Source: Apostichopus japonicus (taxonomy: Eukaryota; Echinodermata; Holothuroidea; Aspidochirotida; Stichopodidae). From it: a DNA stretch of 64,000 nucleotides. Below, one piece after another: positions 1 through 64,000 of the stretch (within the stretch, counting starts at the first letter, position 1; each line of letters begins with the position of its first letter). The stretch lies in NCBI RefSeq assembly GCF_037975245.1, contig NC_092569.1:26241168-26305167 (forward strand), written 5' to 3'. The translations under genes and the position numbers were made by a program. The notes below the pieces were generated by a model. That model was not told the origin of the DNA. It saw only the letters and a list, made by a program, of their open reading frames with translations, and did no database searches.

Positions 1-2470
1 GAGGACGCTCCAGCAAAAGTTGCTTTAAGGGAAGCCCTGAGACATACTGCTAAACCAGTAGGAAGGCACGTGACTACCTTGCTTGGAAAAATAAAGTCGC
101 AATTTAAGGACGTTAACAATTAACAATTTCGAGGAAGCAATAAACCTTGCGCAAGATCGTGATACGTGGCGGAGGTTAATCACTGAGCATGTCGGATAGA
201 TGAGACTCAACTTACTACTACTACTACTAATGACTTACTGTGCATCTGCTAATGTAGGTACTTCATTACTCGGTATGGAATCTGTCATACATGGTGAATC
301 ATAATCACAGACCATAGACTGCATGAAGGGTAGAACACCAGCACTGGGCACAGCTCTGGCATTGAAATGACCTGAAAATAATCATGAAATATTTAGGAAT
401 GCTTCATAATTGTATAAATGAATGATCATTAAAAGTATATTATAGGTTATTATTAATGTTCAAAGTAGGCCTAGGCTACAGCATTTGATTAAAATGTGAT
501 CCCGGAAAAAATAGAAAAAAAAAAAAATACATTCTTTTAAGCATGAACTGCTTTATACTGTATAAAGCAGTACCACAAAGGATCCTGTTGTGGGCCAGTG
601 TAATCCCATGCTTATAAGCCTTTTAGACAATTTGATGGACCTATTATGACATGGGAACTAGTAATTATGAAGCACTAGAAATTGCAACAATTGTTCAACT
701 TTTCAGTTCAAAAGTCTTATTCTGAAGTACGTTATATAGTTGGACCCATCATGCTACATTAGTACCAGGTAACTAGTAGTCTGCGCTGCCCATTAATTCC
801 TGCAAACAAGATCGAAATGTGTTGGACTACTTCTTAGGGAAAGCTATGCCAATGCATCCAACTATATATAGCTAAGTTAGTACTACAGTAGGCCTAACTG
901 CCCCTTACTCCTTAGTAACATGACCATTTGACAATTACTGCAGTCTACTCAAATTGGGGGCCTAACGTAAATTAGGCTACGCTAGTTAATGGAAAAACTA
1001 AATCAAAAGGGCATCGAACGAAATAAAAAAGATAACAAAAACAGAAAAATTTAGCTAAGGATATTAAAATCGTTCATGTTGTACAACACACGCATTCACA
1101 TTAACATTATGAACCATGTTCGTAATCTGCCGAACTGTTAGGCTAATCCACAACGATGTGCCTGATTCCAAGTTTCCACTGTCAAGAGTTAGGTCAAAGA
1201 CAGAACAAATTTCGATAGGAACATAACAGAGAATGGATCCACTTCTCCGCTTGTTCAGCATAATGGACCAAAGGAAATTATATGGCAGGCCAAATGCCTT
1301 ATAATAAAATACATTGGATTATGATCGATAAACCAAACTTCAAGTTATCAAAGTAGGCTATAGATTAGTATGCGAAAAGGAAAATAGTTTTATGGACCGA
1401 AAAGGCCGGTTTGTCAGTTATAAACTCTGGGTTTTCGACAGACAGACCAAAATTATCAATCAGGCGGAAACCGAGTTTATCATGTGTATAAACCACGGAC
1501 ATTATTTACTGATACCATTTATAATATTAACCAGTATTATAGACGAATATATTCCGATAAGTATGTCGAGTGAAAACCGTGACGTTAAAATTTGAACATA
1601 GCTGGTATCATGATTCAAAGGGTTGCATTGAATTACCCAGAAACTCCGTGCAGCATGCATCTCTACATAGCTTGGAAATAAAAAAATATGGGTCGAAAGC
1701 GTTCATGCACTCAACCAATCCCCTATCCCCTCCCCCGTGCCCATCATCCCAAACATTCATCCATTCATCCAGGCTAGGATCATATAGGCTACGCATATAT
1801 TCTGAATTCTAAAAAAAAAGTGAACTATTTTGGCTGGATTACTTCAGATAGGTCTACAGGAGAGCATTATCATGCCACATTATAAGTTTGGGAGATTGAG
1901 GTCGGATCAAGAACGTGTATAGGAGTTTAGTTTTGGCATATCGATCGATTGACGTGTGTGAAAATCACTTTCATGCTGTGTGACTGTCAGAGCCCCATGG
2001 ACCCACCGACATTGACGTTTCTCACTACTAAAGTTTGTTCACCTCTACAAAGCAGACTAGCTTCAACTTCGACAAATAGTTCACAAAGCATTGTTGTCAA
2101 TGGATTAAGTCTGCAGTGTATGCCGACAGGCTATACATGGATGCATTACGTAACCTGGACAATGCCGTGTGGGGAAAGGTTTTTGGGATTATATTACGCG
2201 TGAGTATAGCAACGCCTCAAGCCTGCACTGTGTTGACTATAGACATTCCATCTCCCGTTTGTTTGTATTTTTACGTTTTCTTTCCTTTTCTTTCATTTCT
2301 TCTTCTTTTCTTTTCTTTCCATGTTTGGTGGACGCTTTAAATGTAAAGGCATGTTGTATGGGTGTCTCTATACGGTATTAATTGGTCTATTTTCTATTTA
2401 ACTGGTATATGTAGCAGATGGTTGACATGAATGACCACATGCATGTCCAGTCAAGCTACAATTGTTATAT
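1..2470. other. Non-coding stretch, nothing recognised
   Basis: No convincing exon, RNA gene or transposon end was found here. The sequence is AT-rich with a few short homopolymers and a short (CTA)n run near 220. Open frames in this stretch are short and show no family resemblance. Confidence 0.5.
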
Positions 2471-2474
2471 AATG

Positions 2475-2640
2475 GTGTTCACTGAGGTCTTTTCTTGGCC
2501 CATTATTCTTCTCCCTGGATTATGCTAATGACATTTATAATGTTGTTTCCAGCAGACGTGCTACTTTATGCCGATGACACAGCACTATTTTTTTCTGGCA
2601 TGGATTTTTAAACCATTGAAACTATTCTTAATGCTTGATC
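2475..2640 (+). pseudogene. LINE reverse transcriptase fragment (CR1/jockey-like), left part
   Basis: With frame changes, the plus strand reads as the middle of a non-LTR reverse transcriptase: a degenerate LGPL-F-L--NDI block, then LYADDTALFFS, the YADD catalytic motif, then TIETILNA. It has stops and at least one frameshift, so it is a dead copy. It breaks off at the target-site duplication of the hAT element that starts at 2649 and resumes after 4871, where WFTEN follows, as expected in these LINEs. The clade call is by motif style only. Confidence 0.7.
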
Positions 2641-2648
2641 CCTTTGTA
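2641..2648 (+). repeat. Target-site duplication, left (CCTTTGTA)
   Basis: These 8 bp immediately precede the CAGTGGCG terminus of the hAT element. They match CCTTTGCA at 4872-4879 in 7 of 8 positions. Confidence 0.8.
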
Positions 2649-2943
2649 CAGTGGCGTAGCTAGGATTTTTTGAGTGGGGGGCCATGGGGGGCTGTTCTTT
2701 CTTGTGGGGGGCCGGAGGTTACTATCTAAGCGGAGCGCCACCTTGGTTGGCGAGGAGCGTACAGAGAAAATTTGAGATTTCAGCACCCCCCAGATCGCAG
2801 GAGATGGCACCTGTGAGGCAAAATAGCAACCAAAAAGATGTGCAACTTTGGTGACAGAAATGCAAAAAAAGTTTTTTCTCTTTCATGCTGACTGGCCTTG
2901 CCAACTCAGCCAGGCTTTTAACTTGAGGGAAGTTGGCGCCAGG

Positions 2944-2999
2944 TTCTTGGCGACTACGTTGCGTTAGATAGTGTAAAACCGCCTACACCTCCATTTCAT
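2944..2999 (+). repeat. Direct repeat at the left edge of the Penelope-like element
   Basis: This 56-bp block, beginning TTCTTGGCGACTACGTTGCG, matches 4373-4428 with three substitutions. Penelope-like elements commonly carry terminal direct repeats (pseudo-LTRs). That interpretation is from family knowledge; the repeat itself is seen directly. Confidence 0.75.
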
Positions 3000-4110
3000 T
3001 TAAAACAAAGCACTTATGTGAAAGACACAAATCACATTCTGCAAATTTTGGAAGCCACCCCGTTACCAAAAACGGTAGTACTTGCTACACTCGATGTCGT
3101 CGCCATGTATACCAATACTCCCCAAGAGGAGGCATTAGATATATGTCAAGAAGTCTATGAAAAGACGGAAAAAAGCGAATATGGACTAAATAAAATATCT
3201 TCCATATCCATGCGCAAACTAATTGAACTCATCTTAACAAGAAACTGTTTCGAGTTCAATAACCAATTCTATCTACAAAAGATCGGTTGCGCCATGGGTA
3301 GCCAAGCCTCTCCGGAAATCTGCGATATCGTCATGCATAGACTTGAAAACCAGATTTTACCGACAGATAATAAAATCTTAAAATGGCTATAGAGATGACA
3401 TTCTATTGCTCTACGACGGTACACATCAGGAACTTGAACAACTAGTAAAAAGGTTGAATGAAATCACCGCTTCTTAAAGTTTACGGTAGAAATATCACAC
3501 ACCGAGGTAACATACCTAGATTTGAAAATCTTCAAAGGTCCAAGGTTCGAAACCAATGGGTTATTAGACACTAAAGTCTACACCAAACCCACGGAACCTT
3601 CCAATACCTCGACAGAAACTCTGCACACCCACTTGCCACTTTTAAAGGCTTCATTAAAGGGGAAATATTACGATACCCACGTCTCTGTAACAACGAGACT
3701 GATTTCTTACAGAAAAAGAACGCGTTCACAGAGAAACTGTTACTCCGTAACTATAAGTAAGAGGAAATTGCCTCAGCCACGAAAGGCATAAAATTTGAAA
3801 ACCGTAGGCATTACCTCACTTCCAAACCTAAACAAAAGGAACCACCACTGGTGTTCAAGCTTACCTATACACCTCATATCAAAACCACGCATTTGAAAGA
3901 AGCACTTTTGAAACATTGGCACTTAATTTCGCAACACGCGGAATTATCCAAACTGTTTCCAAAAGGAACCGATTCTTGCCTACGAAAGGGCCCAAAATCT
4001 CAAAGATTTACTTGTTAACTCAAGGTTTCGTACTAACGAAGAATCAGCTGACTCTCAAGGTTCACACGAAGCTCTTTTAGATGCTCTTATAGCTGCACTA
4101 TGAGTCCATA
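3000..4110 (+). pseudogene. Penelope-like element reverse transcriptase, frameshifted
   Basis: An open segment (3018-3392) reads VKDTNHILQ, then LDVVAMYTNTPQEEAL, then QKIGCAMGSQASPEICD, which are the fingers/palm features of Penelope-like (PLE) reverse transcriptases. The catalytic motif appears as YRDD about 3390 in another frame. A third frame from about 3470 carries YLDLKIF and VYTKPTEPSN, and later segments read YLDRNSAHP and TFKGFIKGEI, typical of the PLE C-terminal half. Several frameshifts and stops make it non-functional. The N-terminal part is missing and no GIY-YIG endonuclease could be recognised downstream. It lies inside the hAT element and between 56-bp direct repeats. Confidence 0.85.
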
Positions 4111-4372
4111 AAAACTCGTGCACAGAAAATAGATGCATTTTGAGAACGAGACGCTCATGCCGAATATAAAATATTCAAAGGCTTACTACTGATGAAGCTC
4201 CTCCTATAAAGTTTGAGAGCAGAAACCGGTCTAGTTGGTCATAAGAACCTACGCTAGTCTTTCCTACTATTAAACGTACACTTAATTCCCCTAATAGGTG
4301 CAATTATGTTTCACCATGAGGAGCATGCTATAAGTTCATGTTCCTCGGGCCCTCCCTTAAAAATACTTCAGA

Positions 4373-4428
4373 TTCTTGGCGACAACGTTGCGTTAGCTAG
4401 TGTAAAACCGCCTACACCCCCATTTCAT
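4373..4428 (+). repeat. Direct repeat at the right edge of the Penelope-like element
   Basis: Second copy of the block at 2944-2999 (53 of 56 identical), same orientation. It closes the retroelement; after it the hAT sequence resumes. Confidence 0.75.
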
Positions 4429-4871
4429 CTCGACATATATTCATTTGACTCGAGGCAATATATGAATACCTGATACCTCGGCTCAGTACAAACGGAGCCA
4501 ATCTTTTGATAGATTGTTGCACTAGGTGGAAGCACTGAACATATTTTCAGCAGATATCGATATCGCGCAGCACATGCACAAGGTTCGTGGTGTATGGTCG
4601 CAATCGTCGCATCGACCATTGCCATGCCATGCTGTGTGACCATTCTCATGATTACTACAGATATTGTATTATTCTTATTCTGCCAGATGCAGACGAGAAA
4701 ATTGTGTAACTCTATTTCCCAAATTATTCAACAAAAAATATTAGTGAATCGCACTGATGAGTGTTTTTTTATTTTTATGTCAACATTTTTTTACCCCATT
4801 CCCAGTGGGGGGGGGGCAGCCGATATCATGGGGGGCCCAGGCCCCCCAGGCCCCCCGTAGCTACGCCACTG

Positions 4872-4945
4872 CCTTTGCAGTTTGGTTTACTGAAAACATA
4901 TGTAAACCCGGTATCACGGGAAGACAAACTGTAATGTTTTGAAGC
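4872..4945 (+). pseudogene. LINE fragment, right part (continues 2475-2640)
   Basis: The plus strand reads WFTEN, followed by a degraded stretch ending in VMF. Many CR1/jockey-type LINEs have this segment just after YADD. It directly follows the right target duplication, so the hAT element interrupted one LINE copy. Confidence 0.6.
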
Positions 4946-6360
4946 CTCACCTAATTGTTACTTTCAACAAACAAAAAACAAAAAAAGAATCTGGGTACGA
5001 ACATCCAAACAGTCGAACGACTGAAGTCCGTTAGTTCCAACCCCAGTCCCCTTGCATCGAGACTATGATTGTGTGGTCATCTTTAGGTATAGACAGAGTA
5101 TGACACGAAATGCAAATCCACGTAGTGTAATATGTAACAAGAATTCTTAACAAGAATTCTAATTTATGTTAAGTAGGCCTACCCAGGTGCCAAACTTCAT
5201 GCTTTCCTCATTTTTTCCGGTTAAAAATTCTGTGAAGGTGTTATGAAGGGGACAAATGTCCAGCCCAAATTTTTTGTACAGAAAGGAGCCGTTCTAAGTC
5301 TTTTCGCAAAGAAACTTCTTGCCAGCCTGCCCTATACAGTGCAGTCATATATGATTATGTGTGCTGTGTTTGTACAGTAGTCTCACTAACAAATCTTAAT
5401 CAAAATAAAACAAAATTGGGGGGGGGGGACATCCGATGATTCTGAGAATTTTATATATCCTATGAACCATGTTTAGTGTCTTGCTTGTTTTAGGGATTTG
5501 GACATTTAGGCCATGTTGTTTAAGTGTTTCATCTTTACTTGTTTGTTTTTTTCCATGTACAAGGACCCGTGACAGTGGAAATGAGGCTGTTTGGACAGAC
5601 TTTTCTGTGTTATCCCTACACCATGCAATCGTTCTCCAAGAAGGCCTATTGAAGAATACAATAGCTGAAAGTTTGTTCACCCATCCGGGAGTTATAGCTC
5701 CATGGTTCACCAAATATATGTCTTTGTGTTAGCACAATTGCTAGAGGTGTATAGCGAACCTATTCATCAACTCTGACGTCCTGTTGTAATAACGTCTCAG
5801 TCATGATCGACATTGTAAACGGACTTGAATGCCTATTTGCTGTCCCCGTGCTTCCACAAACAATTGAAAGATAATAACTTGTTTAAAGAGGGAAAAAAGA
5901 AGAAATATTTGCTGAACGACGTAACTTCCGTTGCAGAGATGGATTCAAGTGTCATTCATATGGTAATATTGAATCAACTTGGTGTCTGTATGCGAACGGC
6001 AAATATATCATTCATGATCTTGACACGCCGTTCAAAGACCGTGCGTTCCAATTTCACCACAGACAATTTGCTGACAACTCCCTGATTTAACTTGGGCTCA
6101 TATATGATTCAAGTATACGTGTACGGCAATGATATTCACGCAGAAGCTGCAAGTATCATGATTATAACAAAACTGGAAGATTTCATGACAAATATTAAAT
6201 ATGACTTACACTCGCTGGTATCCTTAGGTGGAAAGCTTACTCTGAGCAGAGCAATCACGATGAAAATCAGAATTGGCCAACCGAGTTGAGTAACTGTCAA
6301 TATCTGAAAAACGATAAATTTCATAGAAGTGTTTACTATATATGATGTCAGGGAATAGTT
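4946..6360. other. Non-coding stretch
   Basis: Apart from the dispersed repeat at 4985-5090 and a G-tract at 5418, nothing is recognised. Open frames on both strands overlap each other at 5.4-5.7 kb, and neither resembles a known protein. Confidence 0.4.
4985..5090 (+). repeat. Dispersed repeat, copy 1
   Basis: The segment containing CCCCAGTCCCCTTGCATCG and a following TGTG(A/G)TCATC block is similar to 7590-7695. Family unknown. Confidence 0.5.
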
Positions 6361-6365
6361 TAGAA

Positions 6366-6575
6366 AACCAGAAAGCCAGTTGGCTTTGTGATTCCTTGCC
6401 ATACAGTTTGCTCAAAATTCTACATATAGCTATGTACCTAATGTAGAGCAAGTGAGTTACATATTTTGTCCAAGAACTAAGTGAAAAACCAGACAAGATC
6501 AGAGATTTACAGCTCTTATTTTGTAGCACTCCCTTGTGGGTATCCACCAGTTCATTCACTGGTAAGGATTTAACA
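6366..6575 (+). repeat. Dispersed repeat of about 210 bp, copy 1
   Basis: It shares GCCAGTTGGCTTTGTGAT, then TTGCTCAAAATTC, GATCAGAGAT and a CACCAGT(T/C)CAT block with 8248-8460, in the same order and orientation. The family is not recognised. Confidence 0.65.
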
Positions 6576-6762
6576 GTCTAGAAAATTTTGATTCCAATAT
6601 ATGTCAATATCCAGAAAGAACAGACTTTCTATCAGTGTGAAATATATGGACAACTAGATGCATGAATATAAGGACACTTTATTTTACCAATTTGGAACTA
6701 TAGCGAATCATCGACCATCCATCAAATATTTTCCGACCTACTGCTAAAGCAAAAGTCAAAGA

Positions 6763-7115
6763 TTTTTTTTAAATTTTTTATTTAAACTTTATTTTAAGAG
6801 GGTGCCTCGTTTAGCAATAGCTAATCTTCCACGAGGCTCTCTAATATTATATCATAATATTAAATGTACGAAAACTTAAGAAGTCATAAATACAAAATAT
6901 TAAAAATAATAAAATGGCCAATATTAAGACCAGTTGAGATAACCTGTTGCCCTCTTCAAGCTCAGAGGGTGAAAACCCTCGGATAGGTTCTTTCTGCCCC
7001 GGCAAAGAATAACAAAACAAGATCATACACTTTATCGATTTATGAAGTTCATTTGTATAAGAGCAGTCTGTGACAACAGCATACATGAACTCCATTACTA
7101 TACGACCGGAGACCG
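6763..7115 (-). repeat. Possible LINE 3' end or other repeat
   Basis: A T-rich start is followed by an imperfect hairpin-like GGTGCCTCGTTTAGC...CCACGAGGCTCTC segment and a weak open frame on the minus strand. This looks like the 3' end of a retroelement in minus orientation, but no motif proves it. Confidence 0.25.
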
Positions 7116-7589
7116 GGTCGAGACCCTAGAAAGAAACCCCCTTTCTAAAAACGGATTTGACCCGGGCCACGCCAGACTTTAGTCCCACCTGATCTACCCT
7201 CGGCGCCTGACCTAACTATATACGTTCAGACTAAATAATGCATCATGGAGGTCCGCTGAAGTCATGTCATTTGCATATAAATATTTTATTGCGAAGTATT
7301 ATACAACTATTAGACAAATGTTTACAGAGGAACGTACAGAAAATCTCGTTATATTTATAAATATTTGTTGTTATTATTGTTATGGCAATATTAGTCTAAA
7401 TACGAAATGCAAGTGTGTTACTATGAAGAAAAAATTGATTCAAATTAAAATGATTTTTTTTCTGTATTCACGAATCAGTACATAAAATTGGGCAAAACAA
7501 TGACGCGGCCTTATATTTTTGTCCCCTTATTTCGAATATGAATTATATAATTACTTATCGTCGTATTCCTTCTTTCTTTTAAGGAAAAG

Positions 7590-7695
7590 TCGCCCAGGAA
7601 AGAACATGGGCACGGAACCAAACTACCGAACGACTGATCCTCTCTTTACCCCAGTCCCCTTGCATCGGGAGTGTGACTGTGTGATCATCGTCGGG
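7590..7695 (+). repeat. Dispersed repeat, copy 2
   Basis: Related to 4985-5090: shared CGAACGACTGA and CCCCAGTCCCCTTGCATCG blocks followed by a TGTGTGATCATC-like segment. Confidence 0.5.
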
Positions 7696-8247
7696 TGTGC
7701 ATCACCATTCCCCTCGAAAGGGAGCAGATATTACACGTATTCCTTGCTACATATAATTACATGAACACTGGATAACCGTATATCAACATGCACACTTGAC
7801 CACGAAGACTGTTGTTTGGATTGTCAATATATAGACTAACCCAGCCACTGTGTTGTTGACATTACCAATTAACGTTATTGACATGGACATTGTGTGTCTG
7901 TTAGGGAATTAATCGATCGTATATGTAGGCGACCATCTTTAGACCTGTTGGACACACTGGTGGATTAACCGGTTACATAACAATCTAACAATCGATTGCG
8001 GTTACCCCAGCTTTCTGTTCTTTCCATTGTAAATGTCTTGAAGTGAAAGGTTATTATTACAGCTTTCAAATATGCTAAGAGGTCAAATAATGGTCACACA
8101 TGTTCCAAACTGCAGCACACAGTGCAGTGTGTATATGCTACCTTAAGATTGTTAGTTTTTACTGTTATTAGTTTTTTTTTTTCATCAGTCTAATGATATA
8201 TAGATACTTCTCAAATAATTTCGAATTAAGGCCTATATATCATCCCA

Positions 8248-8460
8248 ACCAAGAGAGCCAGTTGGCTTTGTGATATCCTTGCCATACAATTTTGCTCAAA
8301 ATTCCAAATAACTATCTGACTTATACTATTATAGAGAGCAAGTGAGGTTAATTTATCCAAGAATTAAGTTAAAAATTACCAGAACAGATCAGAGATGGTC
8401 ATCTCTTATTTGTAACAGTACTCACCCGTGGGCGCTCACCAGTCCATCCCTTAAAAATTG
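8248..8460 (+). repeat. Dispersed repeat of about 210 bp, copy 2
   Basis: Second copy of the repeat at 6366-6575, diverged by substitutions and small indels. Confidence 0.65.
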
Positions 8461-10795
8461 TTATTAATGAATGGGAATCACATGACATTGTTTATACACT
8501 GTGAACTATTTTCAAAACTTATAGCCCAAGGACAAAGTCATCTAGTATAAATCACGGAGAATAAGGCCATTTGAGATAAATTGTTAATCATGGCACTTGA
8601 AGCTCAGAGTGTGGAAATTGATGAATGTAGGCTATTTTTTGTTACTGCCCTAATGCACAAATGGGCAGTGGCGCACCCCCCCCCCCCCCATCGCCCACCT
8701 AACCCATCGTCAGTTGGAAGAAAAACCTTCTAGTTAGGAATCTAATTATCTATTTATCTTCAGACTTTATAAACTAAATATGCTACAGAATGCTCATTTC
8801 CCATCTTAAATATGAATGTCTTTTCTGCAATACGCCACATTCGTAGACATTATGAGACCCCATTCCCACAAACCAAACCAAAGCCCATGCCCACATTTTG
8901 TAATCGTTACTGCATGAATAATCATTATCGTAACTTCGAATCATAAAATGACTATATATACTCTTCTTTCTGTTGAGAAATATATTGTTTCTCACATTAA
9001 AACCATTAACATTTCAATTGTCTATACTAATGCCGAATGAAAGTTAAGTATTTACCGGTCTTCTTTGACGTAATTTGACGTTTTTCCACAACAACAGCCC
9101 TAATTGGCTGAGAATCCCCATCCTTCCGAATGTATGGCCAATCAGCTGCGACGTACAACCATAAAGTTTGCTTTTAGCTCTTTAGGTTTGAGTTAGACAA
9201 CAGTGACTGGCGTTTTCCTCCTGCAGATCAAATAGAAGAAAAGGTTTCTCAAAATATATGTGAATTTTTTATTCCCTGGCATAAAGTGGAGAACATGCAA
9301 AGAAGTCAATAACACATGGTTCGCGACACATTAGGATCAACCATGACTCTTACGTATAAGAAGGACTTGTGACGTCATCCGTGGAGACTGACATATCACC
9401 TTTTATAGTGTCAAACAGGTCCTCGATATCAACTGACATTAATCATCTCACTTTTATCAAAACTTTTCACAGAAACTGATCGTGTATTTTAACAATGGCC
9501 GTATAACTACGACCGGTTGTCCGCGCTGACCTCAGAGAGCGGGCTGTTGTTTTTCTCGGCTGCAGCGGCATCCATTAAAAATAAAATAAAGAGAGAACGG
9601 GCTATCCTCCTTAGTTTGAAACCATCATTTACTGAGGCCAACGATGAGTGATGCCAACGATGAGATGATGAGTGTCTATATCAATCCGCCAACATGTTCA
9701 GGAAAGATGCAAAATCACATCAGGAGAACATATTTTTGTTAACATTTTTTTCGAATAAAATCTTTTTTTTTTTTTTTAACATTTATATGGGGCTTGGATG
9801 TTGGAGTTCGAAGCTGTAATTACATGTGGTGCAAACACTTGGTCAATTGAGGCAATTTTAGGGGGGTCCAATATTAAAAAAAAATATATATATATATATT
9901 TATGTATATTTTGTTGTCGCAGAAAATCAACTTCGTGTCATTTCATTTGTATATTGCTCTATATAATCCTAGATCTGTGTTCTCATGCCATGATCCAAGG
10001 TGAGATGCTGTCGATTAAAGGTGAAGTATTAAATATATTGATTGACGTATTGGACCGTGGAACATTGTATAGTCCTTTGCTATAGCTGCCATATCGCAGC
10101 TTGGACCCAGTAGCTAACATAATGTTGAAACTCAAAATGGGTTAGAATGTATTCACTTTATATCATGGTGTCACTGTCTGATATTTAGGCGGGGGGGGGG
10201 GGGTATGTAATATATATGAGGTATGCCTTAAATGATTCAGACAATGTATACAAGTCTACGATCTGCAGGCGTCGGGGTTTTTTTTTTCTCTTTTTTTTTC
10301 TGTTACCTAAAACGTACAGATATATACACATACATCATGAAACACTTGCTAAACAGTGAAAGGAAGTTCCCACTAGCATTCAGATTGATAAATGACCGTC
10401 AATTAGTTACTGTACAGGCAAGGTATGGGAGACACTCAATAATATTTGCTGACCAATATGCAGTAATATATTCAAGGCTTATTTCAGGGACGACTGACGA
10501 TTGTTAGCCTGCACTTATCACGTGTCTGTTCTTTACGTCTACTGCCCAAGAAAATGAACAAGAAAAAGAGAGTGTTTTGTTGTCTTTCTTACTGACAAAC
10601 AGCGAAATCCAGCAGTCTAGTATTTAAACAGTAAATAGCCTGAATTTCGAGGCCTGATATATTACGTAATAATGTATGGCGTGTCAGGCTTATGCTAATT
10701 TGTGTTTTTATATTTCGTTTTTCACTGATTGCAACGGTCGTGTTCTGCTATAGGCAACTAATTAAGGACACACAAGATAGTGTTAGTCTAAAGCC
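8461..10795. other. Non-coding stretch with a promoter-like patch
   Basis: No exon recognised. It contains a C-tract at 8677-8690, a T-tract near 9765, a short (AT)n near 9888 and a G-tract near 10191. Only the CCAAT-box patch at 9100-9190 stands out. Confidence 0.4.
9100..9190. promoter_or_regulatory. Possible promoter patch with two CCAAT-type boxes
   Basis: The segment has an inverted CCAAT (ATTGGCTGAG) and a direct one (GGCCAATCAGCTG) about 30 bp apart, in a moderately GC-richer local context. NF-Y sites are common in animal promoters. No exon is identified next to it, so this is a weak call. Confidence 0.2.
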
Positions 10796-10799
10796 ATTG

Positions 10800-10925
10800 A
10801 ATCTGCGTGTACAGTATAATAATTATAGATAAGGGGGTATGCTAGTGCTCTCTTCAGCCACTGGAGCTGTACGTATGTACTGTATAATAATTATAGGTAA
10901 GGGGGTATGATAATGCTCTGTACAG
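10800..10925 (+). repeat. Local tandem duplication, about 70 bp unit
   Basis: TGTACAGTATAATAATTATA followed by a (G)5TATG...TAATGCTCT-like segment occurs twice in succession. The second copy is slightly diverged. Confidence 0.6.
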
Positions 10926-10964
10926 CTCGTTCCTTAGCAGCAGTCTCTCTCTCTCTCTCTTTCT

Positions 10965-11038
10965 GATTATTTCATTTCATTTATTCAATCCAGTATATAT
11001 ATAAAATATTTATAAAAAGGAACACAAAAATAAATATA
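10965..11038 (-). mobile_element. Rex1/CR1-like LINE 3' end, short copy
   Basis: TTCATTTATTCAATCCAGTAT followed by TTTATAAAAAGGAACAC closely matches 61008-61090, the 3' terminus of the minus-strand LINE at the window's right end. It is a severely 5'-truncated copy in the same orientation, abutting the TTAA-flanked MITE. Confidence 0.6.
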
Positions 11039-11042
11039 TTAA

Positions 11043-11377
11043 AGGGTGTGAAGACTCGCGCAAAAAGAAACGTCTAATGCCGGTAATCTGACCTAGTTTC
11101 GAATGAGGTGTAACAGAAGTTTTAAACACCACCATCGATCCCAGAAAAAAAAAACACACATAGCTTGCTACCGTCGGTAATTAGACACTAGTGTACAGTC
11201 AGTACATACAGCTGCAGTTGAATACGCACAGGTCCAGCTAAAGATGACAAATAAGGTATCACGTTTCAATACTGTCTGCATTTTGTATTGCGACACGAAC
11301 AAAACGTCACTTGCAAGCAACAGAAAGTTAACTTTTTCAGATGGCCGCACGCGGTTTGGGGCGAGTCTTCAATGCCT
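11043..11377. mobile_element. TTAA-flanked MITE (Kolobok/piggyBac-like), copy 1
   Basis: TTAA at 11039-11042 and 11378-11381 flank AGGGTGTGAAGACTCGC at the left and the partly inverted GCGAGTCTTCAATGCCT at the right. The body is about 80-85% alike to the copy at 41406-41762. A TTAA target duplication is characteristic of Kolobok and piggyBac families; the terminal bases fit Kolobok better, but no transposase is present. Confidence 0.75.
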
Positions 11378-11854
11378 TTAATAATAAACATTAAGATGTT
11401 ATAAGATGTTAAGATGATATAGGATTAAAAAAATTACTATAAATCAAAGGATCAAAAAGCTTAGATTGAAAGAATATTGCAGCTGAGAGGATGTACAAAC
11501 ATACATCGATACTACATGCTCATATACGGGTCACCCAATAGCTCCATGTAATGACCAGAGAGATTATTATAAAATAATTATGATATCACAGCAGATGGTT
11601 CTGCACGACAATGTGCTTTGATAAGACACTCAGCATGAGGAGAAAAGGACAAAATTACCATATTAAACGATGATCTATTTGAATTGTGGAAACTTCAAAA
11701 TATCATGGTTTGATAGTAATATTGATCTAAATATCGTGGTTTTCGTTAAATTGCTTATTAGATAATATTTCGGTCCACATTGAATTTGACCAACTTCTTT
11801 TAGTGTAGTGTAATCTGTAGCCTACCATGTAAAATGAGCCCCTACATTCTAACT

Positions 11855-11985
11855 ACCATGTATGTCCAGAGGTTCGAACCGGTTAGGAAGGTCGTAATTC
11901 CAACGTAGGCGTGTGTCACCTGTATCAAACAATACTAATTCTGTTTTTGGTGACATATTTGCCTTACTCTAGAGATGTAAGGGAT
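11855..11985 (-). repeat. tRNA-SINE related repeat, partial copy without the tRNA-like head
   Basis: It starts TGTATGTCCAGAGGTTCGAA and continues with GGAAGGTCGTAATTCCA and a TTTTTGGTGACATATTT block. It is shared with 42558-42690, and its first 45 bp with 53090-53133. The tRNA-like part seen in those copies is missing here. Confidence 0.65.
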
Positions 11986-11993
11986 GTTATAGG

Positions 11994-11997
<4 letters not shown>

Positions 11998-12032
<35 letters not shown>

Positions 12033-12084
12033 TATATATATATATATATATATATAGTTTATATATATAGTTTATATATATAGT
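11998..12084. repeat. (TA)n microsatellite with AGTTTATATA interruptions
   Basis: Long alternating TA tract broken by repeated AGTT units. Confidence 0.9.
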
Positions 12085-13234
12085 TACAGTATAGGCTTAG
12101 AAAGACGTATATGATCAGTTTAAAAGCAAAACTTCTGAAAGTTATAAGATCACGATAAATATTCCCAACACAGTTGATTGAACGTACGGTATACAAATAT
12201 TGAATCTGTCTGCCGAATAATAAACAACAACAAAAGATAGAAATAAGGAAAACAGCGACCTTAGAACGTGGGCGAGATTGTACTTCTCGATTGTTATATT
12301 AAGCTGAATATAAAAGAACGCATGTAGAAACGGTAGAGTTACAAAAGGCTAATTTAGTACAAAACCAACAAAAATTGTTGCATACCTCTGTTTGGTCATA
12401 TCAAGTATTAGGATGAATGGGTCTGACGAGGAGGGAGAGGGAATGGTCAGGGGTTACAGCCAACGATATTCTAAAAGTCATCTAATGTATATCATGCATG
12501 TGTGCCACCCTCATGTATTGCATCACTTCCCCAGGCCACGACATCCGCTACTGACTGGGGGAGGGGGGGTCCTTCCTCCCCGTACTCCCCTTCCCCAGGC
12601 CACAGAACCCTCTCTGGGGTTGAATCGCCAAGATGATAACGTTGAATATTGGGGTCACCAAGGGAAACACTTAGAAATCGAGGGCTTTACGTTCGACCAT
12701 CCACTTACAGCATTCCCCTCCTCTTTCAAGTAACCTGGGGTATACCTTCTTCTTCTTTATATCATTCATTTGTCAAATTAATAAAATGACTGCCTAAGTA
12801 ACAAAAATCAAGTTCTAGCACTGATATTACAAATCACCCAGGAAGTTCAACATCAAGTTCGAGGAACTTGGGTTGGGAGTCTTAAATTGTCCGCCGAAGC
12901 AGACAATTCCGATGGGAAAGAATTGCACAGAATTGCAGTCACTGAAAATGGCACAGGAGCAAGTTCTTACTGACGAGTACTGCTTTCAACCTAGCTTAGA
13001 CGTTTTGTGAATAAGCGCGGAGGCATACGTACCTCCGTGTGCGTAGATCAGGTGCGTAGATATACAGTATCCAACGATGTTAAATGTTAGACGTTAGAAG
13101 TATACAGTATCCCATGGCGCCGGGGATATAGCCTCACCATGCACTGGCAGACATAAGGTTACAACCAAATTCTGGTGTATACAGTATACATATTAAAATA
13201 TATAACGTTTTCTGAAGAGGCCTTGCAGAGGTAT
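12085..13234. other. Non-coding stretch
   Basis: Nothing recognised. A G/C-rich tract lies at 12555-12605. The frame open from 12392 lacks any family resemblance and has repetitive composition. Confidence 0.4.
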
Positions 13235-14196
13235 CAGGCGCGGATCCAGGGGGGTCCAGGGGGTCCGGACCCCCCTGCTCTTGGCCAAAAAAAAAAGAGA
13301 AAAAAAAAGAGAAAAAAAAAGAGAGAGAAAAAAAGAGAGAGAAAAAAAATAACTAAATTAAACGCCAATTTTAAACATGTAGGACGTCAGAAGGGCGGTT
13401 AGGGCTTACAAGTCAGCCAGGTGTGTCTTTTCCGTCAAATGAACTATAGTGTGCACGCGTGCTACACGTGCAAAAAATGCCTAAAAATTGTTCTCCGATC
13501 AACAATGGGCAAGGAACGTCTCACAGCTCTTGTTCTCATGAACACGTATTATAGCACTCCTATCGACACTGACGAAGTGGTCCGAAAGTTCATTGAGGAA
13601 CATCCACGGCGTTTGTTCTCTCCAATCTACCATGAATAGATCATCAATAAAACTAGCTAACTCGTACTGATGCAGATACATTTTCGAGTGAGTTTTTGTA
13701 GGTGCTTTGAATGGCTAAATTGAAGGGGGTTCCCTGTTGTACTTAAATATCCAAGAATTTCACAATGGATAGAGGGAAACCCACTCCCCTTAGACCCTAG
13801 GATCACTGGAGGCCAAACCCCTCACCCTTCCAGAATCCTGGATCCCGCCCTGCATCAAACAGTGGTGATGGAACGGGAGAGGGATTGGTGGCTAAAGGCA
13901 TTATGATTTTTGTATCATCTCAACTCATCTGATATGTATTACCATATTTCATAGATTGTTTTTTCTCATCAATTGAGAAATTGCAGACATGAGATCCATA
14001 TTTTCAGGCTAGGTACATGCAGCTTAGAATACTCGGGAAGTGCCGTTTCCGGCCATCTGGGGGGGTTTGTAAAGCCAAAAATGTTCTGGTACGCTCCGCG
14101 CCAACCGATGGTGGCGCTCCGCTTAGATAGTCTTTCGATCAGGCGCGGCTGGACCAGTCAGACCCCCCCCTGTCAAAAATCCTGCATCCGCCCCTG
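13235..14196. mobile_element. hAT-related element(s), boundaries uncertain
   Basis: The left end CAGGCGCGGATCCAGG (13235) and the right end CCTGCATCCGCCCCTG (to 14196) are hAT-like inverted termini, but the flanking 8 bp (AGAGGTAT and GGTATACG) do not match. A second right-end-like segment, CCTGGATCCCGCCCTG, ends near 13853, so two elements may be superimposed. The part 13965-14196 is homologous to the right half of the 40.0-41.1 kb element, including the hairpin motif at 14091-14133. A purine-rich (A)n(GA)n tract lies at 13289-13348. Confidence 0.55.
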
Positions 14197-14264
14197 GGTA
14201 TACGCACAGAAGTGTATAGGCACCTAGATGCACAGTAACCTGTGGAACCGGGGATTCAGTCCCA

Positions 14265-14360
14265 CCCCCACCCCACCTCTACTGGCAGACAGAATATATC
14301 GAAATCCTAACTTAAAGATACATTACATAAGTATATAACATGTAGGTGCATGATTCCTAG
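14265..14360 (+). repeat. Dispersed repeat (ACTGGCAGACAG family), partial
   Basis: CTACTGGCAGACAGAATATA followed by a stretch with ATATAACATG is related to 14486-14740 and 19150-19400. Confidence 0.45.
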
Positions 14361-14485
14361 AGTAAAACTGAAATATGCAAAGGCGCAACCACGCATACTT
14401 CAGTAACGTAACGTATAGCAGGGTGGGGGTGGGGTGGTGGGGTGTGATTACTTCCAGAGCAAAATCAGGGGGATCATCCCCTCCC

Positions 14486-14740
14486 CTACCCGACTGGCAG
14501 ATAGAATACACAAAACAATCCTAGTGTATAGTACATCAATAAATAACATATATGAGCATGACAACCTAAACAGTCGAAAATTCTTCAACAATGTTTCAAA
14601 AGTAGCAAAATATGGCACCATCATTTGTATGTAAGCACCCTCCAGTTACCAATTCTAACAGTGGAGGAACCACCCCACCTCTGGACGACATAATATTTTA
14701 TCCCGTCCCTCCCGCCCCCCACCCCCATTGGGGAGAAGTA
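14486..14740 (+). repeat. Dispersed repeat (ACTGGCAGACAG family), copy 2
   Basis: It shares GACTGGCAGATAGAATAC, CAACCTAAACAGTC, ATTCTTCAAC and a terminal C-rich block with 19150-19400. Family unknown; probably a non-autonomous element linked to G/C tracts. Confidence 0.6.
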
Positions 14741-17700
14741 CTTGTTTCGAGTCTGCCATTGACACTTTCTAGAGTCCTATAAAAAGCACTATTTTCTTAT
14801 CGACCTCTTATTACGTTTTGCAGGTACAGTACGGCACCAAGTTTGTATGCATTGCTTGGGAGTATTCGCGGCACTCCAAAGTAAAGTAATGACTCTTGGG
14901 TTAGTTCAATTTAGTTTCCGCATAGATTAAAGGAAGACAAAATGGTAAACACAGAAATCTGCATGCATTCCTATCGTCATTATACAAACGACCGTTAAAA
15001 GCCAACCTCTTAAAACCTTATAAAGCATTTCTTAAGCACCCCAAAAACTGGCATTCTTAGAATCTCAGATGTTGACGTATGTAAGTCACCTGTTGTAGAA
15101 AGTTGCTACGTAAAAGTTTGGGTAATACGAACTGTATGGAAATTGAAGATGTTATTTCACACTACCAACTGATCAAATTACAATGTTTATTACGGTATAA
15201 ACAATAAATTGACCGCCTCGGTACCCATGTGATACCAATTTCCCTTTTAGTTGCGAAACTTAAATTTCCTCAGTAACCTGCCAAATTCGCCCCTTTTTTC
15301 AAGGACCCAGCGCCGCCGGTTGGAACTTTGAAGGCGGTAACATCATGACCCAGTCCGCCGGCCCTTGTATATAGAACCACAACAGTAGGGCGACATAAAG
15401 CCAGACCTATAATGGTAGGCTGTATGTTAAATATGCAACGATTTTAAATGTAACAATAATGAAACGAGAAGAATAAACCTCAACACAAAATCATCACTGC
15501 ATGGCCAGCCGTAGAATTATACAGTACGCATATCTTCGAACTGATGCATCCAATTCTTAAAATTCGCGCGTAAGTATTCATAGACAAGAGAAATGCCAAT
15601 TACACATAATTAACACACAATTAATGCACGCATAATTATTGCATTCACCGTATACTCACATAAGGCAACGGCGTCCCTGCGGATGGTGTACGTAATTCCT
15701 ACGAAATTCCAAATTCCCTGACCAATTTTTGGCATGAAAAGGACAAATACGTTAAAAGAAAATCCCGGACTTCTACTAAATCTTTGATAATCCTCTTTCA
15801 GATCTGTAAATTCCAGACAATCTTTTCTCCTTTTTAGAATCCTATTTACATACAGCAGGTGCAATATAAAATGACTGGTAGGTCCATCCAATCATGCATG
15901 TGGGACCAAGTTTACATACGTGGCTGTAATATATTGTATCGGTACCTTGGAGCTAGCCGCAGACATGGTATGCATCATACTTGATTACCTTATGCCATTT
16001 GCACGCTTGTTCTTTTCCTCTCTATTCAACGTTTGCTACCGTGCCTATTCATGCGTATCGGTACACAGTGCCAACTTTTATCGACCGAGTGATATGGTTC
16101 AGCCTAAACGTATAATGATACAATACTTTAGAAAAAGCGGGAGAGGAGAGGAGGGGGGGGGGGTGATAGATAAAGCATCAGGACAAAGTATCATGAGTGG
16201 GGGGAGGGGGATGCATACAAAAACGTACAAGTGATTTATCTTAAAGCAAGTGTTTTTCTAAACCTTTTAAAACAGGTCATGTATTTGCAGATTGTATATT
16301 TATGTCAGTCATTTCCATGGTTTGGACCCAGCTATAAAATCAACGTCTTTTAAAAGGTCTTTTATAACGTTTTGTTTCACGTGAATATTGCTACTAGCAA
16401 CATTAAAACAACCTTAATCACTTTATTCGCTTTACACTCGACTTCGTGAATATAGTGATCTGACTTGAAAGTTATATTAAAAAAAGTTGAAAAGAGCAAA
16501 ATTATGAGGCTTTTTGGGGGGGGGGGGATGTGGAATGTTATCCCATCCAGTGACATCAGAATTAGTAGCCTTCCGCTTATAAGTTTTTCATTTTGAGAAA
16601 TGCGTAAGATGCAGGCCTCAGAATGCATCATGCATTTAACTTTTTTTTCTTTATTTTATTTTTAAAGGGGCTTAGCTAGACTTCTTTTCTTAATGAGGTT
16701 GGGGTGTGGGGGGGGGGGGGAGGACAGGCATAACTTATCTTCTAAACTACTTGGGGAAGTTGTTTATCATGAGGCTCTCTATATGACATAAGCTAAAGAT
16801 GGTATTTCGGTTTGAGTCTCTAGCTTTTTAATACAACTACTTCTGGTTGGATCAGAGGAATACAACTAAAATCAACACTAACATATACGGCACTTTCTCA
16901 AAATATGATCGCAATTGGCCAAACCAAAGATATCTTCATAAGGCATATAGATGAACCGACTAAATGTGCTTGAATGAACAATTGTTTGATACATTTACAA
17001 TTGGATTTCGATAGTATTTTCAACCAAAACACGTCTTTTTACATCAGTATTTCTATTACAACTACATCATTATAATATATATTATAGCTGGCTAATGAAC
17101 ATACAATACAAAGTCCTACAACATGAGTGTAGCGTCGAGCGAAGTTCACCGAAACAAGTTCTAAGCAGGGGGAAGATGAACAGCCGAAAAATTGAATAAG
17201 TCTCAACTTGTCTTCGAACACAGGCGAGAGGCTATCTGAACATACATGGCTCCCGGCTTCGTAAAATAAAGTGTAGTCTGTAGAGGGGAATAGATGGCAA
17301 ATGATACCGCGAGTACCGGTATAAAAGTACAGAATTTCTCCTCTTGATGTGAGTACCGGTACGAGTAGAACTGTGGCTCTAAGCAAGGGTAAGTAATTCT
17401 GCATTAGTTCCTGTTAAACTTCTCATTGAAAATGTCTTGAGAACGAGTATACAAAACCACAAGCAAGCCTTATATGAGTACAGGAAACTATATATGCATG
17501 CAAGACCATGAGTACACCGATATGGGTATACTCAACACAAGTCAGGAGTTTAGTACCGCTTCGAATGTAGATCAACCCTACCCCCCTACCCCCTACCCCA
17601 CCAACGCCCCTCTCCCCAACTTGCATATTAGCAGTGATGTAAGCAACGTACCTTGTGTCCTTTCAAGTAAAGCCTTTGCAACTTGAAAGAAGTCTTGTAA

Positions 17701-18245
17701 AAGTTGCCTTTTACCGCTCGCCGGCTCCAGAATCTCGTCACTTTCCCTTGCACGTGTATAGGCTGGTCTTTTGGTAACAATTTTTTTTTGATGTACGCCA
17801 ATTAACAATTATAAAGAAGTAATACAGTTACTATATCGCTTATATACAGTTAGTCTTGTCTCGATCCGCGACGGAACAGGTAGGTCAAAATGTTAAGTTT
17901 GTAACACATTTTAAATACAGTATCACTTCCGGACGAAATGGAAGATGACCGTACTTCCATATCTATCTGCACGGTATATATATTGTACGGTATACTGTTG
18001 GAGGTTCCAAAAATAAATATGACAGAACAAATAGCAAGGATACACAAAGCAGATATCAAGCGGAACTAGATATTCAGCATTGTTTGACCCGATGTGAGTT
18101 TAACAACAAAACACTATATTAGAAGAACTTTAAGCCATGGCTACAGCACATGTATAACCATGGTACGGGGCGTATACATGAATTTAATAAAGAGCGGATG
18201 TTGTCCTGTGGGATTGAGGGCGACTTTCTTGTAGAGGCTTTGCGC
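14741..18245. other. Long stretch without a confirmed gene
   Basis: One segment on the minus strand (about 15655-15801) has an acceptor-like AATTTACAG, an open frame ending at a GTGAGT donor and a hydrophobic stretch, so it could be an orphan exon; no family was recognised. Otherwise there are G-tracts (16150, 16511, 16707) and AT-rich sequence. Confidence 0.3.
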
Positions 18246-18250
18246 CAGAG

Positions 18251-18292
18251 GAGCGGGAGGGGGTCGGGGTGGGGTGCGGGTGGGGAGGGGTG
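18251..18292 (+). other. Potential G-quadruplex tract
   Basis: At least six runs of three or more G are separated by one to three bases. It fits the usual G-quadruplex pattern on the plus strand. No gene is assigned to it. Confidence 0.6.
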
Positions 18293-19149
18293 TGTGGCCT
18301 CTTGCCCAGAATTGGTGCACCCTGGTGAATATTTAGACTACAAAGTAGGTCTTAAATTGCAAGGTTGCGCACCCTTATAACCACACTTACTTTTTATATA
18401 TATTTTTATTTGATGTTGTAAATGGGCTGACGGGCAGGGGAGGGGGGGGGGGGGAGTCAAGCTGTACAACACACCAATCCCCTCCGGGATTCGCGCCTAT
18501 ACATGGTTACTGGATATGGATAGAGTATACAGTTCATATGAAAATTCGTTCTGCTTAATTGCATTACTATCTATTATTTATGGGTACCGGTGCTCGAGTG
18601 TTATCATTGTGGAAAACTCCGTCTATAATTCCGTTCAAGACCCAAATGAAATAAACCTACTTAAATTACTGTCATCGCTATAATAAAAACTGAAAGCGTC
18701 TCTTATGACGTCAATAGGGTGAATGCATGATGTATACTGCCTTTTGGAACAATAGCAGTTTGTTATTCACTTCGGATCACTGCCGTAAATAGACTGAGCT
18801 GTCACTAAATACGGCTCTGGACTGGTTGATGTTCTTACACGGCGCCACCATTTTCTTTTTTTTGCTGTAAGTATTGTGGCCTTCTCATGCAAAAATCTTG
18901 AGTTTGATTCCATAACAATTTGAATCGAAACTTGTGATATCTAAATGATAAATTAAAAATCATAATTTCAAAGGTTCAAATTAAGAGCGTTTCAAATAAA
19001 AGAGACGCCCACCCAAAAGAAAACAAAGAAGCAAATTAAGATACCTGGAATAAAGATCCATGTTATAGGCAATATAAAAAAGAGACACAAAATTATTCAC
19101 TTCTTGGGGTATGAGCGGGTGTGGTGGGGGGGGGGGGGGGGGTTAGTTA

Positions 19150-19400
19150 GTCAACCCCTCTAACCACTGGCAGACAGACTATACAGACAATCCAAATATA
19201 CAATGCATCAATATATAACATGTATAGTGGTACAACCTAAACAGTCAAACATTCTTCAACTCTGTTTCTAATGTTGCAAAATATAATACAAATTTGCATC
19301 TTAACACATTGAATTTAACAGAATTTCTCAAAGTGGGGGGAGCTACTCACCCCTCCATACCATCATCGGCCCCTACCCCCCCCCCCCCCCCCACCCCGAA
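19150..19400 (+). repeat. Dispersed repeat (ACTGGCAGACAG family), copy 3
   Basis: CACTGGCAGACAGACTATAC, CAACCTAAACAGTC and ATTCTTCAAC match 14486-14740 in order. It is bounded by a (G)n tract at 19122-19142 and a (C)n tract at 19377-19392. Confidence 0.6.
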
Positions 19401-21495
19401 CTGTCAAAAGGTTCTTTGTACTCCTTTCTAGTGTGCACTCAAATATTATCTTTTATTCTCAACCAAATTAATTATTTCATTATTATATCATATTCGTTTG
19501 TTATTCGATTTTTTTAACTTAACTTCTTTGTTTAGTATTTGCTTATACATGATAAAACATGAATTAAATATTTATTGTATACGGGAGCAAAACCAGAAAA
19601 GTTATGCTTATTTTTGGTTCCCTCTACCATGCATTCAGATACTCTATTGCTTTATTTCGATTTCTTTATTGTTACTTTCACATTATTTGTTATTGTATGT
19701 ATATTTTTGTTTTTGAATTGGTAGAAATAAATCAATCAAATCACACTGTACAAAAAAGGTGCCTGCGTCCTGATCTAAAAGAATATCGAAAGATCCTATT
19801 GTGTATGTAATTATATGGCTTAAAGCTCAACTGCGTTAAATGTTCCCAAAAGTAAACCATCATTGACGTTTTAACTATTCTCTTTGAGTCGCTCGCGAAA
19901 GTCTATATTGACATTTAGATGAGTAAATGTCTCTCAAAGGGTAACCAACAGGTGACATATTAGGGTCCTTGTGGCAAATTAAATGCGTCAAACAAGTACC
20001 CCATCACAGATTTGATTTTGTATGGGGGTGGGGCAGGGGAGGGAACTGGGTGGGGCGTGCTGGCTTAGGCAGGAGTAAAAACCAGTGCTGAGGAAAGTAC
20101 CACGTTTGTCTATACACCACGTCCGCATAGGACCCATTGTTCTGTAAAGAATTCGGGGAGGGGTTGCTCTGTAATACCACGAAGTAGTCTCGCAGCAAGG
20201 GACTTGGGCACGGAGGATCAGTCGTTTGGTTTTCGTGGACAGGTTCTCCTTTAGGTGACTTGGGCGAACATCCCCTGATATTTTATGTGTGAGAAGCTCC
20301 CGCCCTTCCCAGAAGAACTCTGGGTTGCACCCTTGACCAGTAGAAAACCATTGACGAACAAATATATACATCCCTTGCGATATTTTGACAAGTAGCGACA
20401 AGCTGAGGGCGCTATTTCACTAAAACTTCTCTGTCAGTCAGTTATGGGTTTAAATGGGGGCGCTATAAAGAATTTTTCTTCATTCTCGCCATATGAATCT
20501 TGACCAGGACCAAACCAAGAGTTTTGACATTACGTGGTCACATATATGCATTCATCTTGTTTAAGCTTTGAAGCCGTCAAATAGAGATTGCGCAGGGTTT
20601 ACGCTCCCCGTTGATTGGCTGAAACAGTCAACGAATGTTTCATGGTTACCTTATCGAGATGCGAGGCAACTTCACAGTGGTGTGTGTCCGAGGGTAGGTG
20701 GGTACTACCGAAAAGAACAGGGTCAACAGGGATTATGAAAATTACACTACTTCATCTTCACAACAAGTCAGAATACCCCCTCAAGACTCCCAAAATGACC
20801 CATGTATGCTGAATACTCTATGTCTCGTTTCATGTTACAAGTTTCTACAAATATCATGGAAACTAAGACTTGGTCCTACGTTGTTCTCTGTCAAAATCAA
20901 CAGAATAACTGTCTAGAAATAAACCATATTTAACTAAATTTTGACCGAGACAATTTGCATGATTAATGCCTTGCGTTACTACCAATTGTCCAATGAAACA
21001 GACCAGTTAAGCTGTCACAAGATGTAAACATAACAAAATGTAACCTTGCAAACTACTGCAGTAAGACTAAATAGGGTAACCCTTTTTTTCACTTTCACGC
21101 GTATGATTTATTCTGTTCTAATTAAAGTGTTATTTATGGGCAATTTTTTTTGTAAGAACATTAATTGCAAACATGAAGATATTTGTTAATAGTTCAATGA
21201 ACTATAATAAAAATAAATGTCTTTCACAGTAAAGAAGCTACCTGGAAAAATTCTCGCCTGCAGGTGCAGAACACTTTCATGATTTTTGTTGTTGTTGTTG
21301 ACAAGTTAGGAAGATTTACTGGAATATCCACTTAAAGGCAAAAAAAAAAGAAAAGAAAAGAAAATCACAAGATCCAAGTTTCGCTCATTTTATTATCTGT
21401 GTTTGAAAAACAGGCAGAAATAAATTTCTGAAAATGTCAAACATTATCAGGGACAACTGGATGCCTTCAGTCATATGGCGGCTGATGGTTCCAGT
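19401..21495. other. Stretch without a recognised gene
   Basis: A minus-strand frame of 137 codons ends at 19988, but its composition is not protein-like and nothing resembles it. A short (GTT)n lies at 21285. The left edge of the RPS20 terminal exon follows. Confidence 0.4.
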
Positions 21496-21552
21496 CTATG
21501 CATCAGCGATGGTGACCTCAACCTCGACGCCAGGTTCGATGCTGATCGATGT
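21496..21552 (-). CDS. RPS20: Ribosomal protein S20 (uS10), terminal coding exon
   Basis: After a CTGTTTGACCAG acceptor the minus strand encodes TSISIEPGVEVEVTIADA and a TAG stop. This is the conserved C-terminus of animal RPS20. The exon starts in phase 0 and so joins exactly to the ATT codon ending the exon at 24172-24371. The intron between them is about 2.6 kb and is filled with repeats. Confidence 0.93.
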   Translation of the reverse strand, partial: TSISIEPGVEVEVTIADA

Positions 21553-21630
21553 CTGGTCAAACAGATAATTAAGGAAAGTAGAAGATGTAATTAAATCAAA
21601 TAGAGGTGTGTGTAAATCCCCTAACTACCC

Positions 21631-21647
21631 CCCCCCCCCCCCCACAT
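21631..21647. repeat. Poly-C tract
   Basis: An uninterrupted C run of about 17 bp within the last RPS20 intron. Confidence 0.9.
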
Positions 21648-22757
21648 CTAACAGAGACAACACCTGACCAATTTATCTTTGGCATACATACATGAATAAT
21701 TTGATGGACGTCCCAGACGGCAAAGAACAAATCTTGCTCCATTTGGGAGATATATCTAAGATTTAAAAGTCACCGTCTGGGGGCCGGGGCTACCATTTAC
21801 TAAATCTGTGATGTCATACTGCCACAGGCATCTGTAACCTTTGACCTCCTCTGATCGGACTTCATGCAAATCTTTTCTCTGGACCTACCCCTTGTAAAAC
21901 AAGACCTGCTCCAGTCGTAAGCTTTGAGACCTTATGCCATGTATAGAGATCACACTCCCATGCAGCTTTCCTGCCCCTTTCTTGGCAAATGCCTAAGGAC
22001 TTTTTTCCCCCCGGTTGTCTCCCAGTAAGCTGGGCCTTACTATTTGGTTGTCTGAACAGCAAATTTGGTTCTCGTAGGAGGGGCGGGCCCGGCAGCCCCT
22101 GAAAAACAGCGAAGCTAAGGCACTGAGCATTTCTGCCCTATATATTGTGTATAAGTACATTCACAAAGTATAGGCTGTGATACTACACTAGTAATAGTAA
22201 CAGTAGGTCATACGATAAATAGGTTTTTCGATCGAGACGCAAGCTTTTTTGCGGGACGCAAACTTTTTCTGGGGCTTGCATTAATAACATTACTGAATAT
22301 AAATTAATCGGAAATTTCCCGCCATTTTGTAACTAGACAGACTGCATGGTCGTTACTACGACGCAAAACTTTTTCCTCCTGCCTTTTCAGGTATATAAGG
22401 AAAACATCGCAGGAGCTATCAATACTAGCTCACTCTTTCCACAGTACCGTGATACACAACACCTAGCTAGGAGGAAAAAAATACAAATACACGGGTGTGC
22501 TAAAATAATCACGCGACGAAACGATATTTTCTTTAGCTAGCTAGGAGGTTTGCTATTGAGTGTGGGTTTTCATATTGTGTTGTTGACTGGACTGCATTAA
22601 TTAGTGTGTGAGCGAACGTACAAACCAAGTAGCTGTTATAACAAAAGGATCGACTGTCAGGGTTTTTTCAGTGATGTATTTCACAGTGTTGTGTCATTAT
22701 TTTAAACGTGCGGCGCCCGTTGACTGAGCAGTACATGCAAATAACTAAAAGTTACAG

Positions 22758-22780
22758 CAGGGAGTTGTAACAACTCCCTG
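22758..22780. mobile_element. 23-bp palindromic micro-insertion with 7-bp target duplication
   Basis: The arm CAGGGAGTTGT, one central A, and the exact inverted arm ACAACTCCCTG. GTTACAG lies directly on both sides (22751-22757 and 22781-22787). The same terminus occurs in the 28-bp palindrome at 47569-47596, also with a perfect 7-bp duplication. It looks like a transposon reduced to its two inverted ends. It lies in the RPS20 intron. Confidence 0.75.
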
Positions 22781-23039
22781 GTTACAGTATGTTAAATTGG
22801 GAGGCTGGACCAGAGCCATTTATTGGCGTCTCAAAAGCCGTCCCACTCAATTTCGGCCGTCTTTCATTTCGATCTAGCCGTCTCAAAGACGGCGAGACGC
22901 ATCGCTAGCTAAGACCCTGCTCACATGATAAGTGTCAGAATTGCTTTAAACTAGAGCACCAATGGTGCAGAAGCTCATACCTTTTCGAGCTGAAAATGTA
23001 GGGCCCACAAAACCAATTTTGGGCCCATGAGGGATACCC

Positions 23040-23074
23040 CCCCCCCCTCTGTTAGCAGAATCCTGGCCACACCA
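23040..23074 (-). mobile_element. Solitary hAT-like end
   Basis: A C-tract is followed by CAGAATCCTGGCCACACCACTGG, which resembles the right end of the CAGTGGCG family elsewhere in this window. No matching left end was found. Confidence 0.35.
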
Positions 23075-24023
23075 CTGGCTATAATTCCTATTTTCCCCTT
23101 TAAATCCTATTTTACCCACTCTCTCAAACAATACCACTGACCTACCCTATTAAACTTTCTCCCCTCTACCTTAGCAGACATAACTTCACAAGCACTCCCT
23201 ACAAGACATAACTTCACAAGCTGCCTACATACCTCAGGCTCAAAGACTTCTAAGAATCGACAAGTGCTGATTGGCTATAGGGCTCTCATGCTTACAGTTC
23301 AACAGTTAATAACAACTCCCAGTCCTGCTTTAATTCCACTAACCGCCTCTGCAGAGCTTAACCACAAATGTAAACAAACATTGTAGAGACTGGGAGACAA
23401 ATTAAAGGAGCTTTGGCAAAAAGTGAAGGCTCAGATTTTTTTAAACAATGGGGATTAATTGTAATTAATTAACTTTTGACCAACATAACCTTTTTTAGGC
23501 ATCACCTTATTCATACACAATCCAACAATCATCAGTTCAACTTTGAATATGATCCATCAAATTCTTGAGGAGATTGAGATATTTGAAAATATTACAAAGA
23601 ATGACCCCCGATGACCCCCTAATGACATTTGACCTCAATTTTCATTTTACAAGGGTTTCACAATTTCACTTCTGATGACCCCAAATGACCTTTGACATCC
23701 ACCAAAAACAATAGGCTTCTTTAACTCAATGTGGTACTTCTATCGAAACCAAAACCAGTCACCATTGTAATCATGTGATCGTTTACTACACAATAGCCAA
23801 TGTTTCCCCCCCCCCCCTTTCTTTAGACCATTGAAATTGAATGGCAACCCACCAAACCTATCCCCTAAAACACTGATCCATCCTACCGAATAACAATTCC
23901 CGAACGTTTCCTTACAAAAGTTATACAAACTAAAGGACTTCAAGATTCCTCCATATTTGGTTCGTATCCTATAACGTTAACAATTCCCAAACGTTTCCTT
24001 ATCAAGAATAATATTTCATCAAG

Positions 24024-24118
24024 GTTGGGCGAAATGACCAGGCTGGTTGGGCTAAATGACCAGGCTGGTTGGGCGAAATGGTAAGGTTGGGCAAAATGGC
24101 AGATGGGCGAAGTGACCA
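24024..24118 (+). repeat. Minisatellite, about 23-bp unit
   Basis: GGTTGGGCGAAATGACCAGGC recurs three to four times with substitutions, 55 bp beyond the RPS20 exon boundary, in the intron. Confidence 0.75.
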
Positions 24119-24171
24119 GCTTCCTTAGCTACTGCCAGACTGAGGCTTGACTCTTCAAAGAAAAAGGATAC

Positions 24172-24371
24172 AATCTGCTTGACAATCTCTGACGGGCTCT
24201 GGAGATCAATAATCCTTTTATGGATCCTCATCTGAAACCTGTCCCATGTCTTGGATCCTTCACCACACGGTGTCTTCCTGGTGGTGATCCGGAGGGTCTT
24301 GGTGGGCATCCTGACGGGTCCTTTGACCTTCAGGTTCTTGGCGAGAGCACCTGCTTTCAAGTCAGCACATA
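24172..24371 (-). CDS. RPS20: Ribosomal protein S20 (uS10), main coding exon
   Basis: RPS20 is a component of the small cytosolic ribosomal subunit head, and its loop reaches toward the mRNA channel. The 200-bp exon encodes [18 protein letters not shown], then [20 protein letters not shown], then [16 protein letters not shown] and ends at EIVKQI. This is nearly residue-for-residue the conserved uS10 core of animals. The acceptor is TTCCATTCAG. The exon begins in phase 1, completing the valine codon split with the exon at 25187-25289. The donor is ATT|GTATCC, a weak consensus, but the position is confirmed because the next exon resumes with TSISIEPG. No stops or frameshifts are seen, so it is likely functional. 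If translation ran through the donor, the C-terminus would lose similarity at once. Confidence 0.95.
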
Positions 24372-24983
24372 CTGAATGGAAAAAAAAAATGACAATACAC
24401 AATTTTCAAGTATTCGGAACAAAAAGTGTAACAAATGAAAGGAAAGTATACCATGATAGTGTTAGAGTATAATAGTGACATCACAGACCATTGTATAAGA
24501 GACATCACAGACTATAATCAAGGAAAGAAACACAAAAGGTACTTTGGGAGTTGAATAACTAAATTTAAATGCATCTTTATTTCACTCTGTGGTAACTGTC
24601 TTCAGGAAATAGCGGAAAGGGTTGGATTAACATTTAGAAAGATAAGACCAGTTACAATAGAAATGACAAAGAAAAACAAAGCCTGCTGCCTCACTAGGAC
24701 TTATGGGTATCTAATCTGGTCTATTAGAGCAAAGTGCTATGCAAAATTACCATACAAGCGCACAGATATATAAAATGACGTACACAGGAACCAAGGAACA
24801 GTATCTAATTAGAGACAAAATTCAGAATCTTATACAGAAACTGCACTTAACTAAATTCTTCCCTGTATTGCACATGTTCAAATTAAAAGCATTTCCTTGT
24901 GTCAAGGGTTTTCAAAATTCCACTGCTTGAAACGATCTCATTTTTACAATTCTACAGCTTGCTACCTACTTACCTCCCCCAAC

Positions 24984-25002
24984 CCCCCCCCCCCCCCCCC
25001 CA
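24984..25002. repeat. Poly-C tract
   Basis: A C run of about 18 bp in the intron between the two RPS20 core exons. Confidence 0.85.
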
Positions 25003-25186
25003 AATCAGGGACAAACTTTGTTATCCAGACATGTCAAATTTACTTTGAGGTTTACAAAGTTATTTTTCTGATATTAATAAATATTCTGAAATCACTTAAG
25101 TGTACAAAACATTTTTCGTTAAAAGCATCTATTTGGTAACTAATAAATATTGCCAGTTTCCAATCATTTTGAAATATATATCATAC

Positions 25187-25289
25187 CTTTCTCCAAGCTC
25201 TTGACATTCCTACTGGTGAGGGTGATCCTGATTCTGTGGGCCTGCGACTCTTCAGCTGGTCCCCCTTTACCTGGTTCTTTGTAGGTGGC
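25187..25289 (-). CDS. RPS20: Ribosomal protein S20 (uS10), N-terminal coding exon
   Basis: After a TTGATCTTCAG acceptor the exon encodes ATYKEPGKGGPAEES, then QAHRIRITLTSRNVKSLEK, and ends in phase 1 at a GAAAG|GTATGA donor. These are the expected first 34 residues after the initiator methionine. As in many ribosomal protein genes, the start codon and 5'-TOP leader probably lie in a tiny exon 1 farther upstream (higher coordinates). I could not find it before 26.5 kb, and beyond that lies the 11.6-kb transposon insertion. An in-frame ATG lies just upstream of the acceptor, so an alternative unspliced start cannot be excluded. Confidence 0.92.
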
Positions 25290-26055
25290 CTGAAGATCAA
25301 ACATGAAGTGTTAGACTGCAGGTCTGATAAAAATGTTGCTGGTTGTAATTCTGACAACTTGGAATTTCTCTTGCAGTTACTATCTTCATTGAATATGTCA
25401 CAATCTGACGGGAACCCAACCCCATCATGGCTGGAAAGATAAAAGCCTAGCAAGACTGTCTTGTGACAAGAAACAATGAAATTGTGCCTTATATCTTCAG
25501 AAAATCGTGTTACACATATGGAGCACAGGTTTTATTGGAACATGAAACAGGCCTAGTAACAGCCATACTCCAGAACAAACTGAAATTAAGGTGTGTAAAT
25601 TTCTTGCAGAAATTTCTGGTTTGCCAAAGTCGAAAGTATCTTTCACTGCAGATTTTCTGTTATTGCATACATGTCTTAAACCCAGCAAATAATAATTTCA
25701 CTAGTTGTAGATGATTCAAGCTGTCATTGGATGCTTATACTGAAGGCTTTGCTTAATGTTCACATCAGCCTGATTCAATATGTAAAGATAGTGCTCATGG
25801 AGGACATTAGTTTCAAGACACAGAACTTTAGTTTCCACCATTATTTTGAACAGCCACGGTGGTACCACACATTTTTTGTACAACACAGCATCTTTCTTTG
25901 CAAATATAAGTTTACACAGAACTGTAAGTAAAATAACTTCTTTTGTGCTGTCAATCAACTTATCACTGTTACTGCTCGCTTAGTTTAGTAGAAATAAAAT
26001 CAACTTCCCATCAATGATCCCATAGGAGAGAGAAAAAAACTGAAGACACCAAAAA

Positions 26056-26331
26056 TCAGACCTGATTAAAATTCTTAAAGTGCTTGTCCAAAGCATTCTT
26101 AAAACCTTTCACACTACTTGCAAGTACAACCTTCTCAGGCAAACCGTTCCACTCATTCACAACCCTATTAGAAAAAAAAAGACAATGACCTCTGGTACAA
26201 CCACTATTAGCAAACATGAAAGAGTCAGTGGCCGATAAATGGTCAAAACCATACACAATCTTGAAAACCTGAATCAAGTCACCATGTAACCTAACCAGGC
26301 TATCAGGCCCACTCTGATACACCCTATCCAC
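26056..26331 (-). pseudogene. LINE (CR1/L2-like) C-terminal fragment
   Basis: The minus strand encodes GDLIQVFKIVYGFDHL, TRGHCLFFSNRVVNEWNGLP, VVLASSVKGFKNALDKHF. This is the hallmark end of the CR1/L2-type reverse transcriptase ORF found in many animal genomes. Compared with the usual form, a segment between TRGH and FFSNR is shortened. No catalytic domain precedes it, so it is a 5'-truncated dead copy. Confidence 0.8.
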
Positions 26332-26366
26332 CTACTGTATGCATGCTCATCAAGGAGGGGGTGTGG

Positions 26367-26503
26367 GTCAATCCATGCCAAATCAACAGATTTTTGGGTC
26401 GATTCCACGTCAACCCTCTCAGAATCGCCTGAAATTGATATGGTGTCTTGCCAAATGTCTCAATGGATGAATTTGGCCACTGTTGATTTGGCATGGACTG
26501 ACC
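26367..26503. mobile_element. 137-bp MITE with about 23-bp inverted ends
   Basis: The left end GTCAATCCATGCCAAATCAA and the right end TTGATTTGGCATGGACTGAC are inverted copies with one mismatch. TGTGG lies on both sides (26362-26366 and 26504-26508), a possible 5-bp target duplication. Superfamily not determined. It lies 17 bp from the large TA-flanked element. Confidence 0.6.
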
Positions 26504-26520
26504 TGTGGGGTTAGTGGCTA

Positions 26521-26710
26521 CAGTACTGTGATCGCTTAACGATCGTACAATTTCGAAGAAACGATATTCTGCGATTTTTTACGATTTTATTCGACGTTAT
26601 TCGAAATTATGCGATTTTGCGCGATTTAAAAAATCGTTGAAAAATTCGGCCGAAATTTTTTGTACGAAATTCGCACAATTATTCGCGGTTTTTGCGGTCA
26701 GTTTTACAAC
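26521..26710 (+). repeat. Left terminal and subterminal repeat block of the TA-flanked element
   Basis: The 20-bp terminal repeat is followed by many short words built on GCGAT, TTCGAAA and CGTACAAA, in both orientations. Confidence 0.7.
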
Positions 26711-29700
26711 GTACAAAATCGCACAAAATCGTTGAATAGGCCTTTTAGAATTACAACAGTCGTTTTTTGATATTACGTGTGTTCAAAGTATACAACACAA
26801 CTTTCATCTATGGTTCAAAGCACTTAGACTCAATATCATACATTCAATATGCACAGTCTATAGTACCGCTCACGTATATTAAACTGGTCATGTGTACGCG
26901 CACATGATCGTGTAAAGAGGTATATAAACAAGTACAATCGCGATTTAACTCGTTGACAAATAAATTGCCGTGTAGACACCTCGTATAATCCATGTTCGAG
27001 TTTCTACGCAGGAAATGCTATTGTGCTTAATGAATAGGATTGAAGTCGCCGAAAGAATTTGAAAACCTAGAAGAAAAAATAAAGTGTTACTAAGCGTTTC
27101 TTGTGTCAATTTTTTATATAATTTACCGTTGGCTCCAACTGAATGAAAAAGAAAAATATTCCACCCAACCACTGAAAAGAAAGAAAAAATCCACCCAACA
27201 ACTTTGAGTTTGAAGAAGGGCCGGTTAAAAACAAAACATGTTTCTCGTCCGCGCAATGGGCCTCCTTTTACATGATTCCCGTGTTTCTATTCGGATTACA
27301 AGAAATCTAAACTATCCTTAAAAATTATTTTGTAAAGGTTGCCATATATTCCAAACTAGTATGAGCGCATGAAAAGAAGAAAATGGCCGCCCGTTTTTTC
27401 AGATCTCAGTACGAGAAACATGTATTTTATTTGGATAATAGAACAATTTTCGTTAATGTGGTTAAGTTAATATTTTCCTACTCTAGCTATATGTCGATTT
27501 TATAAAACCTTCATGAAAACAGACTTTTTTGAAAATGGATTTTGAAGCTGTCAAAAATTTAACAAATGCTTACCGTTAAGTACTGACGTCAAACAATACA
27601 TTTCGTATATATTCCGATAAAGATCCACAAAGGATAACAATGTTAAGTAGAGCTTACTACTGTAAAGAGAGATAGAAACTGCATGTACATGGTCATTTTA
27701 AGTATCCAAGTACTATACAAAGAGATTGAGTTCACCGAATCACCCCTTTTCCCTACCACCTGAGGAAAACCGTCTTCTATAAAATATAGTACCATACAGT
27801 ACTTAACATTTGATACAAAAGTTACTTCTACAACAGTATGTGTCCCAATAAGTTTTAACCGCACAGAAAAGTACCATTAATAATTTGCATGTTACACTAA
27901 AAGTTACACTGGGCGTCAAGATGGCGGGAAAATGTTACATCGTGTTCAATGTATTGAGTCGTTCCCACGGTGCAATGAACTTGGGCAAGTTGCCAAGTTC
28001 GAATGTCGATGACCTACTTATCCTCCGTGACCAATGTCAATGGGAATTATGTGTGTAAAATCTCGGGTTTTCCACGTGTTATATATATATATATATACAT
28101 AAATAGAAGTTTTAAGTAAGCGGAGCGAATTTCGGGCGGCTCGTTATTGTGAGGAAGCACTTATCTAAGCATCAATATTTGTGAAAAGTATCGAACGGTT
28201 TTTCTTCAGAAAATATTTTTGACTAGTAATTGGAAACTCAATGTATTAAGAAGTACTGGGTCTAAACATTATCATTGCATTTTGGGGGAAGCCAGATCTT
28301 CAAGTGCAAATATTGTTTTTTCATTTAATATTATCGTAGTTTTCTTGCGAGGTGTATACGGCGTAACTTTCAATGTAGGCTTTTTGATCATATAGCCTAC
28401 CCTGTATGTCATTCTGCGTAATCTCGTTATCGAATGAGTTACGGTATTGTCTTAGTGGAGAAACATTCAGACTGTCTCCGAATATGTTCGTCATTTTTGG
28501 GGGGGGGGAAGGGGGGTGGCACAACAATTCTTGTGTGGGTGGGGCCCGTTCCCCGTGCCATCCCGTTTTACAGTGCCGTAATTTAATAACGTCGTACGTG
28601 GTCTCATTTCGTGAACAAGAATTTTTTACCATTTTGGTAAACAATGTCCCAAAGACTCCCAGGGTCCCTATAACCACCTGTTAGCTCATCCTGCTGCAGT
28701 GATCCTACCTCCGTAGGCATTCTGGGGAAAACAAACATTCTGGACGTCAGTAGTATATATTAGCTAGTCATAGCAAGATCCATGCAAGGAAGACCGTGCT
28801 GTAATGTGTACAGGGCTAGCGCTGTTCACTATACTTATTGGCGTAGTAGGTAGTTTTAGTCGCAAGGTCGTTTTATTTTGGGGACGGGTGAAGGGAAGTG
28901 ATGGTCACTCTGTTGAGGCGATTGGTAGTTGGTAAATATCGGTAACGTATGAGAAAATATCGGTCTGAAGATGGGAATAAGGATAGTGGAATTCCAAGCC
29001 CGAGCTTGATCAAGCCCCTCGTGAGAGGTGGGGTTATAACAGCTAAGCCCGGGTAAACGTTGACCAATGTAAATAAACTATTGCCTTTGGGTGTAAAAGA
29101 TACGATGGATATTATCAGTTTTGGTTTCCGCCGCTTGCTTATTTCTGTATCAACATAAACTGTGTCTATTTTCATGCTGGTTGTGCATGTGTATAATGGA
29201 CCAATGCAGCGAGAATGAAGGAATTACGTAAGGCATTGCTGAGTAGTACACAGTGTATAGCTGTCCGTGAATATCCGCATACATATATGTATAAAGTTTG
29301 AGTTGCTTTCTTGAAGACGTCCAGATAACCGGAAAGGCCATTATTATTATTATTATTATTATTATCGATATTTTCCTGTACAATATGTCGTAGAAGTTGA
29401 CAGAGTAGAGTATGTGGTCGGAAAATGAAGTATTCGCATTGCTTGGCATTTGGTGCGACGAAAATAATATGTCGAAAACGCTCCAGACATCTGTATGTAT
29501 GGGAAAGAAAAGCGTTTAACCTACACACCATGCAATACTAGCAAAATACACTGCAGTGGAATTTCTTGTTGGCAACTTGCCAAGAAAAGTTTTTACATCT
29601 ATGTCTAGTCCAATGGTACAGTACAATGGTACGGACATCGAGCCCAGCCCAACCATTTTGTGTTAGGGGTCAAATATTTCTTTTGGGTAGGGTGGGCGAA

Positions 29701-30737
29701 CAAATTTTTTTCCAGAGTTGTTGGAACATTGTACGCACACAAAGTCGGCATATCTGCTAGATATAATTGATATGATTATATTTAGGTTTTATCCATTGAT
29801 TTTTTTTTTCATTTTGGAAACTATGAACGATTTTTTTTTTACTTAACCCCCGCGAAAAGTCGTACCACTCAAAATATTGCGCTTCAGATACGAACAATGA
29901 TTTCCCTGCCCAGTGCATTGACTTTTTCAAAGGTGGTAAACGTTGGCCGCATCGGGAAAGCCCCGGTAGAAAATAGCGTGTGTGTGCGCTGCTTGGATGA
30001 TATATGCACCCGCGAAAATCTCACTGCATAGCTGTCAATCGCTGCTCGTATTCTCTATTGCAATAACCTGGTTCGGACGTTTTCCAAGGTTTGCCGCTAT
30101 GCCCGTGGGAACGGGGTATTTGTGCATGAGTCATGAGTGACCTTTTTCAGTCGGTAATTGTGATCAACACAACGGACAGCCATTCCGTATCAACTCGAGA
30201 ACTGCTTACAGCCATAGAGGTTGTTGCGGGGGAGGGGGGGGGGATCAACCCAGGCCCCGCGCCCATAACTCGTTATGGTTTAGACTTTAAAAAAATGCAA
30301 TGTTTCAACTAAACAAAAGGCTGCGTCTTTCTGTAACAAAGCAACTGTCAATCACCCCCAACAAACATTGCATGTCGGCCGTCCGTCCAGGGTATTTTAA
30401 CTGTGCACCTGTTGTTAGCCAGCTACATCTGATACAAGGCTAAGGAATTCCGCCTTTTGGTGTAATATGCAAATGATGTCTGGTGCAGTACTGTACTGTC
30501 TGGAGACACACATGTAAACAATCTGTGTAGAGCTAGCTGTTATTAAATAACTTTTGTGTCAATGCACTGTGAGCCTATATGGAACATTTCAAGACGTTTC
30601 TTCTTTTTTTCTGAGGTGGTCGGGAAGGGGGATTGTTTGGGTGTTCTAAATCTTTTGTATCCTCCTAAATATAAAAGATCGTATTTTCAACATCTAAAAC
30701 GTTAATGTACATGTAGTTTCTAATTTTCATCTGTAAG
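26711..30737. other. Left interior of the TA-flanked element, no gene recognised
   Basis: It includes a short (TA)n at 28080-28096, G/C tracts at 28498-28516 and 30228-30241, and an (ATT)n tract at 29340-29364. No transposase motif was seen on either strand. Confidence 0.4.
30734..30737 (+). repeat. 4-bp target duplication TAAG, left of the gypsy composite
   Basis: TAAG precedes the TG of the first LTR and matches TAAG at 36798-36801 after the CA of the last LTR. Ty3/gypsy elements typically generate 4-5 bp duplications. Confidence 0.65.
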
Positions 30738-31231
30738 TGTAAATGAGCGATTAATACGATAGGCGTATTCTTGTGTGGGCGTACATGTATATAGTGTAGC
30801 GTTAGGCTATGGTGCGCTTGTATCGATGCATCGCTGTTTAATTGCGTACGGAGGTTTTTAAATGTATCGGGCGCGGCGCGCTGATTGTGTTGCGTGCGTG
30901 TAACTTGTGTGAGTGTGTGCGTGTGGTGTGAGAGAACTTTCTTGTGTTTGAAAATGTTTGGCAGAGCTTATGAATGAGGGAGTGAATACGGATGGTTGAC
31001 CGGTCAACACTTGTGAGCGAGTGAGTACGTTTGAGTTATATGTGTGTGTGTGTGAAGTGAGCTTGTTGTAAGTAAATTATATTTTATATTTAGTTTGCTT
31101 CAGTTAATTGTTATTAAATTAATTAAGTTTACCGTTAATCTTTTGTTCCTGCGTTATCTTTACAACTTCTCTCCCCTGAGTCATCATACTTTTGGGAGGG
31201 CACGCCAGTACGGAAAACCCCTAAACTTACA
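30738..31231 (+). repeat. Gypsy LTR 1 (494 bp)
   Basis: It starts TGTAAATGAGCG and ends AAACTTACA (TG...CA). Directly after it TTGGTGTCAGAAGTG can act as a primer-binding site complementary to a tRNA-Leu 3' end, as in SURL-type gypsy elements. This LTR lacks the 40-bp internal repeats of the other LTRs. Confidence 0.9.
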
Positions 31232-32291
31232 TTGGTGTCAGAAGTGTTGGAGTACTGGCTTAGTTTTAAAGATTTCGCAGAGGCACGTACGTAATTTTAG
31301 TTAAAAGAAAAGTAAACAAGTAAAGTTGTTAGCGAATTTTATTCAAGATTTTATTTCAATATCGTATTAAATTATTAAATCATATTAAAAGGAATTAAAC
31401 AAAATGGAAAAAGGAAAGTCAGGGGGAGATGCAAAATCCAAGATAAGTGGGAGGAAGATGTCTACATCATAGCTAAACAACCTAACCCGGACATACCAGT
31501 ATATGTGATATTTCCTGAAAATGGAAAAGGAAAGAAACGAGTAATCCACAGAAACGAGCTGAAATTGTGCACCTTGCAGGAAGACATGAAACCGGATGAT
31601 GATAGAAAATTAAACGTCCCCAACCTGAAAGAAAAAGTCATGCATCCACTATATACTTGGAGGAGGCCAATCAAGAAATCGAAGAGAAAAAGCCACAAGA
31701 AAATGCGGTTGAGAAAAAAACAAATTCTACTCAAATAAGAAGATCCGAAAGGAGTAATAAAGGATTTCCGCCGCCTCGTTTTGGAACTAATGCAATCACA
31801 ACGGACACCACTGTCTTTGACCTGGGGTGGGTTTAATTAGCTCATTGATTAGTTTATTCCGAATGTGTGACAATTTTTAAGACAATTACAAATTTTAGGA
31901 TGATTTTCTGATGCATTGATGCAAATTTGCCATAGACCTGTAAAGCTGTTCATATGTGTGCGCCCATACACGATGCATGTGGTGTTGTGGTTATTTATGA
32001 AAATTTTAGTTTATTTTTTTATTCTAAGTAGTCCTTTTATGTGGAGTTTGATAAGAAGTGGCTGATCTCGATTACTACAAATGTTACGGACTCGAGCTCC
32101 GTTTGAGAGAGAAGGACTTTGAGTCAAACTGGCTGTCTAAGCCTAGGCATAAGTACCTACCACCTTCTAGGTAGCGAGGAATGTGACTATTTTTAGTCTG
32201 TGTTTTAGGTGGAAAGAGAGTGTAAATGAGCGATTATAACGATTGATTAGTTTTAGACTTCAGGAGAAGTCTGCGTTTCAGGTGGAAAGAG
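31232..32291 (+). mobile_element. Deleted gypsy interior, unit 1
   Basis: It contains the primer-binding site, leader, an ATG-GAAAAAGGAAAG start and then directly the C-terminal end of integrase: WEEDVYIIAKQPNPDIPVY and RVIHRNELKLC, typical of the gypsy GPY/F-like tail. Capsid, protease, reverse transcriptase, RNase H and the integrase core are all missing. A polypurine tract (AGGTGGAAAGAG) abuts the next LTR. About 70 bp earlier there is a decoy copy of the tract plus LTR start. Confidence 0.8.
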
Positions 32292-32788
32292 TGTAAATGA
32301 GCGATTAATACGATAGGCGTATTCTTGTGTGGGCGTACATGTATATAGTGTAGCGTTAGGCTATGGTGCGCTTGTATCGATGCATCGCTGTTTAATTGCG
32401 TACGGAGGTTTTTAAATGTATCGGGCGCGGCGCGCTGATTGTGTTGCGTGCGTGTAACTTGTGTGAGTGTGTGCGTTTGAGTTATATGTGTGTGTGTGTG
32501 AAGTGAGCTTGTTGTAAGTAAATTATATTTTATATTTAGTTGGTTAAGTTATTAAATGATTCCAGTAAGCCGTTGTTCTAGTTAATTGTTGTTAAACTAT
32601 TCAAGTATATCGTTGTTCTAGTTAATTGTTGTTAAACTATTCAAGTATACCGTTGTTCCAGTTAATTGTTATTACATCCTTCAAGTTACCGTTAATCTTT
32701 TGTTCCTGCGTTATCTTTACAACTTCTCTCCCCTGAGTCATCATACTTTTGGGAGGGCACGCCAGTACAGAAAACCCCTAAACTTACA
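32292..32788 (+). repeat. Gypsy LTR 2 (497 bp)
   Basis: Same ends as LTR 1. It lacks the GTGGTGTGAGAGAAC...GAGTACG block of LTRs 1, 3 and 4, but has three copies of a 40-bp tandem unit starting CGTTGTTCTAGTTAATTG (from 32571). Confidence 0.9.
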
Positions 32789-33851
32789 TTGGTGTCAGAA
32801 GTGTTGGAGTACTGGCTTAGTTTTAAAGATTTCGCAGAGGCACGTACGTAATTTTAGTTAAAAGAAAAGTAAACAAGTAAAGTTGTTAGCGAATTTTATT
32901 CAAGATTTTATTTCAATATCGTATTAAATTATTAAATCATATTAAAAGGAATTAAACAAAATGGAAAAAGGAAAGTCAGGGGGAGATGCAAAATCCAAGA
33001 TAAGTGGGAGGAAGATGTCTACATCATAGCTAAACAACCTAACCCGGACATACCAGTATATGTGATATTTCCTGAAAATGGAAAAGGAAAGAAACGAGTA
33101 ATCCACAGAAACGAGCTGAAATTGTGCACCTTGCAGGAAGACATGAAACCGGATGATGATAGAAAATTAAACGTCCCCAACCTGAAAGAAAAAGTCATGC
33201 ATCCACTATATACTTGGAGGAGGCCAATCAAGAAATCGAAGAGAAAAAGCCACAAGAAAATGCGGTTGAGAAAAAAACAAATTCTACTCAAATAAGAAGA
33301 TCCGAAAGGAGTAATAAAGGATTTCCGCCGCCTCGTTTTGGAACTAATGCAATCACAACGGACACCACTGTCTTTGACCTGGGGTGGGTTTAATTAGCTC
33401 ATTGATTAGTTTATTCAGAATGTGTGACAATTTTCAAGACAAATTACAAATTATATATATAGGATTATTTTCTGATGCATCGATGCAGATTTGCCATAGA
33501 CCTGAAGAGCTGTTCATATGTGTGCGCCCATACACGACGCATGCGGTGTTGTGGTTATTTATGAAATTTTGAATTTTTTTATTTTAAGTAGTCCTTTTAG
33601 GTGGAGTTTGATAAGAAGTGGCTGATCTCGATTACTACAATTGTTACGGACTCGAGCTCCGTTTGAGAGAGAAGGACTTTGAGTCAAACTGGCTGTCTAA
33701 GTCTAGGCATAAGTACCTACCACCTTCTAGGTAGTGAGGAATGTGACTATGTTTAGTCTGTGTTTCAGGTGGAAAGAGTGTAAATGAGCGATTAATAAAG
33801 ATTGACTATTTTTTAGACTTCAGGAGAAGTCTGCGTTTCAGGTGGAAAGAG
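32789..33851 (+). mobile_element. Deleted gypsy interior, unit 2
   Basis: Near-identical to unit 1 through the leader and integrase tail, with the same deletion junction, and diverging slightly after 33400. It ends with the same polypurine tract before LTR 3. Confidence 0.8.
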
Positions 33852-34446
33852 TGTAAATGAGCGATTAATACGATAGGCGTATTCTTGTGTGGGCGTACAT
33901 GTATATAGTGTAGCGTTAGGCTATGGTGCGCTTGTATCGATGCATCGCTGCTTAATTACGTACGGAGGTTTTTAAATGTATCGGGCGCGGCGCGCTGATT
34001 GTGTTGCGTGCGTGTAACTTGTGTGAGTGTGTGCGTGTGGTGTGAGAGAACTTTCTTGTATTTGAAAATGTTTGGGAGAGCGAATGAATGAGGCAGTGAA
34101 TAAGGATGTATGGTTGACCGGCCAACACTTGTGAGTACGTTTGAGTTATACTGTATGTGGGAAGTGAGCTTGTAAGTAAATTATATTTTATATTTAGTTG
34201 GTTAAGTTATTAAATGATTCCAGTAAGCCGTTGTTCTAGTTAATTGTTGTTAAACTATTCAAGTATATCGTTGTTCTAGTTAATTGTTGTTAAACTATTC
34301 AAGTATACCGTTGTTCCAGTTAATTGTTATTACATCCTTCAAGTTACCGTTAATCTTTTGTTCCTGCGTTATCTTTACAACTTCTCTCCCCTGAGTCATC
34401 ATACTTTTGGGAGGGCACGCCAGTACAGAAAACCCCTAAACTTACA
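33852..34446 (+). repeat. Gypsy LTR 3 (595 bp)
   Basis: Full block structure with three 40-bp tandem units. It is followed by the same primer-binding site and leader up to about 34640. Confidence 0.9.
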
Positions 34447-34645
34447 TTGGTGTCAGAAGTGTTGGAGTACTGGCTTAGTTTTAAAGATTTCGCAGAGGCA
34501 CGTACGTAATTTTAGTTAAAAGAAAAGTAAACAAGTAAAGTTGTTAGCGAATTTTATTCAAGATTTTATTTCAATATCGTATTAAATTATTAAATCATAT
34601 TAAAAGGAATTAAACAAAATGGAAAAAGGAAAGGAAAGAACAAAA
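34447..34645 (+). mobile_element. Gypsy leader after LTR 3, broken at an inversion junction
   Basis: It matches the leader of units 1 and 2 up to ATGGAAAAAGGAAAG near 34634 and then switches to inverted LTR sequence. Confidence 0.75.
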
Positions 34646-34771
34646 TATAAAATATAATTTACTTACAACAAGCTCACTTCACACACACACACATATAACT
34701 CAAACGTACTCACTCGCTCACAAGTGTTGACCGGTCAACCATCCGTATTCACTCCCTCATTCATAAGCTCT
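34646..34771 (-). repeat. Inverted internal LTR fragment
   Basis: This is the reverse complement of the middle of LTR 1 (about 30963-31090), sharing the LTR-1-specific GACCGGTCAACAC and GAGCGAGTGAGTACG words. It is the downstream end of the inverted gag-protease block. Confidence 0.85.
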
Positions 34772-35234
34772 GTAAGTATCCTTGACCTAGACTGCTGAAA
34801 AGCCTCTGTTGTAAATGCCTGATAACATTCAAACCTAGTAAGCATGGTGTCTGTGGTGTAGTTGATTCCTTTACAATTAAAATTCCAGCCTTTGGTAAGT
34901 CAATGCCCATCACTTTCACGCCAACCTCCATATAAGCTGAATATGGAAGTGACAGTCCATTTGCCGCTTTTAGTTTCAGCCAGGTGATGTCTTCTTTGGG
35001 CCTTTTTGAATCTCTGAAGTGTCTGTTTGCATATTTTTCATCAATTGTCGTGACTTGCGATCCGGTGTCTAGAACGCATTTCGTTTTGACGCCCGCAATT
35101 TCTATATACATTGTCACATAGTCTCCTACAAAGTTCTGCTCATTATGTTTATGATCCTGTTGAGCACTGGACCCTTGTTGCAAACATTTAAATTCCATTG
35201 TTTGGTCCTCAACAATGGACTCAACTAGTTTAAA
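34761..35234 (-). CDS. Gypsy aspartic protease, C-terminally truncated
   Basis: Minus-strand frame offset by -1 from gag. It contains the catalytic LDTGSQVTTID motif, a flap-like ANGLSLPY segment and the CLLGLNVI motif, which together define a retropepsin-type aspartic protease. The first ATG is at 35198, but expression is expected by -1 frameshifting from gag at 35228-35234. After LLGLNVI the frame runs into LTR sequence and stops, so reverse transcriptase, RNase H and integrase are deleted. Confidence 0.85.
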   Translation of the reverse strand, partial: FKLVESIVEDQTMEFKCLQQGSSAQQDHKHNEQNFVGDYVTMYIEIAGVKTKCVLDTGSQVTTIDEKYANRHFRDSKRPKEDITWLKLKAANGLSLPYSAYMEVGVKVMGIDLPKAGILIVKESTTPQTPCLLGLNVIRHLQQRLFSSLGQGYLQSL

Positions 35235-36220
35235 TGATGTGTCGTGGGTGCTTGTTGTCTGCTATCTCCGGTTGGGTATCGGTTTCTGGATCTATATTGA
35301 TCGTTGGGATAGTATCTTGGTCTAGGCGGTATCATTGGTCTGCTGAGTCTGGGTGAATCCCTTGGCTGATGATAATGTCCGGTAGGACAATTTCTGGCAA
35401 AATGCCCCTTTTCTTGGCAGGTCCAGCAGGTAATGTCAAGGTGTCTGTGCTGCGGCTGATTTGATGCATTTTGCAAACCATTCATCTCTGTCACTTGTTG
35501 TTGAATAGAGGTCAGTCCCAGTCTTATTTCTTTTATTTCTTCCCACAAGATCTTTCTTTCCTGGTCATCTCTCTCCTTCTGTGTTCTGTCAATGCTAGAT
35601 GTCTTTTGTAGGTTTACCAGCGCCATCGTCTCTTCATTTACGGACAGTTCGCTTTCAATGGCGATGCTTTCGTTCTTTAGTTCGGAAAAAGTCACAGTGG
35701 GTTTTTTTCTTATCTCTCTTTTCATCTCCGAACGAATGGAGGGGCTCCTGATGCCTTCCACAAATTTATCCCGTAGCATGTTTTCTTGTACTAACTCTGG
35801 CGACCGGCCTTTAACCTTTCTTTCCAACATTTGGAGTGTTAGAGCATAGTTCCTAATGCTCTCGCTCCGTTCTTGCGTCAAGGCATAAAACTTTGCCAGC
35901 AAACTTGTAACTGGAGTTTTATCCCCGTATATATCGCGTAATATATCCAGCATCTCTTTAGCCGTGATCCCCCCTCCCATAACCAGGATCTCTCTACGCG
36001 CTTCCCCACCCAGGTATCGCAATAAAATAATTGATTTGTGGTCTTCTGGAGTATTCCACGTTTTCCATGCCATCTTCAACTCTAATTCCCAGTCCCCAAA
36101 AGAAATGTCATTTGCATTCCCCTTGAAAACTGGAATTTTTACGTCCATCGGGACGTATGACAGGGGCATGATAATGCGGTCACCACTGTCTTCAGGGGGG
36201 CCGCTAGGGGAATTTTCCAT
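35225..36220 (-). CDS. Gypsy Gag polyprotein, intact frame
   Basis: 331 codons from ATG at 36220 to TAG at 35225. Residues about 20-200 form a retrotransposon capsid-like region (FGDWELELKMAW, LRYLGGEARREI, FYALTQERSESIRNYA, FVEGIRS). A coiled-coil-prone segment covers about 205-245. A CCHC zinc knuckle C-x2-C-x4-H-x4-C lies at residues 265-278, and a basic, proline-rich tail follows. This is the nucleocapsid layout of Ty3/gypsy Gag. It is inverted relative to the surrounding LTRs, with only 8 bp of primer-binding site and 10 bp of LTR end at its 5' side. It is the only long intact frame of the composite. Confidence 0.9.
   Translation of the reverse strand: MENSPSGPPEDSGDRIIMPLSYVPMDVKIPVFKGNANDISFGDWELELKMAWKTWNTPEDHKSIILLRYLGGEARREILVMGGGITAKEMLDILRDIYGDKTPVTSLLAKFYALTQERSESIRNYALTLQMLERKVKGRSPELVQENMLRDKFVEGIRSPSIRSEMKREIRKKPTVTFSELKNESIAIESELSVNEETMALVNLQKTSSIDRTQKERDDQERKILWEEIKEIRLGLTSIQQQVTEMNGLQNASNQPQHRHLDITCWTCQEKGHFARNCPTGHYHQPRDSPRLSRPMIPPRPRYYPNDQYRSRNRYPTGDSRQQAPTTHHLN
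35228..35234 (-). promoter_or_regulatory. Candidate -1 ribosomal frameshift site UUUAAAC
   Basis: The heptamer TTTAAAC (X-XXY-YYZ in the gag frame) lies directly before the gag stop TAG, and the protease frame is exactly -1. The same heptamer is a well-known slippery sequence in other RNA systems. A downstream pseudoknot was not assessed. Confidence 0.6.
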
Positions 36221-36232
36221 TTTCGACACCAA

Positions 36233-36242
36233 TGTAAGTTTA
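36233..36242 (-). repeat. 10-bp inverted LTR terminus
   Basis: TGTAAGTTTA is the reverse complement of the LTR end TAAACTTACA. It is all that remains of the 5' LTR of the inverted gag-protease block, and it directly abuts the TG of LTR 4. Confidence 0.75.
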
Positions 36243-36797
36243 TGTAAATGAGCGATTAATACGATAGGCGTATTCTTGTGTGGGCGTACATGTATATAGT
36301 GTAGCGTTAGGCTATGGTGCGCTTGTATCGATGCATCGCTGCTTAATTACGTACGGAGGTTTTTAAATGTATCGGGCGCGGCGCGCTGATTGTGTTGCGT
36401 GCGTGTAACTTGTGTGAGTGTGTGCGTGTGGTGTGAGAGAACTTTCTTGTATTTGAAAATGTTTGGGAGAGCGAATGAATGAGGCAGTGAATAAGGATGT
36501 ATGGTTGACCGGCCAACACTTGTGAGTACGTTTGAGTTATACTGTATGTGGGAAGTGAGCTTGTAAGTAAATTATATTTTATATTTAGTTGGTTAAGTTA
36601 TTAAATGATTCCAGTAAGCCGTTGTTCTAGTTAATTGTTGTTAAACTATTCAAGTATACCGTTGTTCCAGTTAATTGTTATTACATCCTTCAAGTTACCG
36701 TTAATCTTTTGTTCCTGCGTTATCTTTACAACTTCTCTCCCCTGAGTCATCATACTTTTGGGAGGGCACGCCAGTACGGAAAACCCCTAAACTTACA
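36243..36797 (+). repeat. Gypsy LTR 4 (555 bp)
   Basis: Like LTR 3 but with two rather than three 40-bp tandem units. It ends CTTACA and is followed by TAAG. Confidence 0.9.
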
Positions 36798-36801
36798 TAA
36801 G

Positions 36802-37979
36802 GCTTACTGAGTGAGAATAAAACTTGTCTAAATTTGCCAGTTTTACCATCATCGTAGTTCGTACGCACTTCCGTTTATCCTCCGTCACGGATCTTTATTG
36901 GAATATATACGAAATGTGTTGTTTGAACATCATCTGCATTTTACGGTAAGCATTTTAATAATCGTTGAGCTTCAAAATTCATCATTTGAAACACGATTTC
37001 TTGTGCTTGAAATACAAATCCAACAAAGGGCTAGGCTATTGGCGAAATTAAACTGTCAAATGTTTGAACCTAAGCACTGTAGCGACAGGTGATATAGACC
37101 AAGCAAAATACCTGTTGATCTCGTTCAATACTTTACAGAAAAAAGGACGACAAAAACCTACACAAAAAAAGCGGATGCAGACGAGGAACATGTTTTCCAC
37201 CTAGCACTGCATCAAACGCCCTTTATAAGTTTATCATTTCTTCAAAATCTTCCCAACAGTTTAAAAATGAATTTAAGCTGAATTTTTCCTTCATGGACCA
37301 CAACCTTTATGTTAGAAAAGGGGAATAAAGACCATTGAACAGTTTCCTTATTAAAACATTATATGGGAAAACACTGTACCATCGTCCTCTTTCCTTCTAG
37401 ATATATATCATTAACAGTTATCACAGCATCATGCGCTAAGTACGATGTAGGAAATGGCTGTTTCAAACATCTCACTAATTCTTTCGGCCACTTTAATCCC
37501 ATTCATCGAGCACAAAAATAGCATTTCCTTTTATCAACGAGTTAATGCTCTGTTGTACTTGTTTAAATACGCTTTTATACGATCCTTATACGGGAGCGGT
37601 ACTGTAAATGTTTGCATGCTGACTGGATGAATTGACTGTTTTGAACTTCGATTTTTATTTTTACCGATAAATTACTTTCATGCCCGTTTTTGAAGTGAAT
37701 TGATTCACACATGAAAATACATTTTTAAAGAAGCATCGGTGGGAAAAACAAATTCCGTGTTTTTCGCTTTTCAAGATTTCATGAATTCCGCATTTTACCG
37801 CGATATTCCGGGAACGCGGAAAACCACTGGCCCTCGACCAGTGAGCGCCTATATGCTTTTCATTTCATTGATTCTTTTTCGACATCTTTATTGGAACGGC
37901 TCCGAAAATTCTAATCTTTCACCTCGCCCGTTCACAGTTAATTCTCTGCTTCATTAAGCACACATTCCTGTGGTCAAAT
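36802..37979. other. Right interior of the TA-flanked element, no gene recognised
   Basis: AT-rich sequence resumes after the gypsy composite. No protein motif was recognised. Confidence 0.4.
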
Positions 37980-38129
37980 GTACGATTTTTACATGCGTAG
38001 AATTGTGCGAAATTTCGTTGAAAGTTTCGTGTACGAACTTGTGCGAAATTGTGCGATATTACGCGATATTATTCGAAATTCTGCGATCGTTGAAAATTTT
38101 TGTACGATAGTTAAGCGATCACAGTACTG
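37980..38129 (-). repeat. Right terminal and subterminal repeat block of the TA-flanked element
   Basis: Iterated GTGCGAAATT/GCGATATTA words end in GTTAAGCGATCACAGTACTG, the inverted copy of the left terminus at 26521. Confidence 0.7.
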
Positions 38130-38346
38130 TATCTGTCCCCTAAATTACAGTAATGAAACATAAAAAAGAATATATTTTGTTTAGTTAGTTGTTATGCTAG
38201 GCCTAGTATGACTCGCAAGCTTATTGAAGAGGCCTCAGTATGCTGTGAGAATTCTTGATTCCTGCGAGATATAATAACACTGTTGTTCTAGTGCTACTAG
38301 GCTAGGCTGGTATAGACTAGGCTAAATGAGTGTACATTAACGGTAC

Positions 38347-38871
38347 AATTATAGAATACAGGGCCATTCATTAACTCTTCCCAGCATCCGGATGCGCGGT
38401 GTGTCTGTACATGTCCGTCAGAGCCGTATATAGAGCTCTATATACGGCTCTGATGTCCGTACACGTATGACGTCCTCTAAAATTCCATCACGTATTTCAT
38501 TTTGACTCAGCATCCGCGCATCCACCCCAGGAGTACTAGGAATGGACTTAAATAATTTTCGAAAAGTTTCAACATATACCATCATGTATTTCCAATACTG
38601 AAAGTCCCGTATGTACGAAGATATTCCACATCAATAGTGTGTCGTTCTTAAAAGGTATCCGTACATGTGCGACACCCTCTAAAATTCCACTACAGAAGTA
38701 CTAGGAAAGGACTTAATTTTTGACTCCGCATCCAAGCATCCACGCATCCACTCAAAAAGAAAGAACAGGGACTTTGACATTTTTTACTCACATACGTACT
38801 AGGGTGAGACTGAGCATCCACGCATCCGGATGCTCAGATAGAATCATCGAGTGGCCCTGTATTCTATAATT
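38347..38871. mobile_element. 525-bp DNA element with inverted ends
   Basis: The left end AATTATAGAATACAGGGCCA is an exact inverted copy of the right end. Inside each end lie repeated GCATCC(A/G)CGCATCC and GCATCCGGATGC words. No target duplication is clear and no coding capacity is seen. It carries the 34-bp palindromic micro-insertion at 38419. Confidence 0.7.
38419..38452. mobile_element. 34-bp perfect palindrome with 8-bp target duplication
   Basis: The arm CAGAGCCGTATATAGAG is directly followed by its exact inverse. ATGTCCGT flanks it on both sides (38411-38418 and 38453-38460). The 8-bp duplication and CAG...CTG ends fit a hAT-like mini-insertion consisting only of terminal repeats. 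Confidence 0.8.
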
Positions 38872-40011
38872 ACTCCACATTAACTTAGGCTTTCATTGCA
38901 TCAAGTCTCCTATTTTGACCAGTGATTCATACCATGTGTAGCCTAAAGTTAAAATACTACTAATAGGACTTATACTATGTATGATGGTGTATAGTAACTC
39001 CGCCATAGAAAGGGCAATAATGTTTGTTAAAGGACAGTGGTGATGACGATCTCGCTGATTATAAGTTTTAATTAACAGATTAGGCCATAGGCCTAGTTCT
39101 ATTCTTTATGATTTCATAGATAGTTCGACCTGATTGTGCCAGAAATAGAAAGAACTAAACTTGCAAGGTCAGGAGTTTAACTGCACGAAGCAGGGTAAAC
39201 TTCCCTAACTACATACTGGCCTGGAAATTTACTGACTGTAATTCCATTTAGTGGGTGAGATTATCAATAAAGGTGTCTCAAAATATGAAATTGATGTTTC
39301 TTAGTTTTACTGTGGGAATTAGTTTTACTGGCTCTGTTGGTTAAACTGAGGGATTTGTAGAATAAAATTGCGACTGAAAAGTGGTTTGAATTCGACCAAC
39401 GAACACAACTACAGGGCTGTGTCTGTTTACCAGTACAGCTACATACGTATAACTCTAATTAAGGAAACGCGCGAAATTACCGTTTTCTACCACACAGCCC
39501 ACGTTAGGCTAGGCTATGTATTGTCACGTTGACTTTCATGCAAACGTGCTGATAGGCTGACATTGGTTGCACATGTATATTTGTATGTCAACCATCATAA
39601 TGTATTTGTCATTTTATCTTTCATGAAGGAACCATATTACTCAAATTTACGGCAAGGAATATAAAGGAACATTACCATTGTTTCTTATTGCTGACCGACG
39701 TAATCAAAGTCTGATGTGTGGCAGAATTTGAACAGCGGTGAGCCAGCAAAATTCTGCAGTTCTTCGGAACGTGTTGGGTTGATCGAAAAGAAAGAATAAC
39801 GGGAAAGATTGTGATATAGCGCCACTACTTTTTATACCAAAATAACAACGTATGGCAATGAGAGAGAGCTTTAAGTTAAGGTTCCCAATATTTTCTTTCT
39901 CAGAGGGATGTGAATGAAAGAAATGACTTGCCTGTGTCAACTGTCCTTCTAAAAGTGTCAATGGTTCATAGAATGGTTTTTTAAGAGTTACAATAGGGTT
40001 TGAGGTTTCTG
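38872..40011. other. Stretch without a recognised gene
   Basis: AT-rich; no exon, RNA gene or element end recognised. Confidence 0.4.
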
Positions 40012-40019
40012 TCATTATG

Positions 40020-41124
40020 CAGTGGCGGCGGAACCGGGGGGGGGGGGGGGCTTGGGGGGCTCAGCCCCCCCAATGAAAAAGTTGAGGGGGCAAATGCATG
40101 ATAAGCCCCCCTAATATTTACCAAGGCTCCGAAACGTGCATCTGCCCATTTTTCAATGCATACTTGTCGATCTGTCCGATGCACACGTATACTATATAGG
40201 TGTAATAATTTTAGTAATTGCTGGGGGACCCTGGTCCCTCGGCCCGTCCCCTGGCTATAGACCACATTGTCACCCCAACCGCGTCTTCACGCCCCGTGAA
40301 AAGTGGAAGCAGTTAGTGTGAGTACCGGTAAGCGTAACACAACTTCGTCTTAGGCCAATGACTTGCCTCATTTCAGCCAGTTCTCCAACATCCCCTTACT
40401 TAGTGGCGGAGCGTCCATATGTACAGTCAGGGGCGGATCCCCCCCCCCCTCCTGACGGACTCAAATGGACTGCTGGCGCCCTTTTCAGCTTTTCACTACT
40501 TTTAACTTATTCGCGATTATTGACTATTTTATTGCGCTCTCATATACCTATTGACATTTGTCATATTCTGTTGGTGTAATTTTCCGACAAAATGGCGACG
40601 ACACCTATTTATTCTCCGTTTATCTGCAAATTAGCAAGGCCCGGAAAGGGTCATTTCCTGCAATCTAGGGAGTAACTTTACTCAAAAATTTTCTGTACGC
40701 TCCGCGCCAACCTGTGGTGGCGCTCCGCTTAGATAGTGTCGAAAGCGCTCCTACAGGCCATTCTTGCCCCCCCCCCTGACCAATACCCCTAGCTCCGCCA
40801 CTGCCCTTCCTACACTCAAAAACGTCTTTGCGAGTACACTACGAGTAATAGCTACTCTCTTAAAACACCATCGAATATACAAATTACAATGTTTTTACAG
40901 ACTTTTACGTGCAATCTGAGAAATTGCAGGCTTGAGACCCATATTTTAGGGCTAGGTATTCGCAGCATAAAACACTCGAAAAGTGCCGTTTCCGGCCATC
41001 TGGGGGTTTGAAAAAACCCAAAATTTTCTTGTACGCTCCGCGCCAACCGATGGTGGCGCTCCGCTTAGATAGTCTCCACACATTAGCCCGCCCCCCCAAT
41101 AATTTTTCCGTTCCGCCGCGCCTG
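40020..41124. mobile_element. hAT-type element, 1.1 kb, host of a nested hAT
   Basis: The left end CAGTGGCGGCGGAACCGG and the inverted right end CCGTTCCGCCGCGCCTG are flanked by perfect 8-bp duplications TCATTATG (40012-40019 and 41125-41132). It is non-coding. Its right half is homologous to 13965-14196. The subterminal hairpin motif is at 41031-41073. Confidence 0.88.
40401..40803. mobile_element. hAT-type MITE, 403 bp, nested in the element at 40020
   Basis: Left TAGTGGCGGAGC and right CCTAGCTCCGCCACTG, with flanking CCCTTACT/CCCTTCCT (7 of 8). A copy of the subterminal hairpin motif is at 40692-40735. Confidence 0.75.
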
Positions 41125-41405
41125 TCATTATGTGATACTGTTTTTCATAGGGAACATGATATCCCTCCTGAACCCTTTTCCTCACTAAACTACTAATCTA
41201 ACTAATAAACACAGTAGTCCTAAATCATTCATTTTTATTAGCAAAAGCAAGTGCCACGCCGTAAAATCATCTTTTATTTGTTTCATTGAAATTTGGACAT
41301 AAGATAGTTGAGATATTCAATGACTCGTCTAGGCCACCGTAACATCTACAACAACAACAAAAAAACTAAAATTCGTCTGGTGACCCCTCAGATCCAACCC
41401 TTTAA

Positions 41406-41762
41406 AGGGTGTGAAGACTCGCGCAAAAAGAACTTCTCATGCCGGTAATCTGACCTAGTTTCGAATGAGGTGTAACAGAAGTGTTAGACACCACCATCGG
41501 TCCCAGAAAATACACGCACAGCTTGCTACTGTCGGTAATTAGACACAAGTGTATACAGTCAATACATGCAGCTACGGTCAATACCCACAACACAGTCTAC
41601 ATAGCAGCGATGGACATCTCAGGTCCAGATAAAAGATAACAAGGTATCACGTTTCACTATTGTCTGCATTTTGTAGCGACAAGAAGAAAACTTCACCTGC
41701 AAGCAACAGAAAGTTAACTTTTTCAGAGCGCGGCACGTGGTTTGGGGCGAGTCTGAATGCCT
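41406..41762. mobile_element. TTAA-flanked MITE (Kolobok/piggyBac-like), copy 2
   Basis: TTAA at 41402-41405 and 41763-41766. Ends and body match the copy at 11043-11377; this copy has an extra block near 41580-41610. Confidence 0.78.
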
Positions 41763-41766
41763 TTAA

Positions 41767-42510
41767 GCGGAATGGTATGCCTGAACTATAGACAATTAAT
41801 TGTCAACGCGACAAACTCAGCAAAGTGAGACTCAATGTAAGTATAGGTTGGGGTTGAGATCAGCTAGTTTGGTTTGAATAGTATCGCCCTGCATCTTTCT
41901 TGACTACTAGAGCAATATATAGACAATTACCTCCGAATAAATCAAAAGGATTAAAGGCTGGGAAGCGCGAGGTATAACTTCAGTCTTGGTATCTCGCCTA
42001 TAGGGCAAAAAAATATAAAAGAAGTGAGTGGTTTAGAAATGTTTTTTCTAGCTATTCGGTTTTCAAAACTATTCAGCTTTGAAATATGCAATATATCTGG
42101 TTCTGACCATATCATAACGTTGGGTCCTTCGGCAAGGCATAATCTCCATTGCCTCTCTTCACCCAGGTGTATTAATGGGGACTTGCGAGGTAAATTGTAA
42201 ATATAGTTGCGTGCGCCGGTTTGTGCCTGAACCCTATGTACTGTGTGGGAAGTCTCCGAGGGACAAGTAGTGGGGGTGTGACGAGTTACCAGTGACCAGG
42301 GCTTAAGTTGTTAAGTCGTGTGACGGGGCCTTGGCCTTGAACAAGACTGTGAACCTTTAAACTTAATTTGGCAATGATGGCGTCGGCTCCTATATGCCCA
42401 GGTTGATCCCTTGTTTGATATATTCTGATATCTTATTCACCGATGTTCTGTTGTTCTGCATATGAAAAACACACACCACTGAATGACATTGAGCACCATG
42501 TTCTAGATAT
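41767..42510. other. Stretch without a recognised gene
   Basis: No exon or repeat end recognised. It lies upstream of the lectin exons, so missing 5' exons of that gene might be here, but none was identified. Confidence 0.35.
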
Positions 42511-42690
42511 CGGGCCTCCCGCTTTGTACGCGGACACCCTAACCAACTAGGCCATGGACGCTGATTGTATGTCCAAAGGTTCAAAACCGGTAAGGAAGGT
42601 CGTAATTCCACTGTAGGCGTTTGTCACCTGTATCGAACAATACTAGTTCTGTTTTTGGTGACATATTTTGTCTTACTCTAGAGATCAAAC
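42511..42690 (-). mobile_element. tRNA-derived SINE-like copy, head damaged
   Basis: The minus strand carries an A-box-like TGGCCTAGTTGG and the anticodon-arm region of a tRNA-like head, but similarity stops before the B box. The other flank continues with the block shared with 11855-11985 and 53080-53133. Confidence 0.7.
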
Positions 42691-42741
42691 ATGATGCTAA
42701 CCAACTCGAAAATCATTTGTGAATCCTAAAGCCGGATCTCG

Positions 42742-42746
<5 letters not shown>

Positions 42747-42803
<57 letters not shown>
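42747..42803. repeat. (TA)n microsatellite
   Basis: Uninterrupted alternating TA. Confidence 0.95.
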
Positions 42804-42805
<2 letters not shown>

Positions 42806-42858
42806 TATGGATCATACCTTAGGTCGACAGTTACATTGACTTACACACTACATATCAT

Positions 42859-42925
42859 GGGTATATATATATATATATATATATATATGCATATATATAT
42901 GCATATATATATGCATATATTTATA

Positions 42926-42975
<50 letters not shown>

Positions 42976-42979
42976 TATA
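42859..42979. repeat. (TA)n microsatellite with TATGCATA interruptions
   Basis: Alternating TA with several TGCA variants. The following AATAAAAAGTAAGATTTAGCA also occurs after an AT tract at 45635. Confidence 0.95.
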
Positions 42980-43084
42980 TAAATTTTTAATAATAATAAA
43001 AAGTAAGATTTAGCATATACATCAGTAGTAAACAGAGATGTTTCTTGAAATTCTCCCTGACCTTTCAACTCAATTTTAATGCAG

Positions 43085-43170
43085 CGGACGGATATTGTAA
43101 TGGTATCGGTACTGGAGCAATGGTGACCTCTGGAAGATTACAAATTCTTGATCCCTGGTTCGAGATCAAG
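43085..43170 (+). CDS. C-type lectin domain, upstream exon
   Basis: After a pyrimidine-rich AATTTTAATGCAG acceptor the exon encodes DGYCNGIGTGAMVTSG and ends WFEIK at an AAG|GTGAAA donor. The C--IGT-A-(L)VT pattern suits the first half of a C-type lectin-like domain, where the cysteine pairs with one near the domain end. The exon ends in phase 0, matching the phase-0 start of the exon at 43495. The domain is a carbohydrate- or ligand-binding fold, usually secreted or at the cell surface. Signal peptide, start codon and earlier exons were not found. Similarity of this exon alone is weak; the neighbouring exon gives it weight. Confidence 0.55.
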
Positions 43171-43494
43171 GTGAAACAATGTATTATTATTTCATATAAT
43201 TTACGATTATCAACTATAGGCCCTTTACAGGTCTGACAAAATGAACCAACATATTATATTTATGTTATTGCGTTATATCTAAGGTTATATACACTGAAAT
43301 ACATGGCTTCGTGGAAACTACACGTTAAATTTGGGAGAAAACATCAAATTTTCTTAATTAATGAATAATTTGCCACGGTACACACATTAAGTGCGGAAGC
43401 TTAGATAGAAGGGTCATCCGTTTATTTAAGAATGTCCAAATTGCAAATGTAAGAATTCATTTAATGATTAGTATCCGTTTCTACTTTTTCGTAG

Positions 43495-43625
43495 ACAAAT
43501 TTGCTTAGAAAAGCTGGTAATCTATTTGCTGAAGGTGGATATCTGTGGGTAGGAATCACCGACGATCCTGTGGAAGGTCACTTACGGTGGGTGTCAGATG
43601 AGAGCCCAATTGAGCAATCAGAAGG
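43495..43625 (+). CDS. C-type lectin domain, WVGITDD exon
   Basis: After a TACTTTTTCGTAG acceptor the exon encodes a helix-like RKAGNLFAEGG, then LWVGITDDPVEGHLRWVSDE, and ends at a GAAGG|GTAAGT donor in phase 2. The W-(I/V)-G-(L/I)-x-D followed by G-x-(L/F)-x-W is the core strand signature of C-type lectin domains. The third part (W--GEPN---ED-C and the last cysteines) would be in a later exon and was not found before the LINE at 43990 or up to the window's right. Start, full length and sugar specificity cannot be judged. Marine invertebrates often have many such immune or biomineral lectins; that role is inference only. Confidence 0.75.
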
Positions 43626-43989
43626 GTAAGTTAGGCAAAGTTGTCTACTGACAACAACATAATAGTAGTAAGAAGGAGTGAGGGCGCCATCATTAAATGT
43701 ACCATTCGGTTTTTTTTTCTGGGGTGGCGATGACGAACAGGGCTGCATGATGCATTATTTGCATTTTGATTTGCCAACATGGATGGCTAGAGACTCGTTC
43801 AGCAGTTATTAGGCTAAACTTATAAGTAAACTAGATTATGAGAAATACCTTAATAAAATAAAATAAAAATCTGACAAATACCCTTCATCAAGCAGGTAAC
43901 CATAGTAACGAAAATATACAGCTGTTTCCAGTTCTCCAAGATTTGATTAGTCCAGAACAAACTTAGTTTTTAAAAGGGAGATTTATAGG

Positions 43990-44275
43990 TGAAAATATCC
44001 GTCTTAACTTAGACCTCATTGATTACTGAGACGACCACTCTACCCCAGGTGCCCTCCTATTGTAAGATTATGAGAAAGCTCTTGACTGCCTTGATTGGGA
44101 TTTTATGCTTAAAACGCATTCTTTCTTTAACTTCTGACCGATTTTTATACAGCTGGATCCGAACCTTGTTTAGCAACATTTTGTCCGGCATTTCAAACAA
44201 TAGACGTTTGGCGAATTATTCCAAGGTTTCTTATGCAAGGGTGTCCGTTAACCCCCTACATCTATTCTATATATA
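43990..44275 (+). pseudogene. L1/Tx1-like LINE reverse transcriptase fragment A
   Basis: With frameshifts the plus strand reads IDY-DDHSTPGALLL-DYEKA, then LDWDFMLKTHSFFNF, WIRTLFSNILSGISNN and QGCPLTP. This is the A-to-B motif region of an L1/Tx1-type reverse transcriptase. It is decayed, with stops. Confidence 0.75.
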
Positions 44276-44280
44276 TATTC

Positions 44281-44306
44281 TTTTCCAACTGATTACGATT
44301 TTCATT
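44281..44306 (+). repeat. SINE tail-like segment
   Basis: TTTTCCAACTGATTACGATT matches the inverted tail of the SINE at 52961-52985 and again runs directly into a (TA)n tract. Confidence 0.55.
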
Positions 44307-44314
44307 TATTCATT

Positions 44315-44319
<5 letters not shown>

Positions 44320-44408
<89 letters not shown>
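44320..44408. repeat. (TA)n microsatellite
   Basis: Long alternating TA separating two pieces of LINE reverse transcriptase. Confidence 0.95.
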
Positions 44409-44411
<3 letters not shown>

Positions 44412-44424
44412 ATAGTAATATCAC

Positions 44425-44815
44425 TACTTATGCTTCAAATAATGGTTTCTTGTCAAGGTATTTCGGTGTTGGCGAGGTGTCCGTCAAGGGTGTCCTCTCA
44501 ACCCTAACCTTTTTATCACGTATACTGAAATATTAAACTCATTAATTAAGACTGAATCCTCTCATCAATGGGATAGATATTTCTGGTGTCTCCTTTAATA
44601 TCTCCCAGTGTGCGGATAACACGGTCGTCATCACAGACTTTATTTATATATAAGTCTCTCTCAGAGGCATATCAAATATCAAATCTAATTTCGAGTGTGT
44701 CAGGGCTTACTATTAATATCGATAAATCAAATGTGTTTCTCATTGGTCCTTTTGTTAATCTCTACAGAGATATTAAGCTTTCAAAGTTGTTGACAATTGA
44801 CAATTTATAATCATG
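44425..44815 (+). pseudogene. L1/Tx1-like LINE reverse transcriptase fragment B
   Basis: One frame reads [20 protein letters not shown]; later frames give INGIDISGVSFNISQ-ADNT (the ADDT catalytic motif with a substitution) and ISSVSGLTINIDKSNVFLIG. The QGCPL block is present both here and in fragment A, so two partial copies lie either side of the microsatellite. Confidence 0.78.
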
Positions 44816-45099
44816 GACGTTAAATATGAATCTAAGAGACTGACTTCGGTGAGCTTGCGGCATTGATAAGCCAATGATGGCTTCTTCGCGAGTTCCCGAG
44901 GATCTAACATACATACAAACATACCCTGATTACATTATTTGACGACACATTTTGACGATACCATGTCTTTTCGGCATCAAATCTGTTCACTTAAATCCAG
45001 GTGCTTTAAGAATCTCAGAAATATTTCTAAAATGCGGTCTATCTTACTAAGTCTGAGTTAAGCACTATTGTCCAATCCATGGTTATTTCGCATATTTAT

Positions 45100-45503
45100 T
45101 ATTGTAACTCACTTTATTTTGGTTTCAACCAATATTTATATGATCAACTCCAATCTGTTCAAAATTTTGCTGCAAGAATGATATATGATATATATATAAA
45201 TCAAGGAGAGGGGTGTACTTTAAAATAATATTGATTGTGTTAAAGTCTGTTAGAGGACTGGGTCCTAAATATATCCATGATATATTGGTAACCTCTGATC
45301 GTAGCAGAAATACGTTATTGATAGAGCCTCGAGTTAAATCCTCGTATGGGTATCGCTCGTTTGCGAAGGCTGGACCTAAATTGTGGAAGAAGCTTCCTGA
45401 CAGCCTTAAAGAAATCCAAAATGTTGTTACTTTTAAGAGGCAATTAAAACACTACTTATTTGTCAATGGTTCTGATTTCAGCCAGAATCTCGACCAGGTT
45501 TGA
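45100..45503 (+). pseudogene. LINE (CR1/L2/jockey-like) C-terminal fragment
   Basis: It reads LQSVQNFAARMIYD, then after a frame change VRGLGPKYIHDILV, YGYRSFAKAGPKLWKKLP and FKRQLKHYLF before a stop. This is the standard C-terminal end of CR1/L2/jockey-type LINE proteins. It differs in style from the L1/Tx1-like fragments just upstream, so it is probably a separate insertion. Confidence 0.75.
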
Positions 45504-45510
45504 GTTTTGT

Positions 45511-46200
45511 ATCGTTACTTTCAGATTTATTTAGTTGTTTTCCAGCACAGCAGTGCACGCAGTTTTCTGTAGTAGTTGTGCTTATAAGCCTGTATTATTA
45601 TTTTTATAAATACATACATATATATATTTTAATAACAATAAAAAGTAAGATTTAGCAACAGCTGACATGTACTTTACTACTCTACTCGGTTTAATTTCAC
45701 GATTCATAGAAAATGTCATAAAAGTTAACGCTGAATAACAAATCGCACCATAAAACCATTTTATCGCAGAGTAGGCCTACGCTTGTGTAATACAATAACA
45801 GAGATATATCAATCGTATACATGCATGCAACAAAGCAAAGATTAATGAAAGAATAGGATGATAAGAGAAGGTTGAAAAGAGGCAGAGTCGTCAGTGTGTT
45901 TACTTATGAATGTTCTTAGCAATCAATAAACGATGTTTTATAGAGATTCAAAATGATACATGAGTGATTGCTAAAGATAATAAAGAATATGATATCCCAT
46001 CACTCATTCGTTGACAATATAACCGTTATATCATTAAAGATATAGATCAGGGTAAAGACAAAATCACACCTGCATATAGTACACTGAGAGGGTGAAATGA
46101 AAAGCTGTATTTTGAGCTGTATATGGTTAAGTTGATTTTGTTAGATTCTGACCAAGTCTCAGTTTAGTTGCACATAATTTGTTACCCCATAATATCTCAC
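45511..46200. other. Stretch without a recognised gene
   Basis: AT-rich and carrying the shared AATAAAAAGTAAGATTTAGCA word near 45640; nothing else recognised. Confidence 0.4.
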
Positions 46201-46212
46201 TAAGTAATCGAT

Positions 46213-46955
46213 ATGGTTGTCACGTCACCGCTGAATCGATCACAGTACAAGCAACACAACATCGTTCAACCGATCGCATCGCCGTACAATCGATCACATC
46301 ACATTACAGTCGACCACAAAACCATACAATCGATCACATCACAGTACAAGCAACACAGCATCGTTCAACCGATCACATCACCGAATAGTCGACCACAACA
46401 CCATACAATCGATCACATCACAGTACAAGCAACACAGCATCGTACAACCGATCACATCACCGAACAGTCGACCACAACACCATGCAATCGATCACATCAC
46501 AGTACTATCGATCACATCACATTACAGTCGACCACAAAACCATACAATCGATCACATCACAGTACAAGCAACACAGCATCGTTCAACCGATCACATCACC
46601 GAATAGTCGACCACAACACCATGCAATCGATCACATCACAGGACAGTCGATCACATCACAGTACAGTCGATCACATCACATTACAATCGACCACAACACC
46701 ATACAATCGATCACATCACAGTACAGTCGATCACATCACAGTACAGTCGATCACATCACATTACAATCGACCACAACACCATACAATCGACCACATCACA
46801 GTACAAGCAACACAGCATCGTACAACCGATCACATCACCGTACAGTCGACCACAACACCATACAATCGATCACATCACAGGACAGTCGATCACATATCCG
46901 TACAATCGATCACATATCCGTACAATCGATCACATAACCATACAATCGATCGCAT
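46213..46955. repeat. 20-bp minisatellite with 79-bp higher-order units
   Basis: About 37 units of 19-20 bp built on CGATCACATCACAGTACA(A/G) and CGACCACAACACCATACAAT. Sub-blocks of four units (20+19+20+20 = 79 bp) recur, e.g. 46331 and 46410. Several frames stay open through the array because the units lack stops; this gives a repetitive artefactual frame of 299 codons rather than a likely protein. Confidence 0.92.
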
Positions 46956-47568
46956 TGCCGTGTGTGTGTGTAGGTCTGCATATCCATGTTACTCTGTAAA
47001 TGAAATTTATTCCGCTTTAACTTTTCATATATTTTGTATGAAAAGCCCGTTCTGTTTTATGAGTGTATTTAAATATTATTATTATCATTTTTGTTATGAA
47101 AGGCCTATATAGTTGGAGCAATAAACCCAATGAACCGCGTTTGATTAATATGACATTTACTTACGGGGTTTTATTAATCATGAGTTTGTAAGGCTTATTA
47201 TATATTCTATTTGAAAATTGCATTTCTTTTTAATATCGTCTACCATGTTCAAAACGTGATATCTGTGCTATTATCACAGGGACGTAGCTAAGGCCTGATG
47301 ATTGGGGGGGTGTAGTGGCTGAAATTCCAACTGGATGGGTTTTGGAGTCAGAAAATTCCGACTGCTGCCTTGTACCCCCCCCCCCCCCGCACTCATCGTC
47401 AACGATACAGTCAGTGTCAGTCAAAAACCCCATCTTTCGCGACTGCACTTTTGTTCCGAACTTTTTTCAATACATTTGTACCTTATGGGGCAAAGTTTTT
47501 GCTTATGTTGATAGCACTTTTAAACTTCCGTAGATTAGCATTGAGTGTTTTAATTGTATACCATAGAG

Positions 47569-47596
47569 CAGGGAGTTGTTCTGGAACAACTCCCTG
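47569..47596. mobile_element. 28-bp palindromic micro-insertion with 7-bp target duplication
   Basis: The arm CAGGGAGTTGTTC, a TG spacer, and the exact inverted arm. CATAGAG is on both sides (47562-47568 and 47597-47603). It has the same 11-bp terminus as the palindrome at 22758. Confidence 0.78.
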
Positions 47597-47616
47597 CATA
47601 GAGACAAAGTATATCT

Positions 47617-48479
47617 CAACGTCGTAGCCAGGAATTTGGAAGGGGAAGCACTTTTTCGATTGATATGGGGGAGGGGTCTAAGGGGAGGGGGTGTCCCCCT
47701 CCCCTTTGAGATTTTTTGAACAATTGAAGGTCCTTAGATGCGATCTGGTGCAATTTGTTGCCAGTTTCATCATTATCATATGATATCATATTATCAGCAG
47801 ATTTTGTTTCCTGTTTGAATTCTTTTACATGTTCTTTTACATAATATATCAGAAAGACAAACATAGTGCTCTTTTACAATTTTTCCAGAAGGATGATTCT
47901 TGTTTATTGTCCAATGTCTGGACTTAAATACATTTGACGAATTAAATTGATGGACAATATAAACTTTCATATTTTGTAAGACAGCCAGATTTGCAGTGGC
48001 CTAAAAAAATATCGTTATCTCCGTGTATTAACAGTGTAATAATTATTTATAGGAAGTGCGTATCACGTACGATTGCTAGCTTAGCTTCATAACATGCTGT
48101 TCGTGCAACAACTTAGGACGAATCATAGAAAGGATGAGAACAAACGTTGTCGACGTTGTTGTGCATACGGTTCGTGACATTCCATCGAGTGAGGTTAGGT
48201 AGGCAATATGTATTTTATTACGCAGTGGCCAACTGTAGGTTTGAAATAGGCTATAGGCTAAATTTATCTAATTGCATCTGCCAAACTAAGTAAGCAGTTG
48301 AATCAGTAGGCCTGCATGTTATTACGATTATAATCGAGTTAACGGAGTTGACGAGTATTCAAGATCAAAAGAGCACTGACAAAATACCATGCTAAAAAAC
48401 AACAGTTTTTAAACATTTTTTCGACACTCAAAGGGGGGGGGGGGCAGTCGCTCCCCTGCTCCCCCTGGCTACGTCCCTG
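47617..48479. mobile_element. hAT-type element, 863 bp, nested in the element at 47277
   Basis: Left CAACGTCGTAGCCAGG and right CCCTGGCTACGTCCCTG. The flanking 8 bp, GTATATCT and ATATATCC, match at 6 of 8, the differences being transitions. Non-coding, with G/C tracts at both ends. Confidence 0.65.
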
Positions 48480-48754
48480 ATATATCCTGAACTTACTTTA
48501 AGCTAGCGAACAGGGTCGACCTACCCAATAGCAAAATTAATACATAAATTTTCCGAATTGAAGCTGGCGAACGTTGTATTTTTTTTTAGAGTATTCAAAA
48601 TCATACGAAGTTTTGTATGGTGGAGTATAAGGATCGCGAGATACAATTTCTCAATGTGACCAGGAAAACGTGGTAAATATGACTGATTAAAGGTCAATTT
48701 TGATCGAAAATTTTATGTCACTCACAAATTACAAGAAAATATGAAAATAAGAGT

Positions 48755-48855
48755 GCGACAGTCAGAAAAATTAGAGCGCGACAGTCGGAAATTCCGAATT
48801 GAAGCTGGTGACAGTCGGAAATTCCGACAGTCGGAAATTCCGACTGTCGCACTCA
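48755..48855. repeat. Local palindromic repeat cluster GTCGGAAATTCCGAC
   Basis: The palindromic word GTCGGAAATTCCGAC and GCGACAGTC variants occur several times in direct and inverted orientation. Confidence 0.75.
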
Positions 48856-48943
48856 AATTTTCCAAGTATCGTCATTTTTACCAAGATTGGGGGGGTGAGA
48901 CACACCCCCACACCCCCCCACTAGCGACGTCCCTGTATTATCA

Positions 48944-49448
48944 TAAGTAATTACCGCATCGCTGAGAATTAATATTCTCTTTATGATAACGAGAGCTTTT
49001 TCTTTCTGATTTTGAACAATGAGATGAGCCTATACAAAAAATTTTGATGTAGCTTTATGAGATATGAAAGACCACTGTTGTATATGTTCATGGATTTACA
49101 ACTATATGATATAGTATAAAGGAAGTAATATCCAAAGATTAATCACTAATTCGTACATTGACGTTGCGTCCATTTTAGTTCACGAGTTGGTACAAAAATC
49201 CAATATTTTGTAGATATTTATTCGTTATTGGATGACTTTCATGGTTACCAACGAAAAACCCATTGTGACATAAACCAGTAGAGTTTGAGAAAGGAGCTTT
49301 CACAAATATTTTCTTGTGGAGTTTAATGCTGTCAGAGCTCAGCCGTCGCATAATAACTGTTCAAATAATATATTTAAAAAATATCGTGCAAAAGTGCTCC
49401 TTTCCATAAATTTTAGCGCAATTTTCTGAATGACATAGCAATTTCCCC
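48944..49448. other. Stretch without a recognised gene
   Basis: No exon, RNA gene or element end recognised between two hAT elements. Confidence 0.4.
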
Positions 49449-49743
49449 CAGTGGCGTACTAAGCGGGTAGGGGTGGGGGGCCGCCCGGATTTCCGTCAGG
49501 GAGGTGCCATGCTACAGCCCCCATGCCCCCCCCCCCCAAATTCATTACTGTTTTTGTAAATCATTGTGTAATCAGTTCAAGGCTTTGCCAAAGATAGCAT
49601 CATTTTGCATTTAAGTCACCTTACATTAAACACAATTTTCTCAAAGGGGAGGGGGAAGCCTTAGACCCCCAGGCCGGCATTCCCGGCACGGGGTGACAAG
49701 GAAGAATTCGCCACGGGTGTCAGCTATTCTAGGTACGCCACTG
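49449..49743. mobile_element. hAT-type MITE, 295 bp
   Basis: Left CAGTGGCGTACTAAG and right CTAGGTACGCCACTG. The flanks resemble each other (ATTTCCCC versus ATTTACCA after a one-base shift) but not cleanly. Confidence 0.6.
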
Positions 49744-49757
49744 GATTTACCATATTG

Positions 49758-49797
<40 letters not shown>
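49758..49797. repeat. (TA)n microsatellite
   Basis: Alternating TA on the left of the large hairpin. Confidence 0.95.
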
Positions 49798-49799
<2 letters not shown>

Positions 49800-49829
49800 T
49801 AACGAAAATCCACGTTTACTCCAAAAGAA

Positions 49830-49989
49830 AATATTATTAGAGAAAACCAGAGAAATAAGATATGACTCATAATTGACAAATAAGGAGTAAGTTTTAGGAA
49901 ATATATTGAAAAAAAACTTACTCCTTATTTGTCAATTATGAGTCAATTATGTCAATTATGAGTCATATCTTATTTCTCTGGTTTTCTCT

Positions 49990-49994
<5 letters not shown>
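49830..49994. repeat. Large hairpin (inverted repeat), arms about 60 bp, between two (TA)n tracts
   Basis: The left arm ATTATTAGAGAAAACCAGAG...AAGGAGTAAGTTTT is inverted in the right arm. The right arm carries one extra 20-bp duplication (ATTATGTCAATTATGAGTCA). The loop is about 20 bp. Confidence 0.9.

Positions 49995-50052
<58 letters not shown>
49995..50052. repeat. (TA)n microsatellite
   Basis: Alternating TA on the right of the hairpin. Confidence 0.95.
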
Positions 50053-50055
<3 letters not shown>

Positions 50056-50765
50056 TCTTTTCTTGTTCCTTTATACTCTGTTGGCTATGCCTTGTCGTAT
50101 TCCTATTCATTGGAGTCAAAGGTTACCGACCTACAACAGGCTCATTTTTTTCCGTTGGCACCATGGATGTACACGTAATCATGCAAGGTTTAACGGCCAT
50201 GGCACCATTTCTTTTCTATTTACCCGTTGTGATACATCTGGTATCAATGGAGGCGTTAACGTTGGTCAAGACGATAATGAATTGAGGACCAGAGTGGGGG
50301 AGGGGAGGGGTGACTGACCGGTCGGCCAATCGGAGATGGGCACAGAGCAATGGGGTTGGGGTGGGGGAGGTTATTAGCCGCCAAATCATATCCGATATTC
50401 AGCAAGTGTAGTACAATATTTATTCCATAGTTCTACCTACGCGCGTTTTTATCACTTAGAGAGTAAAGGAAAGAAATAAAACGTCTACAAATATATATTT
50501 TTTAGCTTCACTCCCATTCAAGCAGGTTTGGTTATATTTAAGGATGAATTTAGTCTTAATACATCATATTGACTGTCCAAGAAATAGGAATGAGTTGAGT
50601 GTCGGTAATGTTTCTGTATATAGTCTGGTTTGCGAGATATTAATCTTTAAAGTATGCTCAAGTCCTGGAATGCTCCTTTAAGGATAAGTCGATGATGACG
50701 TCAGTTACTCAGTGTAGGCCTGAATGTTAATCCATTGTTTAACAAGAGAACAACATGCACTATGT

Positions 50766-51080
50766 TTCCTTGCTTAGTAGAATATTAAAGTGTTGTAATA
50801 CATGTACCATTTACTAACCAACAACTGTATTCCATGTTTGGGTACAATCCGATTTAAGGTTGTGGAGTTATTGGAATTTCAATATTTTGGCCTATCTCCA
50901 AACAAGAGCTCAAAGGGCACAATAGTTCCTTGCTTAATGGAAATATTAAAGCGTTGTATGTCCTCACCCAATATCATCATATTTATGCCCACATGTACCA
51001 GATATTATAACCAACAACTGTATTCCATGTTTGGATACAATCTGATTTAAGTTTTTGGCTTTATTGGAATTTGAAAATTT
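50766..51080 (+). repeat. Imperfect tandem duplication, about 165-190 bp unit
   Basis: CCTTGCTTA(G/A)T followed by CCAACAACTGTATTCCATGT and a TTATTGGAATTT block occurs twice in succession. Confidence 0.7.
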
Positions 51081-51320
51081 TGTCCCCTCCCAAATACTTT
51101 GGCCCAATAAAATTTGCTTCTAAATGGCCCCAAAAATATTTGGCCCAAATAATGTGGCTAAAAGATATAATTGACCCCTCCCCCCAATATTGAATCCCAA
51201 AAACTGTGGACCCCAAAATATTGGGCCCCACAAATTCGTGCCGGAATGCATTGAGGTGTAAATTAAACATTTGGGCCCACTCAGCCCAAATATGGGCTCA
51301 GGAGTTTTTGGGGCCCAGAT
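51060..51320. repeat. Degenerate TTGGCCCAAA/CCCCAAAA repeat patch
   Basis: Short related words (TTGGCCCAA, GGCCCCAAA, CCCCAAAATATTGG) recur in both orientations. It looks like an old, decayed simple repeat. Confidence 0.5.
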
Positions 51321-51329
51321 GGCCTGCAT

Positions 51330-52129
51330 GTACCAACTATTAACCAAAAAGGTCTCAAGTTATTACAATGTAACTTTTTTACGTTTGACCCCATAACCTC
51401 ATTAATATTCATAAGGTCAGTGCTAAAAACGATAGGGCACACCTCACTATAATACATACACATAAATCCAACACTCCGTTGTTGAGTTATCGTGAATCAA
51501 AGCAAGTGTCTCAGACGTAACTACACACACGCTAACCCGACTGCATAGGTTCCTTTGCTTCCAGCAAGAAACCAAACTGGCAATAACTCAACCAAAATAT
51601 TGTTCATGTAAACTTATTATAAACGGCAGAGCACCATTGGTCGACATTCAACACTATTTGTCACTGATAAACTGTTAATGTTAATGTGAACAAATATTTC
51701 AGGCTATAGGTCTTGTTTTCCTATTGAGTTTTGTGTTGCATCTGAGAAACTGAACCAATGATAGTGTGTTAAACTAAGTAGTCCAGCCGCTTTAATTGAT
51801 AGGCCTCGGATGTACTGAGGGTTGTTTCTCAAATATTAAAAGTTGTAACGAAGTACATCCTGGGGTGATAACAGAGTTGTTTAGCGGTCTATATACCAAA
51901 ATTAATGTGGTGCTCTCAGCCAACCTTCAAGTTCTTTTCTGATGTTCACGCCATTGAATATTATAGTCTCTTCATAATGATCTCGTTAATGACTGTAAAA
52001 ATGATAGTTGGAAAATATTGAATCAGTAGGCCTTATACATTTACGATAAAGTTGTATTCAGAACTTGGGATTAATCTAGTCACTTTGTCCTGGGAGAGGA
52101 TGTGAGGAGGGGGGGGGGGGTGTGGTATG
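51330..52129. other. Stretch without a recognised gene
   Basis: Nothing recognised apart from a G-tract at 52109-52119. Confidence 0.4.
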
Positions 52130-52131
52130 GG

Positions 52132-52200
52132 CAGTGGCGTAACTAGGTCAGTGCAGCTGGTGTGCCAGGGCCCTGTGGTGCGTATGACCGATAACAGCCT
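52132..52200 (+). mobile_element. Solitary hAT-like left end
   Basis: CAGTGGCGTAACTAGG matches the family's terminus, but no inverted partner was found downstream. Likely a truncated copy. Confidence 0.45.
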
Positions 52201-52929
52201 GAAGATAAGTGTTTAAAATCAGAGTATTTATCAGTTTTCTTAAATAATGTTCAGTTCGTTAAGTTCTCTCACGATAACCATTAAATTGGGAATCAAACCA
52301 AAACCTGTCCTCAACAGGGAAAGCCTGATAGTGCCATATCTAGATGTCAAGAGGTGACAAGTTTAGAAAGTTCTCAGCCAAAACCCAAACATGACTGGGC
52401 TTAGTTGAACGCAGACTCTCCTCTGTGGGCCCATTTCTATTGCTGCACCAAGGGTAGACTGCTCCATGCAGCACCACTGGTGGGACTGGGTCAGAGAGTT
52501 GGGGGGGGGGGAGAGAGAGGGGGGGATTGGTTGCATATCAGTTATTTATTTCTGGCTATGCTTCTGGTCGAGTTGGCATAATACAGAGTTGTAATGAGAC
52601 ACCTCATCCTAAGTACAAGCAATAATCAGTGATTTCCCTGGCACCAGTTTAATCATTGACTCAAGTCACTGTGTTATTTCTATGGGGGAAATTGTTTTAC
52701 AATCTTCTTGGATTCGCTAACTACCTGACATTTTAGTGACTTGAGTGTTGCTTTTGCCATGCTGGCGCTAATGACAGTAGGTCATGGGCCAGTCTGCCCC
52801 TGATGATGACTCCCGGAAATGGATGGAACGAGTGACCAAAGAACATGGACAGAATTAGTGTTGATAATTATAACGCTATGTTTATTCGATGAATCTTGCA
52901 CTAAGTAGCAAATAAATAAATACATAAAT

Positions 52930-52960
52930 ACATATATATGTATATATATATATATATATA
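52930..52960. repeat. (TA)n microsatellite
   Basis: Alternating TA adjoining the SINE tail. Confidence 0.9.
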
Positions 52961-53129
52961 TGAAAATCGTAATGAGTTGGAAAATCAAGAACAGTGAAAA
53001 AACTTCCAGCCTCCACCGGGATTCGAACCCGGGCCTCCCGCTTTGTACGCGGACACCCTAACCAACTAGGCCATGAACGTTGATTGTATGTCCAGAGGTT
53101 CTAAACCGGTAAGGAAGGTCGTAATTCCA

Positions 53130-53133
<4 letters not shown>
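52961..53133 (-). mobile_element. tRNA-derived SINE with intact Pol III boxes
   Basis: On the minus strand, the tRNA-like head (53008-53080) has an exact A box TGGCCTAGTTGG (53062-53073) and B box GGTTCGAATCC (53019-53029). D, anticodon and T stems are formable, with anticodon loop GTACAAA. The acceptor stem has two mismatches and a wobble pair. The same sequence with neighbouring non-tRNA blocks recurs at 42.5 kb, so this is a SINE rather than a tRNA gene. It is bordered by (TA)n on both sides. Confidence 0.75.
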
Positions 53134-53168
<35 letters not shown>

Positions 53169-53180
53169 TAAATATATATA
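53134..53180. repeat. (TA)n microsatellite
   Basis: Alternating TA with AAATATAAA interruptions beyond the SINE. Confidence 0.9.
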
Positions 53181-55366
53181 TCCAGTAAGGATTATAATAT
53201 CTTAAATGAAAAAAATGCTGCACAGTGAAGATATATATGCTGCAGATGTGACCATTAAACCAACAATGAAACAATACGGCAAATTCTCATTCTAAACAAA
53301 CAAATATATTATCACTAGTCTTATTAGGCCGTGGGCCGAAGTAGGAAAAGTGATCTAAAAATTAACTTTCGTTGCAAAGTCACGGGGTCTACATGAAACC
53401 CATTACATTTTATTAGCAATATGTATTATTTTCCAAAATCAGTTGTTCCCAAGTGTCAATGTTGCACATTAATGTTTTTTAGGCCAAAATGGCGGCAATT
53501 TCCCCATACATATCCTGCACAAAATAGAATAGACCACAAATACCATAAAATTGATCAGAAGGAGAATCTACCTTCATGCTGAGGTTCCACCGGCTATTTT
53601 GAACATATGTGAATGATAATTTGTTTAGTGGGGGGAGGGGGGTCTACTAAAAGGTCACAAAGCACTAAAAACCGAAATAGAGGGCGCTGTCCATTTCAGT
53701 ATATGGGAGCATTGCATATTGCTATGCAAAAAATTATAATTAAAATTACTTCGCGATGCTTTTCATTGTAATTACATGGAAAATCTGTCTTATTTTGATC
53801 ATGTGCCTAACATCATTCTCCCTAGCCCAATTCTTTGCACTGCAATTCCCATACCTGTTTGGTAGCTGGACATGGATATATTAAATGGTGATTACAATCC
53901 TACCCCTCTCCAAATTTTCAGAGATTGAAGCCTCTCTTGAATTGAAAATATTGAGGCAAAGTTAAGGGATTGGGAAGGTATGGGGAAGGGTGAGGTGGTG
54001 TAAGGAGGGGATATGTATGAATCTAGTTTATAAATGAGGAAAGCATATGGGAGTGAGGCTCCAATGTAAACCATTAAGTGTTATGTAAAGAAGGCGAGAA
54101 AGGTGTGTTAGTTTCAGTTCTGAATTATATTATTATTGCAAAAGATATTTTTTCATAATTTTTTTTGAAGCATTTCTTTTTTACACTTACTTTATAAAGG
54201 GCCAAAACATTATGAATAAAGAAGTGTAACTAAAAACAAGCATTTAGCATATTTGGTCAACAGCATATATGAACAGTGACAGTATTCTAGTTATTGTTAC
54301 ACTTTTTGAACAAGACATTCAACATGCACTGAGTGAGGACATTATGTGGTACAATGATATTACATTAATATAACCATTCAGAGAGTCAACTGAGTTGGAG
54401 ATTCCTTGGAAAACAAAATTTTCAAAGCTCACACCACTTTTGACCAAAAGAGATGTAGTTGGTGTGCCTACATGCAAGTTTGAAAATGTACTTAAAATAT
54501 TATATGTACAATCCAAGACATCACAGGCACACACCATCACCAGTGCATAAATTCCTACTTACAAATATTGTTAAACTGAAGTAACAATTGAAAACATTTA
54601 CTATATCTAATAGCTACAGTATGTATACATTTTCATAGAACAGGACCTGTAACTGTAGCCGTCAAAAATTAGGACCGAGTCTTCTACGGAAGGTTGCTCT
54701 TTATTTATTCATCTGGTTTTCTTTGTTTACCTTCATGAAAACTACAAATAAAAATAATAATTATACAAACAACTACAATATGCACATTCTATCGAATACA
54801 TATACAATAACAAGTGAATATATCATCTATGGTAGTAAGGCTACTCCATTCAGTGATATAGTCCCATCAAAACTGTCGCTAAGTTCTTACGAAAAGAATA
54901 TTTACTATCTCTGTAATTGATGGATATACATATTACAATTGGACAGGAAGAAGCCTTTAGGTCCAGGGTAAACTTACATCTAAACCATAACATAAAATAA
55001 CGTACCTCTTTGGACTCTTTACAAATGTCGGCTCAGTTAAGCACTCTGATAGGTGTGGCAAAGATAAATTGTGTCTTAAAAACATGCATGGTCGGCCTAT
55101 ATGTACAAGGCTGTGCACCCTCTCTCAAAAAATGCCGAGTGAGAGACATCTCGGCCTCGTACACAAAACAATTTAAAGTAACCATTGTGCGGTACTTTAA
55201 TGTGACGAATTCCACATCTGGGAATATTTGCCATGCAGGACAGCACAGGATTGCTGCCGAGCTCACAAATTATGAATACGAACATGTTTAAATAACAATG
55301 AATAGATTTTACGTATAGAAATTGTGAATCAACTGTTACAGGACCTATGAAGTACATTGTACATTT
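53181..55366. other. Stretch without a confirmed gene, downstream of the orphan gene
   Basis: A good minus-strand donor (AAAGAG|GTACGT, about 55005) suggests one more exon at about 55006-55110, but its acceptor and frame could not be fixed. The rest shows nothing recognisable. Confidence 0.35.
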
Positions 55367-55539
55367 TCATGAAAATTTGCAGGAATTTACACATGGCAAC
55401 TTTCCATCATGTCGTCTCTCATGCAGAAATGCAAATTTGAAGGTCTTGAATAATATAACTACTGGAGACAGAATGTGGCAACTGTGTAGTGTGTGGACTG
55501 ATCTCAGCAGCTTTGGGGCAGGTCCTTGATCCATTGATT
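55367..55539 (-). CDS. Orphan gene, exon 5 (3'-most identified)
   Basis: After a GCTCTGTCAACAG acceptor the frame continues in the phase required by exon 4 (one base carried over) and stays open for 57 codons (starting E-SMDQGPAPKLLRSVH) to TGA. Alternatively an internal donor could be used and the gene continue further. No domain recognised. Confidence 0.55.
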
Positions 55540-55932
55540 CTGTTGACAGAGCAGATGAAGATTTATTTAATATGTATTTGTGATACACAAATGGGCTTCT
55601 TTACTTCACCTCAAGTAATTTAAAGTTGCTTTCAATCACTTTAATGTTGCATAGCTGATAGATAGTTTAAAAAGAGATATGCAACATTGCAATAAATGTC
55701 CACATTAATAAAAACAGTGACTGATAAAGCTCAAATAAAATATGCTTATTAACTTATGCTGCATACCATGAGTTTTGCAAAATTGATTATTCTACATTAA
55801 TTTTTTACTTTACACTTCAATTATATCCTCCCTCCTCCTCCCTCCCTTATTTACTTTTAAACAGAACATGGACCTGAATTTCCATTGAAATACATTTAAT
55901 AAGCAAGACAGTATGCATGTCTGTTTACTTAC

Positions 55933-55981
55933 CGACCATGTTGTCGTTTTTTTCAATGATATGTTCACACATGGAACGGGA
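55933..55981 (-). CDS. Orphan gene, exon 4
   Basis: SRSMCEHIIEKNDNMV between a GCTTGAAG acceptor and a GGTCG|GTAAGT donor. Phase 0 in, phase 1 out, compatible with both neighbours. Confidence 0.6.
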
Positions 55982-56111
55982 CTTCAAGCAGTTAAGTATG
56001 TTAAAAGAGCAATGTTTTGCATCATTACAGTATCATATGTATTTGTATAGGCCTATATTCCAACACGTACATATTTGCACTCTATTTGAAGGCAACAGAC
56101 AGAAATCTTAC

Positions 56112-56174
56112 CTGATTGATCATTGTGTGTGAAGTCTCCAAAATCTGTGCAGTATCAGTTTTAGCTGGTAAATC
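56112..56174 (-). CDS. Orphan gene, exon 3
   Basis: 21 codons, DLPAKTDTAQILETSHTMIN and Q, between TCTTGCAGAG and a CAATCAG|GTAAGA donor. Using the second AG of a tandem acceptor keeps the frame open. Phase 0 at both ends. Confidence 0.65.
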
Positions 56175-56430
56175 CTCTGCAAGACAGAAAATAAAGAAAG
56201 AGATTTCAACAACAGTTTTGTTTAATTGAGCCTAGGATGACGATCATATATTTACTTGTGATTATGATTTACTTCAAGGCCTGTATTTAAGAGACGGGTT
56301 GTAACTGTTCAGTTGGTTTAACTCGCATTAGTTCAAAAAATATATAAACAAGGCATCTTCAACAAGAAATACAGCATATTTGAAAGACCATACCAAGGGG
56401 AAAAAACTTTGAACTTATTGCAAGTTTTAC

Positions 56431-56528
56431 CTGATCCAGCAACCCTCTTCGTTCCCGTGACAAATTGTACACAGAACGTACATCTAGCCAACCTTTTGTT
56501 TCAGCATAGACTGGTCTATTGAATAACA
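56431..56528 (-). CDS. Orphan gene, exon 2
   Basis: After an ACTAAACCAG acceptor, two bases complete a valine codon from exon 1, then LFNRPVYAETKGWLDVRSVY and NLSRERRGLLDQ, ending at CAG|GTAAAA in phase 0. Confidence 0.65.
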
Positions 56529-56707
56529 CTGGTTTAGTCAACGTTAGAACTTAGCTAGAGCTGTGTACATTTTTTACCGCGTAGGCCTAGGCTAGTTGAG
56601 AACGACTGTGGTTAATGTAACTGTACGAACTCGAATGACACAGTTTCCAGTCGAATAGAGCATTCATTTTCAATGTAATGTTTCAAGAATACTTAAATAC
56701 AACTCAC

Positions 56708-57023
56708 CAACTGATTGTGTAAGTTTAGATATAGCCCTGGAGATTTTGGAAAAGTCGGTAAACTTCATATAACATTGCCGATGATACCCGCACGTTGTTG
56801 TGTCCAACGTCAAGTTGAGTTCTGCATTGTCAGACAAAATAGTATTGGCAATATCCCCTAATTCTCCACCTAAAGCCTTCCATTCCTTAGCACATCTGAT
56901 TACTCAAGCTTTGGAGACATTGGTAAATGCAGTCATTTTCCCTGAGGCTGTCTTTGAAACATGGATAATGCATTATAATTTCATTTTCGTTCGGCAGGCC
57001 GCCTTATCACTAGTTGACGCCAT
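56708..57023 (-). pseudogene. Orphan gene, exon 1, with two in-frame stops
   Basis: From an ATG at 57023 a single frame runs to a GTTG|GTGAGT donor (phase 1): MASTSDKAACRTKMKL, stop TAA, CIIHVSKTASGKM, stop TGA (about 56875), VIRCAKEWKALGGELGDIA, ending CGYHRQCYMKFTDFSKISRA. The C-I-I-H start and GYHR-CY--FTD---I-RA pattern resemble an uncharacterised protein family I associate with marine invertebrates, often near mobile genes; no function is known to me. Exons 2-5 follow with consistent phases, so the gene structure is real. The two stops imply a pseudogene, an upstream alternative start or splice (an acceptor-like AATCAG lies after the TGA), or assembly errors. A CCAAT-type box lies about 60 bp upstream of the ATG. 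Confidence 0.6.
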
Positions 57024-57074
57024 GTTCAAATGTTGCCAGATGTTAAAAAGTATTGCGCAATCCTGTAGACGCGA

Positions 57075-57105
57075 TTGTGATTGGTTACTCGTGACATCAT
57101 ACGCT
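57075..57105 (-). promoter_or_regulatory. CCAAT-box and CRE-like patch upstream of the orphan gene
   Basis: On the minus strand GATGTCACGAGTAACCAATC provides a TGACATCA-like CRE variant and a CCAAT box about 60 bp before the first ATG (57023). Position and orientation suit a core promoter; no TATA box is obvious. Confidence 0.4.
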
Positions 57106-57319
57106 GTATTTTCGCCTTATAAACTCTCTCCAAATTTGATTACAATGGTAACGGTTATTAATAACAACTGCAAAAATGTGCACGTTAGACAACTGGGAAC
57201 AATCGATAATGGTCATTTCATATTATTTTCATAATTATAATGGCATTTGTTGGTAGTCCTCTCTGTGTTGCAACGAACTTAAACGATTTTGGACTTCGGC
57301 CCACGGTCTATATATCCTT

Positions 57320-58030
57320 TACATAACCCAACCAATGTAATCATTTTACCAACCTCACATAATAATCAACTGATGTAATCATAAACTGTTTACCTTTCTT
57401 ACATAATCACCATTATCATATACATGTAATCATACACTGTTTATCTCCCTTCGTAATCATCCTTACCAAACTGATGTAATCACAAACTGTTTACCAATCT
57501 TATGTAATCATCTTATCCAACTGATGTAATCATAAACTGTTTACCAATCTGATGTAATCATCCTTACCAAACTGATGTAATCATAAACTGTTTACCTATC
57601 TTACATAATCACCATTATCATATACATGTAATCATACACTGTTTACCTCCCTTCTGTAATCATCCTTACCAAACTGATGTAATCATAAACTATTTACCTC
57701 CATTCCGTAATCATCCTTACCAAACTGATGTAATCATAAACTGTTTACCAATCCTATGTAATCATCTTTATCAAACTGATGTAATCATAAACTGTTTGCC
57801 AATCTTATGTAATCATCCTTACCAAACTTATGTAATAATAAACTATTTACCAAATACCAATCTTATGTAATCATCCTTGCTAAACTGATATAATCATAAA
57901 CTGTTTACATCCCTTCCGTTAGCATCATTACCAAACTGATGTAATCATAAAGTGTTTACCAATCTTATGTACAATCATCCTTACCAATCAGATGTAATCA
58001 TACACAGTTTACCAATCTTATGAAGCACCT
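57320..58030 (+). repeat. Minisatellite, about 51-bp unit with two half-units
   Basis: Units run TGATGTAATCATAAACTGTT, TACCAATCTTATGTAATCAT, CCTTACCAAAC, with variant half-units (ACATAATCACCATTATCATA). About 13 copies directly upstream of the orphan gene promoter. Confidence 0.9.
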
Positions 58031-58346
58031 AAAGAAGCCCTAATAATCATTGCCTGCTTACCGTGTTTACACAAATTAACTTTGAACTAATCTCAACATC
58101 AAATTCATTTTCATTGAGCTAATCTCAACATGACCTAAACCGATGGTTACAATGAATGCATTATCATTCCTACCCATCCAGTTTGACTATTTCACAATTA
58201 ACAGGTTACTTCTCAATGTGGCGCCCTCCAACCATCCCCGAGATCCAACAGAGGGTGCTGTCACAAGATCTTACCTAGTTTCGTGAACCTGACCAGCTAC
58301 AGTCTCAGACCTATATCACATCGGTACTGTGAGCTGATCACTAATA

Positions 58347-58347
<1 letters not shown>

Positions 58348-58396
<49 letters not shown>
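58348..58396. repeat. (TA)n microsatellite
   Basis: Uninterrupted alternating TA. Confidence 0.95.
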
Positions 58397-58397
<1 letters not shown>

Positions 58398-59383
58398 ACT
58401 TCCTTTTAATTATTGAAGTAGACAGGTTTTTGAAACATATTTTCGAAGTTAGAAGTCAAACAAATTGTTTTAAACACCTTAACTTGTGCATTTTAAATCT
58501 TTTTTTTTTTAAACCTAGAACTAGTCAATGACCAAGCATGTGTGTATCCAAGCTTGTCTGGCGAGTGCTAACGTGATACCTTGATTCAGGAATAATATCA
58601 CAGTCCCCTTTGTCAAAATGCTAGAGAGCCCCTTCCTCTGCTGGAAAGTCTCTACCAATCAATTCTCAATAAAAAGCGAACATCAATATGTACATAGTAA
58701 TTCAAATGGAATACAGAGAATCAAGATAATAAGTAAAGTCTGTGTAAAAAAGTGTTATGCAATCTATTGTTTGGGTAAACTATGCACAAAGGCTAGGAAA
58801 ATATTTCAGTGCAATTGATTCTGCAAAGCAACCTTTTAAGATGTTTCTTTTATGTGAGAAATGCATGTTGAGAATTCCAATAGGCTATCCCATCCATCCC
58901 ATGACGTGATATGGGTAACTACTCTTATTGAGAACAAGTATCTGAACTTATACCTGCGCACATAATATTAGTATATATTCAGGGCTGACAACAATACATA
59001 AGAATTTGTGTGTGTCTGAACTTGTTTTGTATTCTGACTGAGGGCTTGAACAAAGATATTGCGATTCTTCAGACGGAAAGAATCACAAGGTCCTCAGAAA
59101 AATTATATTGTTAATAGATATCGTTAAAATTAGGTAGGGTACATGGACTTGAAGAGTGTAAAAAATCAACTGGATCCTCAGTCTGAATGTAAAACACGGC
59201 TGGCTGGTCTGTGTCTGTTTAGAGTAGTTTTGAGAAGGCTGTGTACATGGAGGGGGGGGGGGGGATGAAATTTGGGTTATCTGTGACATTTCTGTTTGCT
59301 GATATGGATGATATATTTGCTGAACTCCAGTGTGTTTGTTAGTTTTGATCCTCTTATCAAGTACTTATTGGAAAGAACCGTAT
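58397..59383. other. Presumed 3' flank of the fibrinogen-related gene
   Basis: No other exon recognised. A G-tract lies at 59251-59263. If the terminal exon has a long 3' untranslated region on the minus strand, it would extend into this stretch. Confidence 0.35.
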
Positions 59384-59655
59384 CTAGACGGGTCTTATCT
59401 TCATTTCTGTGTATTTGATGTTATAGTCACCTCCAGGTAGCTCAAGCCAGCGTATGCTTGATTTATCATTATCTGCTGCCATGTAGTCACCATTGAGGTT
59501 AGATTCTGCACAGCTCTTGTACCACCAGGCACCATGGTTAGTAGCAGCACAGTTAGTACTGCCAGCTGCTATATCATTGTCCCTGTCAAAGGTACTGAAG
59601 GCATAGTTAAGATGAGAACTCAAAGCATAACCACCAGGGGCACCTCCATCTGTGT
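59384..59655 (-). CDS. Fibrinogen-related protein, 3'-terminal exon
   Basis: Fibrinogen C-terminal (FReD) domains bind sugars or acetylated ligands and occur in ficolins, tenascins, angiopoietins and many secreted invertebrate lectins. The exon begins after a TTTAATTCACAG acceptor (a second AG lies 6 bp on) and encodes DGGAPGGYALSSHLNYAFST, FDRDNDIAAGSTNCAAT, HGAWWYKSCAESNLNGDY and ends IKYTEMKIRPV, stop TAG. The FST-DRDND calcium-site segment, the NCA...GAWWY-SC--SNLNG disulphide loop and the final EMKIRP are all diagnostic. No stops or shifts, so it is likely part of a functional gene. The 5' half of the domain must lie at higher coordinates, but up to 64 kb there is only transposon sequence, so the upstream intron is either very long or the gene is cut. 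Confidence 0.92.
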
Positions 59656-59930
59656 CTGTGAATTAAACAAGTAAAGATATTACCTTAAACTACAATCCAT
59701 CACAATTAAGGTACCTATCACAATATAGACACATTAAACAATTAGTAAATATGATTGGATATATGTTGCATCTGCAGAGTGATATCTCTACATATCACTA
59801 CACAACAGAACATTTGTGCTTAATCTCTGTGACAGTCTACATCACATATCACTGTTGTATTTGAGTTATGTTATATATCAGCATATCACTATTAGGAAGT
59901 TATGCTTGTCTTTGTGTGATGTCTTAGGAC

Positions 59931-60065
59931 CAGGTTACTCAACCTGGAGTCCGCGGACCCCTAGGGGGTCCGTGAAATTTATTTGGGGGTCCGTGAGGGC
60001 AAAGGGGTCCGCAGGGGGTCCGTGAAAAAAAATAAGGGTCCGCGAAAGCCGAAGAGGTTCGTGAA
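59931..60065 (+). repeat. hAT terminal region (left end)
   Basis: CAGGTTACTCAACCTGGAGT, then CCGCGGACCCCTAGGGGGTCC with repeated GGGTCCGTGA words. This is the well-known left end of a Charlie/ZBED-related group of animal hAT elements. Right end not seen. Confidence 0.75.
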
Positions 60066-60193
60066 AAACGGAATGAGAGATATAGTCGAAGGAAGAAGTA
60101 TGTATGCCTCTAGAAATCTAGGCTAGGCTAGCCGTCAATACGTCGGACCCTGATGATCAGACCGTATCGTCAGTAGTCGATAAATGTTGAATC

Positions 60194-60990
60194 GTGAGTT
60201 CCCCAATGAAAACAAGTAATATAGTTTCTCACTGTACAGAAGTGAGGTGGCTCTCAAGGGAAAGAATGCTTGCGCGGTTATTCGAACTGCGGGTCAGCGT
60301 TCTTGAAATGCTCAGAGATGTTATCAAGAGTAATCACGCCGAGGCATTTTTGAATGCTGACTTTCAACCAAGTTAGCTTACCTTGTCGACATATTTGACC
60401 AGTATAAAAATCTGAACATGAAGCTGCAGGGAGAATCTGCGAACATCATAACATGTAAACAGGCAGTCGATGCTTTTACCCGGAAACTCTCACTCTGGAG
60501 TGACAAGATACAAAGGGATGACTACAGTATGTTCCAGGAGTTGTCGGAACTTTTCATAGACAGATCACTAACACCTAAAATGAAGACTGTTATATTGACA
60601 CACTTGAATGCTCTTCGAATTGAGATGTTGGAACGATTAAAAGATATTGCCGATGCAGATGAACATAGTTTTGTGCTCGACCCGTTTAGTGCCAAACTTG
60701 AAGATGTTCCTGATGCTGAGGAACTCATCGAAATTCAATCCTCGATCAACAAAAGAAGATATTTTGAAAGGCATGGCTATGCTAAATTCTGGATTGCTGA
60801 AGGAGCATTGATAGCCCCAAATTTAACGAAGATCGCTTTGGAGAAAGCAATAATCCCTTTCGCAACTACATACTTGGCAGAATCTACTTTCTAGTTCCGG
60901 AACAAACTCACAATTCATAATGACAAACGGATGGCCGTAACAAAGGTGAAGCCAGTCGTACAAAAACTGGTCTCTGATGTACAGGCTCAA
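60194..60990 (+). pseudogene. hAT transposase (ZBED5/FAM200-like), decayed C-terminal half
   Basis: The first frame gives HCTEVRWLSRERMLARLFEL. After a frameshift near 60374 a second gives LAYLVDIFDQYKNLNMKLQG, CKQAVDAFTRKLSLWSDKI, then IIPFATTYLAESTF. After a stop at 60892 it continues FRNKLTIHNDKRMAVTKVKP. These match, in order, the H-(T)EVRWLSRG block and the C-terminal hAT dimerisation region of ZBED-type transposases. One frameshift, one stop and a small deletion make it inactive. N-terminal BED finger and first catalytic part are absent, as only about 260 codons remain after the left terminal repeat. It is cut off where the LINE 3' end begins. Confidence 0.85.
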
Positions 60991-61002
60991 GGGAGCCACT
61001 TT

Positions 61003-61089
61003 TCATTTATTTCATTTATTGAAACCAGTATAAATATAGTATATTTATAAAAAGGAGCACACATGTCAAACTAAAAATAAATAAATATG
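61003..61089 (-). mobile_element. 3' terminus of the Rex1/CR1-like LINE
   Basis: On the minus strand the segment ends ACTGGTTTCAATAAATGAAA; a closely similar end occurs at 10965-11038. It marks the LINE's 3' border against the hAT pseudogene. Confidence 0.65.
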
Positions 61090-61951
61090 AAAACCATGAT
61101 AGATAAGATGTTCAAATGATTGCACAACAAGAAAGCGTTAAAACAATGTACATTACTAGAACTAGGTGAAACAATTAAAGAATATGAAAACCGTGATAGA
61201 TAAGATGTTCAAAAGATTGCACAACAAGAAAGCGTTAAAACAATATACATTACTAGAACTAGGTGAAACAATTAAAGAATATGAAAACCGTGATAGATAA
61301 GATGTTCAAAAGATTGCACAACAAGAAAGCGTTAAAACAATATACATTACTAGAACTAGGTGAAACAATTAAAGAATATGAAAACCGTGATAGATAAGAT
61401 ATTCAAAAGATTGCACAACAAGAAAGCGTTAAAACAATGTACATTACTAGAACTAGGTGAAACAATTAAAGAATATGAAAACCGTGATAGATAAGATATT
61501 CAAAAGATTGCACAACAAGAAAGCGTTAAAACAATATACATTACTAGAACTAGGTGAAACAATTAAAGAATATGAAAACCGTGATAGATAAGATGTTCAA
61601 AAGATTGCACAACAAGAAAGCGTTAAAACAATATACATTACTAGAACTAGGTGAAACAATTAAAGAATGTGAAAACCGTGATAGATAAGATGTTCAAAAG
61701 ATTGCACAACAAGAAAGCGTTAAAACAATATACATTACTAGAACTAGGTGAAACAATTAAAGAATATGAAAACCGTGATAGATAAGATGTTCAAAAGATT
61801 GCACAACAAGAAAGCGTTAAAACAATGTACATTACTAGAACTAGGTGAAACAATTAAAGAATGTGAAAACCGTGATAGATAAGATATTCAAAAGATTGCA
61901 CATCAAGAAAGCGTTAAAACTATATACATTACTAGAACTAGGTGAAACAAT
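61090..61951. repeat. 97-bp tandem array, about 8.9 copies
   Basis: Units start at 61090, 61187, 61284, 61381, 61478, 61575, 61672, 61769 and 61866 (exactly 97 bp apart), each beginning AAAACCGTGATAGATAAGAT. Copies differ by only one to three substitutions. The array sits in the 3' untranslated region of the LINE. Confidence 0.97.
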
Positions 61952-61959
61952 GAGTAAAA

Positions 61960-62394
61960 TTAAATGAAAGGTTCCAAAATACCAAATTGAATGTAAATTG
62001 CAGCACGGTAGATGAAAGAGTTCTTATAAAGTTGAATTCTATATTTTGGCAAGATATGAGGGTTCCTAAGATTCCTGGTAGCTTTCACCAACAGACAATT
62101 AAGTGGCCCATGTAGTGGGTGATCTTTGTCATCTCTAATTTTATTTGTCATCCTTACAAATTCATTCTTTGCAGCTGTGTTTACTTGATCCTTCAGTAAT
62201 AGCTGGCTTACATTCAATATACGTGAAGTATACTTAAGGAATCTCATCAGTCTATGCTTGTCAGAAGATGATATAAAGTGATACCATGTATACAGGAACA
62301 GCATAAAGTAAATGTGGCAGAATAAAGGAGCTGAACACATTTTTCCTTGCACCTTCATTAAAGAATGACACAATATAGGCAAGACTTGAAACAT
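61960..62394 (-). pseudogene. LINE C-terminal part in a shifted frame
   Basis: It contains SSDKHRLMRFLKYTSRIL, KIRDDKDHPLHGPLNCL and RYKNSF-like YKNSFIYRAAIYIQFG, the conserved C-terminal end of Rex1-type proteins (HPL... and the RxxSF-AI end). It is offset from the main frame by one frameshift near 62.28-62.30 kb, so the copy is inactive or has a sequencing indel. Confidence 0.8.
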
Positions 62395-64000
62395 AATAAT
62401 ACACTTTTTTCAAGATTTTCGAGATATGCGGCGTGAACGTTAGATTATCATCAATGCATACTCCTAGGTATTCAGTTCTTGATGTTCGTTCTACCTCAGA
62501 TTCATGTATGGTGACACCTTGTGATCTTGCAGACAGAAGACCTTGATGTTTTATATTGATGTTAGCAAAGCACATTTCCTTCGACTTCTTAGCATTTAGC
62601 AACAAATTCTTTCTATCACATGTTGAAACCACGTCGTTGACTGATTGCTGATAGTTCAGCTGATCATTGACACATGAACTCTTGGATATTTTGCATAATA
62701 TAGCAGTGTCATCGGCATATTTTGTGATTGAGATATGACCACCAGACTTGATTTCATCCGTATATAATGTGAAGAGTAAAGCAGACAATGGACCACCCTG
62801 AGGCACTCCAACTTTAATCTCTGACCTATCAGACAACCCATTCTCCAATTTAACGTGTCTTGACCACCCAGTTAAGAACTGAGCAAGCCAGTGTAGGAGC
62901 CATGGTTCAGTGATAAAACCTGACAGATCTGTAATTAATTGATTTGGTAGGACGGTATTGAAAGCACTTGAGAAATCTAAGAAAAGCACCTTTGCTATTG
63001 TGGTTTCCTTGCAATTTAATTCTGACACAACCTCGTGGATAAGTAACAGCACAGCATCTACACATGATACACCTTTTCTGTAGGCGAATTGACGCTTGTC
63101 CCCAAATTGATTGATACTGTCAGTTAGTCGTGGCAGGAGGATCCTTTGCATGCTGTTAAAAGCAATACTTGCTAGGTCAATTGGTCTAAAATCATTCACA
63201 TCTTTGGGATTCGCCACTTTTGGTACAGGTGATGTTAGTGCTGTTTTCCACAGGTTAGGGATCTGACTATGTTGTAAGCTTTCTTGGAAGAGTGATGTGT
63301 ATATTGGAGCTAATTCAAAAGAAAAGAATTTAAAAACCCACCACGGAATTTTATCTGACCCACAAGCAACACCCCTTTTGACCTTCCCAAACTGTTTCCT
63401 TACCACATTGACATCAAGTTCATGACAACCCTCATTTTTCTCAGGTAGGTATAACGGTATATCTTTACATATTGAGTCATTAAACCGTCCAAAATAGTCG
63501 GATAGTTCCTTCCCAAAATCTGCATCAACCCGCCTAGGCTGGTCATCTTTAGTAGGGTCTCTTATGGATTTGACGACATCCCAGAATGCACGAGAGTTTC
63601 CTTTTATTCCTCCAAAGGTGTCACTTCGCAGATTGTTTACGTGCTTATTGATTTCCCTCTGCATCCTGTTCCTGGAGATGTTGTCTTTGTCCTCGATGGC
63701 CTTCTGTTTTTCCTTTTCCAGTTGTTTGATCTTGTTGTCTGGGGGGATTCGCTTCATCATCTCAGCAGGTGTTATTTGCTTCATTGGTATGCATACATCG
63801 CTGACGAATCCAATGTAACTTGAAATGGCGTCAGTTAATTCGTCTGGGTCATCGCAGCCTTCACGAAATACATTCCAGTCGGTCGTTTGAAGCATCTCTT
63901 GCATGCTCCTGACGTTATCAAATGACAAGTCCTTCTGTGATCTACTTCGTCGTTGCTTCTTAGCACGATGCTTCTCTGTGTACTTCGGGATGAGTAGGAC
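62261..64000 (-). CDS. Rex1/CR1-like LINE reverse transcriptase, 5' partial (off window)
   Basis: The open frame runs from the window edge (64000) to 62261 and has no stop upstream. Counting from the TTG at 63928, it has the template-grip region with DFRPIDLAS (about 246-254), QFAYRKGVSCVDAV, the A motif VLFLDFSSAFNTV (about 314-326, catalytic D), the B motif GVPQGGPLSALLFTLYTDEI (374-393), the C motif YADDTAIL (404-411, catalytic DD), and the thumb YLGVCIDDNLTF. The LDFSSAFNT style and the C-terminal HPL motif in the shifted frame place it in the CR1 group, close to Rex1. All catalytic residues are intact. An endonuclease domain would lie beyond the window. It lost its C-terminus by one frameshift, and its 3' region holds the 97-bp array. 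Confidence 0.9.
   Translation of the reverse strand, partial: VLLIPKYTEKHRAKKQRRSRSQKDLSFDNVRSMQEMLQTTDWNVFREGCDDPDELTDAISSYIGFVSDVCIPMKQITPAEMMKRIPPDNKIKQLEKEKQKAIEDKDNISRNRMQREINKHVNNLRSDTFGGIKGNSRAFWDVVKSIRDPTKDDQPRRVDADFGKELSDYFGRFNDSICKDIPLYLPEKNEGCHELDVNVVRKQFGKVKRGVACGSDKIPWWVFKFFSFELAPIYTSLFQESLQHSQIPNLWKTALTSPVPKVANPKDVNDFRPIDLASIAFNSMQRILLPRLTDSINQFGDKRQFAYRKGVSCVDAVLLLIHEVVSELNCKETTIAKVLFLDFSSAFNTVLPNQLITDLSGFITEPWLLHWLAQFLTGWSRHVKLENGLSDRSEIKVGVPQGGPLSALLFTLYTDEIKSGGHISITKYADDTAILCKISKSSCVNDQLNYQQSVNDVVSTCDRKNLLLNAKKSKEMCFANINIKHQGLLSARSQGVTIHESEVERTSRTEYLGVCIDDNLTFTPHISKILKKVYYYVSSLAYIVSFFNEGARKNVFSSFILPHLLYAVPVYMVSLYIIF

Follow-up and report, generated by a model that had tools for sequence, protein, structure and literature searches.

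Palindromes in the window

The window, a stretch of 64,000 nucleotides of the Apostichopus japonicus genome, contains three short palindromes that are bracketed by exact and flush direct repeats. They had been described in a sequence-only reading, and re-reading of the sequence confirmed the palindromes and their repeats at all three loci. The features are given below, together with one unoccupied site:

22751..22757, no strand assigned: left copy of the target-site duplication (TSD) GTTACAG, 7 bp, exact, family A
22758..22780, no strand assigned: putative excision scar of family A, 23 bp in length (11 and 13 nt from the two ends, overlapping by 1 nt)
22781..22787, no strand assigned: right TSD copy GTTACAG, family A
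38411..38418, no strand assigned: left TSD copy ATGTCCGT, 8 bp, exact, family B
38419..38452, no strand assigned: putative excision scar of family B, 34 bp in length (17 nt from each copy of a 31-bp terminal inverted repeat (TIR), no loss or insertion at the join)
38453..38460, no strand assigned: right TSD copy ATGTCCGT, family B
41593..41685, minus strand: empty paralogue of the family-A scar site L101 (93 bp, gapless, a single TSD copy, no scar)
47562..47568, no strand assigned: left TSD copy CATAGAG, 7 bp, exact, family A
47569..47596, no strand assigned: putative family-A excision scar, 28 bp (the commonest sampled 28-mer with one base changed)
47597..47603, no strand assigned: right TSD copy CATAGAG, family A

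The sequence-only reading saw a single shared design of near-gapless perfect palindromes in these sites. All three are real, yet repeats of 7 bp mark one family, A, and those of 8 bp another, B, with arms of 11-13 nt in the window copies of A and 17+17 nt in that of B. Furthermore, the palindrome at 47569-47596 differs from the commonest family-A 28-mer only by an A to C change at position 13, and because this 28-mer (17 nt of one end, 12 nt of the other, 1-nt overlap) is itself an imperfect palindrome, the near-perfect symmetry of the window copy looks accidental. The same palindrome sits within a hAT-like stretch (47277-48935). When the window was scanned for perfect arms (8 nt or longer, up to 60 nt apart) that are flanked by a flush exact repeat of 6-10 bp, and low-complexity matches were dropped, the three known palindromes and nothing else came up. 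The control scan (repeat of 7-10 bp) found no site in 19 of 20 first-order Markov copies of the window and one site in the remaining copy.

Genome-wide distribution and target-site duplications

A genome-wide search for the palindromes, as proposed in the earlier reading, yielded 882 places for family A (ends CAGGGAGTTGT) and 113 for family B (ends CAGAGCCGTATA) in the 672-Mb genome of the species, counted with patterns that miss scars with shorter arms; the reversed patterns of both families, used as controls, had no match. The flanking repeats behave as the TSDs they had been taken for: they differ between sites and are mostly 7 bp long in A and 8 bp in B. Among 43 family-A rows, 23 have an exact 7-bp and one an exact 8-bp duplication, 10 have one mismatch in 7 bp, and in nine the duplication is worse, that is, poor or absent. 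The 36 family-B sites comprise 24 with an exact 8-bp duplication, five with one mismatch, two with exact 7 bp, two with exact 9 bp, which share the same flanks, and three that are worse. The target of family A is GTNNNAC-like: the 28 distinct exact 7-mers have T at position 2 in 24 and A at position 6 in 24, and G at position 1 and C at position 7 in 14 each.

Unoccupied paralogues with one TSD copy and no scar exist within the genome for both families. In family A they were found for L101 (against 41593-41685 of the window), for L039 (against L034 and L035), and for L051, L056 and L036 (each against other units of its own repeat), in family B for L077 and L082. Some of these alignments include 1-3 gaps, and that of L101 is gapless over 93 bp.

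In other sequence collections, the family-A palindrome pattern had no match in viral_contigs, and the 17-mer CAGAGCCGTATATAGAG of family B occurred there in three contigs (two of which contain one and the same stretch), in each case lacking an adjacent partner arm; these were not accepted as copies. Eleven family-A hairpins in genome_contigs, from bacterial genomes and MAGs, were rejected as relatives, their longest flush direct repeat being 2 bp. The end sequences, searched as text in the open-access literature, led to no transposon paper by title, and the titles that searches of that literature returned named neither these families nor a genome-wide survey of P-type scars.

Junction diversity and a limit near nucleotide 17

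The scars are 23 to 35 bp long, rarely more, and most of them consist of two element ends, neither longer than 17 nt, with a small overlap or insert at the join. This structure bears out the proposal that the sites are made only of two fused TIRs. After removal of sites with shared 10-bp flanks and of rows over 45 bp, 36 junctions of family A (23-34 bp) and 34 of family B (24-45 bp) were available. They represent 19 distinct sequences in A and 18 in B; one 28-mer prevails in A (14 of 36 sites), and none of the four 34-mers of that family is a perfect palindrome. The longer arm measures 17 nt in 25 of the A and 20 of the B junctions, a count made with 17-nt templates and therefore blind to longer arms. 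Two B junctions are 17+17 and one is 17+1+17. The sampled scars retain 11-17 nt of each end, a range set by the chosen pattern, and sites with a single arm also occur (L106, L149).

The family-B loci permit a view beyond the templates, as arms of 27 nt or even longer were admitted in the search for B scars. Twenty copies of CAGAGCCGTATATAGAG are present in the 36 B-scar loci; 18 of them diverge from the parent, in which AG follows, by nt 19, and the remaining two diverge at nt 20. In 15 of these copies the 17-mer is followed by A, like that of the parent. Family-B ends adjoining the scars at L078 and L113 match the parent as far as nt 19. The limit of family-B scars thus appears to lie near nt 17, within two bases, and need not be exactly 17.

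Long copies and P-type transposases

Longer relatives with the same ends were found for family B only. Its long copies are mostly about 4.2 kb in size, with longer end pairs at C1:11191248-11196184, C3:15845893-15851611 and C3:16839214-16844263, and in all four intact copies that were read a 31-nt inverted repeat is identical at both ends and an exact 8-bp TSD is present; the parental repeat accordingly extends 14 nt beyond nt 17. Two convergent pairs of family-B ends lie 676 and 800 bp apart, judged by coordinates. No intact copy of family A was detected among its 57 exact ends on contig C1; the reading of this family covered C1 and the window and, on C2, 11 palindromes, nine further ends and one pair of ends. 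One candidate (C1:4962001-4967468) was rejected, as its ends are two separate scars with different TSDs, and L091 and L092 have no partner end within about 6 kb. Family A presumably had a long parent as well, and because no intact element was found, the limit of its arms is read from the scars themselves.

P-type RNase H domains gave 45 and 16 matches in the genome of the species and none in 14 control genomes. None of these matches falls within a family-B copy among the 30 pairs listed on C1-C4, and for one B element two inner pieces of 450 bp had no match to a P family. A repeat family with P transposase (four loci, three of them read over 8.3 kb) contains neither CAGGGAGTTG nor CAGAGCCG, and its three 8.3-kb copies were rejected as parents, no terminal repeat plus 7-8 bp TSD having been found near their edges; the remaining P loci were viewed as 3-kb loci or table rows.

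Origin of the palindromes

In our view the three palindromes are probably footprints (excision scars) left by cut-and-paste transposons of two families with a P-like mode of action. A full-length element would insert and duplicate 7 bp (A) or 8 bp (B) of its target. On excision the transposase would cleave one strand at the end of the element and its complement some 17 nt into the TIR, so that each flank would retain a 3' tail of 17 nt of element sequence. Where neither a sister nor a homologue served to fill the break, end-joining would anneal or trim the two tails and fill in. The product would be two TSD copies that enclose at most 17 nt from each element end, and it would be palindromic since one and the same inverted repeat forms both ends. 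The many sites, the TSDs, the empty sites, the stop near nt 17 of an intact 31-bp parental repeat in family B and the diversity of the junctions are observed, and the P-type domains in the genome also speak for this history; the enzyme and the repair pathway behind the scars we infer. It counts against the proposal that no P transposase was tied to either family, that nine of the 43 A rows have a poor or absent TSD, and that fly junctions of this type came from mutants.

The sequence-only reading had asked whether such units moved as such or are collapse products of larger elements. Mobility of the 23-34 bp palindromes themselves, with a transposase recognising their short ends in trans, would agree with the many sites, the different TSDs and the empty paralogues, and with the prevalence of a single 28-mer in family A. 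Nevertheless, we regard it as very improbable. DNA of this length is too short and stiff for pairing its own ends in a known transpososome, and neither family has the fixed length and near-constant sequence of a mobile MITE. The movement of such units is unsupported because the variation of lengths and centres within each family is that predicted by the joining of two tails of about 17 nt; some sites have one arm only, and family B has full-length parents whose repeat continues past the scar limit. The part of the earlier proposal that derives the sites from larger elements is upheld, yet a random collapse, in which long or medium elements lost their interior by slippage, cruciform loss or ordinary deletion without a transposase, seems equally remote. 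The B end pairs 676 and 800 bp apart indicate that internal deletions may occur, but random loss should often retain more than 17 nt of an end, whereas the retained lengths cluster at 17 nt and end no later than nt 19, and the sheer number of places in both families likewise speaks against it.

A further alternative is that the scars were left by a superfamily other than P that also produces long terminal tails, which we hold to be unlikely, although less so than the two preceding explanations. Ends of the type CAG...CTG with 8-bp TSDs are typical of hAT elements, hAT-like elements are present in the window, and in the listed family-B copies no P transposase was detected. However, hAT excision leaves just small changes at the TSD and not the terminal repeats, and it is not known to leave 11-17 nt of each of them; the arms retained by the scars, as sampled with the chosen pattern, do not fit excision of this type. 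Family B fits the 8-bp TSD of hAT and family A does not. The 7-bp TSD, an anomaly in the hAT frame of the earlier reading, ceases to be one if family A is Galileo-like: its GTNNNAC-like target with a 7-bp TSD is as in Galileo, and family B shares with Drosophila P a 31-bp repeat beginning with CA and an 8-bp TSD. The 17-nt stagger of P is moreover termed unusual and atypically long in a review (PMC7776569), which speaks against another superfamily with such tails.

If the palindromes are P-like excision scars, each independent one goes back to a single repair in the germline, carried out on tails of 17 nt that are nearly identical. At 23-35 bp such scars resemble the smallest transposons and are probably easily missed by repeat annotation. 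As products of excision, they count lost insertions, reveal families that perhaps have no remaining copies, and preserve the way in which a germline joins a break with two defined ends. A further matter on which they bear is how general the unusual 17-nt stagger of the fly enzyme is among P-type transposases. It is conceivable, and we propose it tentatively, that P-type excision has left a very large fossil record in this genome, with at least two and perhaps six families, of which the two that were counted contribute at least hundreds of scars, that family A is a ghost transposon known mainly or only by its scars, and that the set, with each independent scar a repair event of its own, is a natural archive in which alternative end-joining is documented across evolutionary time.

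Comparison with known systems

The P transposase is reported to cut 17 nt inside 31-bp repeats and to generate 8-bp TSDs (PMC7776569), and the 17-nt tails that the Drosophila enzyme leaves give such palindromes upon end-joining (PMC7776569, PMC2895639). The apparent stop of family-B scars near nt 17 of a 31-bp repeat matches Drosophila P elements. The closest counterparts are the P{wa} excisions in Drosophila spn-A mutants, described as two TSD copies around at most 17 nt from either end, with junctions that are blunt or have templated inserts or a microhomology of 1-3 nt (PMC2895639). The scars here have a similar composition, with arms of up to about 17 nt, and the same junction types. The fly footprints were produced experimentally at a single locus in mutants that lack Rad51, and most products in wild-type flies carry repair synthesis (PMC2895639). 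The scars here are natural, lie in another genome, occur at hundreds of places, have other end sequences and include one family with 7-bp TSDs.

Family B resembles Drosophila P (PMC7776569) in its 31-bp TIR, its 8-bp TSD and its ends starting with CA, and differs in its end sequence, in the size of its common copies (about 4.2 kb) and in the P domain, which was undetected in the listed copies. The animal P-type element Pdre2 / THAP9 of zebrafish likewise has ends starting with CA and an 8-bp TSD, although its ends are 13 bp long and of another sequence (PMC10983969). Galileo, a member of the P superfamily, is described with 7-bp TSDs of consensus GTANTAC (PMC4168063). Family A differs from it in end sequence and in that no intact element or transposase was found, and shares with it a 7-bp TSD (once 8 bp) and a target that tends to start with GT and to end with AC.

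Three probable excision scars in the window

The three palindromes of the window, whose arms and flanking direct repeats had been described from the sequence alone, are exact on reading. They are probably the excision scars of two cut-and-paste families, A and B, working like P elements; a scar would comprise the duplication, up to about 17 nt of each element end, and the duplication again.

22758-22780, family A, class 11+13 with a 1-nt overlap
38419-38452, family B, class 17+17
47569-47596, family A, its common 28-mer altered at a single base

A scan for perfect arms 8 nt or longer with flush direct repeats of 6-10 bp, from which low-complexity matches were discarded, returned only these sites in the 64 kb. 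In a Markov control with repeats of 7-10 bp, one of 20 first-order copies gave one match, the others none. The two 7-bp sites and the 8-bp site belong to different families, because duplication length differs by family. The window would thus have lost three elements, one of them out of the hAT-like stretch 47277-48935.

The window looks eukaryotic, and mobile DNA seems abundant in it. Stretches of hAT-like sequence with CAG...CTG ends lie at 40020-41124 and 47277-48935 (8-bp duplications exact) and at 2649-4871 (one mismatch). A repeated block with 134-bp inverted arms (30738-36798) adjoins gag-like (PNMA, zinc knuckle) and aspartic-protease frames, and 61084-61951 holds a 97-bp tandem repeat of about nine copies with 98% matches. 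The degenerate palindrome at 18778-18819, its arms resembling the family-B end in 13/17 and 15/17 nt and lacking a clear duplication, is possibly an old scar.

Probable scars and their duplications in the genome

In the genome (671.6 Mb, 35 contigs, the window being C9:26241168-26305167) family A, as CAGGGAGTTGT-N(0-30)-ACAACTCCCTG, occupies 882 places, nested ones included, and family B, as CAGAGCCGTATA-N(0-30)-TATACGGCTCTG, 113; these patterns call for 11 or 12 nt from each end and therefore pass over shorter scars, and both patterns reversed gave no places. Single ends outnumber palindromes (family A CAGGGAGTTGTTATGG, 978+999 places; family B CAGAGCCGTATATAGAG, 266+255). Not all places are independent events, because some scars lie in repeats that have since multiplied; flanks are shared among L094-L096, L103, L104, L139, L141-L143, L150 and L155, and among L101, L107, L136, L144 and L152 (L, locus read from the genome).

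Sites were sampled from contigs C1-C2 for family A and C2-C9 for family B, together with the window. The 43 family-A rows (42 sites, one nested site being entered twice) comprise 23 exact 7-bp duplications, one exact 8-bp, ten with one mismatch in 7, four with two mismatches and five worse. Among 36 family-B sites, 24 have exact 8-bp duplications, five one mismatch, two exact 7-bp, two exact 9-bp (with identical flanks), and three are worse. Duplications differ among sites; family A has 28 distinct exact 7-mers, with T at position 2 and A at position 6 in 24 each, G the commonest first base (14) and C the commonest last (14).

Empty sites, which the sequence-only reading had proposed to look for as orthologues, were found as paralogues in both families, for a minority of scars. 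The scar and one duplication copy were deleted, and the remainder was aligned across the junction to unoccupied paralogues. For family A, L101 matches window 41593-41685 (93 bp, 95.7%, gapless), L039 matches L034 and L035, and L051, L056 and L036 match sister units of the repeats that hold them. In family B such paralogues were found for L077 (129 bp, 96.1%, gapless) and L082. Several alignments other than those of L101 and L077 contain 1-3 gaps. L025 and L031 do not give clean empty sites and are left out of the count.

Scars or tiny transposons

The palindromes had been read as two fused terminal inverted repeats, either mobile themselves or remnants of larger elements. Junctions were compared at 36 family-A and 34 family-B sites, after dropping sites with common 10-bp flanks and rows above 45 bp (a single family-A row, of 50). 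Most are plain sums of two element ends, in agreement with the fused structure, and the sequences are varied, with 19 distinct in family A and 18 in family B. Both observations favour scars over tiny transposons, and mobility of the palindromes as such is not borne out. The commonest family-A join is 17+12, with a 1-nt overlap in 14/36 and without in 4/36; in family B it is 17+13 (7/34), 17+17 occurring twice and 17+1+17 once. None of four family-A 34-mers is perfect. Copies of the ends or of the duplication turn up in longer sites, for instance in L084, a family-B site of 45 bp, and in L033, a family-A site where the duplication occurs three times; L106 and L149 retain one arm alone. The longer arm measures 17 nt in 25/36 family-A and 20/34 family-B sites, as counted with 17-nt templates blind to longer arms, for which comparison with the family-B parent, the intact long element, is the independent check.

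Longer relatives with the same ends exist for family B and were not seen for family A on C1. Family-B ends pair up convergently, in most cases some 4.2 kb apart; of the 30 pairs listed by coordinates on C1-C4, two are short, at 676 and 800 bp. All four copies with ends read carry the same 31 nt (CAGAGCCGTATATAGAGAGAGTTTGGCCAAC) at both ends and are flanked by exact 8-bp duplications. Tandem copies at C2:30232144-30240616 are separated by 8 bp (junction read), as are, by coordinates alone, those at C2:24170053-24179198 and C3:9796575-9804963. Past nt 17 the parent continues as AGAGTTTGG. The 17-mer CAGAGCCGTATATAGAG occurs 20 times in 36 family-B scar loci; 18 copies diverge from the parent by nt 19 (A at nt 18, as in the parent, in 15/20), and two, one-armed ends adjoining scars at L078 and L113, diverge at nt 20. 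Parent bases 18-28 as a block are absent from all these loci. Since the copies part from the parent there, family-B scars end at, or at most two bases from, nt 17 of 31.

Family A may be a ghost family: all 57 exact CAGGGAGTTGTTATGG ends on C1 were read, and no intact element was seen among them. Fifty-two of these ends have the partner motif CTCCCTG no more than 40 nt away, with one mismatch allowed. The other five are L139, with an eroded partner in a repeat that carries scars in other copies, L100 and L106, with one arm beside a duplication recognisable by eye, and L091 and L092, with no partner end within about 6 kb. T occupies position 17 in 81 of 1977 family-A ends.

Possible further scar families

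Four scar-like sites outside families A and B came out of an exact scan of 280 kb (the window and loci above 1.5 kb, picked for containing scars, hence not a genome-wide density). CATGGAG ends occur at two of these, together with 7-bp duplications; the other two have 8-bp duplications. Five simulations gave no match. A second scan with other limits recovered two of the four, with none in four simulations. At a single target, L079:1501-1608 carries three consecutive palindromes, the outer two of family B and the middle one of another family, with TTTACCAT between each and after the last. The scar-like palindromes of other families seen in these scans include those at L078:423-451 and L085:2101-2128 and 2138-2165, two having CATGGAG ends and 7-bp duplications; the L085 pair is adjacent, with overlapping duplications.

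Comparison with P elements

P-type RNase H domains are present in the genome (PF21787, 45 matches; PF21789, 16), with no matches in 14 control genomes. Open frames of 764-789 aa surround some of them; those at C17:17643182, C21:1210892, C19:10287233 and C19:10313262 are candidate transposases or host genes. The 30 listed pairs of family B (C1-C4) contain no such domain. Two pieces from the interior of one copy gave no P-family match (the sole Pfam match, NagA_N, is below cut-off), and CAGGGAGTTG and CAGAGCCG are absent from one P-transposase repeat family. The 4.2-kb copies are therefore either non-autonomous, served in trans, or belong elsewhere. They are accordingly described as P-like in behaviour and are not assigned to the P superfamily.

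The footprint mechanism is already known from Drosophila; within the literature searched, both families, the 7-bp version and such scar numbers in one genome are new. P transposase makes staggered cuts (PMC7776569): one strand is cut at the 3' end of the element, the other 17 nt into the 31-bp repeat. In spn-A (Rad51) mutants, PMC2895639 describes end-joining products after P excision with the duplication, at most 17 nt, at most 17 nt, and the duplication, joined by short microhomologies, bluntly or with templated inserts; in wild-type flies repair synthesis comes first in most recovered products. Family B shares with the P element the 31-bp repeat and the 8-bp duplication that P transposase makes (PMC7776569), whereas the family-A duplication is 7 bp. 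Fly joins keep at most 17 nt per end (PMC2895639); the longer arm in both families here, as counted with 17-nt templates, is commonly 17 nt.
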